Positions 1-64,000 of a stretch of 64,000 bases of DNA are shown one piece after another. The notes below the pieces were generated by a model that was not told the DNA's origin, made no database searches, and saw only the letters and a program-made list of their open reading frames with translations. Source of the DNA: Anagrus nilaparvatae (taxonomy: Eukaryota > Arthropoda > Insecta > Hymenoptera > Mymaridae); assembly GCA_022575985.1 (NCBI GenBank), contig JAKSXM010000007.1:3102501-3166500 (forward strand), in the 5' to 3' direction. A program made the translations under genes and the position numbers. Within the stretch, counting starts at the first letter, position 1. The number at the start of each line of letters is the position of its first letter.

Positions 1-538
1 AATTATGATTAATAACTCGTAAACTTTTTCGAGGTGCGCATTCTAAAATAACGAAATTAATGAAATTCCATTCATTTGCTAATGAAAAGATCTTTTGAAT
101 TAATTCAGGTGAGTTTTGATAACGATTAAGTATTAGAGCAATTTTAGTTTCCGTCAAGTAAAATAAAGAGTCTAATATGTATATAATTGCAATATATAAT
201 TTCTGTAAAAATTTTTTCTTTTTGTCTTCCGATAAGACAATTACATGCAACGGAGAACTAACATTTTTATGATAATCAATAACGCTATATTTCCATTTCA
301 TGAATGGCACAGGTCGATTAAGATCAATTGTAACAGTTGGAACTTGGCTCAGCAGATCCTCGTAAATCAGTTGATAGCTGCAGTGGTTTATCGTGTTGGT
401 TCCATTCTTGAAATCAGAATATAAGGTCACTCGTTCTGGCTTCAGTTCTTCTAGAATCTGGCTTGTTAAGATTTTAATGGGACTTGATTGAATAACGTCC
501 AAAAGTTGTAAAATGCAAGTTAAACGGATTATCCACAT
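1..538 (-). CDS. Ionotropic receptor-like gene, 5' part, cut by window edge
   Basis: The minus strand is open from the ATG at 538 to base 1, about 179 codons, and continues beyond the window. It encodes the signal peptide and extracellular N-terminal region of the same IR family as the genes at 10511-12364 and 28886-30748, with blocks such as LYSDFKNGTN, QVPTVTIDLNRPVPFMKWK and LFYLTETK. The family is a ligand-gated cation channel of chemosensory neuron membranes; that role comes from family knowledge. The start was chosen because the upstream codons are not ATG. A pyrimidine tract ending in TGCAG stops 12 nt before the ATG and may be the acceptor of an intron behind a 5' exon. No stop or frameshift is visible in the part present. 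Confidence 0.82.
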   Translation of the reverse strand, partial: MWIIRLTCILQLLDVIQSSPIKILTSQILEELKPERVTLYSDFKNGTNTINHCSYQLIYEDLLSQVPTVTIDLNRPVPFMKWKYSVIDYHKNVSSPLHVIVLSEDKKKKFLQKLYIAIIYILDSLFYLTETKIALILNRYQNSPELIQKIFSLANEWNFINFVILECAPRKSLRVINHN

Positions 539-1137
539 TATCTGAACGATCTGCACAAAAAAGAAAAGAACAGTATAAAAAATTATACCAAATGTAAGTT
601 TTCAGATTTCGTTGTTTATCATAAATTTAATACTAAAAATGGTTTACATGAACCAAAATAGTTTTTATTTTTATCTATGTTTTCGAGGTCTGAGCTCTCG
701 TTTTAAGATAAAATATCTTGCTAATTTTAAATAACCCATTACTAATTTACATGTAATAATACTTTTTTTGTAATTAAGTTTATAGAAAGAAATTGTACAA
801 ATTATTTTCATCATATAGTACTTATTTTTATAGATTTTGAAAAGGCTGCTTATGAGGGATTGAAACGTTAATAAATTAAACAACATTTATTACTCGAAAA
901 AAAAACTTCATCAGGTTTTTTCATTAGATTACTTTTTTTTAAATTTTACATATGTTAATTAATGAATTTTAATTTTAATTTTAATTCATGAATTATACAA
1001 ATTTATTTTGAATATTTTATTCACAAGGGGAGTCTACTCGCAATAAAACATTCTTGTCCAGGTATTTACTGTCAGGATAATAAATTTATCATGAATGAAA
1101 AATTATTTTAATCAACTGGTTACATTATTATAAAATA
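539..1137. other. Upstream region of the left IR gene, shared with the other copies
   Basis: No gene is visible. The first ~400 bp resemble the regions upstream of the IR genes at 12364 and 28886, including a block reading GAGCTCTCGTTTTAAGATAAAA in the complementary copies. The part at 1021-1137 matches 28320-28436 in inverted orientation but not the sequence beyond 12833. The left gene and the 28886 gene therefore share more upstream sequence with each other than with the 12364 gene. Confidence 0.6.
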
Positions 1138-1609
1138 CTAGGGGGCTCCGCCCCCTGCGCGCTCCGCGCGCCAACCCCCGCCAAGCGTCGAGTGTGGTGA
1201 AAAGGCCCATGTTTACAATTAGAAATTAAAAGACAATTAATTAGAAAGAATAAAACTTTAAACTTATTTGCTAATAATTTTTTTTTTAATTTAAATAATT
1301 TAATTTTAATTACGAATTTTTTCTACTTACCTTCATAACTTTTTTAATTTTTAATATTTTTTTATGATTATAGGTAATTACCTGTAAAAACTCATGTACT
1401 TTATGGTGTTTTTTTTTTAATTTCAGACGATTCTAAACCAAGTTATGATGTGGGCCGATTTGCAACTTTTTTTTCAGGCACCAACTTCAGCGCCATCTCA
1501 TCATATGTAAAAAAAGAGAAAATAAAAAAAAATATTTTTTTTGTGTTTATTATCTCTCTATATTATAAAATTCTAAACGCTGCCGCCGCCGCCGCCGACA
1601 TGGGTCATT

Positions 1610-1925
1610 TGGTCACCCCCATTTGGACACCCCCATTTGGTCACCCCCATTTGGTCACCCTCATTTGGACACCCCCATTTGGACACCCCCAGTTGGACAC
1701 CCCCATTTGGTCACCCCCATTTGGTCACCCCCATTTGGTCACCCCTATTTGGACACCCCTATTTGGACACCACCATATGGGCACCCCCATTCGATCACCC
1801 CCATTCGATAACCCCCATTTGGACACCCCATTTGGTCACCCCTATTTGGACACCCCTATTTGGATACCACCATTTGGGCAATCCCATTTGGGCACCCCCA
1901 TTTGGATACCCCCATTTGGGCACCC
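1610..1925. repeat. 14-bp minisatellite
   Basis: About 22 imperfect head-to-tail copies of a unit like CACCCCCATTTGGT lie inside the TIR transposon. Because 14 is not a multiple of three, all three plus frames read as Pro/His/Trp-rich repeats with a 14-residue period. The apparent proteins here are by-products of the repeat. Confidence 0.9.
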
Positions 1926-2269
1926 ATGTTTGTTTTTTTATTCAAATAGCAATTTTTTTTATTTTTATTTTATTTTTTTTTTTTAAGTTTAAAATTTATT
2001 TACTTTATAGTTAAAAGTTATTGTACACTTCAGATATGTTTTTTAATATTTTAAAATTATGATAATATTTGATTATTGGATAATACATTTAAAAATTAAT
2101 CAGTAAAAGTTAAATTATCGTTTTTAATAGTAGAAGAAAAAATATAATCAAAATTAAAGTATTTTTTTAATAAATATAAAGTAATAAATAATAAATTATT
2201 TTGAAATACAATAAATATAAAACAGTAAATATAAAACAGATAAATACAAAACGTACAATATATTTAACT

Positions 2270-2372
2270 TTGATAACGAATTATATCTGACGAAATACTA
2301 AGTTTAGAAGAATTAATGGAAGGCCAAGAACTATTAAGAGATGCAGGTATAGATATTTTTTTGAAAATTAAA
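2270..2372 (+). other. Exon-like fragment inside the TIR transposon
   Basis: One plus frame reads an ordinary-looking peptide, including SLEELMEGQELLRDAGIDIF, unlike the Lys/Asn/Phe-rich translation of the surrounding AT-rich DNA. With the other fragment near 1426-1507 (polypyrimidine plus TTTCAG, then DDSKPSYDVGRFATFF) it may be what is left of a captured host gene or a decayed element gene. The family is not recognised. Confidence 0.25.
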
Positions 2373-2884
2373 AAAAAAAAAAAATTAATTTTTAATAAAA
2401 AAATAATTTTATTATTTTTCATAGATGATAAGAAATAATTAGTAAAATTTAACAACGGATTTCATATTATTGCAATTAAAATAAATATTTGTGAAAGAAA
2501 AATTAAATTATTTAAATAAAAAAAAAATTATTAGCAAATAAGTTTAAAGTTTTATTCTTTCTAATTAATTGTCTTTTAATTTCTAATTGTAAACATGGGC
2601 CTTTTCACCACGCTCGACGCTTTGCGGGGGTTGGCGCGCGGAGCGCGCAGGGGGCGGAGCCCCCTAGTAAGTATATAAAACAGCTGTAAAAAAATCTTTT
2701 TATTTTTCAATAAACTTTTTGACAAAACTAATCTGAAAAAAAACGTTATTTTTACTCAAAACTGGGAGAATGTACCCTTAAGGTAATTATAATTATCAGT
2801 TTATCTCATTAGATGCCCTCTGTCTATTATAATAAAGAGTCTTCTGACTCCACTAGCTTTCAGATTAAATAATTAATAGTTTTG

Positions 2885-4260
2885 GGATATATCTCGAAGT
2901 ATGTTGCCACCTTGGAGTTGTACCAAAACACGTCTCGTTGGGGCAGATTTCTTTTACAAAAATTAAAAAAAAAATCAATTTTCTAATTATTGACCAAATA
3001 TATATTTTTTATGAAAATAATAAACTGTATGGAAGTAAAAAATTACGCACTGGCCTTCTTTTTTCCAAAATATTTTTATTATTTCTTTTACTAACCATTT
3101 CTAAAATAGAAGAATTTTAAATTATCCTATTTTGGAAACGGCTCATTTTGGAAAAGTCTCTTACTTTAAGTAAAATTTCTAATTTAAAATATTTAAAAAA
3201 AGACTATTTACAATCACTAACTTTCTAGAGAATTCTTAGAAATGACCCGTAAAAAAGACACAATTTAAAAGTTTTAATTTTTGCAGCAATTTGAAAATTG
3301 GTCATTTTAGGCTTAAAATTGTTAATACGGTGAATAAATTAGTGATAAAAAATTGAGCTTTACGGAGATTGAAAAATTGAAGAAATGAGAAGTAAAATTT
3401 TTCAAATGATACTTGCCTGTTGTAGAAGAAAATGTTACAAACATTTAAATATTGAAAAATTAAACTTTAATTTTTCTCCAAGTATATTCAGAATATGAAA
3501 GCATTTGTTAGTATTTAATAAATCACTTAAAAACTTTCAAGCACATCTGAGGAAAACTGGTAACTAATACGTTTTTTATTTTAAAAATATACGTGTCCTA
3601 ATTAAAGCGAGTCAGAATCATCGTTGCTTTGACCACGAACTTCAACAGCACAAATTAAACGATGAATATTTATTGTAAAAAAAAAAAATTATTCTTTGAC
3701 TCATGAAAACACGGAATAGTAAATAAAATGTAGAAAAAAAATATTTATAATTAACAATTGACCTTATGCCATTTTTCATTTTGTTGTAAAAAACAATAAT
3801 TTGAAATAAAAAGGGCACGTGTACCCATGACTTTTATAGTTAATCGTTTTTTACTTTAAAAATAAAAATAATGTTTATAGTCACAACTTAATTTCATTTA
3901 TTTGTAAAAATGAACAATTTTAAATAAAAAATAAAAAGATCAATGGAGCATTACAATTTTAGCAGCAATTTAAAAATTGTTCATTTCGGGCCTAAAATAA
4001 AATTTGCTTTATTAATTATAGCGATGAGAGAATCGGTGATGAAAAACTTGCGATTTACGGGGAATGAAAGGTAGTACTTGTACAAACAAATGAGACCAAA
4101 CGTAAGTATTTTGGTTAAAATGTAACATGACAGCATTACTTGGAAAATTGCCCTATATAGTCCTATCGTATAATATATAAGTCCCGACCCAAATATTCCG
4201 AATATATATTATTTTCACTATGCAACCCAAAAATTTTTGCCAAAAAAGAGTGCTTATTTT
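2885..4260 (-). repeat. Dispersed repeat R, copy a
   Basis: A moderately diverged copy of the repeat also seen at 13825-15340 (same orientation) and 25690-27180 (opposite). Shared blocks include GCACTGGCCTTCT, the stretch around GGTCATTTTAGGC, and a final block with GGGGAATGAAAGGTAGTA followed by AACCCAAAAATTTTTG. No open frame survives. It lies upstream of the left IR gene, as copies b and c lie upstream of the other two. Confidence 0.7.
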
Positions 4261-5779
4261 TTAAAAAGTAAAGATTCGTTTTGACTCGAGGGAAACTATA
4301 CTTTTTTATATAAATGTGTGTATTTTATACTCAAATACAAAGTATGAAATTACATCCTAATAAATAAATATAAGTTACTTTTTTTTTAATCAAACAAGTT
4401 TGATGTTTTTTTAAAATAAAGCATTGATTTTATTATAATTACATTAAAAAAAAAATTTCGATTTTTTTTTTAAATTTTCAAATTGTTATATAATTTATTG
4501 AAAATTTTCGTATTGAGAAATGTAAATGAATTTTAGGTTGCAGAATAATTAAAATATTATGAATAATTTGAAATCGTCCTCTGACCGATTTACTGAAACC
4601 TGAAATTTATTGAAAACTTTTTTGGTTTGAAATTATGTGGATCAGCCCATTCGTAAGCATACCTTTAGAGACTAATAATTTAAGCAAAATCTATACAATT
4701 TACAGAGGAAAACTTAAATAATTCCAAAAACGAAATTAACTTGATAGTTTTTTCAAAATCGAGTCCTCAAAAACTAAAAATATGCTTTTTATTTTTTTTA
4801 AATTTTAATTAATAAAGAAAATTATATATATTTTTAGATGAATAAATAAATACTTCTGCACGTGCTTAAATGCAGCTTAACAATTTTCACCTGAATTAAA
4901 ATCATATACTGAAAAAAAATTACGCTTATCACAAGTGGATTTTTTTTCGAGATGTTCTAATATTATATTTATAATTGGTATTAGCGGTTCAAGGTTTTGA
5001 TATCGAGCCTGGTGAACATGGACATGAGTAATATCATTGTGAGACCTAAGCTGTTAGTCACTTTATTGTTTACCCGAATGCTCGAGTCTACCTAGATATT
5101 TTGGGCCATTACTGTAGTTTATGCATGAGCCGGTGAGCTGATTAGGTTCAAAATTTTTGGTGCTAGCATGATCATTAGCACCAATGCTCGACGAAGGGTC
5201 TACAGTTTTTCGCCCATGGTGCTTACGATATTTTTTGCCTACCTAGGCGTAAAATTCGTGTGCGAAACTTTACAAGGGATTTTCAGCACTTGTCCTTCGC
5301 ATATAAAAAATATTGCAAAAACCATGGTCGAAAAACTTTTGGTTGGGTACTCATGCTAGTAAACACATAAGTAAAAAAATTTTTGCACGCTTGGTACTGA
5401 ATATACTATATTTAAAGGAATTTCGGTTTGAATTTATAATACGCGTCGTCAGGTTGATCCACTTGAATTTAGCTTGAACTTTCAAGAAAATTAACAAAAA
5501 AAATTAAAATTTCTGCATAAATTTTCAAAAAATTCAAGTATAATATAAGCAGAGTAACTTGTTGTTGTATCTGTGTAAAATATGTTTTTATTACAAAATA
5601 GCACACAGCATCTTCTTGTGGCAAAATTAAACAGAAAGTGGTCAGAATTGTCCAGAAAATGTACGCAAATATAAAACTATTTACTAAGGTTTCTGCTCAG
5701 GTTTTGTTAACCAGAAACTCTAACAGTTTTTGGACAGAAAATATTCCAATTTCTGTTCAGTTTACCACCAACAGTCAAA
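4261..5779. other. Gene-free stretch with a less AT-rich patch
   Basis: No gene recognised. The patch 4960-5470 is less AT-rich and holds short palindromes such as GGTGCTA...TAGCACC (5159-5182). It may be an old transposon but no termini were found. A 63-codon open frame at 5168-5359 has no recognisable domain. Confidence 0.35.
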
Positions 5780-5950
5780 GTTGTCCGATTTAATGGGGAG
5801 GGGGGGTCAAATGGGACTTAGAATAATTTCGAGAATAATTTCAATTTTGGGATTTAGAATAATTCAGATTTAGGGACTTGGAATAACTCAGCTGTAAGTA
5901 AATATATTCCATCCATTTTCGTTGTGTTTACACAAACCAGTTATAAGTTT
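5780..5950 (+). repeat. Dispersed repeat R4, copy 1
   Basis: It contains a G-run followed by GTCAAATGGGACTTAGAATAA, several GGGACTT...GAATAA echoes, and GTTGTGTTTACACAAACC. The same order of blocks recurs at 34690-35000 (inverted) and 61875-62205. The internal echoes suggest the unit is built from short tandem pieces. Confidence 0.55.
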
Positions 5951-7507
5951 TTTAATGCAATTTCCAAAATTATACTATTTTACTTTTATTATTTATTATT
6001 TAATCATCATGACATATTTTTTCAACTGGAGCATATACAAAACATTTTTTCATTAATTTAATCTACAATAATGAATCCTATAAAAATTTATTATTTTAGA
6101 ATTTTAAATTATAGATTATTCGATATTTAAAATTTATTAATAAATAATTTATAAGAGCAGAAATAATAAATAAAAAACATCAAATAATTTTAAAAGAGAT
6201 AATATATTTTTTTTAAAAAAATAGCCAGAAGGTAATATCCGTATATAAATAAAATTATAAAATATTTATAATTATTGATTTAATATTGATAAATTAATTA
6301 AAAACCTTCAAAAAAAAATTTTTTTATTTAAAAATGACTAATATTTATTATATTATTAGATTAATAAACAATGAAGCATGATTTGCAAATATTAAAAAAA
6401 TTACTAATTTTTATTAAAAAAAAAAAATCGGCGACATACATTTTTCTAAACGTCATGTTATTTTTTTTCTAATAAATATATGCATGTATATATGAAAAAA
6501 AAAAAATTGCAACATATAAACAAACACATATTAAAAAAAAGTGTTTTTCTCAACACCGAAGGCAAAAATTCTTTAAGCAATTATAATATATGAGAAAAAA
6601 AAATATCAAAAAATTATCGATGCATATAAAACTTGATTCAATATATAAACTATAAGGTCGTGTCAATATAGAATTTTCCCTCTCTCTCTCTCCCTCTCAC
6701 TTATAAATTGATCTTCGTTTAAGAAAATTCTTTAAATTACGTAACAAGATGGACGTTATTTTTTTTTATTGTAGTTTCCGTGTATATTTTATTATAGTTA
6801 TAGTTTGTTACTAGGTATACCTTTCACGTTACAAGGACAAAAAAAAACCTCCGTGGGATTATTTAAGGGTGCGTTCGCACGGATTCCAATAGATCGTGTT
6901 ATAGATTTATTTAAATAGGCCAAGATTTATTAGCGTATTAAATGGCTAAATAAAAAATAATTTACTGAAATTTTTTTTTCTTCAAAATATTAATTTTTTA
7001 CTAAATTTATGTTTACATTTTTTTTAATAAGTCTGTCCTTATATTACATCATGAAAAAATGTGTTTGCATTAATTATAAATTAATCAATATTATGATTAA
7101 AAAATGTACATAATTTTATTTAATAAAATTGAAATGAAGACAATTTTTATATATTCGGCTGGCAGTTGCTTTAATCTTTAAGCGAAAATAAATGCAATGA
7201 AGAAAAAATTTTTTTTTTTAAATTTTGGCAAATATGACCAAAATTGATCTCTTAAATATTCATTGGTATTTTAACATTTCAATACGGTCATTTTTTTAAA
7301 ATCATTTGTGTTATATATTAGGATTTTGCTGTTTCCAAATACACTAAATTAATTATTGTATATAATAGAGATTGAAATTACAATTAAGTTCGAAATTATA
7401 TTTTAATTTTTCCTTCAGGCGATAATTTTATTTTCAGAGAAAAAATTAAGTACTAGTAAAAAATTTTTTGTCAATTTGATTACCTACATAGTGATTTTAT
7501 ATATATA
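5951..7507. other. AT-rich gene-free stretch with CT microsatellite
   Basis: Very AT-rich sequence with many homopolymer runs. A CT-rich microsatellite lies at about 6679-6701. No gene, RNA or transposon end could be supported. Confidence 0.4.
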
Positions 7508-7699
7508 TTTTAATGTTCGTAAAAATTTTATTAAAAATACTTGTTTCTCCAATAAATTATTTAATTAAATTAAGTTTATAAGAATTTAGTAAAAAATTTT
7601 GCTAATAAAAGTTTATATTTAATTCAATTTAAATTTTTAATAATGTATCGCTAATTTATGAAAATAAAATAATCGAGAGTCTAAAAAATAGTATATTAC

Positions 7700-8760
7700 G
7701 ACACATAGTGAAAAAAATAAAAAATGTCCAAATCGCACGTAAATTGCGATTTAGGTCATTTTTTTTAAGGCAAAGGATCATATATTATATTTTTCTTCAT
7801 CAGTGGCAAATATACGCGATTACTCGACGCTGACGAGAAATAGTATATTACGATCCCGTGTCCAGAAAAGTAAAGAATGGCCCAAATCGCACGTAAATTA
7901 CCATCCGAGGCGAAGCAGAGGTTGGTAAACTGCGATTTGGGTCATTTTTTATTTATGGAGAAGGGTCGTATACGATTTTTCTTCGTCAGTGGCGAGAAAA
8001 CATGTTTTTTCCGGTCGCGCAGCGGCCGGGAAATAAGTGCTTTCTGGCCGCTGACAAGAAAACTAAATTTTACCAATTCTACCAAAAACTTGGAATTAAA
8101 TAAGGCTCAATTATTTAAACCAAACCGGAATAAGATGCATGGTCAGGTCCTCAAATCGATTCCAAAGTATTTTTTCCCGAAAGTAGTACTAAAAATAAGC
8201 CTCCACATTAATTTTTGGCTTGTAAGGTTCAGTCATCGATTTTTGGCAACCATTTTTGTGTTTTGGACTCTTATAAAAAAAGTAAGAAAAATTAGAGAAA
8301 CATTTTCTTATTTTTACTGGAGAAAACACATTCTCGACGAAAATTTTTTTCTCTTACAAGGGAAGTTCAATACATTTGGAACACCATATTATACCAAATG
8401 GTTATGGATGAGTTTATTATGTTGCAAAAACGTGCCGACTACCCTCCGTTGATTCCAACGGGCCTTCTGGGCCTAGAAACACTGGGCTCAATTCTACGAC
8501 AATGTTATAAGATAGGATTTTTAGGTATTTTTCCAAATAACGCTATCATATTACGTTTTAACCAAAATACTCCCATTTGGTCTCATTTTTTTGTATAAAT
8601 ACTACCTTTCATTCCCCGTAAATCGCAAGTTTTTTATCACCGATTCTCTTGACACTATAATTAATTAAGCAAATGTCCATTTTGGGCCCGAAATGACCAA
8701 TTTTCGATTTTCTGCTAAAATTGTAATTTGTGATATTACTTTCAAATAAATTGTGTACTA
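7700..8760 (+). repeat. Dispersed repeat R, copy e, with recurring 66-codon frame
   Basis: It starts with hairpin-forming sequence (GGCCCAAATCGCACGTAAATT and its complement around 7877-7950; a shorter CAGCGGCC/GGCCGCTG pair near 8027-8060). It continues through an AT-rich body to a 66-codon frame at 8398-8598 (MVMDEFIMLQKRADYPPL...), then a tail shared with the other copies. A longer open frame at 7877-8452 overlaps these hairpins and looks fortuitous. The equivalent copy on the other arm is 32940-33780. Confidence 0.65.
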
Positions 8761-9839
8761 ATAAAAAAAAAATTTTTTTATCTGTCACGAAGATTATATG
8801 TTTACAATTTATAGGTAAATAGTACAAGGATTTCTAAATTAAAAATAAAAAATCATTTTTAATTTTTTTGATTGTTTAGATTTTGTTTTTAAAAAAATTT
8901 TTATTAATTGATGGTTATCTTAGAATGAGGTATTTAGAATTTAGATGAATGTTTTTGGTTTTTTATCCAAGTATTTTAGCGGTTTATTAAATAATTATAA
9001 ATTTTGAAAATTTAGGAACTACAAGAGACATCAAATTGCAAAAAGAGTTCCAGTCAAGAAGCTGAATTTGTCAAAAATAATTTATTCAAATTTGAAATAG
9101 AAGAAAAAAATGAATACTCAAAGGATATTTTATTCCGAAGTTTAATTTTTTAAAGAACTATGTACAGTTAAAAACATTCACTATGAATTTTAAAAATCAT
9201 TTTTGGCGGGAATTCAAGTAAATTATATATTTCCAATCATCAATTGAAAAATTATATTGTCGTTGAATAAAGCACTGCCAAATTATTGGCATTACGGTTC
9301 TTCAAGCAATAACAAAATATATCTAAAAAAGTATTTTTTTTTTATATTGTCGTTTGAAAATCCCATGGAAAAAATTAGGTTTGACATTCAAAAAGAAAAA
9401 AAAAACTAATGTTATAAAAAATAATATATTTTTTGGACGGTTAAATTTGTGCTTGTATGCAAAAAAAATCGATAGATTAAATTTTTAATAAAACAAAGGT
9501 TCCTTTTCCTTGAATTAATTTTTATGAACTTCTTTCTTTTAAACTTATAATGCAGTTAAATATTTTTTTTTAATAATCAAATCAAAAATAAAGTGAGTTG
9601 ATTTTGTTGAATATTAAAATAAAAATAAAAATAATTAAGAAATTAAAATGGTTAAAATTGTTTGGTCCTCAAATAAAAAGATATCCCTGGACATAGAATC
9701 AACGGGGGTATTTAAGACCTTCTAGATCCCCATTAATTTTCTGTCCAGGTGGATTTAACAATAAAACGATAAAATTTATTAAAAATACAAACAATAAAAT
9801 TATTCTACAAATACATTTTTTAAATACAAGTTCAATGTC

Positions 9840-10159
9840 AACCCATTAGAACCGGCGCGACCAATCTACTGAAGCTCGGATTTTTGCTTATAAAACGGGT
9901 AAAAAAATGAATTTTTTTTTCTTTACTAAAAAGAACTTGCTTTACAAGATTCTGGGGTCAGGTTTTTAACTTTGTATCAATAATCAATTATTGGTCTTTT
10001 TTGAGCCGTCAATAATATTAAAAATCTGACCCCAGAATCTTGTGAAACAAGTTCTTTTTATAAAGGAAAGGAAGACTTTAAGTTAAAAAAAAAAATAAAC
10101 TCGTTTTCTAATCGAAAATCCGAGCGTCAGTGGATTGGTCATGTCGGCGCTAATGGGTT
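9840..10159. mobile_element. Palindromic MITE, ~320 bp
   Basis: The two halves are inverted repeats beginning AACCCATTAG and containing GACCAATC.ACTGA.GCTCGGATTTT and CAAGATTCTGGGGTCAG. The interior is short and noncoding. The matching insertion is at 31509-31847 on the other arm, so it was in place before the duplication. The target duplication is unclear. Confidence 0.75.
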
Positions 10160-10199
10160 CATTTTAATCTGTTAATTTGAATTTTTATTAAACATTATT

Positions 10200-10591
10200 A
10201 TTTTTAAACACAAAAATCCAGTGACTTGAATAAAATCACGCAATAAAATAATTTCATCAAATTCGCTGAACTTTTTTTTTTTAAGACTGAGCTTTTATTT
10301 TATGAATATTAATTTTCTAACGCAGTTTTCTAATTCTTTTGAAATTGTTCAGGCAATTTTTTTTCGGCGAATATAGTAAAACCAAAGTAATTCTAAAAAT
10401 AATACAAGCAGAAAAAAACTACTCCACCAATCATAATAGCAAAAAGTACAAAAGGCAAAGCGCTTTCTTGACTTCTCAGATCGTTAAATTCCACTAGCTT
10501 ATTAATTCTATTAACGTAATCGTAATCGAATCGCCACTTTATGTCCATATTCTAAAAACAATCTTAGCAAACTTATTTTTAAATGGAGAGT
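10200..10591 (-). pseudogene. IR 3'-end relic fused to the IR gene
   Basis: On the minus strand this resembles the segment of an IR gene that starts at residues SPFKNKFAKI, runs through the S2 end and last transmembrane helix (GIVFSLLVFFLELLWFYY-like) and continues into the 3' UTR. It is disrupted by stops and deletions. Its first ~80 bp are read in another frame as the C-terminus of the gene at 10511-12364. On the other arm the same relic lies about 330 bp downstream of an intact IR stop codon. Confidence 0.7.
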
Positions 10592-12364
10592 CTTTATCCA
10601 ATCTATCTTAGGCAAGTAGTAAAACCAAAGCAATTCTAAAAATAATGCAAGCAGGGAAAAAATTATTCCTACAACCATTACAGCAAAAAGAACAAAAGGC
10701 AAAGCGCTTTTTCCATCATCATCAAAATCATTATTCTCGATTCGCTTCTCAATTTTATTAGCGCGGTCGTAATCAGATCGCCACTTTAAATCCAGTCCGA
10801 TTTCAGATATTCTCAAATGAATTTTAGCAAACTTACTTTTAAATGGAGAATTCGCTTTAAATGAAAAAATATTTAACGGTTCGTAAAGAACTAACTCACT
10901 TGCTTTATATTTCATTCCATCGAAATGATGTTTACTAAAATTCAAAAAATTTTCAACGTTTATCTCAAGAATAATCACAACATTATTGACATCAACAACT
11001 TTTTTATTATGGTAAGGTTCAGCTATCTCAGCAATTCTTGAGGCTTTTCCTATTGAAGTTTCTTTTAATATATGTAAAATACTGGGATTGAAATTATATA
11101 AAACGGAAATATTTTTTTCAAGTATATCTTCGAAAGTTTCAACCACAGCTACTTCTTTAGTTTCGAATTTTATGTTCGTTAAATCGGAAACAATTTCAGA
11201 AAGAAAAAAAAAGGAGGCGACGAATAGAGTAAAGAACATCACTTTGGATTTTAAGTTACGACGAAAATTTATATCAACTCCAAATCCTAATAAAAAACTG
11301 TAAATCTTAAAAACTGACCATTCTTTGATAGAAAATTTCAAAAAGTGAAAAGACAAAACGAACAAAATTATTACTGCGCTAAAGAAAAGTGAAAATTTTA
11401 ACAAATCTTTAATGAAGCTTACACTCTCTTCTTGAATTATCGGAACCAGAAATATAAATTTTTCTGATTTTAAAATGTAAATATCATGTAAATTGTCAGT
11501 AATAAAGGTATTTCCCTGAACAATATGAACTTGTAATTTATATTTTTTTATCAATATATTAAGTAGGTCAGATTTCGTAGGAATAAATTGGACAGTTACA
11601 TTAAGTGACTCAATTAAATATTCCCAAGATTTTAACATCGGTATCAATGAATAAATATTCTCACGGTAAGAATAATTTATAGTATAATTCCTGTAGTAAT
11701 CTGGCCAAAGAACTTCTTTCACCCCAGTTCTCATGATATATCCAACCATTTTATCGAATTTATTTGGAAAATATTTAATTATTGCATTCGATTCATATTT
11801 TGCTACCGCAGTTGTATCGTGAAAAAAATGATGATTAATAACTCTTAAACTTTTTCGAGCTGCGCATTCTAAAATAACAAAATTAATAAAATTGCCTAAA
11901 TGTGCCAATGAAAAAATCTTTTGAACTAAATCAGGTGAGTTTTGATAACGATTTAGTATTAGAACAATTTTAGTTTCCGTCAAGTAAAATAAAGATTCTA
12001 TTATTAATCTAAATCCAATTCTTAATCTCGACAATAACTGATCGTTTTTGTCTTCAGATAAGACAATTATATGCAACGGAGAACTAATATTTTTATGATA
12101 ATCAACAACGCTATATTTCCGTTTCATGAATGGCACAGGTCGATTAAGATTAATTGTAACAGTTGGAACTTGGCTCAGCAGATTCTCGTAAATCAGTTGA
12201 TAGCTGCAGTGGTTTATCGTGTTGGTTCCATTCTTGAAATCAGAATATAAGGTCACCCGTTCTGGCTTCAGTTCTTCTAGAATCTGGTTTGTTATAATTT
12301 TAATGGGACTTGATTGAATAACTTCCAAAAGTTGTAGAATGCAAGTTAAACGGATTATCTTCAT
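10511..12364 (-). CDS. Ionotropic receptor-like channel, complete, with altered C-terminus
   Basis: One uninterrupted frame of 617 codons. The ATG at 12364 was chosen because the codon further upstream in frame is GTG, not ATG. Layout: signal peptide (about 1-20), variable extracellular region, S1 ligand lobe (about 206-312, starting GYIMRTGV), transmembrane 1 (325-344), degenerate pore segment (350-366), transmembrane 3 (375-396, followed by SDLTNIKF, the IR equivalent of the SNLTSFLT region), S2 lobe with ETFEDILEKN (409-545), and transmembrane 4 (556-584). The canonical glutamate-contact residues are not evident, as usual in divergent IRs. By family it would be a chemosensory cation channel. 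After KIDWIK (residue ~590) the last ~26 residues come from an out-of-frame relic and differ from the paralog. A likely splice acceptor ends at 12377. Confidence 0.9.
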   Translation of the reverse strand: MKIIRLTCILQLLEVIQSSPIKIITNQILEELKPERVTLYSDFKNGTNTINHCSYQLIYENLLSQVPTVTINLNRPVPFMKRKYSVVDYHKNISSPLHIIVLSEDKNDQLLSRLRIGFRLIIESLFYLTETKIVLILNRYQNSPDLVQKIFSLAHLGNFINFVILECAARKSLRVINHHFFHDTTAVAKYESNAIIKYFPNKFDKMVGYIMRTGVKEVLWPDYYRNYTINYSYRENIYSLIPMLKSWEYLIESLNVTVQFIPTKSDLLNILIKKYKLQVHIVQGNTFITDNLHDIYILKSEKFIFLVPIIQEESVSFIKDLLKFSLFFSAVIILFVLSFHFLKFSIKEWSVFKIYSFLLGFGVDINFRRNLKSKVMFFTLFVASFFFLSEIVSDLTNIKFETKEVAVVETFEDILEKNISVLYNFNPSILHILKETSIGKASRIAEIAEPYHNKKVVDVNNVVIILEINVENFLNFSKHHFDGMKYKASELVLYEPLNIFSFKANSPFKSKFAKIHLRISEIGLDLKWRSDYDRANKIEKRIENNDFDDDGKSALPFVLFAVMVVGIIFSLLALFLELLWFYYLPKIDWIKTLHLKISLLRLFLEYGHKVAIRLRLR

Positions 12365-12814
12365 TATTTGAACGATCTGCACAAATAAAAAAACATTTAA
12401 AAAAATTTGACCATATGTGAATTTTTAGATTTCGCTGTTTATCATAAATTGAATACCAAAAATGGTCAACATGAACCAAAATAGAATTTCTTATTATCTA
12501 TGTTTTAGAGGCCTGAGCTCTCGTTTTAAGATAAAATAACTTGTAATTTTCAATAAACCATTACTAATTTTCATGTTAAAATACTTTTCTTGCGATTAAG
12601 TTTTTATTTAAAAAAATTTAAGGAATTACTTTCATTATATCGTACTTATTTTTATAATTTATTGCAGATTTTGAAAAGGCTGCTTATGAGGAATTCAAAC
12701 GTTAATAAATTAAACAACATTCATTACTCGAAAAAAAAACGTCATCAGATTTTTTTATTACATTACTCTTTTTTGAATTTTGTAAAAATTAATATTCATG
12801 ATTAATATTCATAA

Positions 12815-13012
12815 TTAAACAAATTTATTTTCGACCAATTTATTCATGGCTTTGAAGGAATTAATAAAAGGAAGCAACCGTAGTGGACCAACATTTTCGT
12901 AAATATTGGAGTCTAATAATTCTTCTGCTTCTTTCAACATTTTTCGGCAAGCATTACCTTCAAATGACTTACCATGATAATTTGAAGGTACACAATTTAA
13001 TTTTTTTTTCAA
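12815..13012 (-). pseudogene. 65-codon open frame, possible transposon-derived fragment
   Basis: The translation (FEGNACRKMLKEAEELLDS, then GPLRLLPFINSFKAMNKLVE) has an ordinary amino-acid mix and amphipathic pattern, unlike the random frames around it. Its 3' end lies at the breakpoint of the inverted duplication and upstream of the minus-strand IR gene. It recalls C-terminal pieces of uncharacterised arthropod transposon proteins, but I cannot name the family. It has no recognisable start context, so a decayed exon is more likely than a gene. Confidence 0.35.
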
Positions 13013-13824
13013 TTTTTTGTCTAAAATAATTTTTAGACTTAATAAAAACTTAATAAAAATTATTATTTTATTCTTAACTTTGTCTCATGATTAGATATTT
13101 TACATTTAAAAGCAATGATCATTGCTCGTAGATCATTATAACACTAGGGGCCTTAATTGGTTCAACGTAAAAGAACTTATGGTTAGTTTTATTTTTTTGG
13201 TGTAAAAGCAACTTTTTAAGCACCGTAAACCGCAATTTTATAACACTAATTCTTCCATAGTTATTGTAAATAAATTAAAAGCCCATTTTTAGCCGAAAAA
13301 TGACCAATTTTTAAATTATTGCTAAAATTGTAATTATTCATGAAAATTGGTTTTATAGGTCTCATAAATTTTCTATAAGCTTAAATTTTTCTAGAAAATT
13401 TTTACTCGTCTCTTTTCATTGAATAGTTTTTGAGATATCGATTTTCAAAGATAATGATAAAAATAAAATTCTTAAATTGGGACTCTGACTTTAAATTATC
13501 ATATTTGGAAAACAAATCAATCAAAAGTGACGAGTAAGGAATCGTTGGAAGCGTGAGGCTTGCAAAAAATTTTTGAGTCCTAAAGAAGTTATTTTTATGA
13601 AAAAATAAAACTTTGGTGGCAATTTAAAAGTTATTAATTAAAAAAAAAAAAAAAAAAAAAAACTTAAAATACGCATTATAGGTCCCATGAAAGTCCGGTA
13701 GATGAGCTGATCGGATTTTCTACTAGGAAAGAATTGACTTAAAAAATATATTTTAAAATTCTGCCCAAGCCGATTTTAGCGACATTTTTTTTAACTTTCA
13801 GGCACGTTCAGGCACGGTGTGATG

Positions 13825-15340
13825 GAGCTAAAAAATTGAGCACTGGCCTTCTATTTTCAAAATATTTTAATTATATCTTTTACTAGCCATTTCTAAATTA
13901 CTAGCAATTTGAAAATTGGTCATTTTAGACTTAAAATTGTTAATACGGTGAATAAATTAGTGATAAAAAATTGAGTTTTACGAAGATTGAAAAATTGAAG
14001 AAATGAGAAGTAAAATTTTTCAAATGATACTTGCCTGTTGTAGAAGAAAAATTTACAAACATTTAGAGATTGACAAATTAAACTTTTCTTTTCCACCAAG
14101 TATCTTCACAATATTCAAGCATTTGCTACTATTTAATAAATCACTGAAAAACTTTCAAGCACATCCGAAAACTAGTAACTAATACGTTTTTTATTTTAAA
14201 ATATTAAACGTTTCCAATAATGACAGTGGGTAAGAATCATCGTTGCTTTGACCACGAACTTGAACAACACAAATTAAACGATGAATATTTATTGTAAAAA
14301 AAGAAAATTATTCTTTGACTCATGAAAACACGGAATAGTAAAAAAAAATGTAGGAAAAAAATATTTATAATTAACAATTGACCTCATGCCATTTTACATT
14401 TTGTTGTAAAAAACAATAATTAGAAATAAAAAGGGCACGTGTACCCATGACTTTTATGGTTAATCATTTTTTACTTTAAAAATAAAAATAATTTTTATAG
14501 TTAAAAGTTAATTTCATTTATTTGAAAAAATTAACAATTTTAAATAAAAAATAAAAAGAGCAATGTAGCATTACAATTTTAGCAGAAAATCGAAAATTGG
14601 TCATTTCGGGCCTAAAATGAACATTTGCTTTATTACTTATAGCGATGAGAGAATAAGTGATAAAAAACTTGCGATTTACGGGGAATGAAAGGTAGTATAC
14701 TTGTACAAAAATATGGTCAAAATGTAATACGATAGAGTTCTTTGGAAAATTCCCTAAAAATGCTATTTTATAACATTGTCGTAGAATTGAGCCCTGCGTT
14801 TCTAGGCCCAGAAGGCGCGTTGGATTAAACAGAGGGAATCTTTGATGTTTTTTCAACATATGAAAGTCATACATAACTATAGATTGTAAGTCCCGATCCA
14901 AATGTTCGGAATAAATATGAATTTCACTATTTAACCCAAAAATTTTTATCAAAAAAGGAATGTTTTGTGTATGGTAAAGGTGTTTAAGGCGTTTTCGGAC
15001 TCTGGGGTCCTCATTTTTGGGCTTAGAGGCACCGAAAACATATCACGAAGTAAAAAAAACGTAAAATTTTAAAAAAATTTTCGTCGTGAATGTGTGTTTT
15101 TTACAGAAAAAATAAAAAAAGTTTTCTCTAATTTTTCTTCCTTTTTTTATAAGAGTCCAAAACACAAAAATGGTTGCCAAAAATCGAGGACTGAACCTTA
15201 TAAGCTAAAAATTAATGTGGAAGCTTATTTTTAGTAGTACTTTGGGGAAAAAATACTTTGGAACCGATTTGAAGATCTAACCATGCATCTTATCCCGGTT
15301 TGGTTTAAATTGGGTCATGAAAATTTGGATTTATCTTACA
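13825..15340 (-). repeat. Dispersed repeat R, copy b
   Basis: The longest copy. Read on the minus strand it holds the body block (15340-15000, matching 8100-8340), the 66-codon frame in altered form (about 14900-14690, ...RLLGLETQGSILRQCYKIA...), and the tail down to GAAGGCCAGTGC near 13840. The 144-codon frame at 14518-14952 is the short frame extended into noncoding tail. It lies upstream of the minus-strand IR gene. Confidence 0.7.
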
Positions 15341-18300
15341 ATTTTGCTATGTATTAAATTCTTCCCTAAATGATAAAAAAAATTGATGTTAATAACTACT
15401 TAAATTTCAAAGAGATTTTTGTCTATCTTTCTTCAAGCATGTAGTCGGAAAATCCCCGCTTCCCAGAAAATTTTGAATTATTATGAAAATTGTTTTTTTA
15501 AAAAAGGAAAATTATAGGTAGACGGGTATAAAACGCAGAGAGAGAGAGAGAGAGAGTAAGAGAAAATTTATCAATAAAACTCCAAAAAATATCCTGGCAA
15601 CGAGCTAGCCGAGGAGTCTGCTTAATGTTGTAAAGTCTTTAAAAAAAAATGTTTCGATCCAAAATGATCAGGAAAATATTTTCTTAGTCAGTAATATAAA
15701 AAATAATGAGGAACAAAAAAAATTTTTATAAATAGCGTTCAGCCTAATATAAGTATTTTTAATTACACTTGATGATAATCAAATCTATGATTGAATTATA
15801 AATAAAATTAATCAAGGATTTTAATAAATATAAAATATTTTCAATTTTTAAAAGATAATATTTAATAAATTGAAATAAATTTATAGATTAATAAATAATT
15901 TCTAAAGTACATAAAAAAATTATTAAGTGAACAAATAGCAAGTTATTAACATAAATACACAGAAAATTATATATGTTTGTCTAAACAATACTATAAAAAA
16001 GATCGTATATCCATTTTAAAAGTAAAAGCTCCTGGCAATATAAAATAAGTAGTAGTAGTTTTATTTTAAATATGTAATTGATTTAGAAAATAAAAAAAGA
16101 ACCTTGAAACTTAATTACAAGTTATAGTTAAAATTGACAATTTCGTTCGTAAAATAGGATCCTAGTTCTAAGATTATAATAAAGTATTTGTAAAAAAGCA
16201 CGATTCTCGAGGGCGAGAGCGAATGGACACCTCTTACTTTCATTCCGCTATCCTCGACTCCATTCACGTTTATACCATTCACTTGTTTTTTTTTTACAGA
16301 AAAATCTACAACTATATACCTTTGCCTCCGTTATAATAATAATAATAATAATAACGTGTGATGTAGTTTAACACGAAAAGAGATTTTCAAGGATTCCAAA
16401 TATATTATGCATCCTTTTTAATGAAAAATCTTTATTTCTCATAATCTACCGCTATGTTATTAAGGTCGCTTACTATACACATTATACTATTGCTTAAGAT
16501 TATTATTGGTTGATAATTTATATATATAAAAATAACGTGATTTTAACGTGATTAAGTATTCGCATATAATAAAGAATCGTATGTATTTTAATAAACAAGT
16601 TTTTTCTTATTTTTGATTATGATAATTAGAAGCATGTAATAATATATTGATGATTATTAGTAATTTTATTATCTTTAGCTTACAAATTTTATTGCGATGT
16701 ATAAATTATTAAAAGCTACCTGTAGTTACTATTAACCTGTAAAATTTTATTACGTAATGTACGTTTTAATGACGAAATACCAATTTTAATAGGATAAATA
16801 TTATTATTCATGTAATATCCTATATTGTCAAGATAACGTTTTTATTGTATAGGGTTAGGTAATTTAACCCCTTGATTGCTTCTATGTAGTTAATATTGAG
16901 AAATTTTTGATAGTATGTAAGAATTTTAATTCGAATTATAAAAATAACAAAAATAGAGAAAACGAATCATTATTAAAAATTTGATGGCTTAAGTATAAAT
17001 TGATAAAATTTTTTCTAATGTCATTTTATGTAAAATAATAAAAATGTAATATGGGTAATCGACATTAGTTCATTTTTTTCCCGAAATAGAAAAGGCCTTT
17101 AAATACTTTAATAATTTTTGTATTGATTAAATAATTTTAAAAAACTAGTATCGTGATGATATTGTTTTCTATAAATTTTCAAATTTCATTTTTATTATAT
17201 AATCCAATGATCATTTGCGTTTAAATTTTGATAACAATTTCAAGTTTTAAAATTTTCACTACAAGTTTAATTAATGGCTCTACTGATTATAAGTTTTAAG
17301 AAACCAACAAGTACCTAATCAAAAAATATTAATATACTTGCTCTAATAACTTGTTTTGATAAGCTTTTTTCAAAAAACGTTTAAAAAAAGTACTATTAAT
17401 AATTTTTTGTGATAATCAAATAATCATTTACGTTTGCCTTTTTAATTTTTGTGAATGATATCCATAAAAAGCGGTTTCATAGTTGGCTATTTTTTATATT
17501 CTTTGTTTCTTTGAATAATTCTTGTATTATTTTGAAATATAAAATATTTAGGGTTCTGGAAACTATATAAAATTTTAAACTTTAAAGTTGATATAGCTGG
17601 TTATTTTTTTCTAACTACTATCTATCTACACTATCTACTTGAAGTTGTTTTTAGTTCTCAAGTAAATATTTAATTTTAATTTTTATAAATATCAAATATT
17701 TTAACTGTTTGGTCTCTGCATCCCATATTATGGGATTTATTTGTATTTATAAAAATTAATTAATTTTGAATAGAATTTCAATAAATTTATAACTACTTTT
17801 TAATTTATCCTAATTATGAATATTATTTGTTAATGACTCCCGAGGATGATGAATCTTAAACTAGCAAATAATATTGTTTCTCAGTGGTTTCAGAATTGAA
17901 ATCAACTATCATATTATAAAATTCTCAATTTGTTCATCTTTTTGTACAAACTATAAAGAATGCAGATTGTATTAAGATTAACAAAATAAATTCACAAAAT
18001 CATTTAGCTACTTTTCGGTATGAAATCTAAAAATTAATAATTTTCTCCGAATTTTCTCAGTTTCAATAATGTAAAAAATGAACAATTAAATATCAAATAA
18101 TAATAAATTTAAAATTTTTTAATTTATGTAGAAAAACTTATTTACTTACAGTATTATAGTATGAAACGATAATAAGCGTAATATATTTTAAAATTTAATT
18201 TACCAATACAGATAAATTTTTTTCTCGAAAGAGAAATGGCTTTTGACTCTTATATAAGTAGTAAATTAAGTAATAATATTATTTAATTATTTTATTGTGT

Positions 18301-18433
18301 ATCAGTTTTAATATTACTACTTAATTTTATTGTTTAATGATTAAATAAGCTTTTTCTTTATAGTTGTTAAAACGAGCAAACGTAAAGTAAAAATAGCGCA
18401 ATAATCATTTTAGGTTAGTAAATAGTACACTCT
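15341..18433. other. Gene-free AT-rich stretch
   Basis: No supported gene. An AG microsatellite lies at about 15536-15556 and an ATA repeat at about 16336-16353. A short GC-elevated island at 16200-16290 is open on the minus strand for about 45 codons and holds a donor-like AAAGTAAGA. It could be an untranslated exon of a gene outside the window, but nothing else supports this. Confidence 0.35.
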
Positions 18434-18585
18434 CCCGGCAAAACGAGAAAATAAGTATGACGAAACCCGATATTATGTATTTTCTCGTTTATAAACGAGA
18501 TTTTTAATAAATCTCGTTTATAAAAAAGAAATAGCGCTGTTTCCTATTTGTAAAAGAGAAATACATAAATTCCTCGTTTTGAAAA
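18434..18585. repeat. Small palindromic element with CTCGTTT motifs
   Basis: It contains the perfect 18-bp palindrome TCTCGTTTATAAACGAGA (18483-18500), a further half copy at about 18512-18522, and outer inverted motifs GGCAAAACGAG and CTCGTTTTGAAAACC. It is probably a short MITE. Confidence 0.4.
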
Positions 18586-19110
18586 CCGAAGCGTTCCAAA
18601 TAAAAATTTTAAAACAAGAAAAGTCAAAAAAACTCTTTTTACAAAAGATAATAAAATATTAGAGGCGTGAGCCATAACCTCGTGTGCTTTTATTATGTTT
18701 GTATAGATTATTTATTAAATTTTTTTTAACCTAATTTAAATAAAATAAATTATATTTTATATGAGAATTATATTTAATTCAATAATTTAAGTTAAAAAAA
18801 GGGACACAACTAAAATATGTATAAAATTGCAGTTGGAGTTATATATTATACTGTGAGAAATAGCTTAAAAAATAATAAGTTTCCAGGATAGTAATAAAAT
18901 GAATTAAATCAAAAATGCATCAACAAAGAATATTTTTTGGATAAATTAAAAATTATCTAAATGTCAAATCACCAAATTTTTTTAAACAATATTTACTAAA
19001 ATGACATTCTTATAGATTACCATTCATCGAACTCATATAGCGGTGGATGGTTGTAATGAAAATATCAATCCAACTATCTAAACAGAATGTATTCTAATTT
19101 GGCATAATGA

Positions 19111-19662
19111 TTAGTTTTCAGATATTCTACAATATTTCATCATGATATAGAATATATTAACAGCAATTCTCTTTCTCAATTACTTACTCATGAATTCTAG
19201 AAGTTCTATTTTTTTAAGAATACTATATTATGAGTCCTGAATTGGACCTACTCAATAAATTTAATATATCAAGATGAAATATTCTTTGAAGTATAAAAAT
19301 TAATCATTCTACAAAATTAGAATACATTATGTCAATTCATTGGCTTTACATTTTCAATGATGCCCTCCAATGAAATAGTATAGTTCGATGATGAGTATTA
19401 TAAACATAAGCTCATTATGATGATTTCAATCTTAATATTAGTCAGAGGATTTTTTAATTTGGCATGTTGATTAGTTGTTATAATCTAAAGAATATTTCAT
19501 ATTGATATAATAAATTTATTGAGTAGGTCAAATTCAGGACTCATAATATAGTATTCTTAAAAAAATAGAACTTCTAGAATTCATGAGTAAGTAATTGAGA
19601 AAGAGAATTGCTGTTAATATATTCTATATCATGATGAAATATTGTAGAATATCTGAAAACTA
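19111..19662. repeat. Foldback element with ~170-bp near-perfect arms
   Basis: Bases 19111-19280 and 19495-19662 are inverted repeats with only a few mismatches, separated by ~210 bp. The loop carries a diverged echo of the arm start (GGCATGTTGATTAGTT near 19460 against GGCATAATGATTAGTT near 19101). A transcript would fold into a hairpin of about 170 bp. No target duplication was identified. Confidence 0.8.
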
Positions 19663-19834
19663 ATATATCCGAAAACCTAGCCTTTATTTGATTTTTATCT
19701 TTTTTTTTTTAAATCAAACTCCAAATGTTTACGTTAACAAAAGATTAATCCTGCAACTGAAAGCCTGGGATTTTTGGAAAATTATGAAGGTTTTTTCGAC
19801 ATTTTTCACAAAAAAGCATACTTGTTATTTTGAG

Positions 19835-20030
19835 CGCAGCCATGAAAGTTTCTTATGTAATATGTCATAAAAACTTTTAAATTCAACAAAAAATTACAGT
19901 ATTTTTGTTGTAGGGCTAAGTTTCTGGGATCAAGACCCAAAAGCTTGGAATTGACGTATCGAAAGATTTACCTTTCACATAATTATAAGTAGCTTGCACA
20001 AAAGTTAGAAATAAATGCATACATCTAACA
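19835..20030 (+). repeat. Dispersed repeat R3, copy 1
   Basis: It shares TAGGGCTAA...GGGATCA.GAC, ACGTATCGAAA and AATTATAAGTAGCTTGCAC with 22905-23140 (inverted). A partial third copy (GCATACATCTAA) lies at about 23385-23445. No coding potential. Confidence 0.5.
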
Positions 20031-22170
20031 TAACGGCTCCCAGAGTAGATTTTCTAACTTTAACTTCTAATCTAAAATGTTAAAAATAGAATTAATTTAA
20101 CTTAAATTTTTCCGAATACATTTATCTTTTCCACTAAAAATATTATATTTTGATTATGATTATAGACTCACACACACATAAATACACATGCATAAATATA
20201 AAAAAAAGTTTTAATATTTTATTCATTGCATCGTATTTAGCGTTCATATACCATCTGGCATCTCATAAGTTTTTTTTTTTTATTAACGTATATTGCATTT
20301 TTTACACGAAACAACACATTGACAAAATAAAAAACAACGGATATAAATAAAAAAATTAAATATATACTAGTATTTGTATCAGTACTTTATGTGTATTAAA
20401 TTACAACTGTATAATACACCACGAGATAACCTTCTTAAAAAAAAAAAAATTATTTATTTTATTTGTTAGGAAATTAATTTTGACATTTTTCTTCTCTATA
20501 CATTAAAATCTTTTTTAGATCTTCATTCAAGACTTATTATTTTTTTATTGCAGCATTTGTAATCTGTAACTACACTTTTTTATAAACTTATACAAATGTG
20601 CAGAAAATATATAATAAACGAGGACAACCAAGATGCTGCTGATGATGATGATGACTATGAAGATCCTTTTTTCAATCTGTTCAACACGTATAATACGCGT
20701 TTCGTTTTATTATTTAGCAGTACGGAATTTTAATGAAACTCTATTGTGTTGGACAATTGATTATGCTTTAAAGATGAAGTACATAAATTACATGCACAGG
20801 TATGTTGTAAATTTTCATATTTCAACATTAAGATTTTTAATTATCATAGATTATAAATTAAATGTACGTTTTAAAAAAAGATTCTTTGGCCTTAAAAAGT
20901 AAAAAATAACCGATAATAGAATGCAATTTTATTAATGTGTAATATTAGTGAGTTTTTATTTCTCTCTTTTTTTGTTGCTTTTATTGATAAAAAGAAGGGC
21001 GCCTTATCGTTTATATATATAAATTTTTGCGATAGCGTATAAAAGTTGGTATTTTTTTAAGAATTGAGGTTGAATTAAATTTTTTTTTAAATAATAAATT
21101 AATCAAAAAAATTTTGATAAGAAAATGATAAGAAAATTTAATAACTCAATATTAATAAATAAATTGAAGGAAAAAAAAATTTTTTTTAATAAATTTTAAA
21201 TTTTTCAATTAAATGAGCCAGCCGCAGCTTAGAAATATATAAAACGAAATTGATTTATTATATCATAGAAAATTAGGTCGATGTAATCTTAACTGAAATC
21301 CCTAGTGATATTTAGTAAGTTAAAAAAAGATTGGCATGCCTTGAAGCGTCTTATATATATATATATATCTTTGATTAATTGATCGAAATTAAAGCGGGCG
21401 TAGCTGATGCAGTAGAGGCTTCATTGATAGAAGAGTTTAATGACCTTATTGATGCACCCTCTCTTTCTTTTTTTTATATTTTACTCATTTGTCTTTCTTT
21501 CATACATTTATACACGAAATCATCAATTCTGTGTATGTAAACTCATTTAACTCTATTTTTTTTATCATTTTTGGTGATGCGTAAATTTTTAGTTTAAACA
21601 AAATATAAATTGTATAAAACTTTATTTAAATTGTATGTATAAACAAAAATTTCTATGATTGAATTTTAAATTGATTTATTGTTTGGAAAATAAATATGGT
21701 TATCAAGTTTTGGCAATCAGTTAGTTTTAGTATTTTTGTTTTGTTTATTTATTGTTATTTCGATTGAAAAATAATTCATTTTTTTTTTGTGAAAGGAATA
21801 TAAATATATATCAACTTGTTGAAGATTAAAATTAAATTTGTATTTTATATTGCTAAAATAAATATATGTATTTATCAATAAAATTAAAATATTTTCGAAA
21901 TGCAACAAGTTGATTTATATTTTCACTTTTATTTTTAGTTAATTTATTGTATCAATATTTTATTTTGGCATATATGGACGATTCTTTTTGGTTTGAGACG
22001 CTTGCTGCAGCTCGCTTCAGCGTTTAACTCATATAGTAGACGTTTACAGGTGGCTAGTTTTATTTCTTATTTTATAAATATAATTCAATCCTAATGAGAT
22101 ATTTATGAATTATTTAAAAAAAAACTATTTATTATTACCAAATTTATTAAAAATTTTCAGATATTTGTAA
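20031..22170. other. Gene-free stretch with two exon-like islands
   Basis: No gene can be established. Near 20604-20686 a plus frame reads NEDNQDAADDDDDYEDPFF between an AG acceptor-like and a GTATAA donor-like site. Near 21380-21470 another plus frame reads IKAGVADAVEASLIEEFND. Both have more ordinary codon content than their surroundings. A TA microsatellite lies at about 21351-21368. Confidence 0.3.
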
Positions 22171-22207
22171 TTCTCGCAAGTGAAATGACTTTTTAAGGGT
22201 ATATATA
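22171..22207 (+). promoter_or_regulatory. PSE-like element plus TATA box, site 1
   Basis: The 16-mer TTCTCGCAAGTGAAAT (22171-22186) is followed after 13 bp by TATATATA (22200-22207). The same 16-mer and spacing occur at four other places in the window. This is the arrangement of insect snRNA-type promoters that recruit SNAPc and polymerase III. A start would be expected near 22228-22232, with a six-T run at 22260-22265. No known small RNA is recognisable there. Confidence 0.6.
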
Positions 22208-22904
22208 CAGGTGCAATATTTGATAAATTATTTCATTTTCACTAACAAAATATAATTAATTTTTTATTTCAGCTTACAGCTTTGATATACAATAAGTGCA
22301 ATATAAGTTTTAAGTCGTTGAAACTTTGGGATTAATTATTATATCATAAAAAACGTAATAATCTAAATTTTTAACCTTGAGATTTCCTCTTCTTGTTGTT
22401 CTAACGTTGTTTTAAATTAATACCTTCAGTATAATTTTCACTGTCTTTAAGGAATTTGGTTCTGAGACTTAACTACTGAGTGATTTTATATTTAGTAGTA
22501 ATTTAATTTATATTAAGCATCACATTTGAAGTCTAAATGAACTTCATGAAAAGACAAAACTTACCTTTTGAATATTTACAATTAAAAAATTTTTATGATA
22601 TAAGAATTCAGTCTTACCAATTAGTTTTTTTTCTTCAAAGTAGGTATATTAATAATATTAGTTATTATATTAAATAGTTATTATCCTTAAATTGAATATA
22701 AACCACAACAAATGTAAATTAAAGAAATATTTACTAGATTTTCTTGATTTTATTTTTTTTAATTCTTAAAACTTAATTAAATTTTTTAGATTAATACATA
22801 ACGAGCAATAATTCAACAGATATTAATTTTATTCTTTTTGGAAAAATAAATCTAAAGATCATTTTGATATCTTCATAAATTCTTACTAACACAATTATTT
22901 TAAA

Positions 22905-23140
22905 TAAAAAGGGAAAATCCAGAAGCCTTATGCAGTTTTCCCTAAAGTCTGTGCAAGGTTACTTATAATTGTCAGATAGCTTTTTCGATACACTAATGCA
23001 AAATTTTTAAGTCCTGATCCCAACAATTTAGCCCTAACGAAAAATTGTAATTTTAATCGAATTTAATGGTTACTTATTAGCGTATTTTATAAAAAACTTT
23101 TCTAACGTATTTTTGAGGTGACTGAATAAGAATATTTTTG
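22905..23140 (-). repeat. Dispersed repeat R3, copy 2 (inverted)
   Basis: The reverse complement matches 19835-20030 over TTAGGGCTAAATT.TTGGGATCA and the flanking blocks on both sides. It is separated from copy 1 by about 3 kb in inverted orientation. Confidence 0.5.
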
Positions 23141-23669
23141 TAACGATAGTAACTTTCTTTAAAATACCACCTATGTGCATATATTGGTCTGTTTATTGTG
23201 TTTTTAGTGTTAAGTTTAATGATATTAAAGTTTTTTTGGACCAAATATTTTTTTGCAGCTACCTTAAAAACAAATTGCTCTGTAATTTTGAGAATAATTA
23301 GTAAAGTTCCTAATGTTAAAAATCAATATAAAAATACGGTTTTTCTCATGCTTGGAACTAAAAATTTAAAATCAACTTAAAAGTATCCTTGCAAAAATTT
23401 TAGGAGAAAAGTGCATACATCTAATATTTACGACTGGGGATTTTAGACATTATTTATTTTATGTATAATTTTGTTTTAATTTTCATTGTTAAAGCTTTAT
23501 TAAAACTTATATTCGCCAATAAACTATTGTTTTTTAGGGATATTTTTTTTCAATGCACTATCAAAATTCAAGAAAATCTTATAACCGTGTTATTATTTTT
23601 GAACATAATATTAAATAAAATTTATTTTTTACTAAGATTTGGCCTTTAATATATATATATATGGCTTAG

Positions 23670-24696
23670 TTTACAGATGACTTACAAGTCTACAGTCAAG
23701 TATCACCTGAAAATGTACTGGAGGTCACAGCTTTATTATCTAAAACAGCTCGTAACATCTCTGCTTGGGCTGCCGGTATCAGTGGCGGATCCAGAAAGCT
23801 GTCTCAGGGGGGGCGCTCAAGCAAAATTTTGTATGTTTTCTCATGAAAATTTTTCAAAAAACACAAAAATTACCAAAAAACATGCCAATGTTAGGAGCTC
23901 AGGGGGGGCGATCGCCCCTACCGCCCCCCCTCTGAATCCGCCCTTGGCCGGTATTTCCCTTCGGCTCAATCATGGAAAAACGAAAGCTATATATTTTGGC
24001 ACGAGTACCTTTGTCAGTCGTTTAAAAAGCTTAAATTTATCGGGAATAGACTTAGGAAATGGCATCATCACTCCTTTTGTAGATGAGGTGACTAGTCTAG
24101 GTGTTATACTTGACAGCAGACTAAACTGGAACAGTCACGTTACAACAATTGAGAAAAAAGTAAACCGTGTTCTATACACTCTTAGATTTATTCAACACTG
24201 CACTACAGAGACATTACGTACGCGACTAGTACAGGCATTAATTATACCTCATTTTGATTATTGTTCAGTTGTTTACTTAAATGCAAACAACACACTAAAA
24301 ATGAGGTTACAAAGACTATGCAATTCTGGACTGAGGTATATATACGGCATACGCAAAGATGAATATATAACCCCTTTTAGGCGTAAGTTGGGATGGTTAT
24401 GCACTGATTCACGCAGGCATTACTTTTTGGCCATAATAATCTACAAAATCCTGCGGTTACATCAACCCTCATATCTGAGCGAATCTTTTACTAAATACAT
24501 TCCTAAAGAAAATGCAAGGGGTACTCTGCGTTCAAAAGAAATCACCATACCTAATATCAAAAATTGTGGGACAAACACCATTCGGTACAGAGGCGCTAGA
24601 CTTTGGAACTTCTTACCTGCAGAAATTCGGTTTCTACCTTCACTCAACTCATTTAAAACTGCTATGCACAAACATCTCCTTACACTTGATCCCTAG
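23670..24696 (+). pseudogene. Reverse transcriptase C-terminal fragment, interrupted
   Basis: The retained part runs from the FTDDLQVYS catalytic box through NHGKTKAIYFG and TSLGVILDSRLNW to PHFDYCSVVYL and the terminal YRGARLWNFLPAEIR block typical of CR1/Jockey-type reverse transcriptases. The N-terminal palm and the endonuclease are missing. A 167-bp MITE plus its 8-bp target duplication adds 175 bp and shifts the frame. A continuous 339-codon frame (23677-24696) arises only because the MITE is open in the needed frame, and its first ~90 residues are not reverse transcriptase. The protein cannot be functional. Confidence 0.85.
23780..23946. mobile_element. hAT-type MITE inside the LINE
   Basis: The termini are imperfect inverted repeats (CAGTGGCGGATCCAGA at the left, CAAGGGCGGATTCAGA reading in from the right). 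The insertion is flanked by the perfect 8-bp direct repeat GCCGGTAT (23772-23779 and 23947-23954). An 8-bp duplication and CA-G-GG termini are typical of the hAT superfamily. The 167-bp interior has G/C homopolymers and no gene. Confidence 0.92.
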
Positions 24697-25066
24697 CAAG
24701 GGCGTTTTCATAAACATAATATCCCACCCTTTTGTTACAAGACAATTACTTATTACTCATTATTTTATGTTATTATTTTATTTTAATATATTACACTTAT
24801 TTTAATAATTTATTTAAAATTAATTTTACCATGTACATGCAACTAACTAATTGACTGTGATACCTATGGCAAATTATTAAATTTAAACTATTTATTTTAT
24901 TTTACTATAAAAATTTAATAATGTTATCACTATTATTTCAAATTTATTATATTTTATTAATGTTAATTATCAATTATTCACTATGATGTATATTTTATTT
25001 TTGATTATTGTATTTTTTTTTGTTTAATTGCAAATAAAGAATATTTACATTTACATATATTATATA

Positions 25067-25357
25067 TTATTTATTATTTACTAATTTACGTAAATATTGA
25101 CTGTGATAAAAATTATCGTACCAAAATTAATTGGCAGAAATTAATTAAATAATTGATGCTATGCCTGCTAAACCTCCATGCTATTCTTTTCTTTTCTATT
25201 TTCTATTTTTTAATTATTTATTTATTTATAAAACTTTAATAGAGTATACTTTAGTTATATATGTTATGTTATGCTAACTTGTTATATATGTATCATATTT
25301 TGTAAAAGAGCAAATAAAGAAAAATACAATACTTTACAATATATAAATAAGGAAATT
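25067..25357. other. AT-rich stretch after the LINE
   Basis: No gene. A second AGCAAATAAAGAAAAATACAA-like stretch near 25308-25330 resembles the LINE 3' end and may be another 3' fragment of the same family. Confidence 0.3.
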
Positions 25358-25682
25358 AATTTTACGATCGACGTTAATTTATAATTAAATAATTACTATA
25401 GATCGATATTTCAATCAAATAAATGCTTTTAATAGATATACACATATTTTCGTACCCAGAATGTATATCTAAGAACTATTAAATAATTTTTTTAAAATAT
25501 TTGCGTATCTTTAAAAATTCTGAACAAATGAATTTTAGCTAATTAGATCTTAAAAAAGCTAAAATAAATTTTATCTCAAATAAAAAAAATTCCTTCACTA
25601 CGGGGACTCGAACCGACGATCTAACTGTTTTTAAAAAATTGTTTTGAAATGCTTAGATATACATTCAGGGCACGAAAGTGTC
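25358..25682 (-). mobile_element. MITE with tRNA-like B box, truncated copy
   Basis: This matches 36979-37380 in inverted orientation. The terminal repeat contains ATAAATGCTTTTAATAGATAT and CAGAATGTATATCTAAG. The interior contains GGTTCGAGTCCCCGTAGTGAAGG on the minus strand, where GGTTCGAGTCC fits the tRNA B-box (T-arm) consensus. The right terminal repeat is cut short where repeat R begins. Confidence 0.7.
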
Positions 25683-25689
25683 AAAAACA

Positions 25690-27180
25690 CACAAATCACT
25701 CCTTTTTTGATAAAAATTTTTGGGTTAAATAGTGAAAATCATATATATTCCGAACATTTGGATCGGGAATTACAATCTATAGTTATGGATGACTTCAATA
25801 TGTTAAAAAAACATCCAAGATTCCCTCTGTTTAATCCAACGCGCCTTCTGGGCCTGCAAACGCAGTGCTCAATTCTACAACAATGTTATAAGATAGGATT
25901 TTTAGGCAATTTTCCAAATAACACTATCATATTACGTTTTAACCAAAATACTCCCATTTGGTCTCATTTTTTTGCATAAGTGCTACCTTTCATTCCCTGT
26001 AAATCGTAAGGGTTTTATCACCGATTCTCTCGAAACTATAGTTAATAAAGCAAATGTCCATTTTAGACCCGAAATGAACAATTTTTAAATTGCTCAAATT
26101 CTATGGCTACATTGCTCTTTTTATTTTTTATTTAAAATTGTTCATTTTTACAAATAAATGAAATTAATTTTTAACTATAAAAATTATTTTTATTTTTAAA
26201 GTAAAAAATGATTAACAATAAAAGTCACTGATTCACGTGCCCTTTTTATTTAAAATTATTGTTTTTTACAACTAAATGAAAAATGGCATGAGGTCAATTG
26301 TTAATTATAAATATTTTTTTTCTCCATTTTTTTTACTATTCCGTGTTTTTGTGAGTCAAAGAATAATTTTCTTTTTTTACAGTAAATATTCATCGTTCAA
26401 TTTTTGTTGTTGAAGTTCGTGGTCAAAGCAACGATGATTCTTACTCACTTTCATTAGGACACGTATGATATTTTAAAATAAAAAACGTATTAGTTACTAG
26501 TTTTCTTCGGTTGTGCTTGAAAGTTTTTCAGTGATTTATAAAATACTAGCAATTGCTTGCATATTGTGAAACTTGGTGTAAAATATAAGTTTAATTTTTC
26601 AATCTCCGAATGTTTGTAAAATTTTCTTCTACAACAGGCAAGTATGAAATTGAAAATTTTAACTTCTCAATACTCCAATTTTTCAATCTCCATAAAGCTC
26701 AATTTTTTATCACGAATTTATTCACCGTATTAATTATTTTAAGCTTAAAATGACCAATTTTCAAATTGCTGCGAAAATTAAAACTTTTAAACTGTCTCTT
26801 TTTTAGGGGCCATTTCTAAGACTTCTCTGGGAAGTTAGTGATCGAAGATAGATTGTTTTTAAATATTTTAAATTAGAAATCTTACTTAAAGTAAGAATCG
26901 TTTCCAAAATGAGCAGTTTCCAAAATAGGATAATTTAAAATTATTCTATTTTGGAAATGGCTAGTAAAAGATATAATTAAAATATTTTGGAAAACAGAAG
27001 GCCAGTGCTCAATTTTTTAGCTCCATATATTTTATTATTTTTATCAATTTTTATTTGGTCCATAATTTTAAAATTAGATTATTTTTTTAAAATTTTTGTA
27101 AATTAATCTGCTCCAATTAGACGTGTTTTAGTACAACTGCAAGGTGGCAATAAACTTGGAGATATATCACAAAAATATTA
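25690..27180 (+). repeat. Dispersed repeat R, copy c
   Basis: This copy carries the 66-codon frame (within 25644-25979; ...MLKKHPRFPLFNPTRLLGL...SILQQCYKIGFLGNFPNN...) followed by the full ~1.2-kb tail, ending with blocks shared only with copy a (GGTGGCAA.A.ACTT..AGATATATC near 27150-27170). It lies upstream of the plus-strand IR gene. Confidence 0.7.
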
Positions 27181-28055
27181 AAAATATTATAATTTTTCCA
27201 CAAAGTCCAAAAATAGGTCCACTCTACACTACACCGGTATCGTCTTCGATTTTTTATATTTGATAATTTTTTTTAATTAAGTAGAAATTAATAATAAAAA
27301 AAAGTACGCGTCATTATTATTTTTTTAAAAAAACTATCGAATATCAAAAATCAAATATGATAGCGATGTAGATGAGCAACTAAAAAAAAATTTCTGTAAG
27401 AGGAAAAGATTTTTAATTGCTTTTTGGCTTCAGAAAATCCGGAACCAATGGGCACAAATTTACTGGATTCCCCATAGAAAATATCGGTAATCACAGAGTT
27501 CTGGAATGCTGTTAAAAAAAAATTCGTTGAAGTTCACAATAACCTCAAAATATAAATAAAAAATGTTTATGATATAAAATATTTGCATACAGGTTATTGC
27601 TAAATTTAATACCGAAGAATTAATACAATTTTTGGATAAAGAAACCATTGTTTGGTGTTCAAAGTCATATTATATTACTCGTCGCTGGCGCGCGCGTGTT
27701 TTATATTTTGTGATTTTTAAATTTACACAATTAGATATTTATTGGTAATAGTGTAATTTATAAACTTACCATTTATATATTGTAATTATAAAATATTACG
27801 ACGTATAAGATGTATAACAAAAATTTTTACACATCATAGAGTGTAAAAAATAATTATTACCGGCCATAGAGTGTTGTTGTGTAATTTTGTACATATATTT
27901 ACACCATAGTGTTTAGAGAGTAGTCCTTTGTTTTTATTTTAATGTGCAGTGTAAAAATTCTTGTCAATGTATTTACTATCAAGATAGTAAATTTAATATC
28001 AAAATTTCATGTGCGTGATTTCTTTCTTCATATCATAATTTCTTTCATTTTTCAG
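27181..28055. other. Gene-free stretch before the IR fragment
   Basis: No gene. There is a short CG-rich spot (CTGGCGCGCGCGTG near 27687) and several CATAGAGTGTA echoes at 27835-27930. The block 27955-28010 echoes the TCTTGTC...TTTACT.TC...GATA.TAAATTT.AT sequence found near 28380 and 1060. Confidence 0.3.
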
Positions 28056-28251
28056 GATAATACGTGTAACTTGCATTCTACAACTTTTGGACATTATTCA
28101 ATCAAGTCCCATTAAAATTATAACAAACCAGATTCTAGAAGAACTGAAGCCAGATCGAGTGACTTTATATTCTGATTTCAAGAATGGAACCAACAGGATA
28201 AACCACTGTAGCTATCAACTGATTTACGAGGATCTGCTCAGCCAATTATAA
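28056..28251 (+). pseudogene. IR 5'-end fragment without start codon
   Basis: The frame AGG ATA ATA CGT... encodes the first ~65 residues of the IR family (RIIRVTCILQLLDIIQSSP through YEDLLSQL) with no internal stop. It lacks the ATG, abuts a TTTTTCAG acceptor-like site, and ends at TAA where homology to the intact genes stops. It lies ~630 bp upstream of the intact gene in the same orientation. It is either a leftover of a partial duplication or, less likely, an alternative 5' exon. Confidence 0.75.
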
Positions 28252-28885
28252 AATCACTCACAAACAATAAAAGAACTGTTACTTTTATTTCGCAACTTTT
28301 TAGGCTCTAGGCAATTTATATTTTATAATAATGTAATCAGTTGATTAAAATAATTGTTCATTCAAGATAAATTTACTGTCCTGACAGTAAATACCTGGAC
28401 AAGAATGTTTTATTGTGAGTAGAGTCCCCTTGTAAACAAAATAAATTTGTTTAATTATGAATATTAATCATGAATATTAATTTTTACAAAATTCAAAAAA
28501 GAGTAATAATGAAAAAATCTGATGACGTTTTTTTTCGAGTAATGAATGTTGTTTAATTTATTAACATTTCTTTTCAAAATCTGCAATAATTTATAAAAAT
28601 AAGTACGATATAAAGAAAATAATTCCTTAAATTTTTTTATATAAAAACTTAATCACAAAAAAAGTATTATTACATGATAATTAGTAATTGGTTATTGAAA
28701 ATTAGCAAGTTATTTTAAGTAAAAACGAGAGCTCAGACCTTTAAAACATAGATAAAATAAATATTATTTTGGTTCATGTAGACCATTTTTAGTATTAAAT
28801 CTATGATAAAACGAAATCTAAAAATTCGCATTTGGTATAATTTTTTTGAAATATTCTTCTCTTTTTTGTGCAGCTCGTTCAAATA

Positions 28886-30748
28886 ATGAGGATAATACGT
28901 TTAACTTGCATTTTACAACTTTTGGACGTTATTCAATCAAGTCCCATTAAAGTCATAACAAGCCAGATTCTAGAAGAACTGAAGCCAGATCGAGTGACCT
29001 TATATTCTGATTTCAAGAATGGAACCAACAGGATAAACTACTGCAGCTACCAACTGATTTACGAAGATCTGCTCAGCCAAGTTCCAACTGTTACAATTGA
29101 TCTTAATCGACCTGTGCCATTCATGAAATGGAAATTTAGCGTTGTTGATTATCATAAAAATATTAGTTCTCCGTTGCATGTAATTGTCTTATCGGAAGAC
29201 AAAAAGAAAAAATTTTTACAGAAATTATATAATGCATTTGCATACATAGCAGAATCCTTATTTTACTTGACGGAAACTAAAATTGTTCTAATACTAAATC
29301 GTTATCAAAACTCACCTGATTTAGTTCAAAAGATTTTTTCATGGGCACACTTAGGCAATTTTATTAATTTTTTTATTTTAGAATGCGCACCTCGAAAAAG
29401 TTTAAGAGTTATTAATCATCATTTTTTTCACCAAAGAGTTGAAATAACAAAATATGAAACCAATGCAACAATTAAATATTTTCCAAATAAATTCGAGAAA
29501 ATGGTTGGATATGTCATGAGAACTGGAGTGGCGAAAAATCTTTGGCCAGATTACTATCGGAATTATACTCGAAATTATTCTCTCTATCAGAATTATTATT
29601 CATTGATACCGATATTAAAATCTTGGGAATATTTAATTGAGTCGCTTAATGTAACTGTCCAATTTATTCCTACGAAATCTGACAGAATTGATATTTTGAT
29701 ACAAAAATATAAATTACAAGCTTATATTGTTCAGGGATATAACTTGGTTTCTGACAATTTAAATGATGTTTACATTTTAAAATCAGAAAAATTTATATTT
29801 CTGATTCCGATAATTAACGAAGAAAGTGTCAGCTTTATTAAGGATTTGTTAAAATTTTCACTTTTCTTTAGTGCAGTAATAATTTTGTTTCTTTTGTCTT
29901 TTCACTTTTTGAAATTTTCTATCAAAGAATGGTCAGTTTTTAAGCTTTACAGTTTTTTGTTAGGATTTGGAGTTGATATAAATTTTCGACGTAACTTAAA
30001 ATCCAAGATGATGTTCTTCACTCTATTTGTCGCCTCCTTTTATTTTCTTTCCGAAATTGTTTCCGATTTAACGAACATAAAATTCGAAACTAAAGAAGTA
30101 GCTGTGGTTGAAACTTTCGAAGATATACTTGAAAAAAATATCACCGTTTTATTTAATGACAATCCCAGTTTGTTTCATATATTACAAGAAACTTTAACAG
30201 GAAAAGCCTTAAGGATTGCTGAGATAGCTGAACCTTACTTTAATGAAAAAGTTGTTGATGTCAATAATGTTGTGATTATTTATGAGATAAACGTTGAAAA
30301 TTTTTTGAATTTTAGTAAACATCATTTTGATGGAGTGAAATATAAAGCAAGTGAGTTAGTTTTTTACGAAATGCTAAATATTTTTTCATTTCCAGAGAAT
30401 TCTGCATTTAGAAATAAGTTTGCTAAAACTCATTTGAGAATATCTGAAATCGGACTGGATTTAAAGTGGCGATCTGATTACGACCGCGTTAATAAAATTG
30501 AGAAGCGAATCGAGAATAATGATTTTGATGAGGATGGAGAAAGCGCTTTGCCTATTGTTCTTTTTGCTGTAATGTTTGTGGGAATAATTCTTTCCTTGCT
30601 TGCATTATTTCTAGAATTGCTTTGGTTTTACTACTTGTCTAAAATAGATTGGATAAATAAACTGAAAAATATTCTGACAAGTTCCAGGAAAATAAAAATT
30701 CGTAAAATTAAAGTTCGGCCTTGTAAAAAAATGGTTTTTGAAGTTTGA
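28886..30748 (+). CDS. Ionotropic receptor-like channel, complete
   Basis: One open frame of 620 codons. The ATG at 28886 was chosen because the in-frame codon at 28868 is TTG-type, not ATG. Order: signal peptide (MRIIRLTCILQLLDVIQSSP), extracellular N-terminal region, S1 lobe beginning GYVMRTGV, transmembrane 1 (FSLFFSAVIILFLLSFHFL), reduced pore segment (SFLLGFGVDI), transmembrane 3 (FFTLFVASFYFLSEIVSDL), S2 lobe with ETFEDILEKNI, transmembrane 4 (IVLFAVMFVGIILSLLALFL), and a short basic cytoplasmic tail (SSRKIKIRKIKVRPCKK). About 620 residues is normal for an IR. Function as an odour or taste channel is inferred from the family. A TTTTTTGTGCAG acceptor-like site ends at 28873, 12 nt before the ATG. 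Confidence 0.92.
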   Translation: MRIIRLTCILQLLDVIQSSPIKVITSQILEELKPDRVTLYSDFKNGTNRINYCSYQLIYEDLLSQVPTVTIDLNRPVPFMKWKFSVVDYHKNISSPLHVIVLSEDKKKKFLQKLYNAFAYIAESLFYLTETKIVLILNRYQNSPDLVQKIFSWAHLGNFINFFILECAPRKSLRVINHHFFHQRVEITKYETNATIKYFPNKFEKMVGYVMRTGVAKNLWPDYYRNYTRNYSLYQNYYSLIPILKSWEYLIESLNVTVQFIPTKSDRIDILIQKYKLQAYIVQGYNLVSDNLNDVYILKSEKFIFLIPIINEESVSFIKDLLKFSLFFSAVIILFLLSFHFLKFSIKEWSVFKLYSFLLGFGVDINFRRNLKSKMMFFTLFVASFYFLSEIVSDLTNIKFETKEVAVVETFEDILEKNITVLFNDNPSLFHILQETLTGKALRIAEIAEPYFNEKVVDVNNVVIIYEINVENFLNFSKHHFDGVKYKASELVFYEMLNIFSFPENSAFRNKFAKTHLRISEIGLDLKWRSDYDRVNKIEKRIENNDFDEDGESALPIVLFAVMFVGIILSLLALFLELLWFYYLSKIDWINKLKNILTSSRKIKIRKIKVRPCKKMVFEV

Positions 30749-31075
30749 TGAATTTATTTTATTATGCAATTTTAGTTTTCTAAAGATATTGGATTGTTGT
30801 GTTTAATAGCTATTTTTGAAACAAGGGACAAAATATTGGTTTTGACTTTGCAAGTGAAGACAGCATGCAAAAATCGAACCCCATATTTTTTGCCGTATTT
30901 TAAAACATAGTTTTACATAAAATGGAAAAAAAGCAGTCTCCCTAGGGTAGAAAATAGACTTTTTTTGCCCCAGATATGTAAAATAATGAAATTGCAATCT
31001 TTTTGTGTATTAGCATTTTATGCTTTTAACATCATTAATGTTTTTTATAAAATTAAGTTCTTTAATTATTGTGAA

Positions 31076-31470
31076 TACTCTCCATTTAAAAATAAGTTTG
31101 CTAAGATTGTTTTGAGAATATGGACATAAAGTGGCGATTTGATTACGATTACGTTAATAGAAATAATAAGCTAGTGGAATTTAAGGATCTGTGAAGTCAA
31201 GAAAGCGCTTTGCCTTTTGTACTTTTTGCTATTAGGATTATAGGAGTAGTTTTTTCTCTGCTTGTATTTTTTTTGGAATTGCTTTGGTTTTACTATACTT
31301 GGCGAAAATAAATTGCCTGAACAATTTCAAAAGAATTAGAAAACCGCGTTAGAAAATTAATATTCATAAAATAAAAGCTCAGTCTTAAAAAAAAAAAGTT
31401 CAGGAAATTTGATGAAATTATTTTATTGCGTGATTTTATTCAAGTCACTGGATTTTTGTGTTTAAAAATA
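31076..31470 (+). pseudogene. IR 3'-end relic downstream of the intact gene
   Basis: It begins at the IR codons for SPFKNKFAKI and includes a damaged S2 end, a transmembrane-4-like stretch (LLVFFLELLWFYY) and a 3' UTR resembling that of the intact gene (GAAATTTGATGAAATTATTTTAT near 31405 against 30740-30760). It contains stops. It is the remnant of a second tandem IR copy whose main part has been deleted. Confidence 0.7.
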
Positions 31471-31508
31471 ATAAGGTTTAAAAAAATTAAAATTAACAGA
31501 TTAAAATG

Positions 31509-31847
31509 AACCCATTAGCGCCAACATGACCAATCCACTGACGCTAGGATTTTCGATTAGAAAACGAGTAAAAAAATGATTTTTTTTTAAACTTTAAGTC
31601 TTCCTTTACTAAAAAGAACTTGTTTCACAAGATTCTGGGGTGAAATTTTTAATATTATTGACCATTAATTAAATACGGCGGCTTAAAAAAGACCAATAAT
31701 TGATTATTGATACAAAGTTAAAAACCTGACCCCAGAATCTTGTAAAACAAGTCCTTTTTAGTAAAGAAAAAACAATTCATTTTTTTACCCGTTTTATAAG
31801 CAAAAATCCGAGCGTCAGTAGATTGGTCGCGTCGGTGCTAATGGGTT
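31509..31847. mobile_element. Palindromic MITE, right-arm copy
   Basis: Counterpart of 9840-10159: inverted halves starting AACCCATTAG and carrying CAGAATCTTGTAAAACAAGT-type blocks around a short centre. It is about 20 bp longer than the other copy. Confidence 0.75.
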
Positions 31848-32939
31848 AACATTGAACTTGTATTTAAAAAATGTATTTGCAGAATAATTTTGTTGTTTGT
31901 ATTTTTAATAAATTTTATCGTTTTATTGTTAAATCCTCCTGGACAGAAAATTAATGGGGTTCTAGGTCTTAAATACTCCCGTTGATTCTATGTCCAGGGA
32001 TATCTTTTTATTTGAGGACCAAACAATTTTAACCAATTTAATTTCCTAATTATTTTTATTTTTATTTGAATATTCAACAAAATCAACTCACTTTATTTTT
32101 GATTTGATTATTAAAAAAAAAAAAATTTAACTGCGTTATAAGTTTAAAAGAAAGAAGTTCATAAAAATTAATTCAAGGAAAAGGAACCTTTGTTTTATTA
32201 AAAATTTAATCTATCGATTTTTTTGCATACAAGCACAAATTTAACCGTCCAAAAAATATATTATTTTTTATAACATATTTTTTTTTTCTTTTTGGATGTC
32301 AAACCTAATTTTTTCCATGGGATTTTCAAATGAGAATATAAAAAAAAATACTTTTTTAGATATATTTTGTTATTGCTTGAAGAACCGTAATGCCAATAAT
32401 TTGGCAGTGCTTTTTTCAACGACAATATATTTTTGCAATTGATGATTGGAAATATATAATTTACTTGAATTCCCGCCAAAATTGAATTTTAAAATTCATA
32501 GTGAATGTTTTTAACTCTACGTAGTTCTTTAAAAAATTAAACTTCGGAATAAAATATCCTTTGAGTATTCTTTTTTTTCTTCTATTTCAAATTTGAATAA
32601 ATTATTTTCAACAAATTTCGTTGAATATTCAGCTTCTTGACTGGAACTCTTTTTGCAATTTGATGTCTCTTGTAGTTCCTAAATTTTCAAAATTTATAAT
32701 TATTTAATAAACCGCTAAAATACTTGGATAAAAAACCAAAAACATTCATCTAAATTCTAAATTCCTCATTCTAAGATAACCATCAATTAATAAAAATTTT
32801 TTTAAAAACAAAATCTAAACAAACAAAAAAATTAAAAATTATTTTTTATTTTTAATTTAGAAATCCTTGTACTATTTACCTATAAATTGTAAACATATAA
32901 TCTTAGTGACAGACAAAAAAATTTTTTTTTATTAGACAC

Positions 32940-33780
32940 AATTTATTTGAAAGTAATATCAAAAATTACGATTTTAGCATAAAATCGAAAATTGGTCATT
33001 TCGGGCCTAAAATGGACATTATAGTGTCGAGAGAATCGGTGATAAAAAACATGCGATTCACGGGGAATAAAAGGTAGTATTTATACAAAAAAATGAGACC
33101 AAATGGGAGTATTTTGGTTAAAATGTAATATGATAGCGTTATTTGGAAAATTACCTAAAAGTCCTATCTTATAACATTGTCGTGGAATTGAGCCCGGTGT
33201 TTCTAGGCCCGGAAGGCCCATTGGAATCAACGGAGGGTAGTCGGCACGTTTTTGCAACATAATAAACTCATCCATGAGCATTTGGTATAATTTAGTGTTC
33301 CAAATGTATTGAACTTCCCTTGTAAGAGAAAAAAATTTTCTATGTGAATATGTGTTTTTAACAGAAAAAATAAGAAAATTTTTCTCTAATTTTTCTTACT
33401 TTTCTTATAAGAGTCCAAAACACAAAAATGGTTGCCAAAAATCGAGGACTGAACCTTATAAGCTAAAAAATGACGTAGAGGCTTATTTTTAGTAGTACTT
33501 TTGGGAAAAAATACTTTGGAATTTATTTGAGGACCTGAACATGCATGTTATGCCGGTTTGGTTTAAATAATTGAGCCTTATTTAATTGCAAGTTTTTGGT
33601 AGAATTGGTAAAATTTAGTTTTCTCGCCAGCGTCGAGTAAGCGCGTATGTTTACCACTGATGGAGAAAAATATAACATATGATCCTTTGCCATAAAAAAA
33701 TGACCTAAATCGCAATTTACTTGCGATTTGGCCATTCTTTATTTTTTCACTATGTGTCGTAATGTACTATTTTTTAGACT
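32940..33780 (-). repeat. Dispersed repeat R, copy f
   Basis: Right-arm counterpart of 7700-8760. The 66-codon frame is at 33081-33281 on the minus strand (MLMDEFIMLQKRADYPPL...). The hairpin part is shortened here to CCTAAATCGCAATTTACTTG near 33710. Confidence 0.65.
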
Positions 33781-33947
33781 CTCGATTATTTTGTTTTCAT
33801 AAATTAGCGATACATGCTTAGAGATTTAAATTAAACATAAACTTTTATTAGCAAATTTTTTTACTAAATTCTTATAAACTTAATTTAATTAAATAATTTA
33901 TTGGAGAAACAAGTATTTTTAATAAAATTTTTACGAACATTAAAATG

Positions 33948-34689
33948 CTAGATACCACGGGTAGAGCGAAGCTGATCACGTTAAAAAAAAAGCAAGAAAA
34001 GAGTTTCAGTAATTTTTTTATTTTAGGATTTTAAAAGTTTTGATTTGATTGAATTCAATAATAATGTTTAAATAAGACGTAAAAAAATGTTAAGCATAGT
34101 TAGAATTTTTGGCCAAACAGGACACCAAAAATCCTACCCTTATATTTTAACCTTGTTATTTGTTTGCTGAAAAGATTTCAACCAAACTTTTGTTGGCGGA
34201 GCTTTGTTATTACGTCCTTTTTCCATAACTCATAGAAAAAAAAATTTTCTGAACTCTAATAACACTGAAGTCAGAATGCGGTGTATGGGTTTCCGAATTC
34301 GACAACCAGAATGAGAAAAAGTCTTCTGTAGATTTTGTACATAGCTAAATCCGAATTTGGGGTCCTACTGGGTTAGAAAATAGGAAAATACAGCAGAAAC
34401 TTTTCATCTTATGGGGGTTTTCACAACAATTTGGAACTAATGATCAAATTAATATGACGCCACGTTTTAAGAGTAATTAAATATTGAATTCATTACACTT
34501 TATTCTGTATCAATAAAGGAATATTAGAGCTAATTATTGGTGTTGCAAACTATCTCCAAGGTAAGATAAAATCGGAAATGTACAATGTGAGTTTTTTACT
34601 TTATTTTTGTTTTAATCTTGCATTTGAAAAAGTTTTATCTTATTTTAACTTTTATTTAAATTACTGACTTCTATACGGGGGCAAAAATG
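33948..34689. other. Gene-free stretch beyond the duplication breakpoint
   Basis: No gene or repeat recognised. The sequence changes character at the breakpoint (CTAGATACCACGGGTAGAGCG). Confidence 0.4.
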
Positions 34690-35000
34690 GATAAAACCAC
34701 CCCTGAATTTAACAGAAAATGAAGAAAAACTTATAACTGTCTGGTTTGTGTTTTCACACAACCAACGGTCATGGAACATGTTCACTTATAACAGTTTTAA
34801 CGTATATTCCCTAATTATTATAAGTCCTAAGATCGAAATTACAATAAATCCCGAAATATAAATTATCCTAAGTCCAGAAACCTAAAGTATTCTAAGTTCT
34901 TGTTCTTATCAGGGCCTGATCAGTGATCCCACTTCAAAATATTCTAAGTCCCTTAATCGGAAATAAGTTAATTTCACCTCCCCCCCCCCTAAAAACGTCG
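34690..35000 (-). repeat. Dispersed repeat R4, copy 2
   Basis: The reverse complement repeats the order of copy 1: C/G homopolymer, GACTTAGAATA echoes (34780-34960 as TATTCTAAGTC and similar), and the GTGTTTTCACACAACC block near 34745-34765. Confidence 0.5.
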
Positions 35001-35183
35001 TCAATATTTGAACCCCCCCCCCTTAAAACGACAATACACGGTGATTCCGAGCGGGAAGTGAATTTTATTTTATTAGGTGTATTGCTATTTGTTGATGCTT
35101 GTAATCTTAGCTGCGATTGTTTAACTAATAAACAAACAATGCATCCGCTCTGGATCGCCCTGTATTTTACCCCAAAAAACTTA

Positions 35184-35327
35184 CGTTTGGTCTCATTTTT
35201 AAAAAACTTGCGATTTATATGGAATGAAAGGTACTACCTTTCATTCTCTCATCGCTATAATTAATTAAGCAAATGTCCATTTTAGGCACGAAATGATCAA
35301 TTTTCAAATTGCTCCTAAAATTGTAAT
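35184..35327 (+). repeat. Dispersed repeat R, copy g, split by an hAT element
   Basis: The tail block of repeat R (GTTTGGTCTCATTTTT, CTACCTTTCATTC, GCAAATGTCCATTTTAGGC) runs up to 35327 and resumes at 36507-36540 after the hAT insertion. A second partial copy (d) then starts at 36541. Confidence 0.65.
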
Positions 35328-36498
35328 TAGAGGTGGACGATATGAGACGATACCGAGACTTTAGGCTTGTCTCGTCTCGGTATCGGAAATTTCGAAATTT
35401 TGCAGTCTCGTCTCGGTCTCGTCTCGGTCTCGTCTCGATCTCGTCTCGTTTTCGAGAAAGTCTCGAAAAAATTAAAGTTTTTCTTCAGGAAAATTATAAA
35501 AATAAAATTGTCAACTATTTATATACAAACAATTGCAAATTTATAAATTCCTGTGAGACTAAAGCGCCCTCTGAGCTGAGTCTCTTTTATGGTTAATAAA
35601 ATAACCTTTTGTAAAATTATAGATAAAAAAATATTGTTTTTGATTAAAATTGTATACATTTGAAGAAAAAAATTTTTATCTGCAATAAATTACTGTAACG
35701 TATTTTTAAGATTTAAAATAATAATGTTTCTAAATTATCTTTGACGGTTGATTATTATTGATATTATTTGATGGTTGGTTAGCTGATCATAAAACTGAAT
35801 CCTTTTACGGAATAACAGCCCATATTTTATTGATGAACACTGGATTTTACGTTCAGTAACTTTAGATTTTATACTATCAGCTAGGAGCCAAACATTCAGG
35901 AATAGTTTATTACGACCCATGGCCAGAAAAATAAAGAAATGCCCAAATCGCACGTAAATTACCTTCCGAGGCGAAGCCGAGGATGGTAAACTGCGATTTG
36001 GGGCATTCATTTTTTATGGCCCAGGGTCGTATACGATTTTTCTGCATCAGTGGCGAGAAAACACGTCTTTGCCGGACGCGCAGCAGCCGGGAAATACGTG
36101 CTTTCTGGCCGCTGACCAGAAAAAGATTTAGCCCATATACTTTTTCAAGCCTTAAAAGATTATGAGATCGAGGGGAAAATTCAAGGTTAATAATAATATA
36201 CTGTTAATAATGTATCATCAAATAAAACTTAATGTTTAAGAAAATTTATGCAGTGATAAATAAAAGAAAACTATAATTATAACTATTTTTTAAGTACACA
36301 GTCTTAATAAGAATATTAATTTTAATGCCTTTTTACTTATTGTAAAAATTTAAATTAACTAAATGTATTAATAACTTTTTTTTCGAGACGAGACTTCCCG
36401 AGAGTCTCGATGTGAATGTCTCGTCTCGTCCCGAATTTTCTGCAAATTTCAATTTCGAGACGAGACCGATACTGGTCTCGCAGTCTCGTCCACCTCTA
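35328..36498. mobile_element. Non-autonomous hAT-like element, 1171 bp
   Basis: The termini are TAGAGGTGGACGA at the left and the inverted form ending CACCTCTA at the right. The insertion is flanked by the perfect 8-bp duplication ATTGTAAT (35320-35327 and 36499-36506). Subterminal regions are dense in TCTCG / CGAGA motifs (GTCTCGTCTCGGT), as hAT transposase-binding subterminal repeats often are. The interior holds a segment related to the hairpin block of repeat R (35900-36125) and no transposase. Confidence 0.9.
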
Positions 36499-36540
36499 AT
36501 TGTAATGCTGCATTGCTCTTTTTAATTTTTATTTAAAATT

Positions 36541-36966
36541 ATTACGTTTGGTCTCATTTTTTTGTACAAGTACTACCTTTCATTCCCCGTAAATCGCAAG
36601 TTTTTCATCACCGATTCTCTCATCGCTATAATTAATAAAGCAAATGTCCATTTTAGGCCCGAAATGAGCAATTTTCGATTTTCTGCTAAAATCGTAATGC
36701 TACATTGCTCTTTTTATTTTTTATTTAAAATTGTTAATTTTTTCAAATAAATGAAATTAACTTTTAACTATAAAAATTATTTTTATTTTAAAGTAAAAAA
36801 TGATTAGCTATTGAAGTCATTGATACACGTGCCCTTTTTATTTTAAATTATTGTTTTTTACAACTAAATGAAAAATGGCATGAGTTCAATTGTTAATTAG
36901 AAATATTTTGTTTTCTACATTTTTTTTACTATTCCGTGTTTTCATGACTCAAAGAATAATTTTCTT
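36541..36966 (+). repeat. Dispersed repeat R, copy d
   Basis: Tail part of repeat R, from GTTTGGTCTCATTTTTTTG to GAATAATTTTCTTT, interrupted at its right end by the MITE that follows. Confidence 0.65.
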
Positions 36967-36978
36967 TCAGGAAATGAT

Positions 36979-37380
36979 TTTTACGATCGATGCTAATTTA
37001 TAATTAAATAAATATTATAAATATTATAAGACGATATATCTATCTAATAAATGCTTTTAATAACATATATCGACACTTTCGTGTCCAGAATGTATATCTA
37101 ATCATTTTAAAATAATTTTTTAAAAATAGTTAGATCTTCGGTTCGAGTCCCCGTAGTGAAGGAATTTTTTTTATTTGAGATAAAATTTATTTTAGCTTTT
37201 TTAAGATCTAATTAGCTAAAATTCATTTGTTCAGAATTTTTAAAGATACGCAAATATTTAAAAAAAATTATTTAAAAGTGCTTAGATATATATTCTGGGT
37301 ACGAAAATGTCAATATATATGTCTATATCTATTAAAAGCATTCTATTTTATAATAATTATTTAATTATATATATATCGCT
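36979..37380 (+). mobile_element. MITE with tRNA-like B box, full copy
   Basis: About 140-bp imperfect inverted termini (36979-37125 and 37235-37380) share TAATTTATAATTAAATAA, AATGCTTTTAATA and CCAGAATGTATATCTAA. The centre carries CGGTTCGAGTCCCCGTAGTGA (37138-37158), a B-box-like stretch. The other copy is inverted at 25358-25682. Confidence 0.75.
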
Positions 37381-39799
37381 CATTTTCATTTTTTTTTCAA
37401 AAATTGTGTCACGTGGTCGTATCTACCGATTGAAGTAAGAATTTACAAATTTTTTTGTCTTAAAGTTTGTATTTCAAAAAGTTGTTGACCATACACCATA
37501 AAAATTAACATAATTTTAAGTTGAAAAAAAAATTTGTGGCTAAAATATGACAAAAAAGCCTTTACCGTTCCAATTAAGAACTTGGTGTTTTAAGCAAAAT
37601 AAGTGCATGGATTTTTGTTTCCTTTTTTTAAAGTTTGTATTTTACTTAATTTTAGATGTACCAACAGTGTATGTACCTACAGCTATTTAACCTTAAATTA
37701 ATGTTTTAGATGCTATTTTAGTTTAAAATATGACCAAAAATTACGTATTTATTCACAAAAGCATAAAAATACTTTTTTATATCTCAAGAAATAATCGGTT
37801 AAAAGCACAATAATAAAAATTTTTTAATTTTACTTAGTTTTTATGCCAATAACAAGTTGTTCTTCTGATAAAAAAAACTTTTACTTTATGTTTTCTAAAA
37901 ATTACAGCACTAAAATAAGATTTTTATATTATTTTTTTTAAATCTATTTTTGCAAAAAAAATGAAAATGAGCCATATATATATAACTTCCCCTAAATTTA
38001 AGTTAAAATATTTTTAATAGCCTAAAAAAATTATATAATGTTTTAAATTAATAAATAAGAAAAAATTTTATGATTTTTTACAAGATCATAAAAAGATTTT
38101 TTTTTATGTTGCAATAAAATGAAAAAGAATATTACATAAATTAAAGAAAAGTATTATATATTTTTTTGTGGTTTAAAATTTCAAGATATGACCATGAAAC
38201 AATGTATTTATAACCCGGTAAAAAAAAGAACGAGGTATAAGTATACCCAAAAAATTGCCAAAATAAAAAAAAATAAGTAGGCCAGTTGACCTCAGTCGAA
38301 ATTTACTTTCCCTTATGGTACAACATAATGTCCTTAAAAAAAAAGTTTAATATTTTTTTTAAGTACTTTTTTTTCAAAAGAAGCGATATAATCAGAAACG
38401 ATGGCCCATAGTCAATATAATAAAACAAAAAAAAAAAAAAAAAATAAAAGATGTGCAATGCATCTGCAAACAATTATATACCAACGAATAATACAAAAAA
38501 AATTATTACTTCTCCAACATAAAAAAAAAGAGGGAAGAAATGGCCAGTGGCAATGTTTGATCGTACATTACAATTTGATTCGAAGGTCGGGGGCATTAAT
38601 ACATACATTTGGTAAAAAGAACTGGCCAAAGCAGACGATATTTAACCTTGAGTTAAACCTGCGGACCTCGACGGGGATCGAGGTCATACTCATTTTTATT
38701 TTTTACAAAAAAAAAAGTTGCTTAAAATTACACTCTTCCTTTTTTTTAATGCACTTTTATATTCACGGTCTTCTTCGAAATACAAATTTCACAAAAGGAT
38801 CGTTCTTTCTTAAAATAAAATTTATATACATTTTTTTATACAGAAAAGACACTTACACTTACATACATAATTTTGGCGAATATAATAAAAATTGTGTTAA
38901 AATATTTTTTTACCTGAAAAATTTTAATTTTACAAGTAGTTTTTTAAGGTTATATTTTTAAAACTTAATAATTTATAAATTTTTTTTATGACTTTTTATT
39001 TTTTATACCAAAAGCAGTATAAATTATTAGTTATTATATATGAACAAGTTAAAAAATTTTAATATCAAAATGAAAATATATCAAAAAATTATAATAAATT
39101 AAAAAATATTCAAGGTACGCGTATTTAATAAAACAAGTTGTTAAATTGAGTAATTCAAAAATGTAAATAAAAAAGAAATGATTAATTTTTTACGTATAAA
39201 AAATAGTTTATTTAATGATTCTCAGCCAAAGTAAAAAGTAAAGTAGCATCTTAACTATATATATATAAATTGTCGGCTTTATTTGAAGATTGAAGCTTAT
39301 GGTAAGTAAAGCTAACAAATACATTTAAAACACAAAGTACATACATCTATCCTTTATCCATAAGTAAACGCCCTTTGTCATTCTATGGCATCCGCAGATT
39401 TTAATGTAGCTTGGTTTATATATAAATGCATTCTAACTTTATATATATAGACAATAAAAGCATATATACACACTAATAACCCTTTTATATATATAATTTT
39501 TTTTCTATTAGAACAATGTGACCAATGGACTTTTTATCTTTATGTAGATTTAATACTGCTGCTACTGCTTATTGTTATTCTTGTTTTTAAATGACTACTG
39601 GAATTTACCTATAAAAATGTATTTTGGATTTTTTAATTTTTTAGTGAAATATTTTCTGTGTATAAATAAAATTAGTTTTTTTACTTAAAGTTTATTCTAA
39701 ATTAAATAAAAAAATGCTTTTATGTATCTTTAATTAGGAGAACATATATTTAATATATTTATTATATGTAGTAAAATAAATATAAATACAATTGAAAGC
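37381..39799. other. Gene-free AT-rich stretch
   Basis: Nothing supported. A 186-codon frame at 38401-38961 is built around a long A run, is very Lys/Phe-rich and has no domain. A GACCTCGA/TCGAGGTC hairpin lies near 38663-38684. Confidence 0.4.
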
Positions 39800-40099
39800 A
39801 AATTGTGCTATATTATACTACCTTTAACATTATTAATGAACAGTTTGATTATAATATTTTACAACAATATAAACTACTAATTTGTTTTTTTTAAATTAGA
39901 TGAAAAATTTTCTAGTAACTTCTGGTAAGAAAAAGTTCTTATCACAAAAAAAATTCCTCTGAAGTTAAATGAAGTTAAGATTCCAAATATCCTAATTTAG
40001 GAATAATTAATTTTTAACTAAGACATAATTGATAGCTTAAATTGAAGCTGAAAAATAAAAAGAGATGAGAAAATTGAACTATAACATTGTACTGAATTT

Positions 40100-40136
40100 T
40101 TCTCGCAAGTGAAATGTCATTGGATCAGTATAAATA
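40100..40136 (+). promoter_or_regulatory. PSE-like element plus TATA box, site 2
   Basis: TTCTCGCAAGTGAAAT at 40100-40115, 13-bp spacer, TATAAATA at 40129-40136. Downstream is a small hairpin (ATGCTT...AAGCAT, 40144-40164) and then six T (40168-40173), 39 bp after the TATA start. Confidence 0.6.
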
Positions 40137-41131
40137 TAAGTGAATGCTTGACATACTAAAGCATCGATTTTTTGAATAATAATAATTTACTTATATTAGA
40201 TATTTTACTTTTAGGTTCATATTACTTTAATTAAGTATACGGTTATGGATATTCAGTTAATCTTTATACTTATACTCAGCTTGCTTATAATCTTCCATAA
40301 TAATAATAATTTTCAGTTTAATTTCAGATTAATGGTTGCTCTTGGGAAGTAATTAAAATAATTTAACGGATAGAAGTCGAAGAGTCTGTAAACACATTTG
40401 ATAACAAAAATATTTTAAATCTAATAAAAAAAAAAATGGTGATTTTTTGCAAAGAGCAATAATGATATAGGTTTTTAGCACATTTTAAAGCTATAATCCA
40501 TTATTTCCAAAAATAATAATTAGTAGTAATATTTGAAAATTTTGCATATAACTTAAGATTTACAATTATTTTCTTTGAATTGAAAGCATCTAGTTTTCAA
40601 ATTACTTGAGAATTGCCTAAAATAACTAAAAATTATAACAATTTTGCATAATATGTATACAAAAAGAAATTGAATTGTTTACTGACTGCTTATATATTAC
40701 TAATATTAATTTTTTTGGAAAATGTTTTCTTAATTAATTTAAAAAATATCTTCAGGGGGTATTTTCGGGTATTTTAATTTGGAAGAACAAATAATTTTTT
40801 ATCAGAAGATAATATAGCAAACGTATGCAATGGGAAATAAAATTTGCGACTACCTTTAATATTATGTATGAACAGAAATTTGGTTAAAATGTTTAAGAAG
40901 AATGATAACTTATATCCTAATAAGTTTTTTATAAATTAGATAGAAAAAGCTTTAAGCTGCTGGTTACTTCCTGTAAAAAAACGAGTAAAAAAAGAATTCT
41001 GCATCATAATTCATAATTGATAGAATTATTTAGAAATAATTAATTCTTAATTAAGGTAATTACATAATTGATTTTTTAAATTAGAACAGAAAAATAGCGA
41101 GAGATATGAGTTACAAAATTATGTTAAATTT

Positions 41132-41168
41132 TTCTCGCAAGTGAAATGTCAACAAAACAGTATAAATA
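41132..41168 (+). promoter_or_regulatory. PSE-like element plus TATA box, site 3
   Basis: TTCTCGCAAGTGAAAT at 41132-41147, 13-bp spacer, TATAAATA at 41161-41168. A transcript starting near 41190 could run to a TTTT near 41247. The open frame starting at the ATG within the 16-mer (41146) has no coding character. Confidence 0.6.
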
Positions 41169-41395
41169 TAAGAGAATGCTCAATGCGATAAATTATTTAA
41201 TAATTGAATTATGCTTGCAACGTAAATATATTAAAACAATTGTAGCTTTTGAGTCCAATTTCAGCATCGTCAAAGTATATATTGCCTATGAAAATAAACA
41301 AATAATCATGTTTATTAATTTATGGATTTTCTTGTGAATCTGAACTCATAATTAATCTCGAATTAATTTTTGAGCTTGATTTAAGTCTGGATTTA

Positions 41396-42020
41396 TTTTT
41401 TGGGTAAAAATTTCTGGAGATCGAAACTTCTGGAATGTTTAATATTTTTAGCCATTGATCATGTTATGTGTCCCTTAAAATTAAAAAAATAATTTTAAAA
41501 ATTTATTGACTACTAACGGAGATATTAGCGCTTGAAAGTTCATTAATTTTTGAGGTACTTAATTAATCAAGACTTTTTTATAAATAATCTAATTTTAAAA
41601 ATCTTTGAATATAATATTTAGGACATCATTTAGCATCGATTCACTAAAAAAAATTTTGATTTTCTACGTTTCGCCGCGAGTAACTTGATTTTTTGAAAAG
41701 TTTAGGTTAGGCCAAAAATCAAAAAACTTGAAATATATTTCACATTATTGTTAAAAATTGAGATTTTTTTTAGTGAATTGATGCTAAATAATGCCTTAAA
41801 TATTATATTCAAAGATTTTTAAAATTAGATTATTTAGAAAAAAGTCTTGATTAATTAAGTACCTCAAAAATTAATGAAATTTAAAGCGCTAATATTTCCG
41901 TCTGTAAAGAATAAATTTCAAAATTATTTTTTTAATTTTAAGGGACCCATAACATGATCAATGGCTAAAAATATTAAACATTCCAGAAGTTTCGATCTCC
42001 AGAAATTTTTACCCAAAAAA
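41396..42020. repeat. Foldback element with ~270-bp arms
   Basis: Bases 41396-41670 and 41750-42020 are long inverted repeats with scattered mismatches, starting TTTTTTGGGTAAAAATTTCTGG. The centre is itself palindromic (CTTGATTTTTTGA...TCAAAAAACTTG). There is no coding content and no clear target duplication. A transcript would form a hairpin of roughly 270 bp. Confidence 0.85.
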
Positions 42021-44255
42021 TGCTATTTCTATCCACCTGATTCAACCTTAAAAAATAAAATACTTAGTTAAATAAATGAGAAATCGACTTTTCCAGAGCA
42101 AAGATGTTTATTATAAATATTTTTCCCAACGTTGTTATAACTCTGTTAATTATTTCGAGTATGAATTATCCTTTAAAAGTAAATCATCGTTCAATTTATC
42201 ATCTCTTTCTATATTTTAAAAATCTCGATTACATACACCCCCCCATGAAAGTATAGAAAAACAACATTAATATCAGGTCATATTTAATGATACATTTCTT
42301 TAATTTATAAAATAACTAATTTTTTAATAACGTTAATTTTATTGTTGAAAAATAAAATTCTCATATTTTTTTCAAAAAAATTATTTATTCATAAATATAA
42401 ATACAAATTTTAATTAAACATAAAATATTAACATTAATTTACAGTTTAACAAGTTTATTTTTTACAAAAAACAATAAATATAATGGGTAATTTTAACATA
42501 CAATATCTCTAATTGGATCTTACATTAAATACAAAAGAAAATAAAACGTTCTGTCTATATAAACATAAAATATAAATACATTAATTTAAATTCAAATATA
42601 AGAAAAACTGTTATTTATATAAAAAAGAATTCTTTTTTTTTTTTAAATTAAAAAAAAATAAATGTAAATAATAATTAAAAAGTATAAAAAGGCACATTAA
42701 GGAAATAAATATATTTGATGATATAGTTTTGTAAAATAATTTTTAAATTTTACCTTTAAACGTGAGAGAAAAAAAGAATTTTTTTTATATTTAATTTCAT
42801 GTGAAAAAAAAAATTGTTTACAAACAATGTAATATTATTAAATACATGTCTATAATCTTTTATATTTTGATCAATTATGATTAAGAAAAAAATATTTTTA
42901 TCTCTCATAATCTTCATTTAATAATAATTTATTGTTTATAACGTTTTTTTTAGAATGAATTATATATTTCACACATAAATATAAATAAAAATTGACACTA
43001 AAATCTAATTTAAAAAGAGTTTTATGTGTGAATATTTAAGTAGAAAATATGAAACCTTATTATTAACTTTTTTTTATTAGAATGAAGCTCAGAAATTGCT
43101 GTGTAATTTCTATGACCCTTTCTTTATTGTAATTATTTATTAAACGTAACAATAAATGATTTACATTTATATTAGTATTTTATATATAAAATTGAATTTT
43201 TTAATGAGATTAAAACTTTATTTCCTCCTCTCATTTTTTATTGTATTTTTTTTTTCAATAACGTTTAGAATAAAATAAGCTTTTGTGTTAATTATTTACT
43301 TTTTTAAAACAAATCAAAATAATTCAATATTTTTTATTCTATAGTTTTAAAAATGTTAACTTATTGACATTATTATAAATAATGTTAAAAAAGTAGGTGT
43401 TTATATTGAAATTTTTTTATTATTAAAGTTAGTTTAAAAATTTTTTTTTTTTTTTAAATATATTTAATGATTTTTTGAAAGTTTAGTAAATATTTTATGT
43501 TTTTAAAAAGTATGTCAAACAAAAAAAAGTCAATACTGTATACTGTGGACATGTGGTGATTGAATTTTTAATGCCTTGACAATTTTGCAAACTTGTCATA
43601 AAAATTTTTTATTTTAAGCTCTAAATCTATGCTTTACCCATTTTAACTATTTAAAAAATCTAGTTTATCTTACACATAAAAATCCAATTTAATAACAAAA
43701 ATTCAATTTTTACCTTACGAACCCAGCTACAAAATTTAGTATTCCTCAAACTACTAACCAACCTAACTTAACAGTGTACTATTGATAATGATGCATAAAT
43801 TTTTATTTATTTGTTTGTTTTATTTAAAAATAAAATTAAAATTATATTTAAAAAAAATGTTGAGGTTTTTTTTTTATTTTTTAACTATTTATACTTTGTG
43901 GTTATTTATTATCATATGTTTAATATTATTATATAAATTTTTATTTAATATTAAATAAATATTACGTAAATTACATTAGCTTTTATTTTACTCTGGGTAT
44001 ATTTTGGTATTTTTTTTATTATTTTAACTGCAGTGGCTAACAAAAGTAAAGAAAATTTCTTAACTTTAGTAATAAAAAAAGTTATAGGCGAAGTTTGTTT
44101 TTAATTTTATGGTTTTTTTTGCTAATTATTTTTGTTTCTTTTTTGATGCATCTCTTTGTATCAAGTTTAATATTGCTTGTCTAGAAAGTCAAATTTTATA
44201 CGGTCATATGATTTTTCACATTTTGGTTTGTTTTTGTAAAATCATTAGAATTTAA
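42021..44255. other. Gene-free, extremely AT-rich stretch
   Basis: Long A/T homopolymers, one C run near 42238. No gene, RNA or element could be supported. Confidence 0.45.
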
Positions 44256-44328
44256 CCCCTTAGTGTGGTATGACGAGTATACTCTTTATAAGTATATGGG
44301 ATTCCTATACTAACTCTGCACTAAGGGA
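44256..44328. mobile_element. Tiny palindromic element, CCCTTAGTG termini
   Basis: The 73-bp segment has inverted ends (CCCTTAGTG at the left, CACTAAGGG at the right) and an internal GTATA...TATAC palindrome. It is preceded by TTAA, but no matching TTAA follows, so the family is open. Confidence 0.35.
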
Positions 44329-44549
44329 TCATAATTTTATATATAGGCTGATTAATTCCAATGGTGTATGAACCCCACGATTAAACAGGGACTTTTTCTC
44401 ACCGAGAAATTTTCAGAAGCAACCATGCTACAGCCTGTTTTACAATACAAAAAGTTAATACAAAATAGTATAAACTTAATTTAACGAGTAGCAGCAGAAT
44501 AAAATTACCTGGAATATAATTTCAATGATTGATCGAAATTTATCGCCTC

Positions 44550-44586
44550 CTTAAATATTCTCGAGAAATCATTTCACTTGCGAGAA
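44550..44586 (-). promoter_or_regulatory. PSE-like element plus TATA-like box, site 4
   Basis: On the minus strand TTCTCGCAAGTGAAAT (44586-44571) is followed after 13 bp by TATTTAAG (44557-44550), a weaker TATA. About 110-200 bp downstream (44345-44440) the sequence is less AT-rich and bounded by CAGGCTGTAGC and AATCAGCCT. A short T run (TTTT at 44504-44501) comes first. Confidence 0.5.
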
Positions 44587-46500
44587 AATATAAACAAAAA
44601 TTATTAATACCTAATATAAAATATTCTTAAAATTTCATAACTAAAAATGTAACAAAAGTCAAAAAATAATTTTTATTATATTTAAGTAAAAATATGCTAA
44701 AAATATTTAAATATCATTAATATGTGTGAAAATAATTTTTATATCCATAGCATTTTATAATCATAACTATCTTTATCCGTACCACTTAGAGGTATTCAAC
44801 AGCTTGAAATTTAATTTAAAAATTTTACTCTTTTAATATTTGCCAAGAGAAAATTTTAATTTTAGATAATCATTGTATTTCCTCAAAACAATAAATTAAA
44901 AAAAAATAAGTAATCAATTCTATTTTTAAAAACCAAAATAAAAATAATAAAAAAGTTGCATATTTTTATTTATGCTTGTGCATGTTCCTATGACTGATTA
45001 GATACTCTACGGGAGTAAGATTAAAAACAAAACAAAATGTTGTGGTATTATTATAAAGAATAATGAACATACTTTGAGAAACAAAAATCTGACCAAAACA
45101 ATGTTAAGTAAATTATTTATAAAGCCCCAAGAATCCGGCCACAAAATGTTGTTACTTCAATTTTTAATTGTATTAAAAAAAAAAAAAACAAAAGATAACT
45201 GAAAATATAATTTTATGTTAAGTATTTTAAATTATTTGGTCAAATTTTTCCTTTTTTTATTGTTCAGAGTTACAATAGCATAAATATTTTCAATTTTTTT
45301 TTTAAATTCTTGATTATAAAAATTTAACCTTTGTGAAGTTAAAATAAAAAAAAATATAATATAAGTTTGAATGAATACTGAAATTTATATGGACAAGTTT
45401 TAAAAAATTCTCGTGGGGGTGTTCCGAATACATAAAAAAATTAGTTATAAAACTATAGTTTTTTTTATGCATAAAGTATAAATGAGTTAAAAATTTTTTT
45501 TTTTAATTCATTTTTATTGATCGGAGTAAATGCAAATTATTCTAATACTAGGAAATTAAAGTAGAATACTGACCTGACACATTCGAAATTTATATCAGAG
45601 TTTTATTGACACTTATAGTTTTAAATTCAATAAGTGGTGAATACATATTTGAATAAGCAAAGGATACTTGATGAATCCAAAAATTAAAGGGGGGAGGGAG
45701 AATTTAGAGTTTGGGCCTGAAAGGGACCCAGACTTAAATAATGTTAGATAATTTCTGATTAAGAGGTTAAAAATTAAATTTTATTAACTTTGAGATTATA
45801 GTAATTCAGGAAATACTTTTAGATGGGAATACTTGAGGGACTAATTTTGAGTAAACATGAAATAAATATTTTGGTTACGTATTTTGAATATTTTATAAGT
45901 TTTATTTTTAATTGAAAATTGAACATGAAATATTATAAAAATTACCATCTCATAATTTTTTTACATTAGTAATTCATATAACTGATATCTTTCTATTAGA
46001 ATTATTCTATAGACTTGTGAAAATGTAAATAATTAATACTTAGTAACACATAATTTAATACCCATCGGTATAGAAAATTGTTTCGTCGATTAAATATTTT
46101 TTTTACAATCAATAAATAAAATGACACATAGAAATGTAGCAGTTATGCCTATAACACCCAAGAACTATACGTTTTAATAAATAATTTGCAAATGGAAGCT
46201 TCCAATACTAGTATTGGACATTTCGTTATCAATAATAAATTATTTATTAATAATAATTACATATCGCTATGAAAGCGTATTATTTTATAGATATTTAATA
46301 CAGAAGAATCGATGTAATTGTTGGATATGTAAAAAAAATGTTGTAAAATATATTTTTTTTATAATTATGTTAATACCTATACATTTGTATTTAATAAAAC
46401 TATGTTTATCTGGTATATAATATTGTTATATATATCATTTGAATACAAAAACGAGTACTATTATTATATCCGAACTGAAAATAATATGGATTTATTTTTC
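44587..46500. other. Gene-free AT-rich stretch
   Basis: No gene or repeat supported. Confidence 0.4.
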
Positions 46501-46635
46501 TTAGGGCACGCTTACATCAGCCTCGGTTGGGTTGAACTTAGAGATCTTAAGATATTTGACTAATTTAACACAAGTTTTTAATTTATATCAACTGAAAGAT
46601 TCAACTCAAACGAGATTGGAGTAAACGTACCCTAA
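46501..46635. mobile_element. Short MITE, 135 bp
   Basis: The termini TTAGGGCACGCTTAC and (from the right) TTAGGGTACGTTTAC are imperfect inverted repeats that continue with GGTTGGGTTGAA / CGTTTGAGTTGAA. The interior is noncoding. No clear target duplication. Confidence 0.5.
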
Positions 46636-49600
46636 GTTGGAGTTAGGAAAATATGCAACTGTAATCTGTATTGTAAGTTTTTTCTCATTTTTTCTCTAAA
46701 TCATAAAATTTGAAAAATTTAATTTTTTCTTCCATTATATTTAATAGATCCTAGAGCAGTCAAATATTATCAAGCTATTTCATTCTTTTGAATGCAACTT
46801 TATTATTTTTTAATAAAATTTCATATGAATGTAAATTAAACAATCGATCAATTTATGGATCTTTACTGGATGAGATAAAGTTAATTATTAATTAAGTAAA
46901 ATTTTATTATTGACTTAAGGTTAATTCAGAGTCTAAAAATTTAAAATTGTATATGAAAATAATTTAATATATATTTACTTTACAATAAGATTAACAGTTT
47001 TTGTTATTGGCTTTTCAGATTTTTTTTATTCGCTTGTATAGTTGAATTTTCCCTTTCGGTATTCTTAAAATAAAAAATATATGCTTATAAAATATAACGA
47101 ATTAAGAATATTAAATTATCTGATATACTATTTAATATACCCGTACAAAATCTTAGTTTGATATTTAAATTAAAAAATTTTTTAATAGGTTCAAGTCAAA
47201 ATAATTTTTCAATAATTAAGTACTAATTTATAACTGCTAATGAAAATTTTTTATAATTATTGTAAAACTTCATTTTTTAAATAAGAGACAAAAGTTATAA
47301 ATAAGTAGATAATAAATATATTAGGATAACTTAAAATTAAAAATCAACCTTCAGTTTAGACCCAAAAAACATTTAACTTAAAAAAATTTACATTATTTTT
47401 AATTCCAAAAATTTTAATTAGACAATGTCTTGATTCAGTAAAAATTATCTAAATCAACAACATTTCTAAAGACTATATTTACAAGTTTAGATATTTATCG
47501 TGACGAGATCATTATTCTTATATATATAGAACATGTGTTAAATGTGTGTGGAAGCTTTCGATTTTCAGTGTATATATCTAGAGAATATAATAGTGTATAA
47601 AGGTAACAGCCGTAAAATAACAACTGTGACATTAACGAGCTACTACTCTACTGTACTATGATCTTTTAAGTATTCAACATTAAACTTAAATTAAACTTAT
47701 TAAACAAACTTCACATTTTAGTTTTTTAGAAGTTTTTATTAATTATATGCAATTAAAAAAAATAAATTTTTAGTTAAGAGTGTAGATACTGAGATGTTAT
47801 GTTTTAAATTTACTGGAATTTCAATTTACAAAACAATTGATCTTTTGAATGGTTTTAAATTATAGCTGTTATTAACAAAGGAAAAAAAAACAAAAATAAA
47901 TTAAAAATCCAAGAATCATTAATTATATATGTGAAAAAAATTAGCAAAAATTCTTATAATTTTTTTTTTTTTAATTAGAAAATATAATTTAATTTAATTA
48001 AATTTAATTAAAGTTTTTTTTACAAAATAATAGTGATGTAACTGAATACCTAATTTTTAAAATCTATTGTTTTTTAAATAAATATTTATAATGTGCACAT
48101 GTGTTTTTTTTTAATGAATCACCAGGGTGCAGACTTTAATAATGCGAATGAGTTAATTTAATAATTTTAATTATTGAAAATTATGCATTTTTGGAGTGCT
48201 GGTTACATGATTGAAACATCAGAATGTAATTTTAAAAATGCCTAGTTTATAACGAATTTAAAGAAACTTTTTAATTTGAGGCTAAAAGTGAATTCAGGAA
48301 AAAAAATAAAAATAAAATATAAATAATTGAAATCCTCCTCCTGATTGAAAAATCCCAAATTAATCCATAATTTTCTTTTAAAAAAAATATTTGAAAAACT
48401 AATAAATCAAAATTATTACACAAAAAATATAAATGCATCACTTAAATATTCAAAACCCTAAAAAAGCTACCAACAAACATATTAAATCTGTGTAAATATT
48501 TTGCGAATATTTTGAATACATCACAAAGTAAGCTTAGAAACTATATCACACCTGTTACGCGTCTTTCATACACACTAATACATATATATCTCAATATATA
48601 AACGCATAAATATAAACCCAAAGAACCAAAGTCACGTACTTATTGGAATTTCATATATATATGAATATAGTTGTTGAGGTTTTGGAACTTATATTATGCA
48701 CTAATTCATATATACTTAGGTGAGGTCAGTTTATATACACATATTATATTATTAGGCTTTTGTGTCTTTGGACCTTTATTTACTCAAGCGAATATACAAA
48801 ATGTAAAAATATTTTACAATTTTTTTTTATGCATGTCAAACATGCAATCTGACTATTAAAAAAATTTTTATAAAATGTCCAACGAGGCGTATTTATTAAA
48901 AAATATTTTTATATTTTGTGAAAAAAAAAAATTTGTTTTCAAAAAAAAGATTTTAACTTTTAAAAAATTTATTTATAAAATATTTTTTTAGAGGTTATTT
49001 ACATTAAATATATGGAGGAATGATTTTAAATTTAAAAATAAAAAAATTATGTGGGTATGTATTATAAGCACTGTAGCGAGACAAGTTTATAACATCAAAT
49101 AACATATTTGTGTGTGTGTGTGTGTGTGTATGCATTTATAAGAAAGAAAAAAAAGGGCATTGTTCTCGGGCTCTCTATATATAAAAACTGCATAAAATCG
49201 TACATACAGTTTGGGCATACATAAATATGATTATATACAAGTACATTTTTGTACATACACGTACGTGTATATCAACAAAAAAAACGTTACAGTAGTGTGT
49301 GAGCTTTCAAGTTTTTTTCGTGCAATTGCTTATAAGTTGCAGCATACATAGTGCATCGGCCTCCTCAGTTGCGTCAAGGCCAACGCGAAAAATCCTCAAG
49401 TTAAATAAAATTGTAGTGGGGTAATTTTTTTTTGCGTTCGTTCCTCTCGATGAGAGTCGACGTCCACCTAACCGCCGAAAGCCCCTCTCTTTAAAAAAAA
49501 CACACATATATATCAATACAAGCACATAACATTCGCAATTCCTCACAGAGGCATTATCTATACTTCTTTGCCGGGCCGATCTCTTTTTCTCGAATCTTCG

Positions 49601-51445
49601 CCAAGACTTCTTTTCTTTTGCCGTGTCATCCTTTTATATTTTTCTCGGTTCCTCCACCCCTTTTTTTTTACCTTTATAATATAGTCAAGTAAGTAATGGG
49701 CCCCTTTGGAATCTACATTTTCCTTTTTTTTTATTGTCCTCTTTGGTTTTGTGCTTCTGATGTGACTCTTTGTTTTGTGGGCCTATAATACTGACTACGT
49801 AGGTCCTTATAATATAAAACTTAAGTTTTATACTCTGACTGGAAAGAATTATATTATGTTATATGGAGGGAGACCGGAATCTGGTTTTGCCCTAGGTCAT
49901 GGACGGCCAAACCACTGGGCAGTTTTTCTGCTTTTTTTTTCATTTTTTTAAGCATATATATAAGTAATGTATATTTTTTTATAACAAAAATTTTTATGTC
50001 TTAAAGGATTAAATATTTTTTGCTGTTTTTTTTGAAAAATATTAAAAATACTTTTGATGAAGAAATTTAAAGTTTCTATTACCAATTTGAATATTATAAA
50101 CGTATCATGAATTTGAAATAACGTTTGCATTAGACTGTGGAAAATGCTAAAACGTGAACAGACTATTAATTAAGATATTTATTGTTCGTGTTTTTCAGGC
50201 ATCGTATGCAATTGTAAGTGTTAAACAATTGTATCTGTACTGAAAATTGCTAAATTAAATTTTTTTTTACCATAAATTATTGGACTTGTTGTCAATTATA
50301 ATATCGGATTTTACAGTAATGTTTTGTGAAAATCAGTTGAAAATTTTGGATGTTAGAAATATTTTGAGATATTTTTTCATGAGAAAAAGTATTTAAATTG
50401 AATAGTATAAAGCATATTAACGAAATTATTGTATATATTATAATTTTGTAATGTCACTAATTTTAAGAAATTTCCAAATAACATTTTTTTAGCAAAAAAA
50501 AAAAAAAAAAATGTAAAAAAAATATTTTTTAAAAATAATAAAATTTTAATGTGAACAAAGAAACCATAATTTCATAACAATATTTAACTTTATTAATCGA
50601 TTGACCACGTAATTTACCAAGTATACTTTCACGCATATATAAGTTTAAAAATTAGGTCATCATACATGCATTAAAAAAAAAAAAAAAATTCTACTCCAAT
50701 ACTTTTATCATGTAAACTGTATCGAAATTTTCAAGTACTCTACAGAAACAGGGCTTTAAAAACTCTTGAGTTAAGATTCAAAAAATCTATTATGTTTATG
50801 AAAAATGTTATGTGAAGTGAGTAAATTTATTTGAGGTAATCAAATAAAATCTTAAATGTATAAAAATTATAACAATTTTATAATAAAAGTTATTTCAAAT
50901 TTATCGATTGAAAATATAGATTCAGGTAAATAATAATGAATTGTAAGTACGAATGACTAATAATAAAAATTAATTAATAGTAATGACTTAACCTAAACTT
51001 AATCGGTATAACCAGACGATAAATGGTCTTGTAAAGATCGAGGTTAAGATAAAAACCTGGGAATGATTTTTTCTAATTTTTAATATATATGGACGAAAAA
51101 TTGCAGAATTCATAATATAATTACAAATGTTATTCTAATAAATGTTTACTTGTAATAGTAAGAATGGAAAATTATTCCCAAAAAGCCAGTTAAAGCCTTA
51201 GTATATGAAAGAGAAAATTTAATTGTGCTTATTGTTAGTAAATAAATATATATATGCACACAATATAATTACTAATTACGTCTACCAGAATAAAAATGTT
51301 TGATAGCAAACAAGTGAAAAATTAAGGGAGATCGACATAACTATCAATTATTATATTCGATATTTGAGACATTTTCATTATACGCTGCAAAAAAGTTCTA
51401 CTTTCTTACTTTCGGGCGATCTTTTTTTCGCTCTTAATGAAAAAC
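46636..51445. other. Gene-free stretch with a less AT-rich, pyrimidine-rich region
   Basis: No gene supported. A GT microsatellite lies at 49110-49129. The region 49300-49900 is less AT-rich with several CpG-containing words and a pyrimidine-rich plus strand. Long minus-strand open frames there (49307-49546; 49552-49781) are rich in Lys/Arg/Glu and reflect the purine bias. It might be a promoter or 5' exon region of a gene outside the window. Confidence 0.35.
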
Positions 51446-51575
51446 TATGTGTTGAACACGGGAAAAAATGTAGGAATTTTTACTTTCAATGCTGTCTGAA
51501 CTCGTTCGCTACGCTCACTCGTGCATACAACTGCATTGAAAGACAAATCCTACTTTTTTTCCCTTGTTGAACAAA
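51446..51575. repeat. Palindromic element with ~45-bp arms
   Basis: The arms around GGGAAAAAATGTAGGAATTT (51462 onward) and its complement TCCTACTTTTTTTCCC (51547-51562) extend outward to GTTGAACA on both sides. The loop contains CTCGTTCGCTACGCTCACTC. Confidence 0.6.
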
Positions 51576-52163
51576 TAGATATTTTAGTACAAGTTACCCT
51601 ACAGAAAATATAATAAAGACTAAACACCAAAAAAAAAACGATTTTACGCCAATATAAAAATTGTTAAAAAGTTTATTATTTGAAAAATTAATTGTTGCTA
51701 AAATCAAAAATTAGTTCAAAAAAATTGTGCATCTAGGGCCAACCCTTATTAAAATTTAGCATTTTCACCAAATCGAAATTGCACCCTTTTCAATTCTTAT
51801 TTACTAATTTCTTAGACCTTAGATGAAGGCTATAATGATCATTCAATCTCAGCAACTTTGAAAATTCCCGGCTATTTTAGAGTAAAATAAAATAATAATT
51901 AAGTTTTGAGCAAAATAACTTTTTGAAAGAAGAACGTTTTTTCTGTACCAGGTAATACTCATAATTGCAATGAGATATTTAATATTGATCGGACACAATT
52001 TTGTTCTTATATTTTATACTTGAAAATAAAAAATGTAATAATATTTCAATAAGAAAACCTTCGTAGACAAGCACAGTGTCCACTAAAAACTTGCAATTGT
52101 AATGGATTATGAATATTATATAATTTAAAAAACAACTTTTAAATTTTTCTTTATTTGATTGTC

Positions 52164-52200
52164 TTTATATAGACTATGAAAGTCATTTCATTTGCGAGAA
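52164..52200 (-). promoter_or_regulatory. PSE-like element plus TATA box, site 5
   Basis: On the minus strand TTCTCGCAAATGAAAT (52200-52185, one mismatch to the other four) is followed after 13 bp by TATATAAA (52171-52164). Six T follow at 52132-52127, 39 bp after the TATA start, the same distance as at site 2. Confidence 0.6.
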
Positions 52201-53859
52201 AATTTTCTGAAAAATATAGTCGTACAATAAACATAAACTTTTAGCAATAATAAATTCAGTAATTTCGCCAGTATATATAAAAATCCATAATCCATTAGAG
52301 CAATTAAAATTAATGTGATCAAATCCAAAGCTAGATATTAAAAATCTTCGAAAAATCTTTAATAGTTATTTTATTCTAAAAAATAAATACAGGTATATTA
52401 AAAATAAAAAAAAAGTATAAAATAAAAAATAATTGATTGTTAAATAAAAAAATGAAGTTAAATAGAGATAAATAACTTTAATATACAATAATAAAAATAA
52501 TAATATACCAGTCGAACCGGCTATTAACCTATGTTTTCTTGATTTGATGATTCTTCATCTTGTCAATGAACAATGCGTATATCTTCACATATAAAAAAGT
52601 ATATTTATAACCGGATGGAATTCAGTTCAGGTGGCTTATCCTTTTTATTTATTTATTTATATCTAGGTAAAAAAAACTAGTAGTCGTTGTAGTAGTAGTT
52701 TAACTTCACTTTTGATTATTATAAATTATATATAAAGATCTTATTTTTATTTATGTTAAAAAATCAATTCTGTCAATAAAATACAGAGAAAAGTATGTTG
52801 TGTTTTGTGTAATCTTTAGATAATATCGTCAGATTTATTTTTATACAGGGGAAATACAGGAAAGTTTAATAAAGTTTCTATTTGACAAGGCTTATTTGTG
52901 TATGGAAAATCTGAAATTCTTATAAGATTTATTACTTTTTGGTATTCAAATACTCTAGCGGTTAAAATTTATTTTTAGTTTTAATAACCCGCATTTCTTA
53001 TCATCTGAACGAAGAATGGTGGTGCATGACTAAAATTTGGTCCTAATATAAACGCAATCATAAAATTTTCCAAGGGCTCAATTATAGAAGATTCTTTTTA
53101 ATAAAAAAAATTAAAAATCTATGCTAATTCACCCCGTAATCCACTACGATTCTTAACAAGAGTAAATATACTGTATTGCAATTATTATAATTAAATAAAC
53201 TTTCGTGTATTATAACATCGCCAAACATGACGTCTCATATGGGTAAGACAATGTTTACCTACAAACTAAAACTTTATGATTTGTAAATTAATTAACTCCT
53301 ATATAACGAAACACAAATATCAATTAATATAATTTGAAAATCCACATTTAATCAGAAAAAAAAATCAGTAGCGGCTTATTTTGTGTATTGAAAAAAAATG
53401 TTGTTTTAACATAAAATGAAAATGATCATATACACAGTCTAAATAAAGTATGCAGTGCATGCATGTATGTTTAAAAAAGTGCATTTTTTACTCTAATAGT
53501 ACAGAGTGCAAAGACCCGAAAGGAGCGTTCGACGTTTCGTCGGTCCCCACCCAAGGACTTATAGTTTGTCTGATGCATTTCCCTTTGACCAAAAGCCGGC
53601 TTGTGTTTTATAGGGATAAATATACTGCACAATTTTATGCACACGTTAATCTCTATACATACTTAAAAAACGCTGCCAAGTGATTGGCACTATGGTTCCT
53701 CATTAACAATAGCAAAATATTTATAATGGTCTATTTTATCTAATAAAAATTATAATTTGAGATATCAGTATTTCATAAAAAAAAAGTTAAATACCGTATT
53801 TTATAAGAAAAAAAATGTTGCTGTGATTTAATGTTTTTTATTTAACAAATTTTTAGAAA
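52201..53859. other. Gene-free stretch
   Basis: No gene supported. At 53668-53735 a block (GCTGCCAAGTGATTGGCACTA, then GGTTCCTCATTAACAATAG) resembles the spacer of the IR duplication near 9273-9335. It leads into the satellite that follows. Confidence 0.35.
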
Positions 53860-55234
53860 AAAATTTTCAATAAACTAGGTATTACACTTAAAAAAAAAAC
53901 AATATTACAGATTTTTTAATTTTTATGTTTTATTAATATTGAGAAAAAAATTTTGAAAAAATTCGGTATCAGATCCAAAAAATTACTATGAATAAGTTTT
54001 CTAAAACTATTACTCTCATAGAAATTAATTAGGTACTACGTCCGAACAAAAAAAAAATTTGGTATTCTTTGTATTTTTTTGTGAAAAAAATTTTGGGAAA
54101 AAAATTTTCAAAAAATTAATTATCAGATTTGAGATATCGAGTAAAAACCATACTTTCAAATATAAGTACTTTTATGGAAATAAATGAGATATTACACCTA
54201 AATTAAAAAAAAAAAAAAGTATTTTGAAATCTCTTGATGAAAAAATTTTTGAAAAAAAAATTAGATCTTAATTCCATAATGGTTGTTAAATACCACCGAT
54301 TGCAAAATTTTCAAATATTAGTACTTTCATGGAATTAAAGGAAGTATTACACTAAAAAAAAAAAAAATATTACAGATTTTTTAATTTTTTTGATTTTTTA
54401 ATTTTGAGAAAAAAATTTTGGAAAAAATTAAGTTTCAGGTCCAAAAAATTACTATAAACGATATTTCTAAAACTAGTACTCTCATAGAAATCAATTAGGT
54501 ACTACATCCAAAAATAAAAAAAAATTAAGTTTTTTTTGTATTTTTTTGTGAAAAAAATTTTGAGAAAAAAATTTTCAAAAAATTAGTTATCAGATTCGAG
54601 ATATCGAGTAAAAATCGTACTTTCAAATATAAGTACTTTCATGGAAATAAATTAGGTATTACATCCAAATTAAAAAAAAAAAAAAATAGTTTGAGATTTT
54701 TTGATGAAAAAATTTTGGAAAAAAAAATTAGGTCTTAATTCCATAATGGTTGTGAAATATCACCGGTTACAATATTTTCAGATATTCGTACTTTCATAGA
54801 AAAAAATTAAGTATTACGTCCTAAAAAAAAAAAAATTTTGGCATTTTTTGTATTTTTTGGCAACAAAAATTTTGAGAAAAAAATTTTAAAAAAATTAAGT
54901 ATCAGATCCAAAAAAATGCTATAAACGATATTTCTAAAACTAGTACTTCCACAGAAATAAATTAAGTACTGCGTCCGTAAAGACAAAAAAAATTGGTATT
55001 TTTTGTATTTTTTTATGAAAAAAATTTTGGGAAAAAAATTTTCAAAAAATTAGTTACCAGATTCGAGATATCGAGTAAAAATCGTACTTTCAAATATAGG
55101 TACTTTCGTGGAAATAAATGAGGTATTACATCCAAATTAAAAAAAAAAAAAAGTAGTTTGAGATTTTTTGATGAAAAAATTTTTGAAAAAAAAATTAGGT
55201 CTTAATTCCATAATGGTTGTGAAATTTCACCGGT

Positions 55235-55235
<1 letters not shown>
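53860..55235. repeat. Satellite with higher-order structure (155-bp monomers, 467-bp units)
   Basis: A recurring block (AGGTATTAC.TCC and variants) starts at 53877, 54031, 54186, 54341, 54497, 54654, 54809, 54964 and 55121, giving spacings of 154-157 bp. Adjacent monomers differ, but every third is very similar: GAGATATCGAGTAAAAA recurs at 54131, 54598 and 55065, exactly 467 bp apart. This is a three-monomer higher-order repeat, present about 2.9 times. Confidence 0.85.

Positions 55236-55243
<8 letters not shown>

Positions 55244-55294
<51 letters not shown>
55244..55294. repeat. CA microsatellite
   Basis: About 25 CA units directly abut the end of the satellite. The His/Thr and Cys/Val runs in overlapping frames are translations of it. 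Confidence 0.95.
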
Positions 55295-55298
<4 letters not shown>

Positions 55299-56716
55299 TA
55301 CTTTTTTTAAAAACCGGTTTTTTAGCTTCCTGAGGTCCCAAAACGTGCTTATATGCCAAAAAATCAAAAATCAAAATTTCATCTATCACAAAGGTTCCTC
55401 TATGAGGAACCAAAATATTTTTTTTCAGTTTTTTATCATGAAAAATATTTAATTTTTTTGAGATTGAAAAAATTTTTATCATTGAAAAAAAATGATAATT
55501 AGTAAAATGGACACACCCAAGGGCAATTCTGGAATTTTTTTTCTTACTTTTATAAAAGTGCATAAAAAATGATTTTCAATCCAAATGTTTCAGAGTGTAC
55601 AACACTTGCACACAAAAAGTACACACATTAAAAAAAAAACTCGAATGTAAAAAAAAAAATTTTATATATGTGTGTGTGTGTAATTTACAATCACATATTT
55701 ACAGTCTTCTCAAATACTTTATTTTTTTTTATGCAGGGAAAAGCGTCATCGATTGATTTGCTCGAGTCATTGCACTATACACAGTTTAAAAAATTTTTTT
55801 TGCAGGTGGGGATGTTAAAAAAAAAATACTCTGGACTAGCAACATATTTCAAAAGGCTTTTCAAGAGAATAATATTTTTTCAAACACTCGATTATATACA
55901 TACTTTTCTTTTATTTATCTTCTTCTCTCTCTCTCGTTTTCTCTCTTTTTGTAATTTTTTGTATAAACAAAATATTTTATATTTGATTAAAATTTAAATT
56001 AATTAATTTTTTCTCTCAATATTATTAGTCATATTTTTTATTGAAAGATTTCAAAAAAAAAATTATTGTATTAAAAAATGTGCGTGAGAAAAAGTATAAT
56101 TTGGTTTTCGAAGTCTTTCTATTGTGTTGAAATAAACAATGAAAACAAAACAACACAAAAAAAGAGCTTATGTATTTATAATAATAATGTATTTATGAAT
56201 GTACGTGTACATGGTACAATTTATGCCAATTTAAAATGGTTAAAAAATATGAAATATTATTTTTTTTCTTTCTTTTTTTATACTTGTTTTTAAATATTTT
56301 TTGTGGAAAAAAAAATGTAAAATTGAATTTTTTGCAATTTTCTGTTTTTATACTTTAAAATTTACAAAAATATTATTTTTCAAGGTTAGATGTTTTGTTT
56401 AATATTTTAAAATTTTTGTAATTTTTGAAGCAAAAACGATAAAATTTGCAAATAAACAAAAAAAAATAAAATTTATATTAAAAATGTAAAACTCCATATA
56501 AATGTAAATAAAATTTTATAACTTTTTTATTTGTATAAAAAAAGTGTAATAAAAAAAGTAACTATGACTAATACAAAAAAAATGAAGTCACAACGTACAG
56601 CATAGTGTGCAAGATCAGTAACAAAATAAAGGCAACGAATTAGAACGAGGGACTTTTGAATGGGACCAAAAAGTGGGCGCGCCTATTACTGTTACACTAT
56701 TTCAATTCCTTTTTAA
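55295..56716. other. Gene-free stretch
   Basis: No gene supported. A small palindrome GGTTCCTCTATGAGGAACC lies at about 55391-55409. Confidence 0.4.
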
Positions 56717-56718
56717 TA

Positions 56719-58749
56719 GTATGGGGCAGAAGGCTTTAGACCCAAATATTTTTATTACCACTTTTTTCTGCATTCATTGGTATTTTGGAATCTAGTTTTG
56801 TATGTTTAATAAAAACGCAATAAAATGAAAAATTGTCTAGGGAAATATTTCGCCCCCCCCTGCCCCATCTCATGGGGTATCAACCAAAATCAAAAAAAAA
56901 TACTTCGATCGTATTAATTAGACAATTTTAAGAAAAAAACTTCCTCACAACTTTTTGTGAAAATGCTTTCCCTAAGAGTTATGGTGAGTAGAAAACTGCG
57001 ATTTTCACCCCTCAAACAACGTGTTTTGGATTCGTTTTTCTTTTATAACTCAGAAACTATTTTTCTTAGAAAGAAGTTTGATAGCTTAATCGAAAGATCA
57101 ATGAAAAAGGAATCATTTTTTAATTTATTTTATTTACATTGACCACTGTTGAAGCGATTATAGCCCATAGTAGGTGGCGCTGTACTTGACAACATACCGA
57201 TAATTAGTCTTTTTCCTTAATTTTCGTAAAACCAGTAAATTTTAGGCAAAATTTTTGTTCTTCTTTTTTTGTAAAGCCTAAAATTATCTTGAATTTGAGA
57301 TCAATTAGAGGTTTATAGCATTAATAGAAAAAAAGTTATGACCAAATTAAATTTTTTTTTTGCCTTTAATTTTAAAAAGGGTGACTCTGGGGGGATGAAG
57401 GAAAACTAAGATAGCAAAAATCTAATAGGGATTAATGTATCATATATTCATTAATATTTCCACAAATTTTCGTTGCATCACATGCTCTATTTTTTGATCT
57501 ATACTATTGCAATGCTTCAAAAACGTGCTATTTCTGAGACGAATTTTCAGTTTCTGGAAAATTTTGGGGAAAATATTCAATTTAAAGATAAATGTTATAA
57601 CCAAGCTTTTAAAGGCCAATTTTCCGAACAATTTTATTTTTATTTTATTTTTTTACTCCCTCCTCATAAGGAAATATAACCGTTCAAAGCAATTTGATGA
57701 AATTAAATTCACCCCTTTTATTTAAATTTTCACTATTTTCCTTATACTAAAAGTAATAATTTTCACATTGAATTTTTTGGCGATTACGCACACTTCAAAA
57801 TTCATGTTTTTTTATTTTCATATCTTGACCCAAAAAAAAATTATAGCCAAAAAACCAAAAATTTTTTTAATAGATATATTAAAGCAAAAGAAACGCACAC
57901 ATTTTTTTTCAAAAACAATGAATTTTTGTAATGTGACCGTTATGATTATAAAAATTTTAATTTTATTTACTTTCGATTACATTTTTCTATGAAAAACAAT
58001 AAATTTTTTTTTACTTTTTCAAGCAAGGACCAGAAAAAATAAAAATTTTAGAATACTGTTTATAGTTACAAGTTAGAGTTCTTAATGGGCTGTAAAAATT
58101 TGGTGACATGTGTTTTTTAAAGGTTTTATATATATAATTAATTAAATAAATAAAATAAGGCAATTAATAATTGTGTACAAAATTTTCATATTTTAAATAC
58201 ACAATTTTCATATACGCTTGACCCTAATCCTGATCGTTATCCTTAAAAACCACTTACTTTTAAATATGCAACGTAAATTGCACATTTTGCCCTTAAGGGC
58301 TAACCTTTTTGCCCATATTTTTCAGACCATGTAATTTAAATACAGAACTTTTATTACACTCCTGATTGCTATTCTTAAAAACCGCTAATATTTAAATTAC
58401 ATTAATATACAACGTAAATTGCATATTTTGCCCTTCAAACTTGCCCTTTTTGACCCTTAAAACTAAAATATTTTTAGTTTTGGAAATAAATTAACTTAAT
58501 CTTTAAGATTTACTAAAAATTACTACCCATAAACAACGATTTCAATTATTCAATTCCAACTATACTTTTTTATCGCAGTTTTTGCTCATTTTGTGCCCAT
58601 AAAAGGGCAAATAATTTAGATCATGCTCTAAAATGTTATTGCGAATTTTCTAAATATTCATACGAACAATTTAAGCTATTAAAACCGAAAATCCACCCAT
58701 TAATAAATTTTCAGTGGGTTTTCAAAAATAAAGGTCTTCTGCCCCATAC
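56719..58749. mobile_element. Possible 2-kb TIR element without a gene
   Basis: GTATGGGGCAGAAG at 56719 recurs perfectly inverted at the right end (CTTCTGCCCCATAC, ending 58749), with TA on both outer sides (56717-56718, 58750-58751). Inside are a C/G run, AT-rich DNA, a partial internal duplication (ACGTAAATTGCA.ATTTTGCCCTT near 58270 and 58408), and a fragment related to repeat R. No transposase is visible, so it is non-autonomous, composite or a coincidence of short repeats. Confidence 0.45.
57507..57640 (+). pseudogene. Distant relative of the repeat-R 66-codon frame
   Basis: The frame beginning MLQKRAISETNFQFLENFGE and continuing with KCYNQAFKGQFSE aligns by eye with MLQKRA...LE..G..I...CYKIGFLG.FPNN of repeat R. 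At DNA level CTTCAAAAACGTGC, AATGTTATAA and TTTTCC are shared. The similarity is weak but ordered, suggesting an older family member. Confidence 0.35.
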
Positions 58750-59053
58750 TATAAGGATAATAATAAGAATAAAGAATAAGAAGAAGAAGAAGACAAACAC
58801 AAATAAAAAAGTAAAAACTGGGCCACACCCTGGACCTACCCTAAATTCTATTTTTAAGTTCTCTCCCCACTTTTGCCAAGTCTGATTCTTTTATAAAAAA
58901 AAACTTGTGTTATTCACTAATAAAATGCTTTCGCTTTCTCGGCCATTTCTCTTTCGCATCTTTATTATCTTTACTTGGTTTTTTTTTTTCAAACAATTTA
59001 TTTTTTAATTGGTAATTTTTTACCATTGATATTGAATTATTAGGGCAATATTG

Positions 59054-59308
59054 CAGGCACGTATCCAGAAATTTTTTTTGGAGTGGCCAAAAAATTTTGG
59101 GGAGAGGGCAGAGCCTAATTTTACTTATGATTTAAAATTGTTTAGTAACAATCGAAATTTAATTGCTTTTTATTTTAAATTGTTTAAAAGTTATATTTCT
59201 TAATAAGCAATTAAAAATTTTTGAAAATAGGGCTAAAAATATTCACATTTTTAATAAAAATTTACATTTCGGGCGATGCCCCCCCCCCCCTCTCTGGATT
59301 CGTGCCTG
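59054..59308. mobile_element. hAT-like MITE
   Basis: The ends CAGGCACGTATCCAGA and (inverted) CAGGCACGAATCCAGA are near-perfect. The outer flanks share only TATTG (59049-59053, 59309-59313), shorter than the usual 8-bp hAT duplication. Subterminal G and C runs resemble the MITE at 23780-23946. No coding content. Confidence 0.65.
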
Positions 59309-61874
59309 TATTGGCTTAGTCATAAAGAATAAGACAAAATTTTATTTTATTTTCAGTTTATTTTAATAAACAGTAACAATTAAAAATAAAATTGGTAAAA
59401 TCACTTGATGGAGTAAAATCAATTGTAGAATATATTTTACAAAATAAAATCTTACATAAAATAAATTATTAAAAACTGATAAATTTAAAGTAGTTCTTTC
59501 ATAAGAAAAACTGCTTTAAGACTTACATATTCTTGTAGGTAAAAGTTCACAAAAAAGATGGTATCCAACGGCCTTAAGCCGTCCAAATTTTCGAAAAATT
59601 CGACATTAAAATTTCAAAAAAATACATGCGTTCTTATGGGAGAAATTTTTTAACCTAGATTTTTAAGACCGAAGCCAAATAGTGCATGAATAAAACCGGT
59701 GACGTTTTAAAGTAGACAATCTATAGCTTGAGCTTAAATTTTGCTGTACCCTTGTAGAAAAACCATAAACTTAAAAAATAACTTCACCTATAACTTTTTT
59801 TTGAAGTGGTGAAGTTTTGGAAAAATAATTTTTACAGAGCTTTGAATAAATTATAAATTTATTCAGAACCCCTTGTGTCCAATACATTTGGAACAATAAA
59901 TTACGTCATGTGGTTATGGATCGATTTATTATGTTGAATAAACATTCTGGGCCAAGAAACACATGGTCCTATGGTATAAAATAAGGATTAAAAAACTATC
60001 TTCTAAATAAGGATGGAGCTTTATTTTTAAATTGCTGCAAAAATTGAAAGTTTTGATTTAAATAGATTTTATAGATCAAAAAATGTACTGCAAGCCTTTT
60101 GCTTAAAAATTCTTTAGTTATCTCTTTTCTAGTTATCTGTTTCCTATAAGACCTATTTTCAACAAAAAAAATGTAATGTTAGCATCAAAGTAAAAATTGG
60201 TTGTATTGGGCCAAGAATAGTCGTATCGATTTTTATTTATCATGAAGAGACATTTTTCTATAAAAATACATCGTTAACGCAGCTCCAAAGGAGACCTTTA
60301 TAAGGGAAAAATAAGGCCAACCAAAAGTTGCCAAAATAAGAAATAAAACTTTAGCAACATTTAAAAGATTTTTATAACTTGTAAATCTGTATTTCCGTAG
60401 GCCCAGAAGGCTCGTTGGAATGAACGGATGGTAGTCAGCATCTTTTTTCATTGTAATAAATCGACGCATAATCAAATGCACTGGGCTCCCCTGGCCAACG
60501 CTTTGACTAAATTATACAATCAAATTGATGCAATTAATTTAAAAGACAGTTTTCTCTAAATTTTTTCCAAAAGGACTGAACATTTTATCGCTTTATGAAA
60601 TTATTTTTATATATTGAGTAAAAGTTTTCAGAATTCAAGTGATTTTACTGCAAATTGAAAATGTAGAATTAAATAAATCAGACAAAAATTATTTATTAAA
60701 TCGATTGTTTGCGTATTTAGAATAAATAAAAGAATGTTCGTGGAGTTTAAACTTAAATCAATACATTGAATTTATCGAAAAAAAAAAATTTAGCCAACAA
60801 TGTTTGTAATGTAAAACTTAGCAACAGTTTTTAGTTACATATTGTGCTGAAAAGTACCTTAAAAGTTAAGGATTTCCGTTTCTATGCATAAAATATCTCA
60901 AAAATAAGCAAAAATGATTTATTTCTAATTTTCTGAAAAAAATTAAAATTATTATTTAGTTTATCACACAAGCAAATTTATATTTCTTTGATATTAATTG
61001 AGTAAGCAAATAATTTCAATTTTTTTTTTCTAACAAATAAATACCCATTAACAATTTTTAAAAAATTTATTTAGATTTTAGACCAAGAATTTAATTGTAG
61101 TTACAGTTGTAACGAGGTGTTAACTTTTCTTTCTTCTTCTTCTATTCTACAAATCAGCACATTTATTGTAAGTAATTGTTTACAATGTAAAAAAAGAATA
61201 AATTTAAAGAATAATCAAATGAAAATATTAGATTTAAAATAAACATTAATTGTTATTTTAGGATATACTTTATATATTTATATTTTATCTATTTTAAATA
61301 ATTTCAAAATATGGATTGTGCATTTAAATCAATATTAACAATTTTGTGTTTTTCAAGGTAAATAATAATTTTTCATCCACAAAGTTTGCACGTACTCATC
61401 AAGGACAAATTTTACGTTGAGTTATTTAGGTATGTTGAAAAAAATTATTGATTTTCGTTAGGGACTTTAAAAAAATAGGGTTTGTCTAAAAATTGGTATG
61501 ATCATGCTTCGAATCTCCCTTCCAGATTTTTCAAATTTCCAGTCCAGATCTTTTTAAGTTATTTAACTCAAATGATATATCCAGCTTAGCTAAAAAATGT
61601 TAAAACTCTTAAAACACGTGAAATCAATTCCTATTGTGAACTTTCTTTTAATTTTTTTATATCATTTTTTCAAAGAAACCAAAAAAAATTTTTAAATATA
61701 GTTTATTCCAAAATAGTTTCTGAACATACCCCTAAAAATAAATTTTACTATTTTAATATCTATTTTTCTTCAGCTTTTCTGTTTACAATAAGTTCTAATA
61801 TTCCATTGGTAATAACGAATTAATTATTAAATTTTTCTATTTTAACATGGAACATGTTTATAGACAGGGGGTAC
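59309..61874. other. Gene-free stretch with two degenerate pieces of repeat R
   Basis: Decayed pieces of the 66-codon frame region lie at about 59880-59990 (plus; GTGGTTATGGATCGATTTATTATG) and 60390-60480 (minus; GCCCAGAAGGCTCGTTGGAAT on plus). No intact gene is seen. Confidence 0.4.
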
Positions 61875-62205
61875 CTCAAAACTTGAAAATTAAGGGGGGG
61901 GGGCTCAAATTAGTCCGGTTTAAAAGAGGGAAGGTCAAATGAGACTGAGAATAATTTCAATTTAGGGACTTTAAAAAATCTGGGCTTAGGGACTCTGAAA
62001 AATTCGGGATTAGGGAATAAGAATATTAACGGTTTAGAATTCTAACATTTAATAAGGTGATAATTACAAATTATAAAATTAGGAAATTGTATTGTAACGT
62101 TGCCTAACATTTGCATTATACCTAGTCCTCAGCTGGAAGTAAAAATGTTCCATGCATTTAGGTTGTGTTTACACAAACTGGTTTTAAGATTTATTTTCCC
62201 AAATG
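61875..62205 (+). repeat. Dispersed repeat R4, copy 3, abutting an IR gene
   Basis: G run, GGTCAAATGAGACTGAGAATA, GGGACT..GAAAAAT echoes, then GTTGTGTTTACACAAACTGG ending ~75 bp before the likely splice acceptor of the IR gene at 62289. Confidence 0.55.
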
Positions 62206-62288
62206 CGTATTTTCTTTTCTTTGTTACTGAGCAAAACATTTCAAAAAATGTATAATATATTCATAACATATTTCAGAATATCAAGCTA

Positions 62289-64000
62289 ATGAAGTTTCTG
62301 CGTCTCATTTATTCCCTGCTGCTTCTAAATTTAGTTTACTCAAATGATGTCAAAAATTTTATCAGTCAAGTATTAAAAGAAGTGCAACCGAACCAAATTA
62401 CTTTGTTATCAGACTTTAAAACTGGAAATCCAACTAATCAATGTGACTACCAAACGATTTTCAAACATCTTATGAGACAAGTCCCAACGAAAATGGTTAA
62501 TTTAAATGAGCCACCTTCATTCGTGAAATGGGGCATAGCTGAAATTGCGTACAATCCAAATTACACAGCTCCGTTACATTTTGTTGTGCTAACCGAAGAT
62601 TTGTATCAGGACAGAATGTATGATAAATTTACTAATGCGATATGGCTGATTTTCGATTCATTGTTTTATTTGAGTACAGCAAAAGTCATCCTAATAATTA
62701 ATACCAGCGCAAATATTTCACTAGACTTTTTTTATAATTTTTTTGAAAGAACAGAGTTCGAAGGATTTATTGATTTCACCATTTTTCATTGCAATCCTAA
62801 AAATTATTCTACTCTTTATTATAATCGCTTCTCAGATAGCCTACCATATCAAAGATTTCAAAATGGTTCAAACGATAAAATACTCCCTGATAAGTTAAAA
62901 AAAATTAATGAATACAAATTGAGAGTAGGAGTTTATTTTGATGATTGGCCAGTTATGTACAGAAACTACACTTTCAATTATAATTGGAACGAAAATTTTT
63001 ATTTCCTCATATTTGTTTACAAACTTTATGAATGTTTCGTAAGTTCATTGAACATTACCTCAGCAACAATTATACCGGTTACCAGTAAAAATTACGTTGG
63101 TGTATCGATAATCAACAATAACTTAGATTTACATTTGGAAAGAGTTTTGATTCCCTTAGAAAGCAATTTATTAAGTGTTTATTTATTGAAAGAAATAAAA
63201 TTCATTTTAGTCATTCCCGTTATAAGCCAAAAAATTTATCAATTTCAGAAGATATTTTCTATTCTTTCTTGTTAATCATTGGGTTGGTGTTAATATTTCT
63301 ATTATGTGCTTACGGTTTTAAATTTAAACGGAACGAATGGTCGGCATTTAATATTTTTATCTTTTTTTTGGGAATTGGAATTGATATTAATCCACGTCGA
63401 TGTTTAAGATCAATTATAATTTTTTTTACCATGTTTGCCGTTTCGTTCTTTTTCTTTTCCGATCTTATTGCTGATTTAACAACTTTTAAATACGAGCATA
63501 GAGAAATGGAAGTCATTAAATCTTTTAAAGAAATATTTGAAAAAAATATTACGGTGATATTTCATTATACTTGGTTAGCAGGATTACTTAATTATTTAAG
63601 ATTGATGTCAACTGGTTTAGTTAGGAACGTTACGGATATTGCCAAAATTATTCCAAATTATATTTGTTCTTATAATACAATAATTATCGAAACCGATTAC
63701 GATACTGAAAAATATTTTTATTTAAGTAAATCCTCATGCAATGGTATAAAACTGAGAATGAGTAACTTAGTCCTAAAGCAAGCTTATTATGTAATTATGT
63801 TTAAAGGAAATTCCCCTATAAGGAACAAATTTGCTGAAATTTACTTGAAAATAATTGAAGCAGGTTTGGATGTAAAATGGAAATCTGATTACGATAATGT
63901 TAATAAAATCGATAAGAGAATAAAATATGAGGAATCGAACGACGAAGAAGATCCGTTGATCTACGCTTTACTTTCAGTGATGGCTTTTGGAACAATAATT
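62289..64000 (+). CDS. Divergent ionotropic receptor-like gene, frameshifted, cut by window edge
   Basis: From the ATG at 62289 the frame encodes a signal peptide (MKFLRLIYSLLLLNLVYS), an N-terminal region and an S1 lobe (YKLRVGVYFDDWPVMYRNY). It stops at 63275 just after the residues IPVISQ. The next frame, from about 63233, continues the alignment without a gap: transmembrane 1 (FLLIIGLVLIFLLCAYGF), pore-like FLGIGIDINPRR, transmembrane 3 (IIFFTMFAVSFFFFSDLIADL), S2, and the start of transmembrane 4 at the window end. The shift is explained by loss of one A in the six-A run at 63229-63234, so this is either a young pseudogene or a homopolymer sequencing error. It is clearly older than the other three copies, yet keeps the acceptor-like TTTCAG 12 nt before the ATG. 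Confidence 0.85.

Follow-up and report, generated by a model that had tools for sequence, protein, structure and literature searches.

In insects, the U1, U2, and U5 snRNA genes are transcribed by RNA polymerase II (Pol II) from SNAPc-dependent promoters composed of PSEA and PSEB, and the type 3 Pol III promoters, such as those of U6, U6atac, and the hymenopteran telomerase RNA, carry a PSEA-type element followed by a TATA box. According to an excerpt of PMC4227766, the snRNA promoters of Drosophila differ by 4 bp between the two polymerases (8 bp for Pol II versus 12 bp for Pol III). Promoters of this kind have also been described outside the snRNA genes. In nematodes, the type-I piRNA (21U-RNA) genes are autonomous loci clustered at the megabase scale, and their Ruby motif is derived from the SNAPc element (PMC6436959, in the section available); more than 15,000 such loci are given for Caenorhabditis elegans in the abstract of PMC7917550. 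For insects, the accessible part of PMC9841428 mentions thousands of predictable PSE-started sequences with a telomere template-like region in most genomes, and the follow-up that it describes among these predictions concerns telomerase RNA candidates only.

The DNA analyzed here is a 64,000-nt stretch of the genome of Anagrus nilaparvatae, hereafter the window. It contains four exact copies of a 16-mer, at 22171..22186 (+), 40100..40115 (+), 41132..41147 (+), and 44571..44586 (−), and a one-mismatch copy at 52185..52200 (−), and in all five a TATA-type box starts exactly 13 bp past the end of the 16-mer, just as the initial annotation of this window had reported. A sixth copy with two mismatches, absent from that annotation, was found at 18222..18237 (+) with the same layout, including the TATA box at 13 bp. 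Allowing up to three mismatches, the window held 7 sites against a mean of 0.83 in shuffled sequences, and no shuffle reached 7. On the plus strand, the boxes are TATATAAG (18251..18258), TATATATA (22200..22207), and TATAAATA, which follows both the 40100 copy (40129..40136) and the 41132 copy (41161..41168) and belongs to a TATAAA subclass of ambiguous polymerase type; on the minus strand, they are the TATA-type box TATTTAAG (44550..44557) and the TATA box TATATAAA (52164..52171). Taking the 55 bp that separate the core C of the element (the C of CGNAA) from +1 in the U1 genes, transcription would be predicted to start at about 18281, 22230, 40159, and 41191 on the plus strand and at about 44527 and 52141 on the minus strand. 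When the flanks from −130 to +200 of the six window copies were compared, only those of 40100 and 41132 resembled each other, in agreement with the earlier description of these sites, and these two promoters are local duplicates that have diverged (114 nt, 72%).

The promoters of 34 snRNA genes of this species (9 U1, 9 U2, 6 U5, and 10 U6) were then read for relatives of the 16-mer. The best match lay at the set distance of its gene family from the start in 29 of them, including all 9 U1 and all 6 U5 promoters, 5 of 9 for U2, and 9 of 10 for U6, and the closest relative was found in a U5 gene (L080; 14 of 16 positions identical). In shuffle tests on 19 individual U6 and U2 promoters, the score was reached by 6 to 286 of 500 shuffles; single-promoter shuffles are thus individually not decisive, and the evidence for kinship is the set position of the match. 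Furthermore, a model built from 18 distinct U1/U2/U5 promoters alone, run on both strands of the 64 kb, placed five of the six window copies at ranks 1 to 5, namely 52185 (score 31.4), 22171 (28.5), 18222 (20.2), 44571 (19.1), and 40100 (17.4), in this order; the 41132 copy ranked 7th with 11.9, which is lower than the reversed-control maximum of 13.5. By its sequence, the 16-mer is thus a close relative of the PSEA of the Pol II-type snRNA genes (U1/U2/U5) of this species, and the earlier identification of an snRNA-type proximal sequence element plus TATA is supported by this kinship. That annotation had also made its reading depend on the same 16-mer being present in the species' own snRNA promoters: relatives do occur at the right place, whereas the exact 16-mer was found in none of the 34 promoters read (best match, 14/16), such that this expectation is borne out by relatives of the element only.

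Across the whole 488.7-Mb genome, 1,073 exact 16-mers were found (526 on the plus and 547 on the minus strand), 876 of which (431 and 445, respectively) are followed by a TATA at exactly 13 bp, while the backward-read control yielded 0 for either search. Degenerate copies add to the 876. The genome scan that had been proposed for this combination returned it in large numbers, and the fixed distance between element and TATA that characterizes insect snRNA-type promoters is present in most exact copies; of 56 exact copies examined, 46 had a TATA starting at offset 13, the background rate being 1.7% per position. The suggestion that the window sites form a local cluster did not hold, since 1,073 exact copies occur genome-wide. 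At least one domain of megabase scale, on contig C1, is densely populated with copies; of the first 100 listed, 96 fall at 21 to 35.7 Mb of this contig. Among close opposite-strand pairs, the head-to-head orientation predominates. The loci compared in what follows are L001 to L048, the first copies listed on contig C1, together with the window on C62, and the statements on flanks apply to these loci. A model of the 45-bp block was trained on 68 sites of these same loci, and counts obtained with it are partly circular.

Compared with the U1/U2/U5 promoters, the new copies have a related element and the usual distance of 27 bp between the core C and a TATAA-like box: a TATAA at 27 bp was found in most copies of the TATATA class (43 of 53) and in most U1/U2/U5 promoters (18 of 24; of the other 6, 2 have it at 25 bp and 4 have no TATAA), versus 31 bp in 9 of 10 U6 promoters. 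When each of 86 copies was fitted to both element models, 73 matched the U1/U2/U5 model better and 13 the U6 model. The TATATA class made up 53 of these 86 copies, and 17 belonged to the TATAAA class (window copies 40100 and 41132 included), in which the core C lies 25 bp from the TATAA. Because of the 27-bp spacing and the U1/U2/U5 element fit in most copies, Pol II is favored over Pol III for the main class, the TATAAA class being ambiguous; spacing of the Pol II snRNA kind was found for the main class only, and most copies lack the U6 layout of U6 spacing combined with a U6-type element. The new copies also differ from the U1/U2/U5 genes in lying at hundreds of loci, in having unrelated downstream sequences (in those compared) without an Rfam RNA (in those scanned), and in their stronger TATA, mostly TATATA. 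In addition, a TAGGTGGC-like motif lies upstream of the snRNA genes in 9/9 U1, 8/9 U2, 5/6 U5, and 3/10 U6 cases and upstream of only 2 of the 86 new copies, which in this respect depart from Pol II snRNA genes. The 16-mer with a TATA 13 bp further on can be described as a putative minimal core promoter of the snRNA type, in which the upstream motif known from the snRNA genes is mostly missing.

Downstream of the copies in the window and in the loci scanned, no known RNA was recognized. In the window, no Rfam family reached its gathering score and ARAGORN found no tRNA gene; of 20 ten-kb loci, 14 were scanned with Rfam, likewise with no match; accordingly, no known snRNA follows the element in the window or in the 14 loci, in line with the initial annotation. 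RNA structure prediction for the downstream sequences gave no signal (mean z, −0.15 to 0.18; controls, −0.18 and −0.23), and no strong strand-specific hexamer was detected. At the predicted start, neither an initiator nor a particular 5′ base is conserved. Open reading frames (ORFs) were not in excess within 400 bp downstream (median, 24 aa sense and 27.5 aa antisense; P = 0.17) or within 1,000 bp (39 and 38 aa; P = 0.69), nor were 5′ splice sites in excess, and downstream coding exons were rejected for these reasons. The 48 loci contain 11 ORFs of at least 150 aa; the 8 of these searched against Pfam included a BTB protein, an RT, an hAT transposase, and a zinc-finger protein that stayed below most cut-offs; the other four had no good match, and no family is common to the 8. 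Two features, both with repeats included in the counts, are of another kind: AATAAA/ATTAAA is in excess on the sense strand at 300 to 700 bp downstream (266 versus 164; 72 versus 103 at 700 to 900 bp), and GC content is raised at +175 to +450.

Several explanations other than short Pol II transcripts were weighed against these data. One is that the copies are U6-type (type 3) Pol III promoters giving short uncapped RNAs that end at T runs, either all of them or the TATAAA class only, and the initial annotation had compared them with this layout. The snRNA-type element and the TATA of that comparison stand, and the new copies share both with insect type 3 Pol III promoters, but their spacing is mostly that of U1/U2/U5. 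A strong TATA box, as in the U6 genes of this species, speaks for Pol III, yet the box does not decide the polymerase, since U1/U2/U5 promoters here have TATA-like boxes too. U6 also resembles the core CGCAAG(T/C)GA, and runs of at least four T outnumber A runs at 100 to 200 bp past the 16-mer (126 versus 84), following 52 versus 74 at 40 to 100 bp. Within the TATAAA class, the U6 element model is the better fit for 5 of 17 copies, and a second box, TATAAG, is present 31 bp away, as in U6, in 5 of 17. Against this stand the preference of most copies for the U1/U2/U5-type element and a TATAA that lies 4 bp closer than in U6 in the main class, as in most U1/U2/U5 promoters, which is the very difference that the cited excerpt gives for Drosophila. 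We consider Pol III transcription rather unlikely on balance. The sense-strand AATAAA/ATTAAA excess and the raised GC would also fit longer polyadenylated transcripts, and the element might then be a core promoter common to a large set of related Pol II genes, protein-coding or long noncoding, whose exons are distant. Such genes seem improbable, considering the absence of ORF and splice-site excess, the lack of a common family among the long ORFs searched, and the kinship of the promoter to snRNA promoters.

Alternatively, the copies could be what is left of a transposon family or a mobile promoter cassette, such as the end of a SINE, MITE, or Helitron bearing a promoter of the snRNA type, after decay of the bodies. 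The copy number is high, local duplications are present, and a relative within the set exists for 24 of the 86 copies; six loci (L004, L011, L012, L024, L027, and L031) form a homologous bidirectional subfamily (about 70% over 200 to 350 bp), and in one bidirectional subfamily, in contrast to the other copies, some 170 bp downstream are conserved. Moreover, L002 lies within a tandem repeat next to a frame of transposase-like appearance, and several repeat families occur downstream of copies. However, an alignment of 68 sites shows conservation only between about −7 and +37 relative to the 16-mer, and information ends outside these roughly 45 bp. Among the 3,655 pairs of the 86 copies, flank similarity exceeded the null maximum in 23 upstream and 5 downstream, so 3,632 upstream pairs were not above it, and 62 copies had no relative in the set by the pairwise list. 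The downstream repeats belong to several kinds and differ in their distance from the copies, and a decayed element would hardly retain the element, the TATA, and the 13-bp gap and lose all else. A transposon as the sole cause was thus rejected for the copies compared, as the initial annotation had held, and we rate a mobile origin of the family as of low probability, marginally above that of distant-exon genes. Finally, the copies could be relics, i.e., promoters of the snRNA type that earlier duplications dispersed and that are now unused. The 197 exact 16-mers (of 1,073) without a TATA at +13 indicate that some decayed or chance copies exist; decay would not spare the 13-bp gap in the others, and the element, spacing, and TATA kept amid unrelated flanks suggest continuing selection. 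We consider relics the least credible of these explanations.

We therefore regard it as somewhat probable that the copies are dispersed SNAPc-type promoters driving short noncoding RNAs, in a layout like that of nematode piRNA genes. SNAPc would bind the element and TBP the TATA box, and Pol II would start about 59 bp past the position at which the 16-mer begins. Each locus would give a short, unstructured, noncoding RNA with a sequence of its own, and these RNAs would most likely serve as precursors for a diverse set of small RNAs. The resemblance to the nematode type-I piRNA loci, as portrayed in the excerpts cited, lies in a SNAPc-like motif, unrelated downstream sequence, and megabase clustering (here on C1); the differences are that the TATA is at a fixed distance here, that no start-site signature was found, and that small RNAs from the Anagrus copies are a prediction. 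The data hint at a large class of previously undescribed small transcription units. More tentatively, and with the balance of probability against it, these could be roughly a thousand autonomous genes for piRNA-like small RNAs or guide RNAs of another type, each different in sequence, arranged in megabase domains and partly in head-to-head pairs, for which the SNAPc/snRNA promoter would have been converted independently in an insect lineage, convergent with the nematode 21U-RNA genes.

In the portions of the literature cited here, snRNA-type promoters at hundreds to thousands of separate loci are described for nematode piRNA genes only. The 876 putative promoters of this kind in A. nilaparvatae would allow direct tests of whether the co-option of SNAPc for producing small RNAs in mass happened more than once and of how a promoter can outlast the sequence that it transcribes, and the head-to-head pairs and the dense C1 domain provide concrete predictions for chromatin and RNA data.

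A scan of the window for the 16-mer TTCTCGCAAGTGAAAT, which resembles the proximal sequence element (PSEA) of snRNA genes, recovered the five sites claimed in the initial annotation, four of them exact (22171+, 40100+, 41132+, and 44571−) and one with a single mismatch (52185−), and the claimed fixed gap was likewise seen, with a TATA-type box exactly 13 bp after the 16-mer in 5/5 copies. At 18222+, an additional copy differs from the 16-mer at two positions and shares the TATA layout. In total, seven window sites had ≤3 mismatches to the 16-mer versus 0.83 expected, and none of the shuffles reached seven. The reported absence of known RNAs also held, as the 64-kb window contained no Rfam family at the gathering score and no tRNA by ARAGORN. 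Elsewhere in the window lie fast-evolving receptor-like ORFs at 10511-12424 (−), 28850-30748 (+), and 62256-64000 (+), two of which have >600 open codons and are 84% alike, with fragments close by; they may be divergent insect ionotropic receptors, but a Pfam search gave no match for them. A degenerate tandem repeat at 1378-1986 (+) contains repeats like PPFGHPHLVTPIW in two frames.

The genome scan that the initial annotation had called for revealed a far larger set. The genome (488.7 Mb, 393 contigs) contained 1,073 exact 16-mers, 876 of which had a TATA at exactly 13 bp, while the pattern read backward gave 0 in both cases. Offset 13 was the TATA start in 46 of the 56 exact copies examined, against a background of 1.7% per position. 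Among the 100 matches listed, all on contig C1, 4 fell in the first 20 Mb and 96 at 21-35.7 Mb, and within the latter interval 33 of 95 gaps between listed matches were <20 kb versus 11.7 expected; the copies on C1 are thus clustered at two levels, domain and local.

In an alignment of 68 sites from the window and the C1 loci (≤2 mismatches, TATA-type box at 13 bp), conservation was confined to a block of roughly −7 to +37 relative to the 16-mer, with almost no information outside it. The resulting 45-bp matrix found 90 sites above 12 bits in 354,573 bases and 0 in the reversed sequence, with 86 sites above 25, counts that are partly circular, since the 68 sites were its training set. Among these 86 copies, flank similarity exceeded the best null score in 23 of 3,655 pairs upstream (−130 to −8) and in 5 of 3,655 pairs downstream (38 to 200); 18 of the 23 upstream-alike pairs were not alike downstream. 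Counted from these pairs, 24/86 copies had a relative in the set and 62/86 had none. Pairs <600 bp apart were arranged head to head (9), in tandem (5), or convergently (1), and the five pairs <500 bp apart among the 100 matches listed comprised 3, 1, and 1, respectively. Six C1 loci (L004, L011, L012, L024, L027, and L031) form a bidirectional subfamily, homologous across 200 to 350 bp, in which about 170 bp downstream is kept on one side. Their head-to-head elements are 118 to 148 bp apart, and TTGCA[T/C]GGCC occurs in the kept one-sided stretch of four of them. Another C1 locus, L044, carries duplicated copies of a local variant (3801−, 4160+, and 5150+) whose cores read TTCTTGCA[A/C][A/G]AGAAAT and whose TATA spacing is unchanged, which suggests that the element falls into subclasses.

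For comparison with the species' own snRNA genes, about 96 bp before 10/10 U6, 10/27 U2, 9/12 U1, and 6/6 U5 matches were taken, and one U2 match (L068), truncated and by eye without such a promoter, was excluded, leaving 34 promoters. The best 16-mer match lay at one place per family (U6, 9/10; U2, 5/9; U1, 9/9; U5, 6/6), four U2 genes having a better match further upstream, and the C of the CGNAA core lay 55, 54, and 60 bp from +1 in U1, U5, and U6, respectively. The expectation that these genes use the same element was therefore borne out for a related element at a set place and not for the exact 16-mer, which was found in 0/34; the nearest match was TTCTCGCAAAAGAAATGATTTTTTAAGTTAATATAAGG of a U5 gene (L080), with 14/16 identical. 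As an independent test, a 38-bp model built from 18 distinct U1/U2/U5 promoters, with the new copies left out, was run over the window, and its top five sites were, in order, 52185−, 22171+, 18222+, 44571−, and 40100+, while 41132+ ranked seventh at 11.9 bits (reversed-control best, 13.5). A 22-bp element model built on U1/U2 only gave the 86 copies an average of 12.8 bits, and 99.9% of sampled plus-strand window positions scored <3.4 under it. The snRNA-type promoter identity of the copies is well supported, and we hold it with high confidence. The element is preceded by a TAGGTGGC-like motif in U1 9/9, U2 8/9, U5 5/6, and U6 3/10 but in 2/86 new copies; this motif looks like a distal element of the snRNA genes and often reads CCGCTAGGTGGCG (L059-L067 and L069-L083, most U1, U2, and U5 genes). 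The window's contig carries 18/27 U2 matches, several tightly grouped, and one (C62:2870306) is separated from the window by about 232 kb.

The layout had been annotated as that of U6-type Pol III promoters. In Drosophila, according to one report, PSEA and PSEB are separated by 8 bp (Pol II) versus 12 bp between PSEA and TATA in U6, and polymerase choice is not set by PSEB or TATA (PMC4227766). The same 4-bp difference was found here, with TATAA 27 bp from the core C in U1 7/9, U2 8/9, and U5 3/6 (25 bp in two of the remaining promoters and absent in four) versus 31 bp in 9/10 U6. The new copies with a TATATA box had 27 bp in 43/53, and the element fitted the U1/U2/U5 model better in 73/86 copies (TATATA, 49/53; TATAAA, 12/17; others, 12/16). 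In the TATAAA class, which includes 40100 and 41132, TATAA lay at 25 bp in 17/17, with a second box, TATAAG, at the U6 distance of 31 bp in 5/17. Based on spacing and model preference, Pol II is favored for the main TATATA class, a moderately supported reading against the U6-type one, and the TATAAA class could belong to either polymerase.

Downstream of the copies, ORFs were no longer than on the opposite strand, 5′ splice sites were not in excess, and neither RNA structure nor strong strand-specific words were found; Rfam gave 0 matches in the 14 of 20 ten-kb loci scanned. GC content was 0.19 to 0.21 at index 50 to 125 and 0.27 to 0.31 at 175 to 450 (upstream, about 0.245). Sequence shared across loci covered 16 to 32% of the promoter and preceding 200 bp (shared promoters), 14 to 20% at +250 to +500 (several repeat families), and 2 to 13% in nearly all other bins. 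AATAAA/ATTAAA counts, repeats included, were 266 sense versus 164 antisense at 300 to 700 bp and 72 versus 103 at 700 to 900 bp. Together, these profiles are a hint, short of proof, that a few hundred bases may be transcribed. A MITE-like repeat with all or part of the core TGCGCATGCGCA lies about 90 to 500 bp downstream of the promoter in six C1 loci (L009, L017, L020, L023, L025, and L030).

No match to the leading 12 bases of the 16-mer turned up in the literature searched, and the titles and abstract starts on insect PSEA, SNAPc and piRNA, and dispersed snRNA-like promoters contained no insect report of such promoters. Since thousands of PSE-led sequences with a template-like region are predicted in most insect genomes, as a telomerase RNA hunt states (PMC9841428), comparable sets may exist elsewhere. 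In nematodes, piRNA genes are described (PMC6436959) as short sequences unrelated to one another, each led by a well-conserved snRNA-type promoter and dense in megabase domains, their Ruby motif being regarded as a derivative of the SNAPc element. We propose the same working mode for the copies here, without claiming family membership: SNAPc would bind the element, Pol II would start a short transcript at about +59, and the output would be a diverse set of small RNAs. By analogy, these products could tentatively be hypothesized to serve as guide RNAs in Anagrus nilaparvatae.
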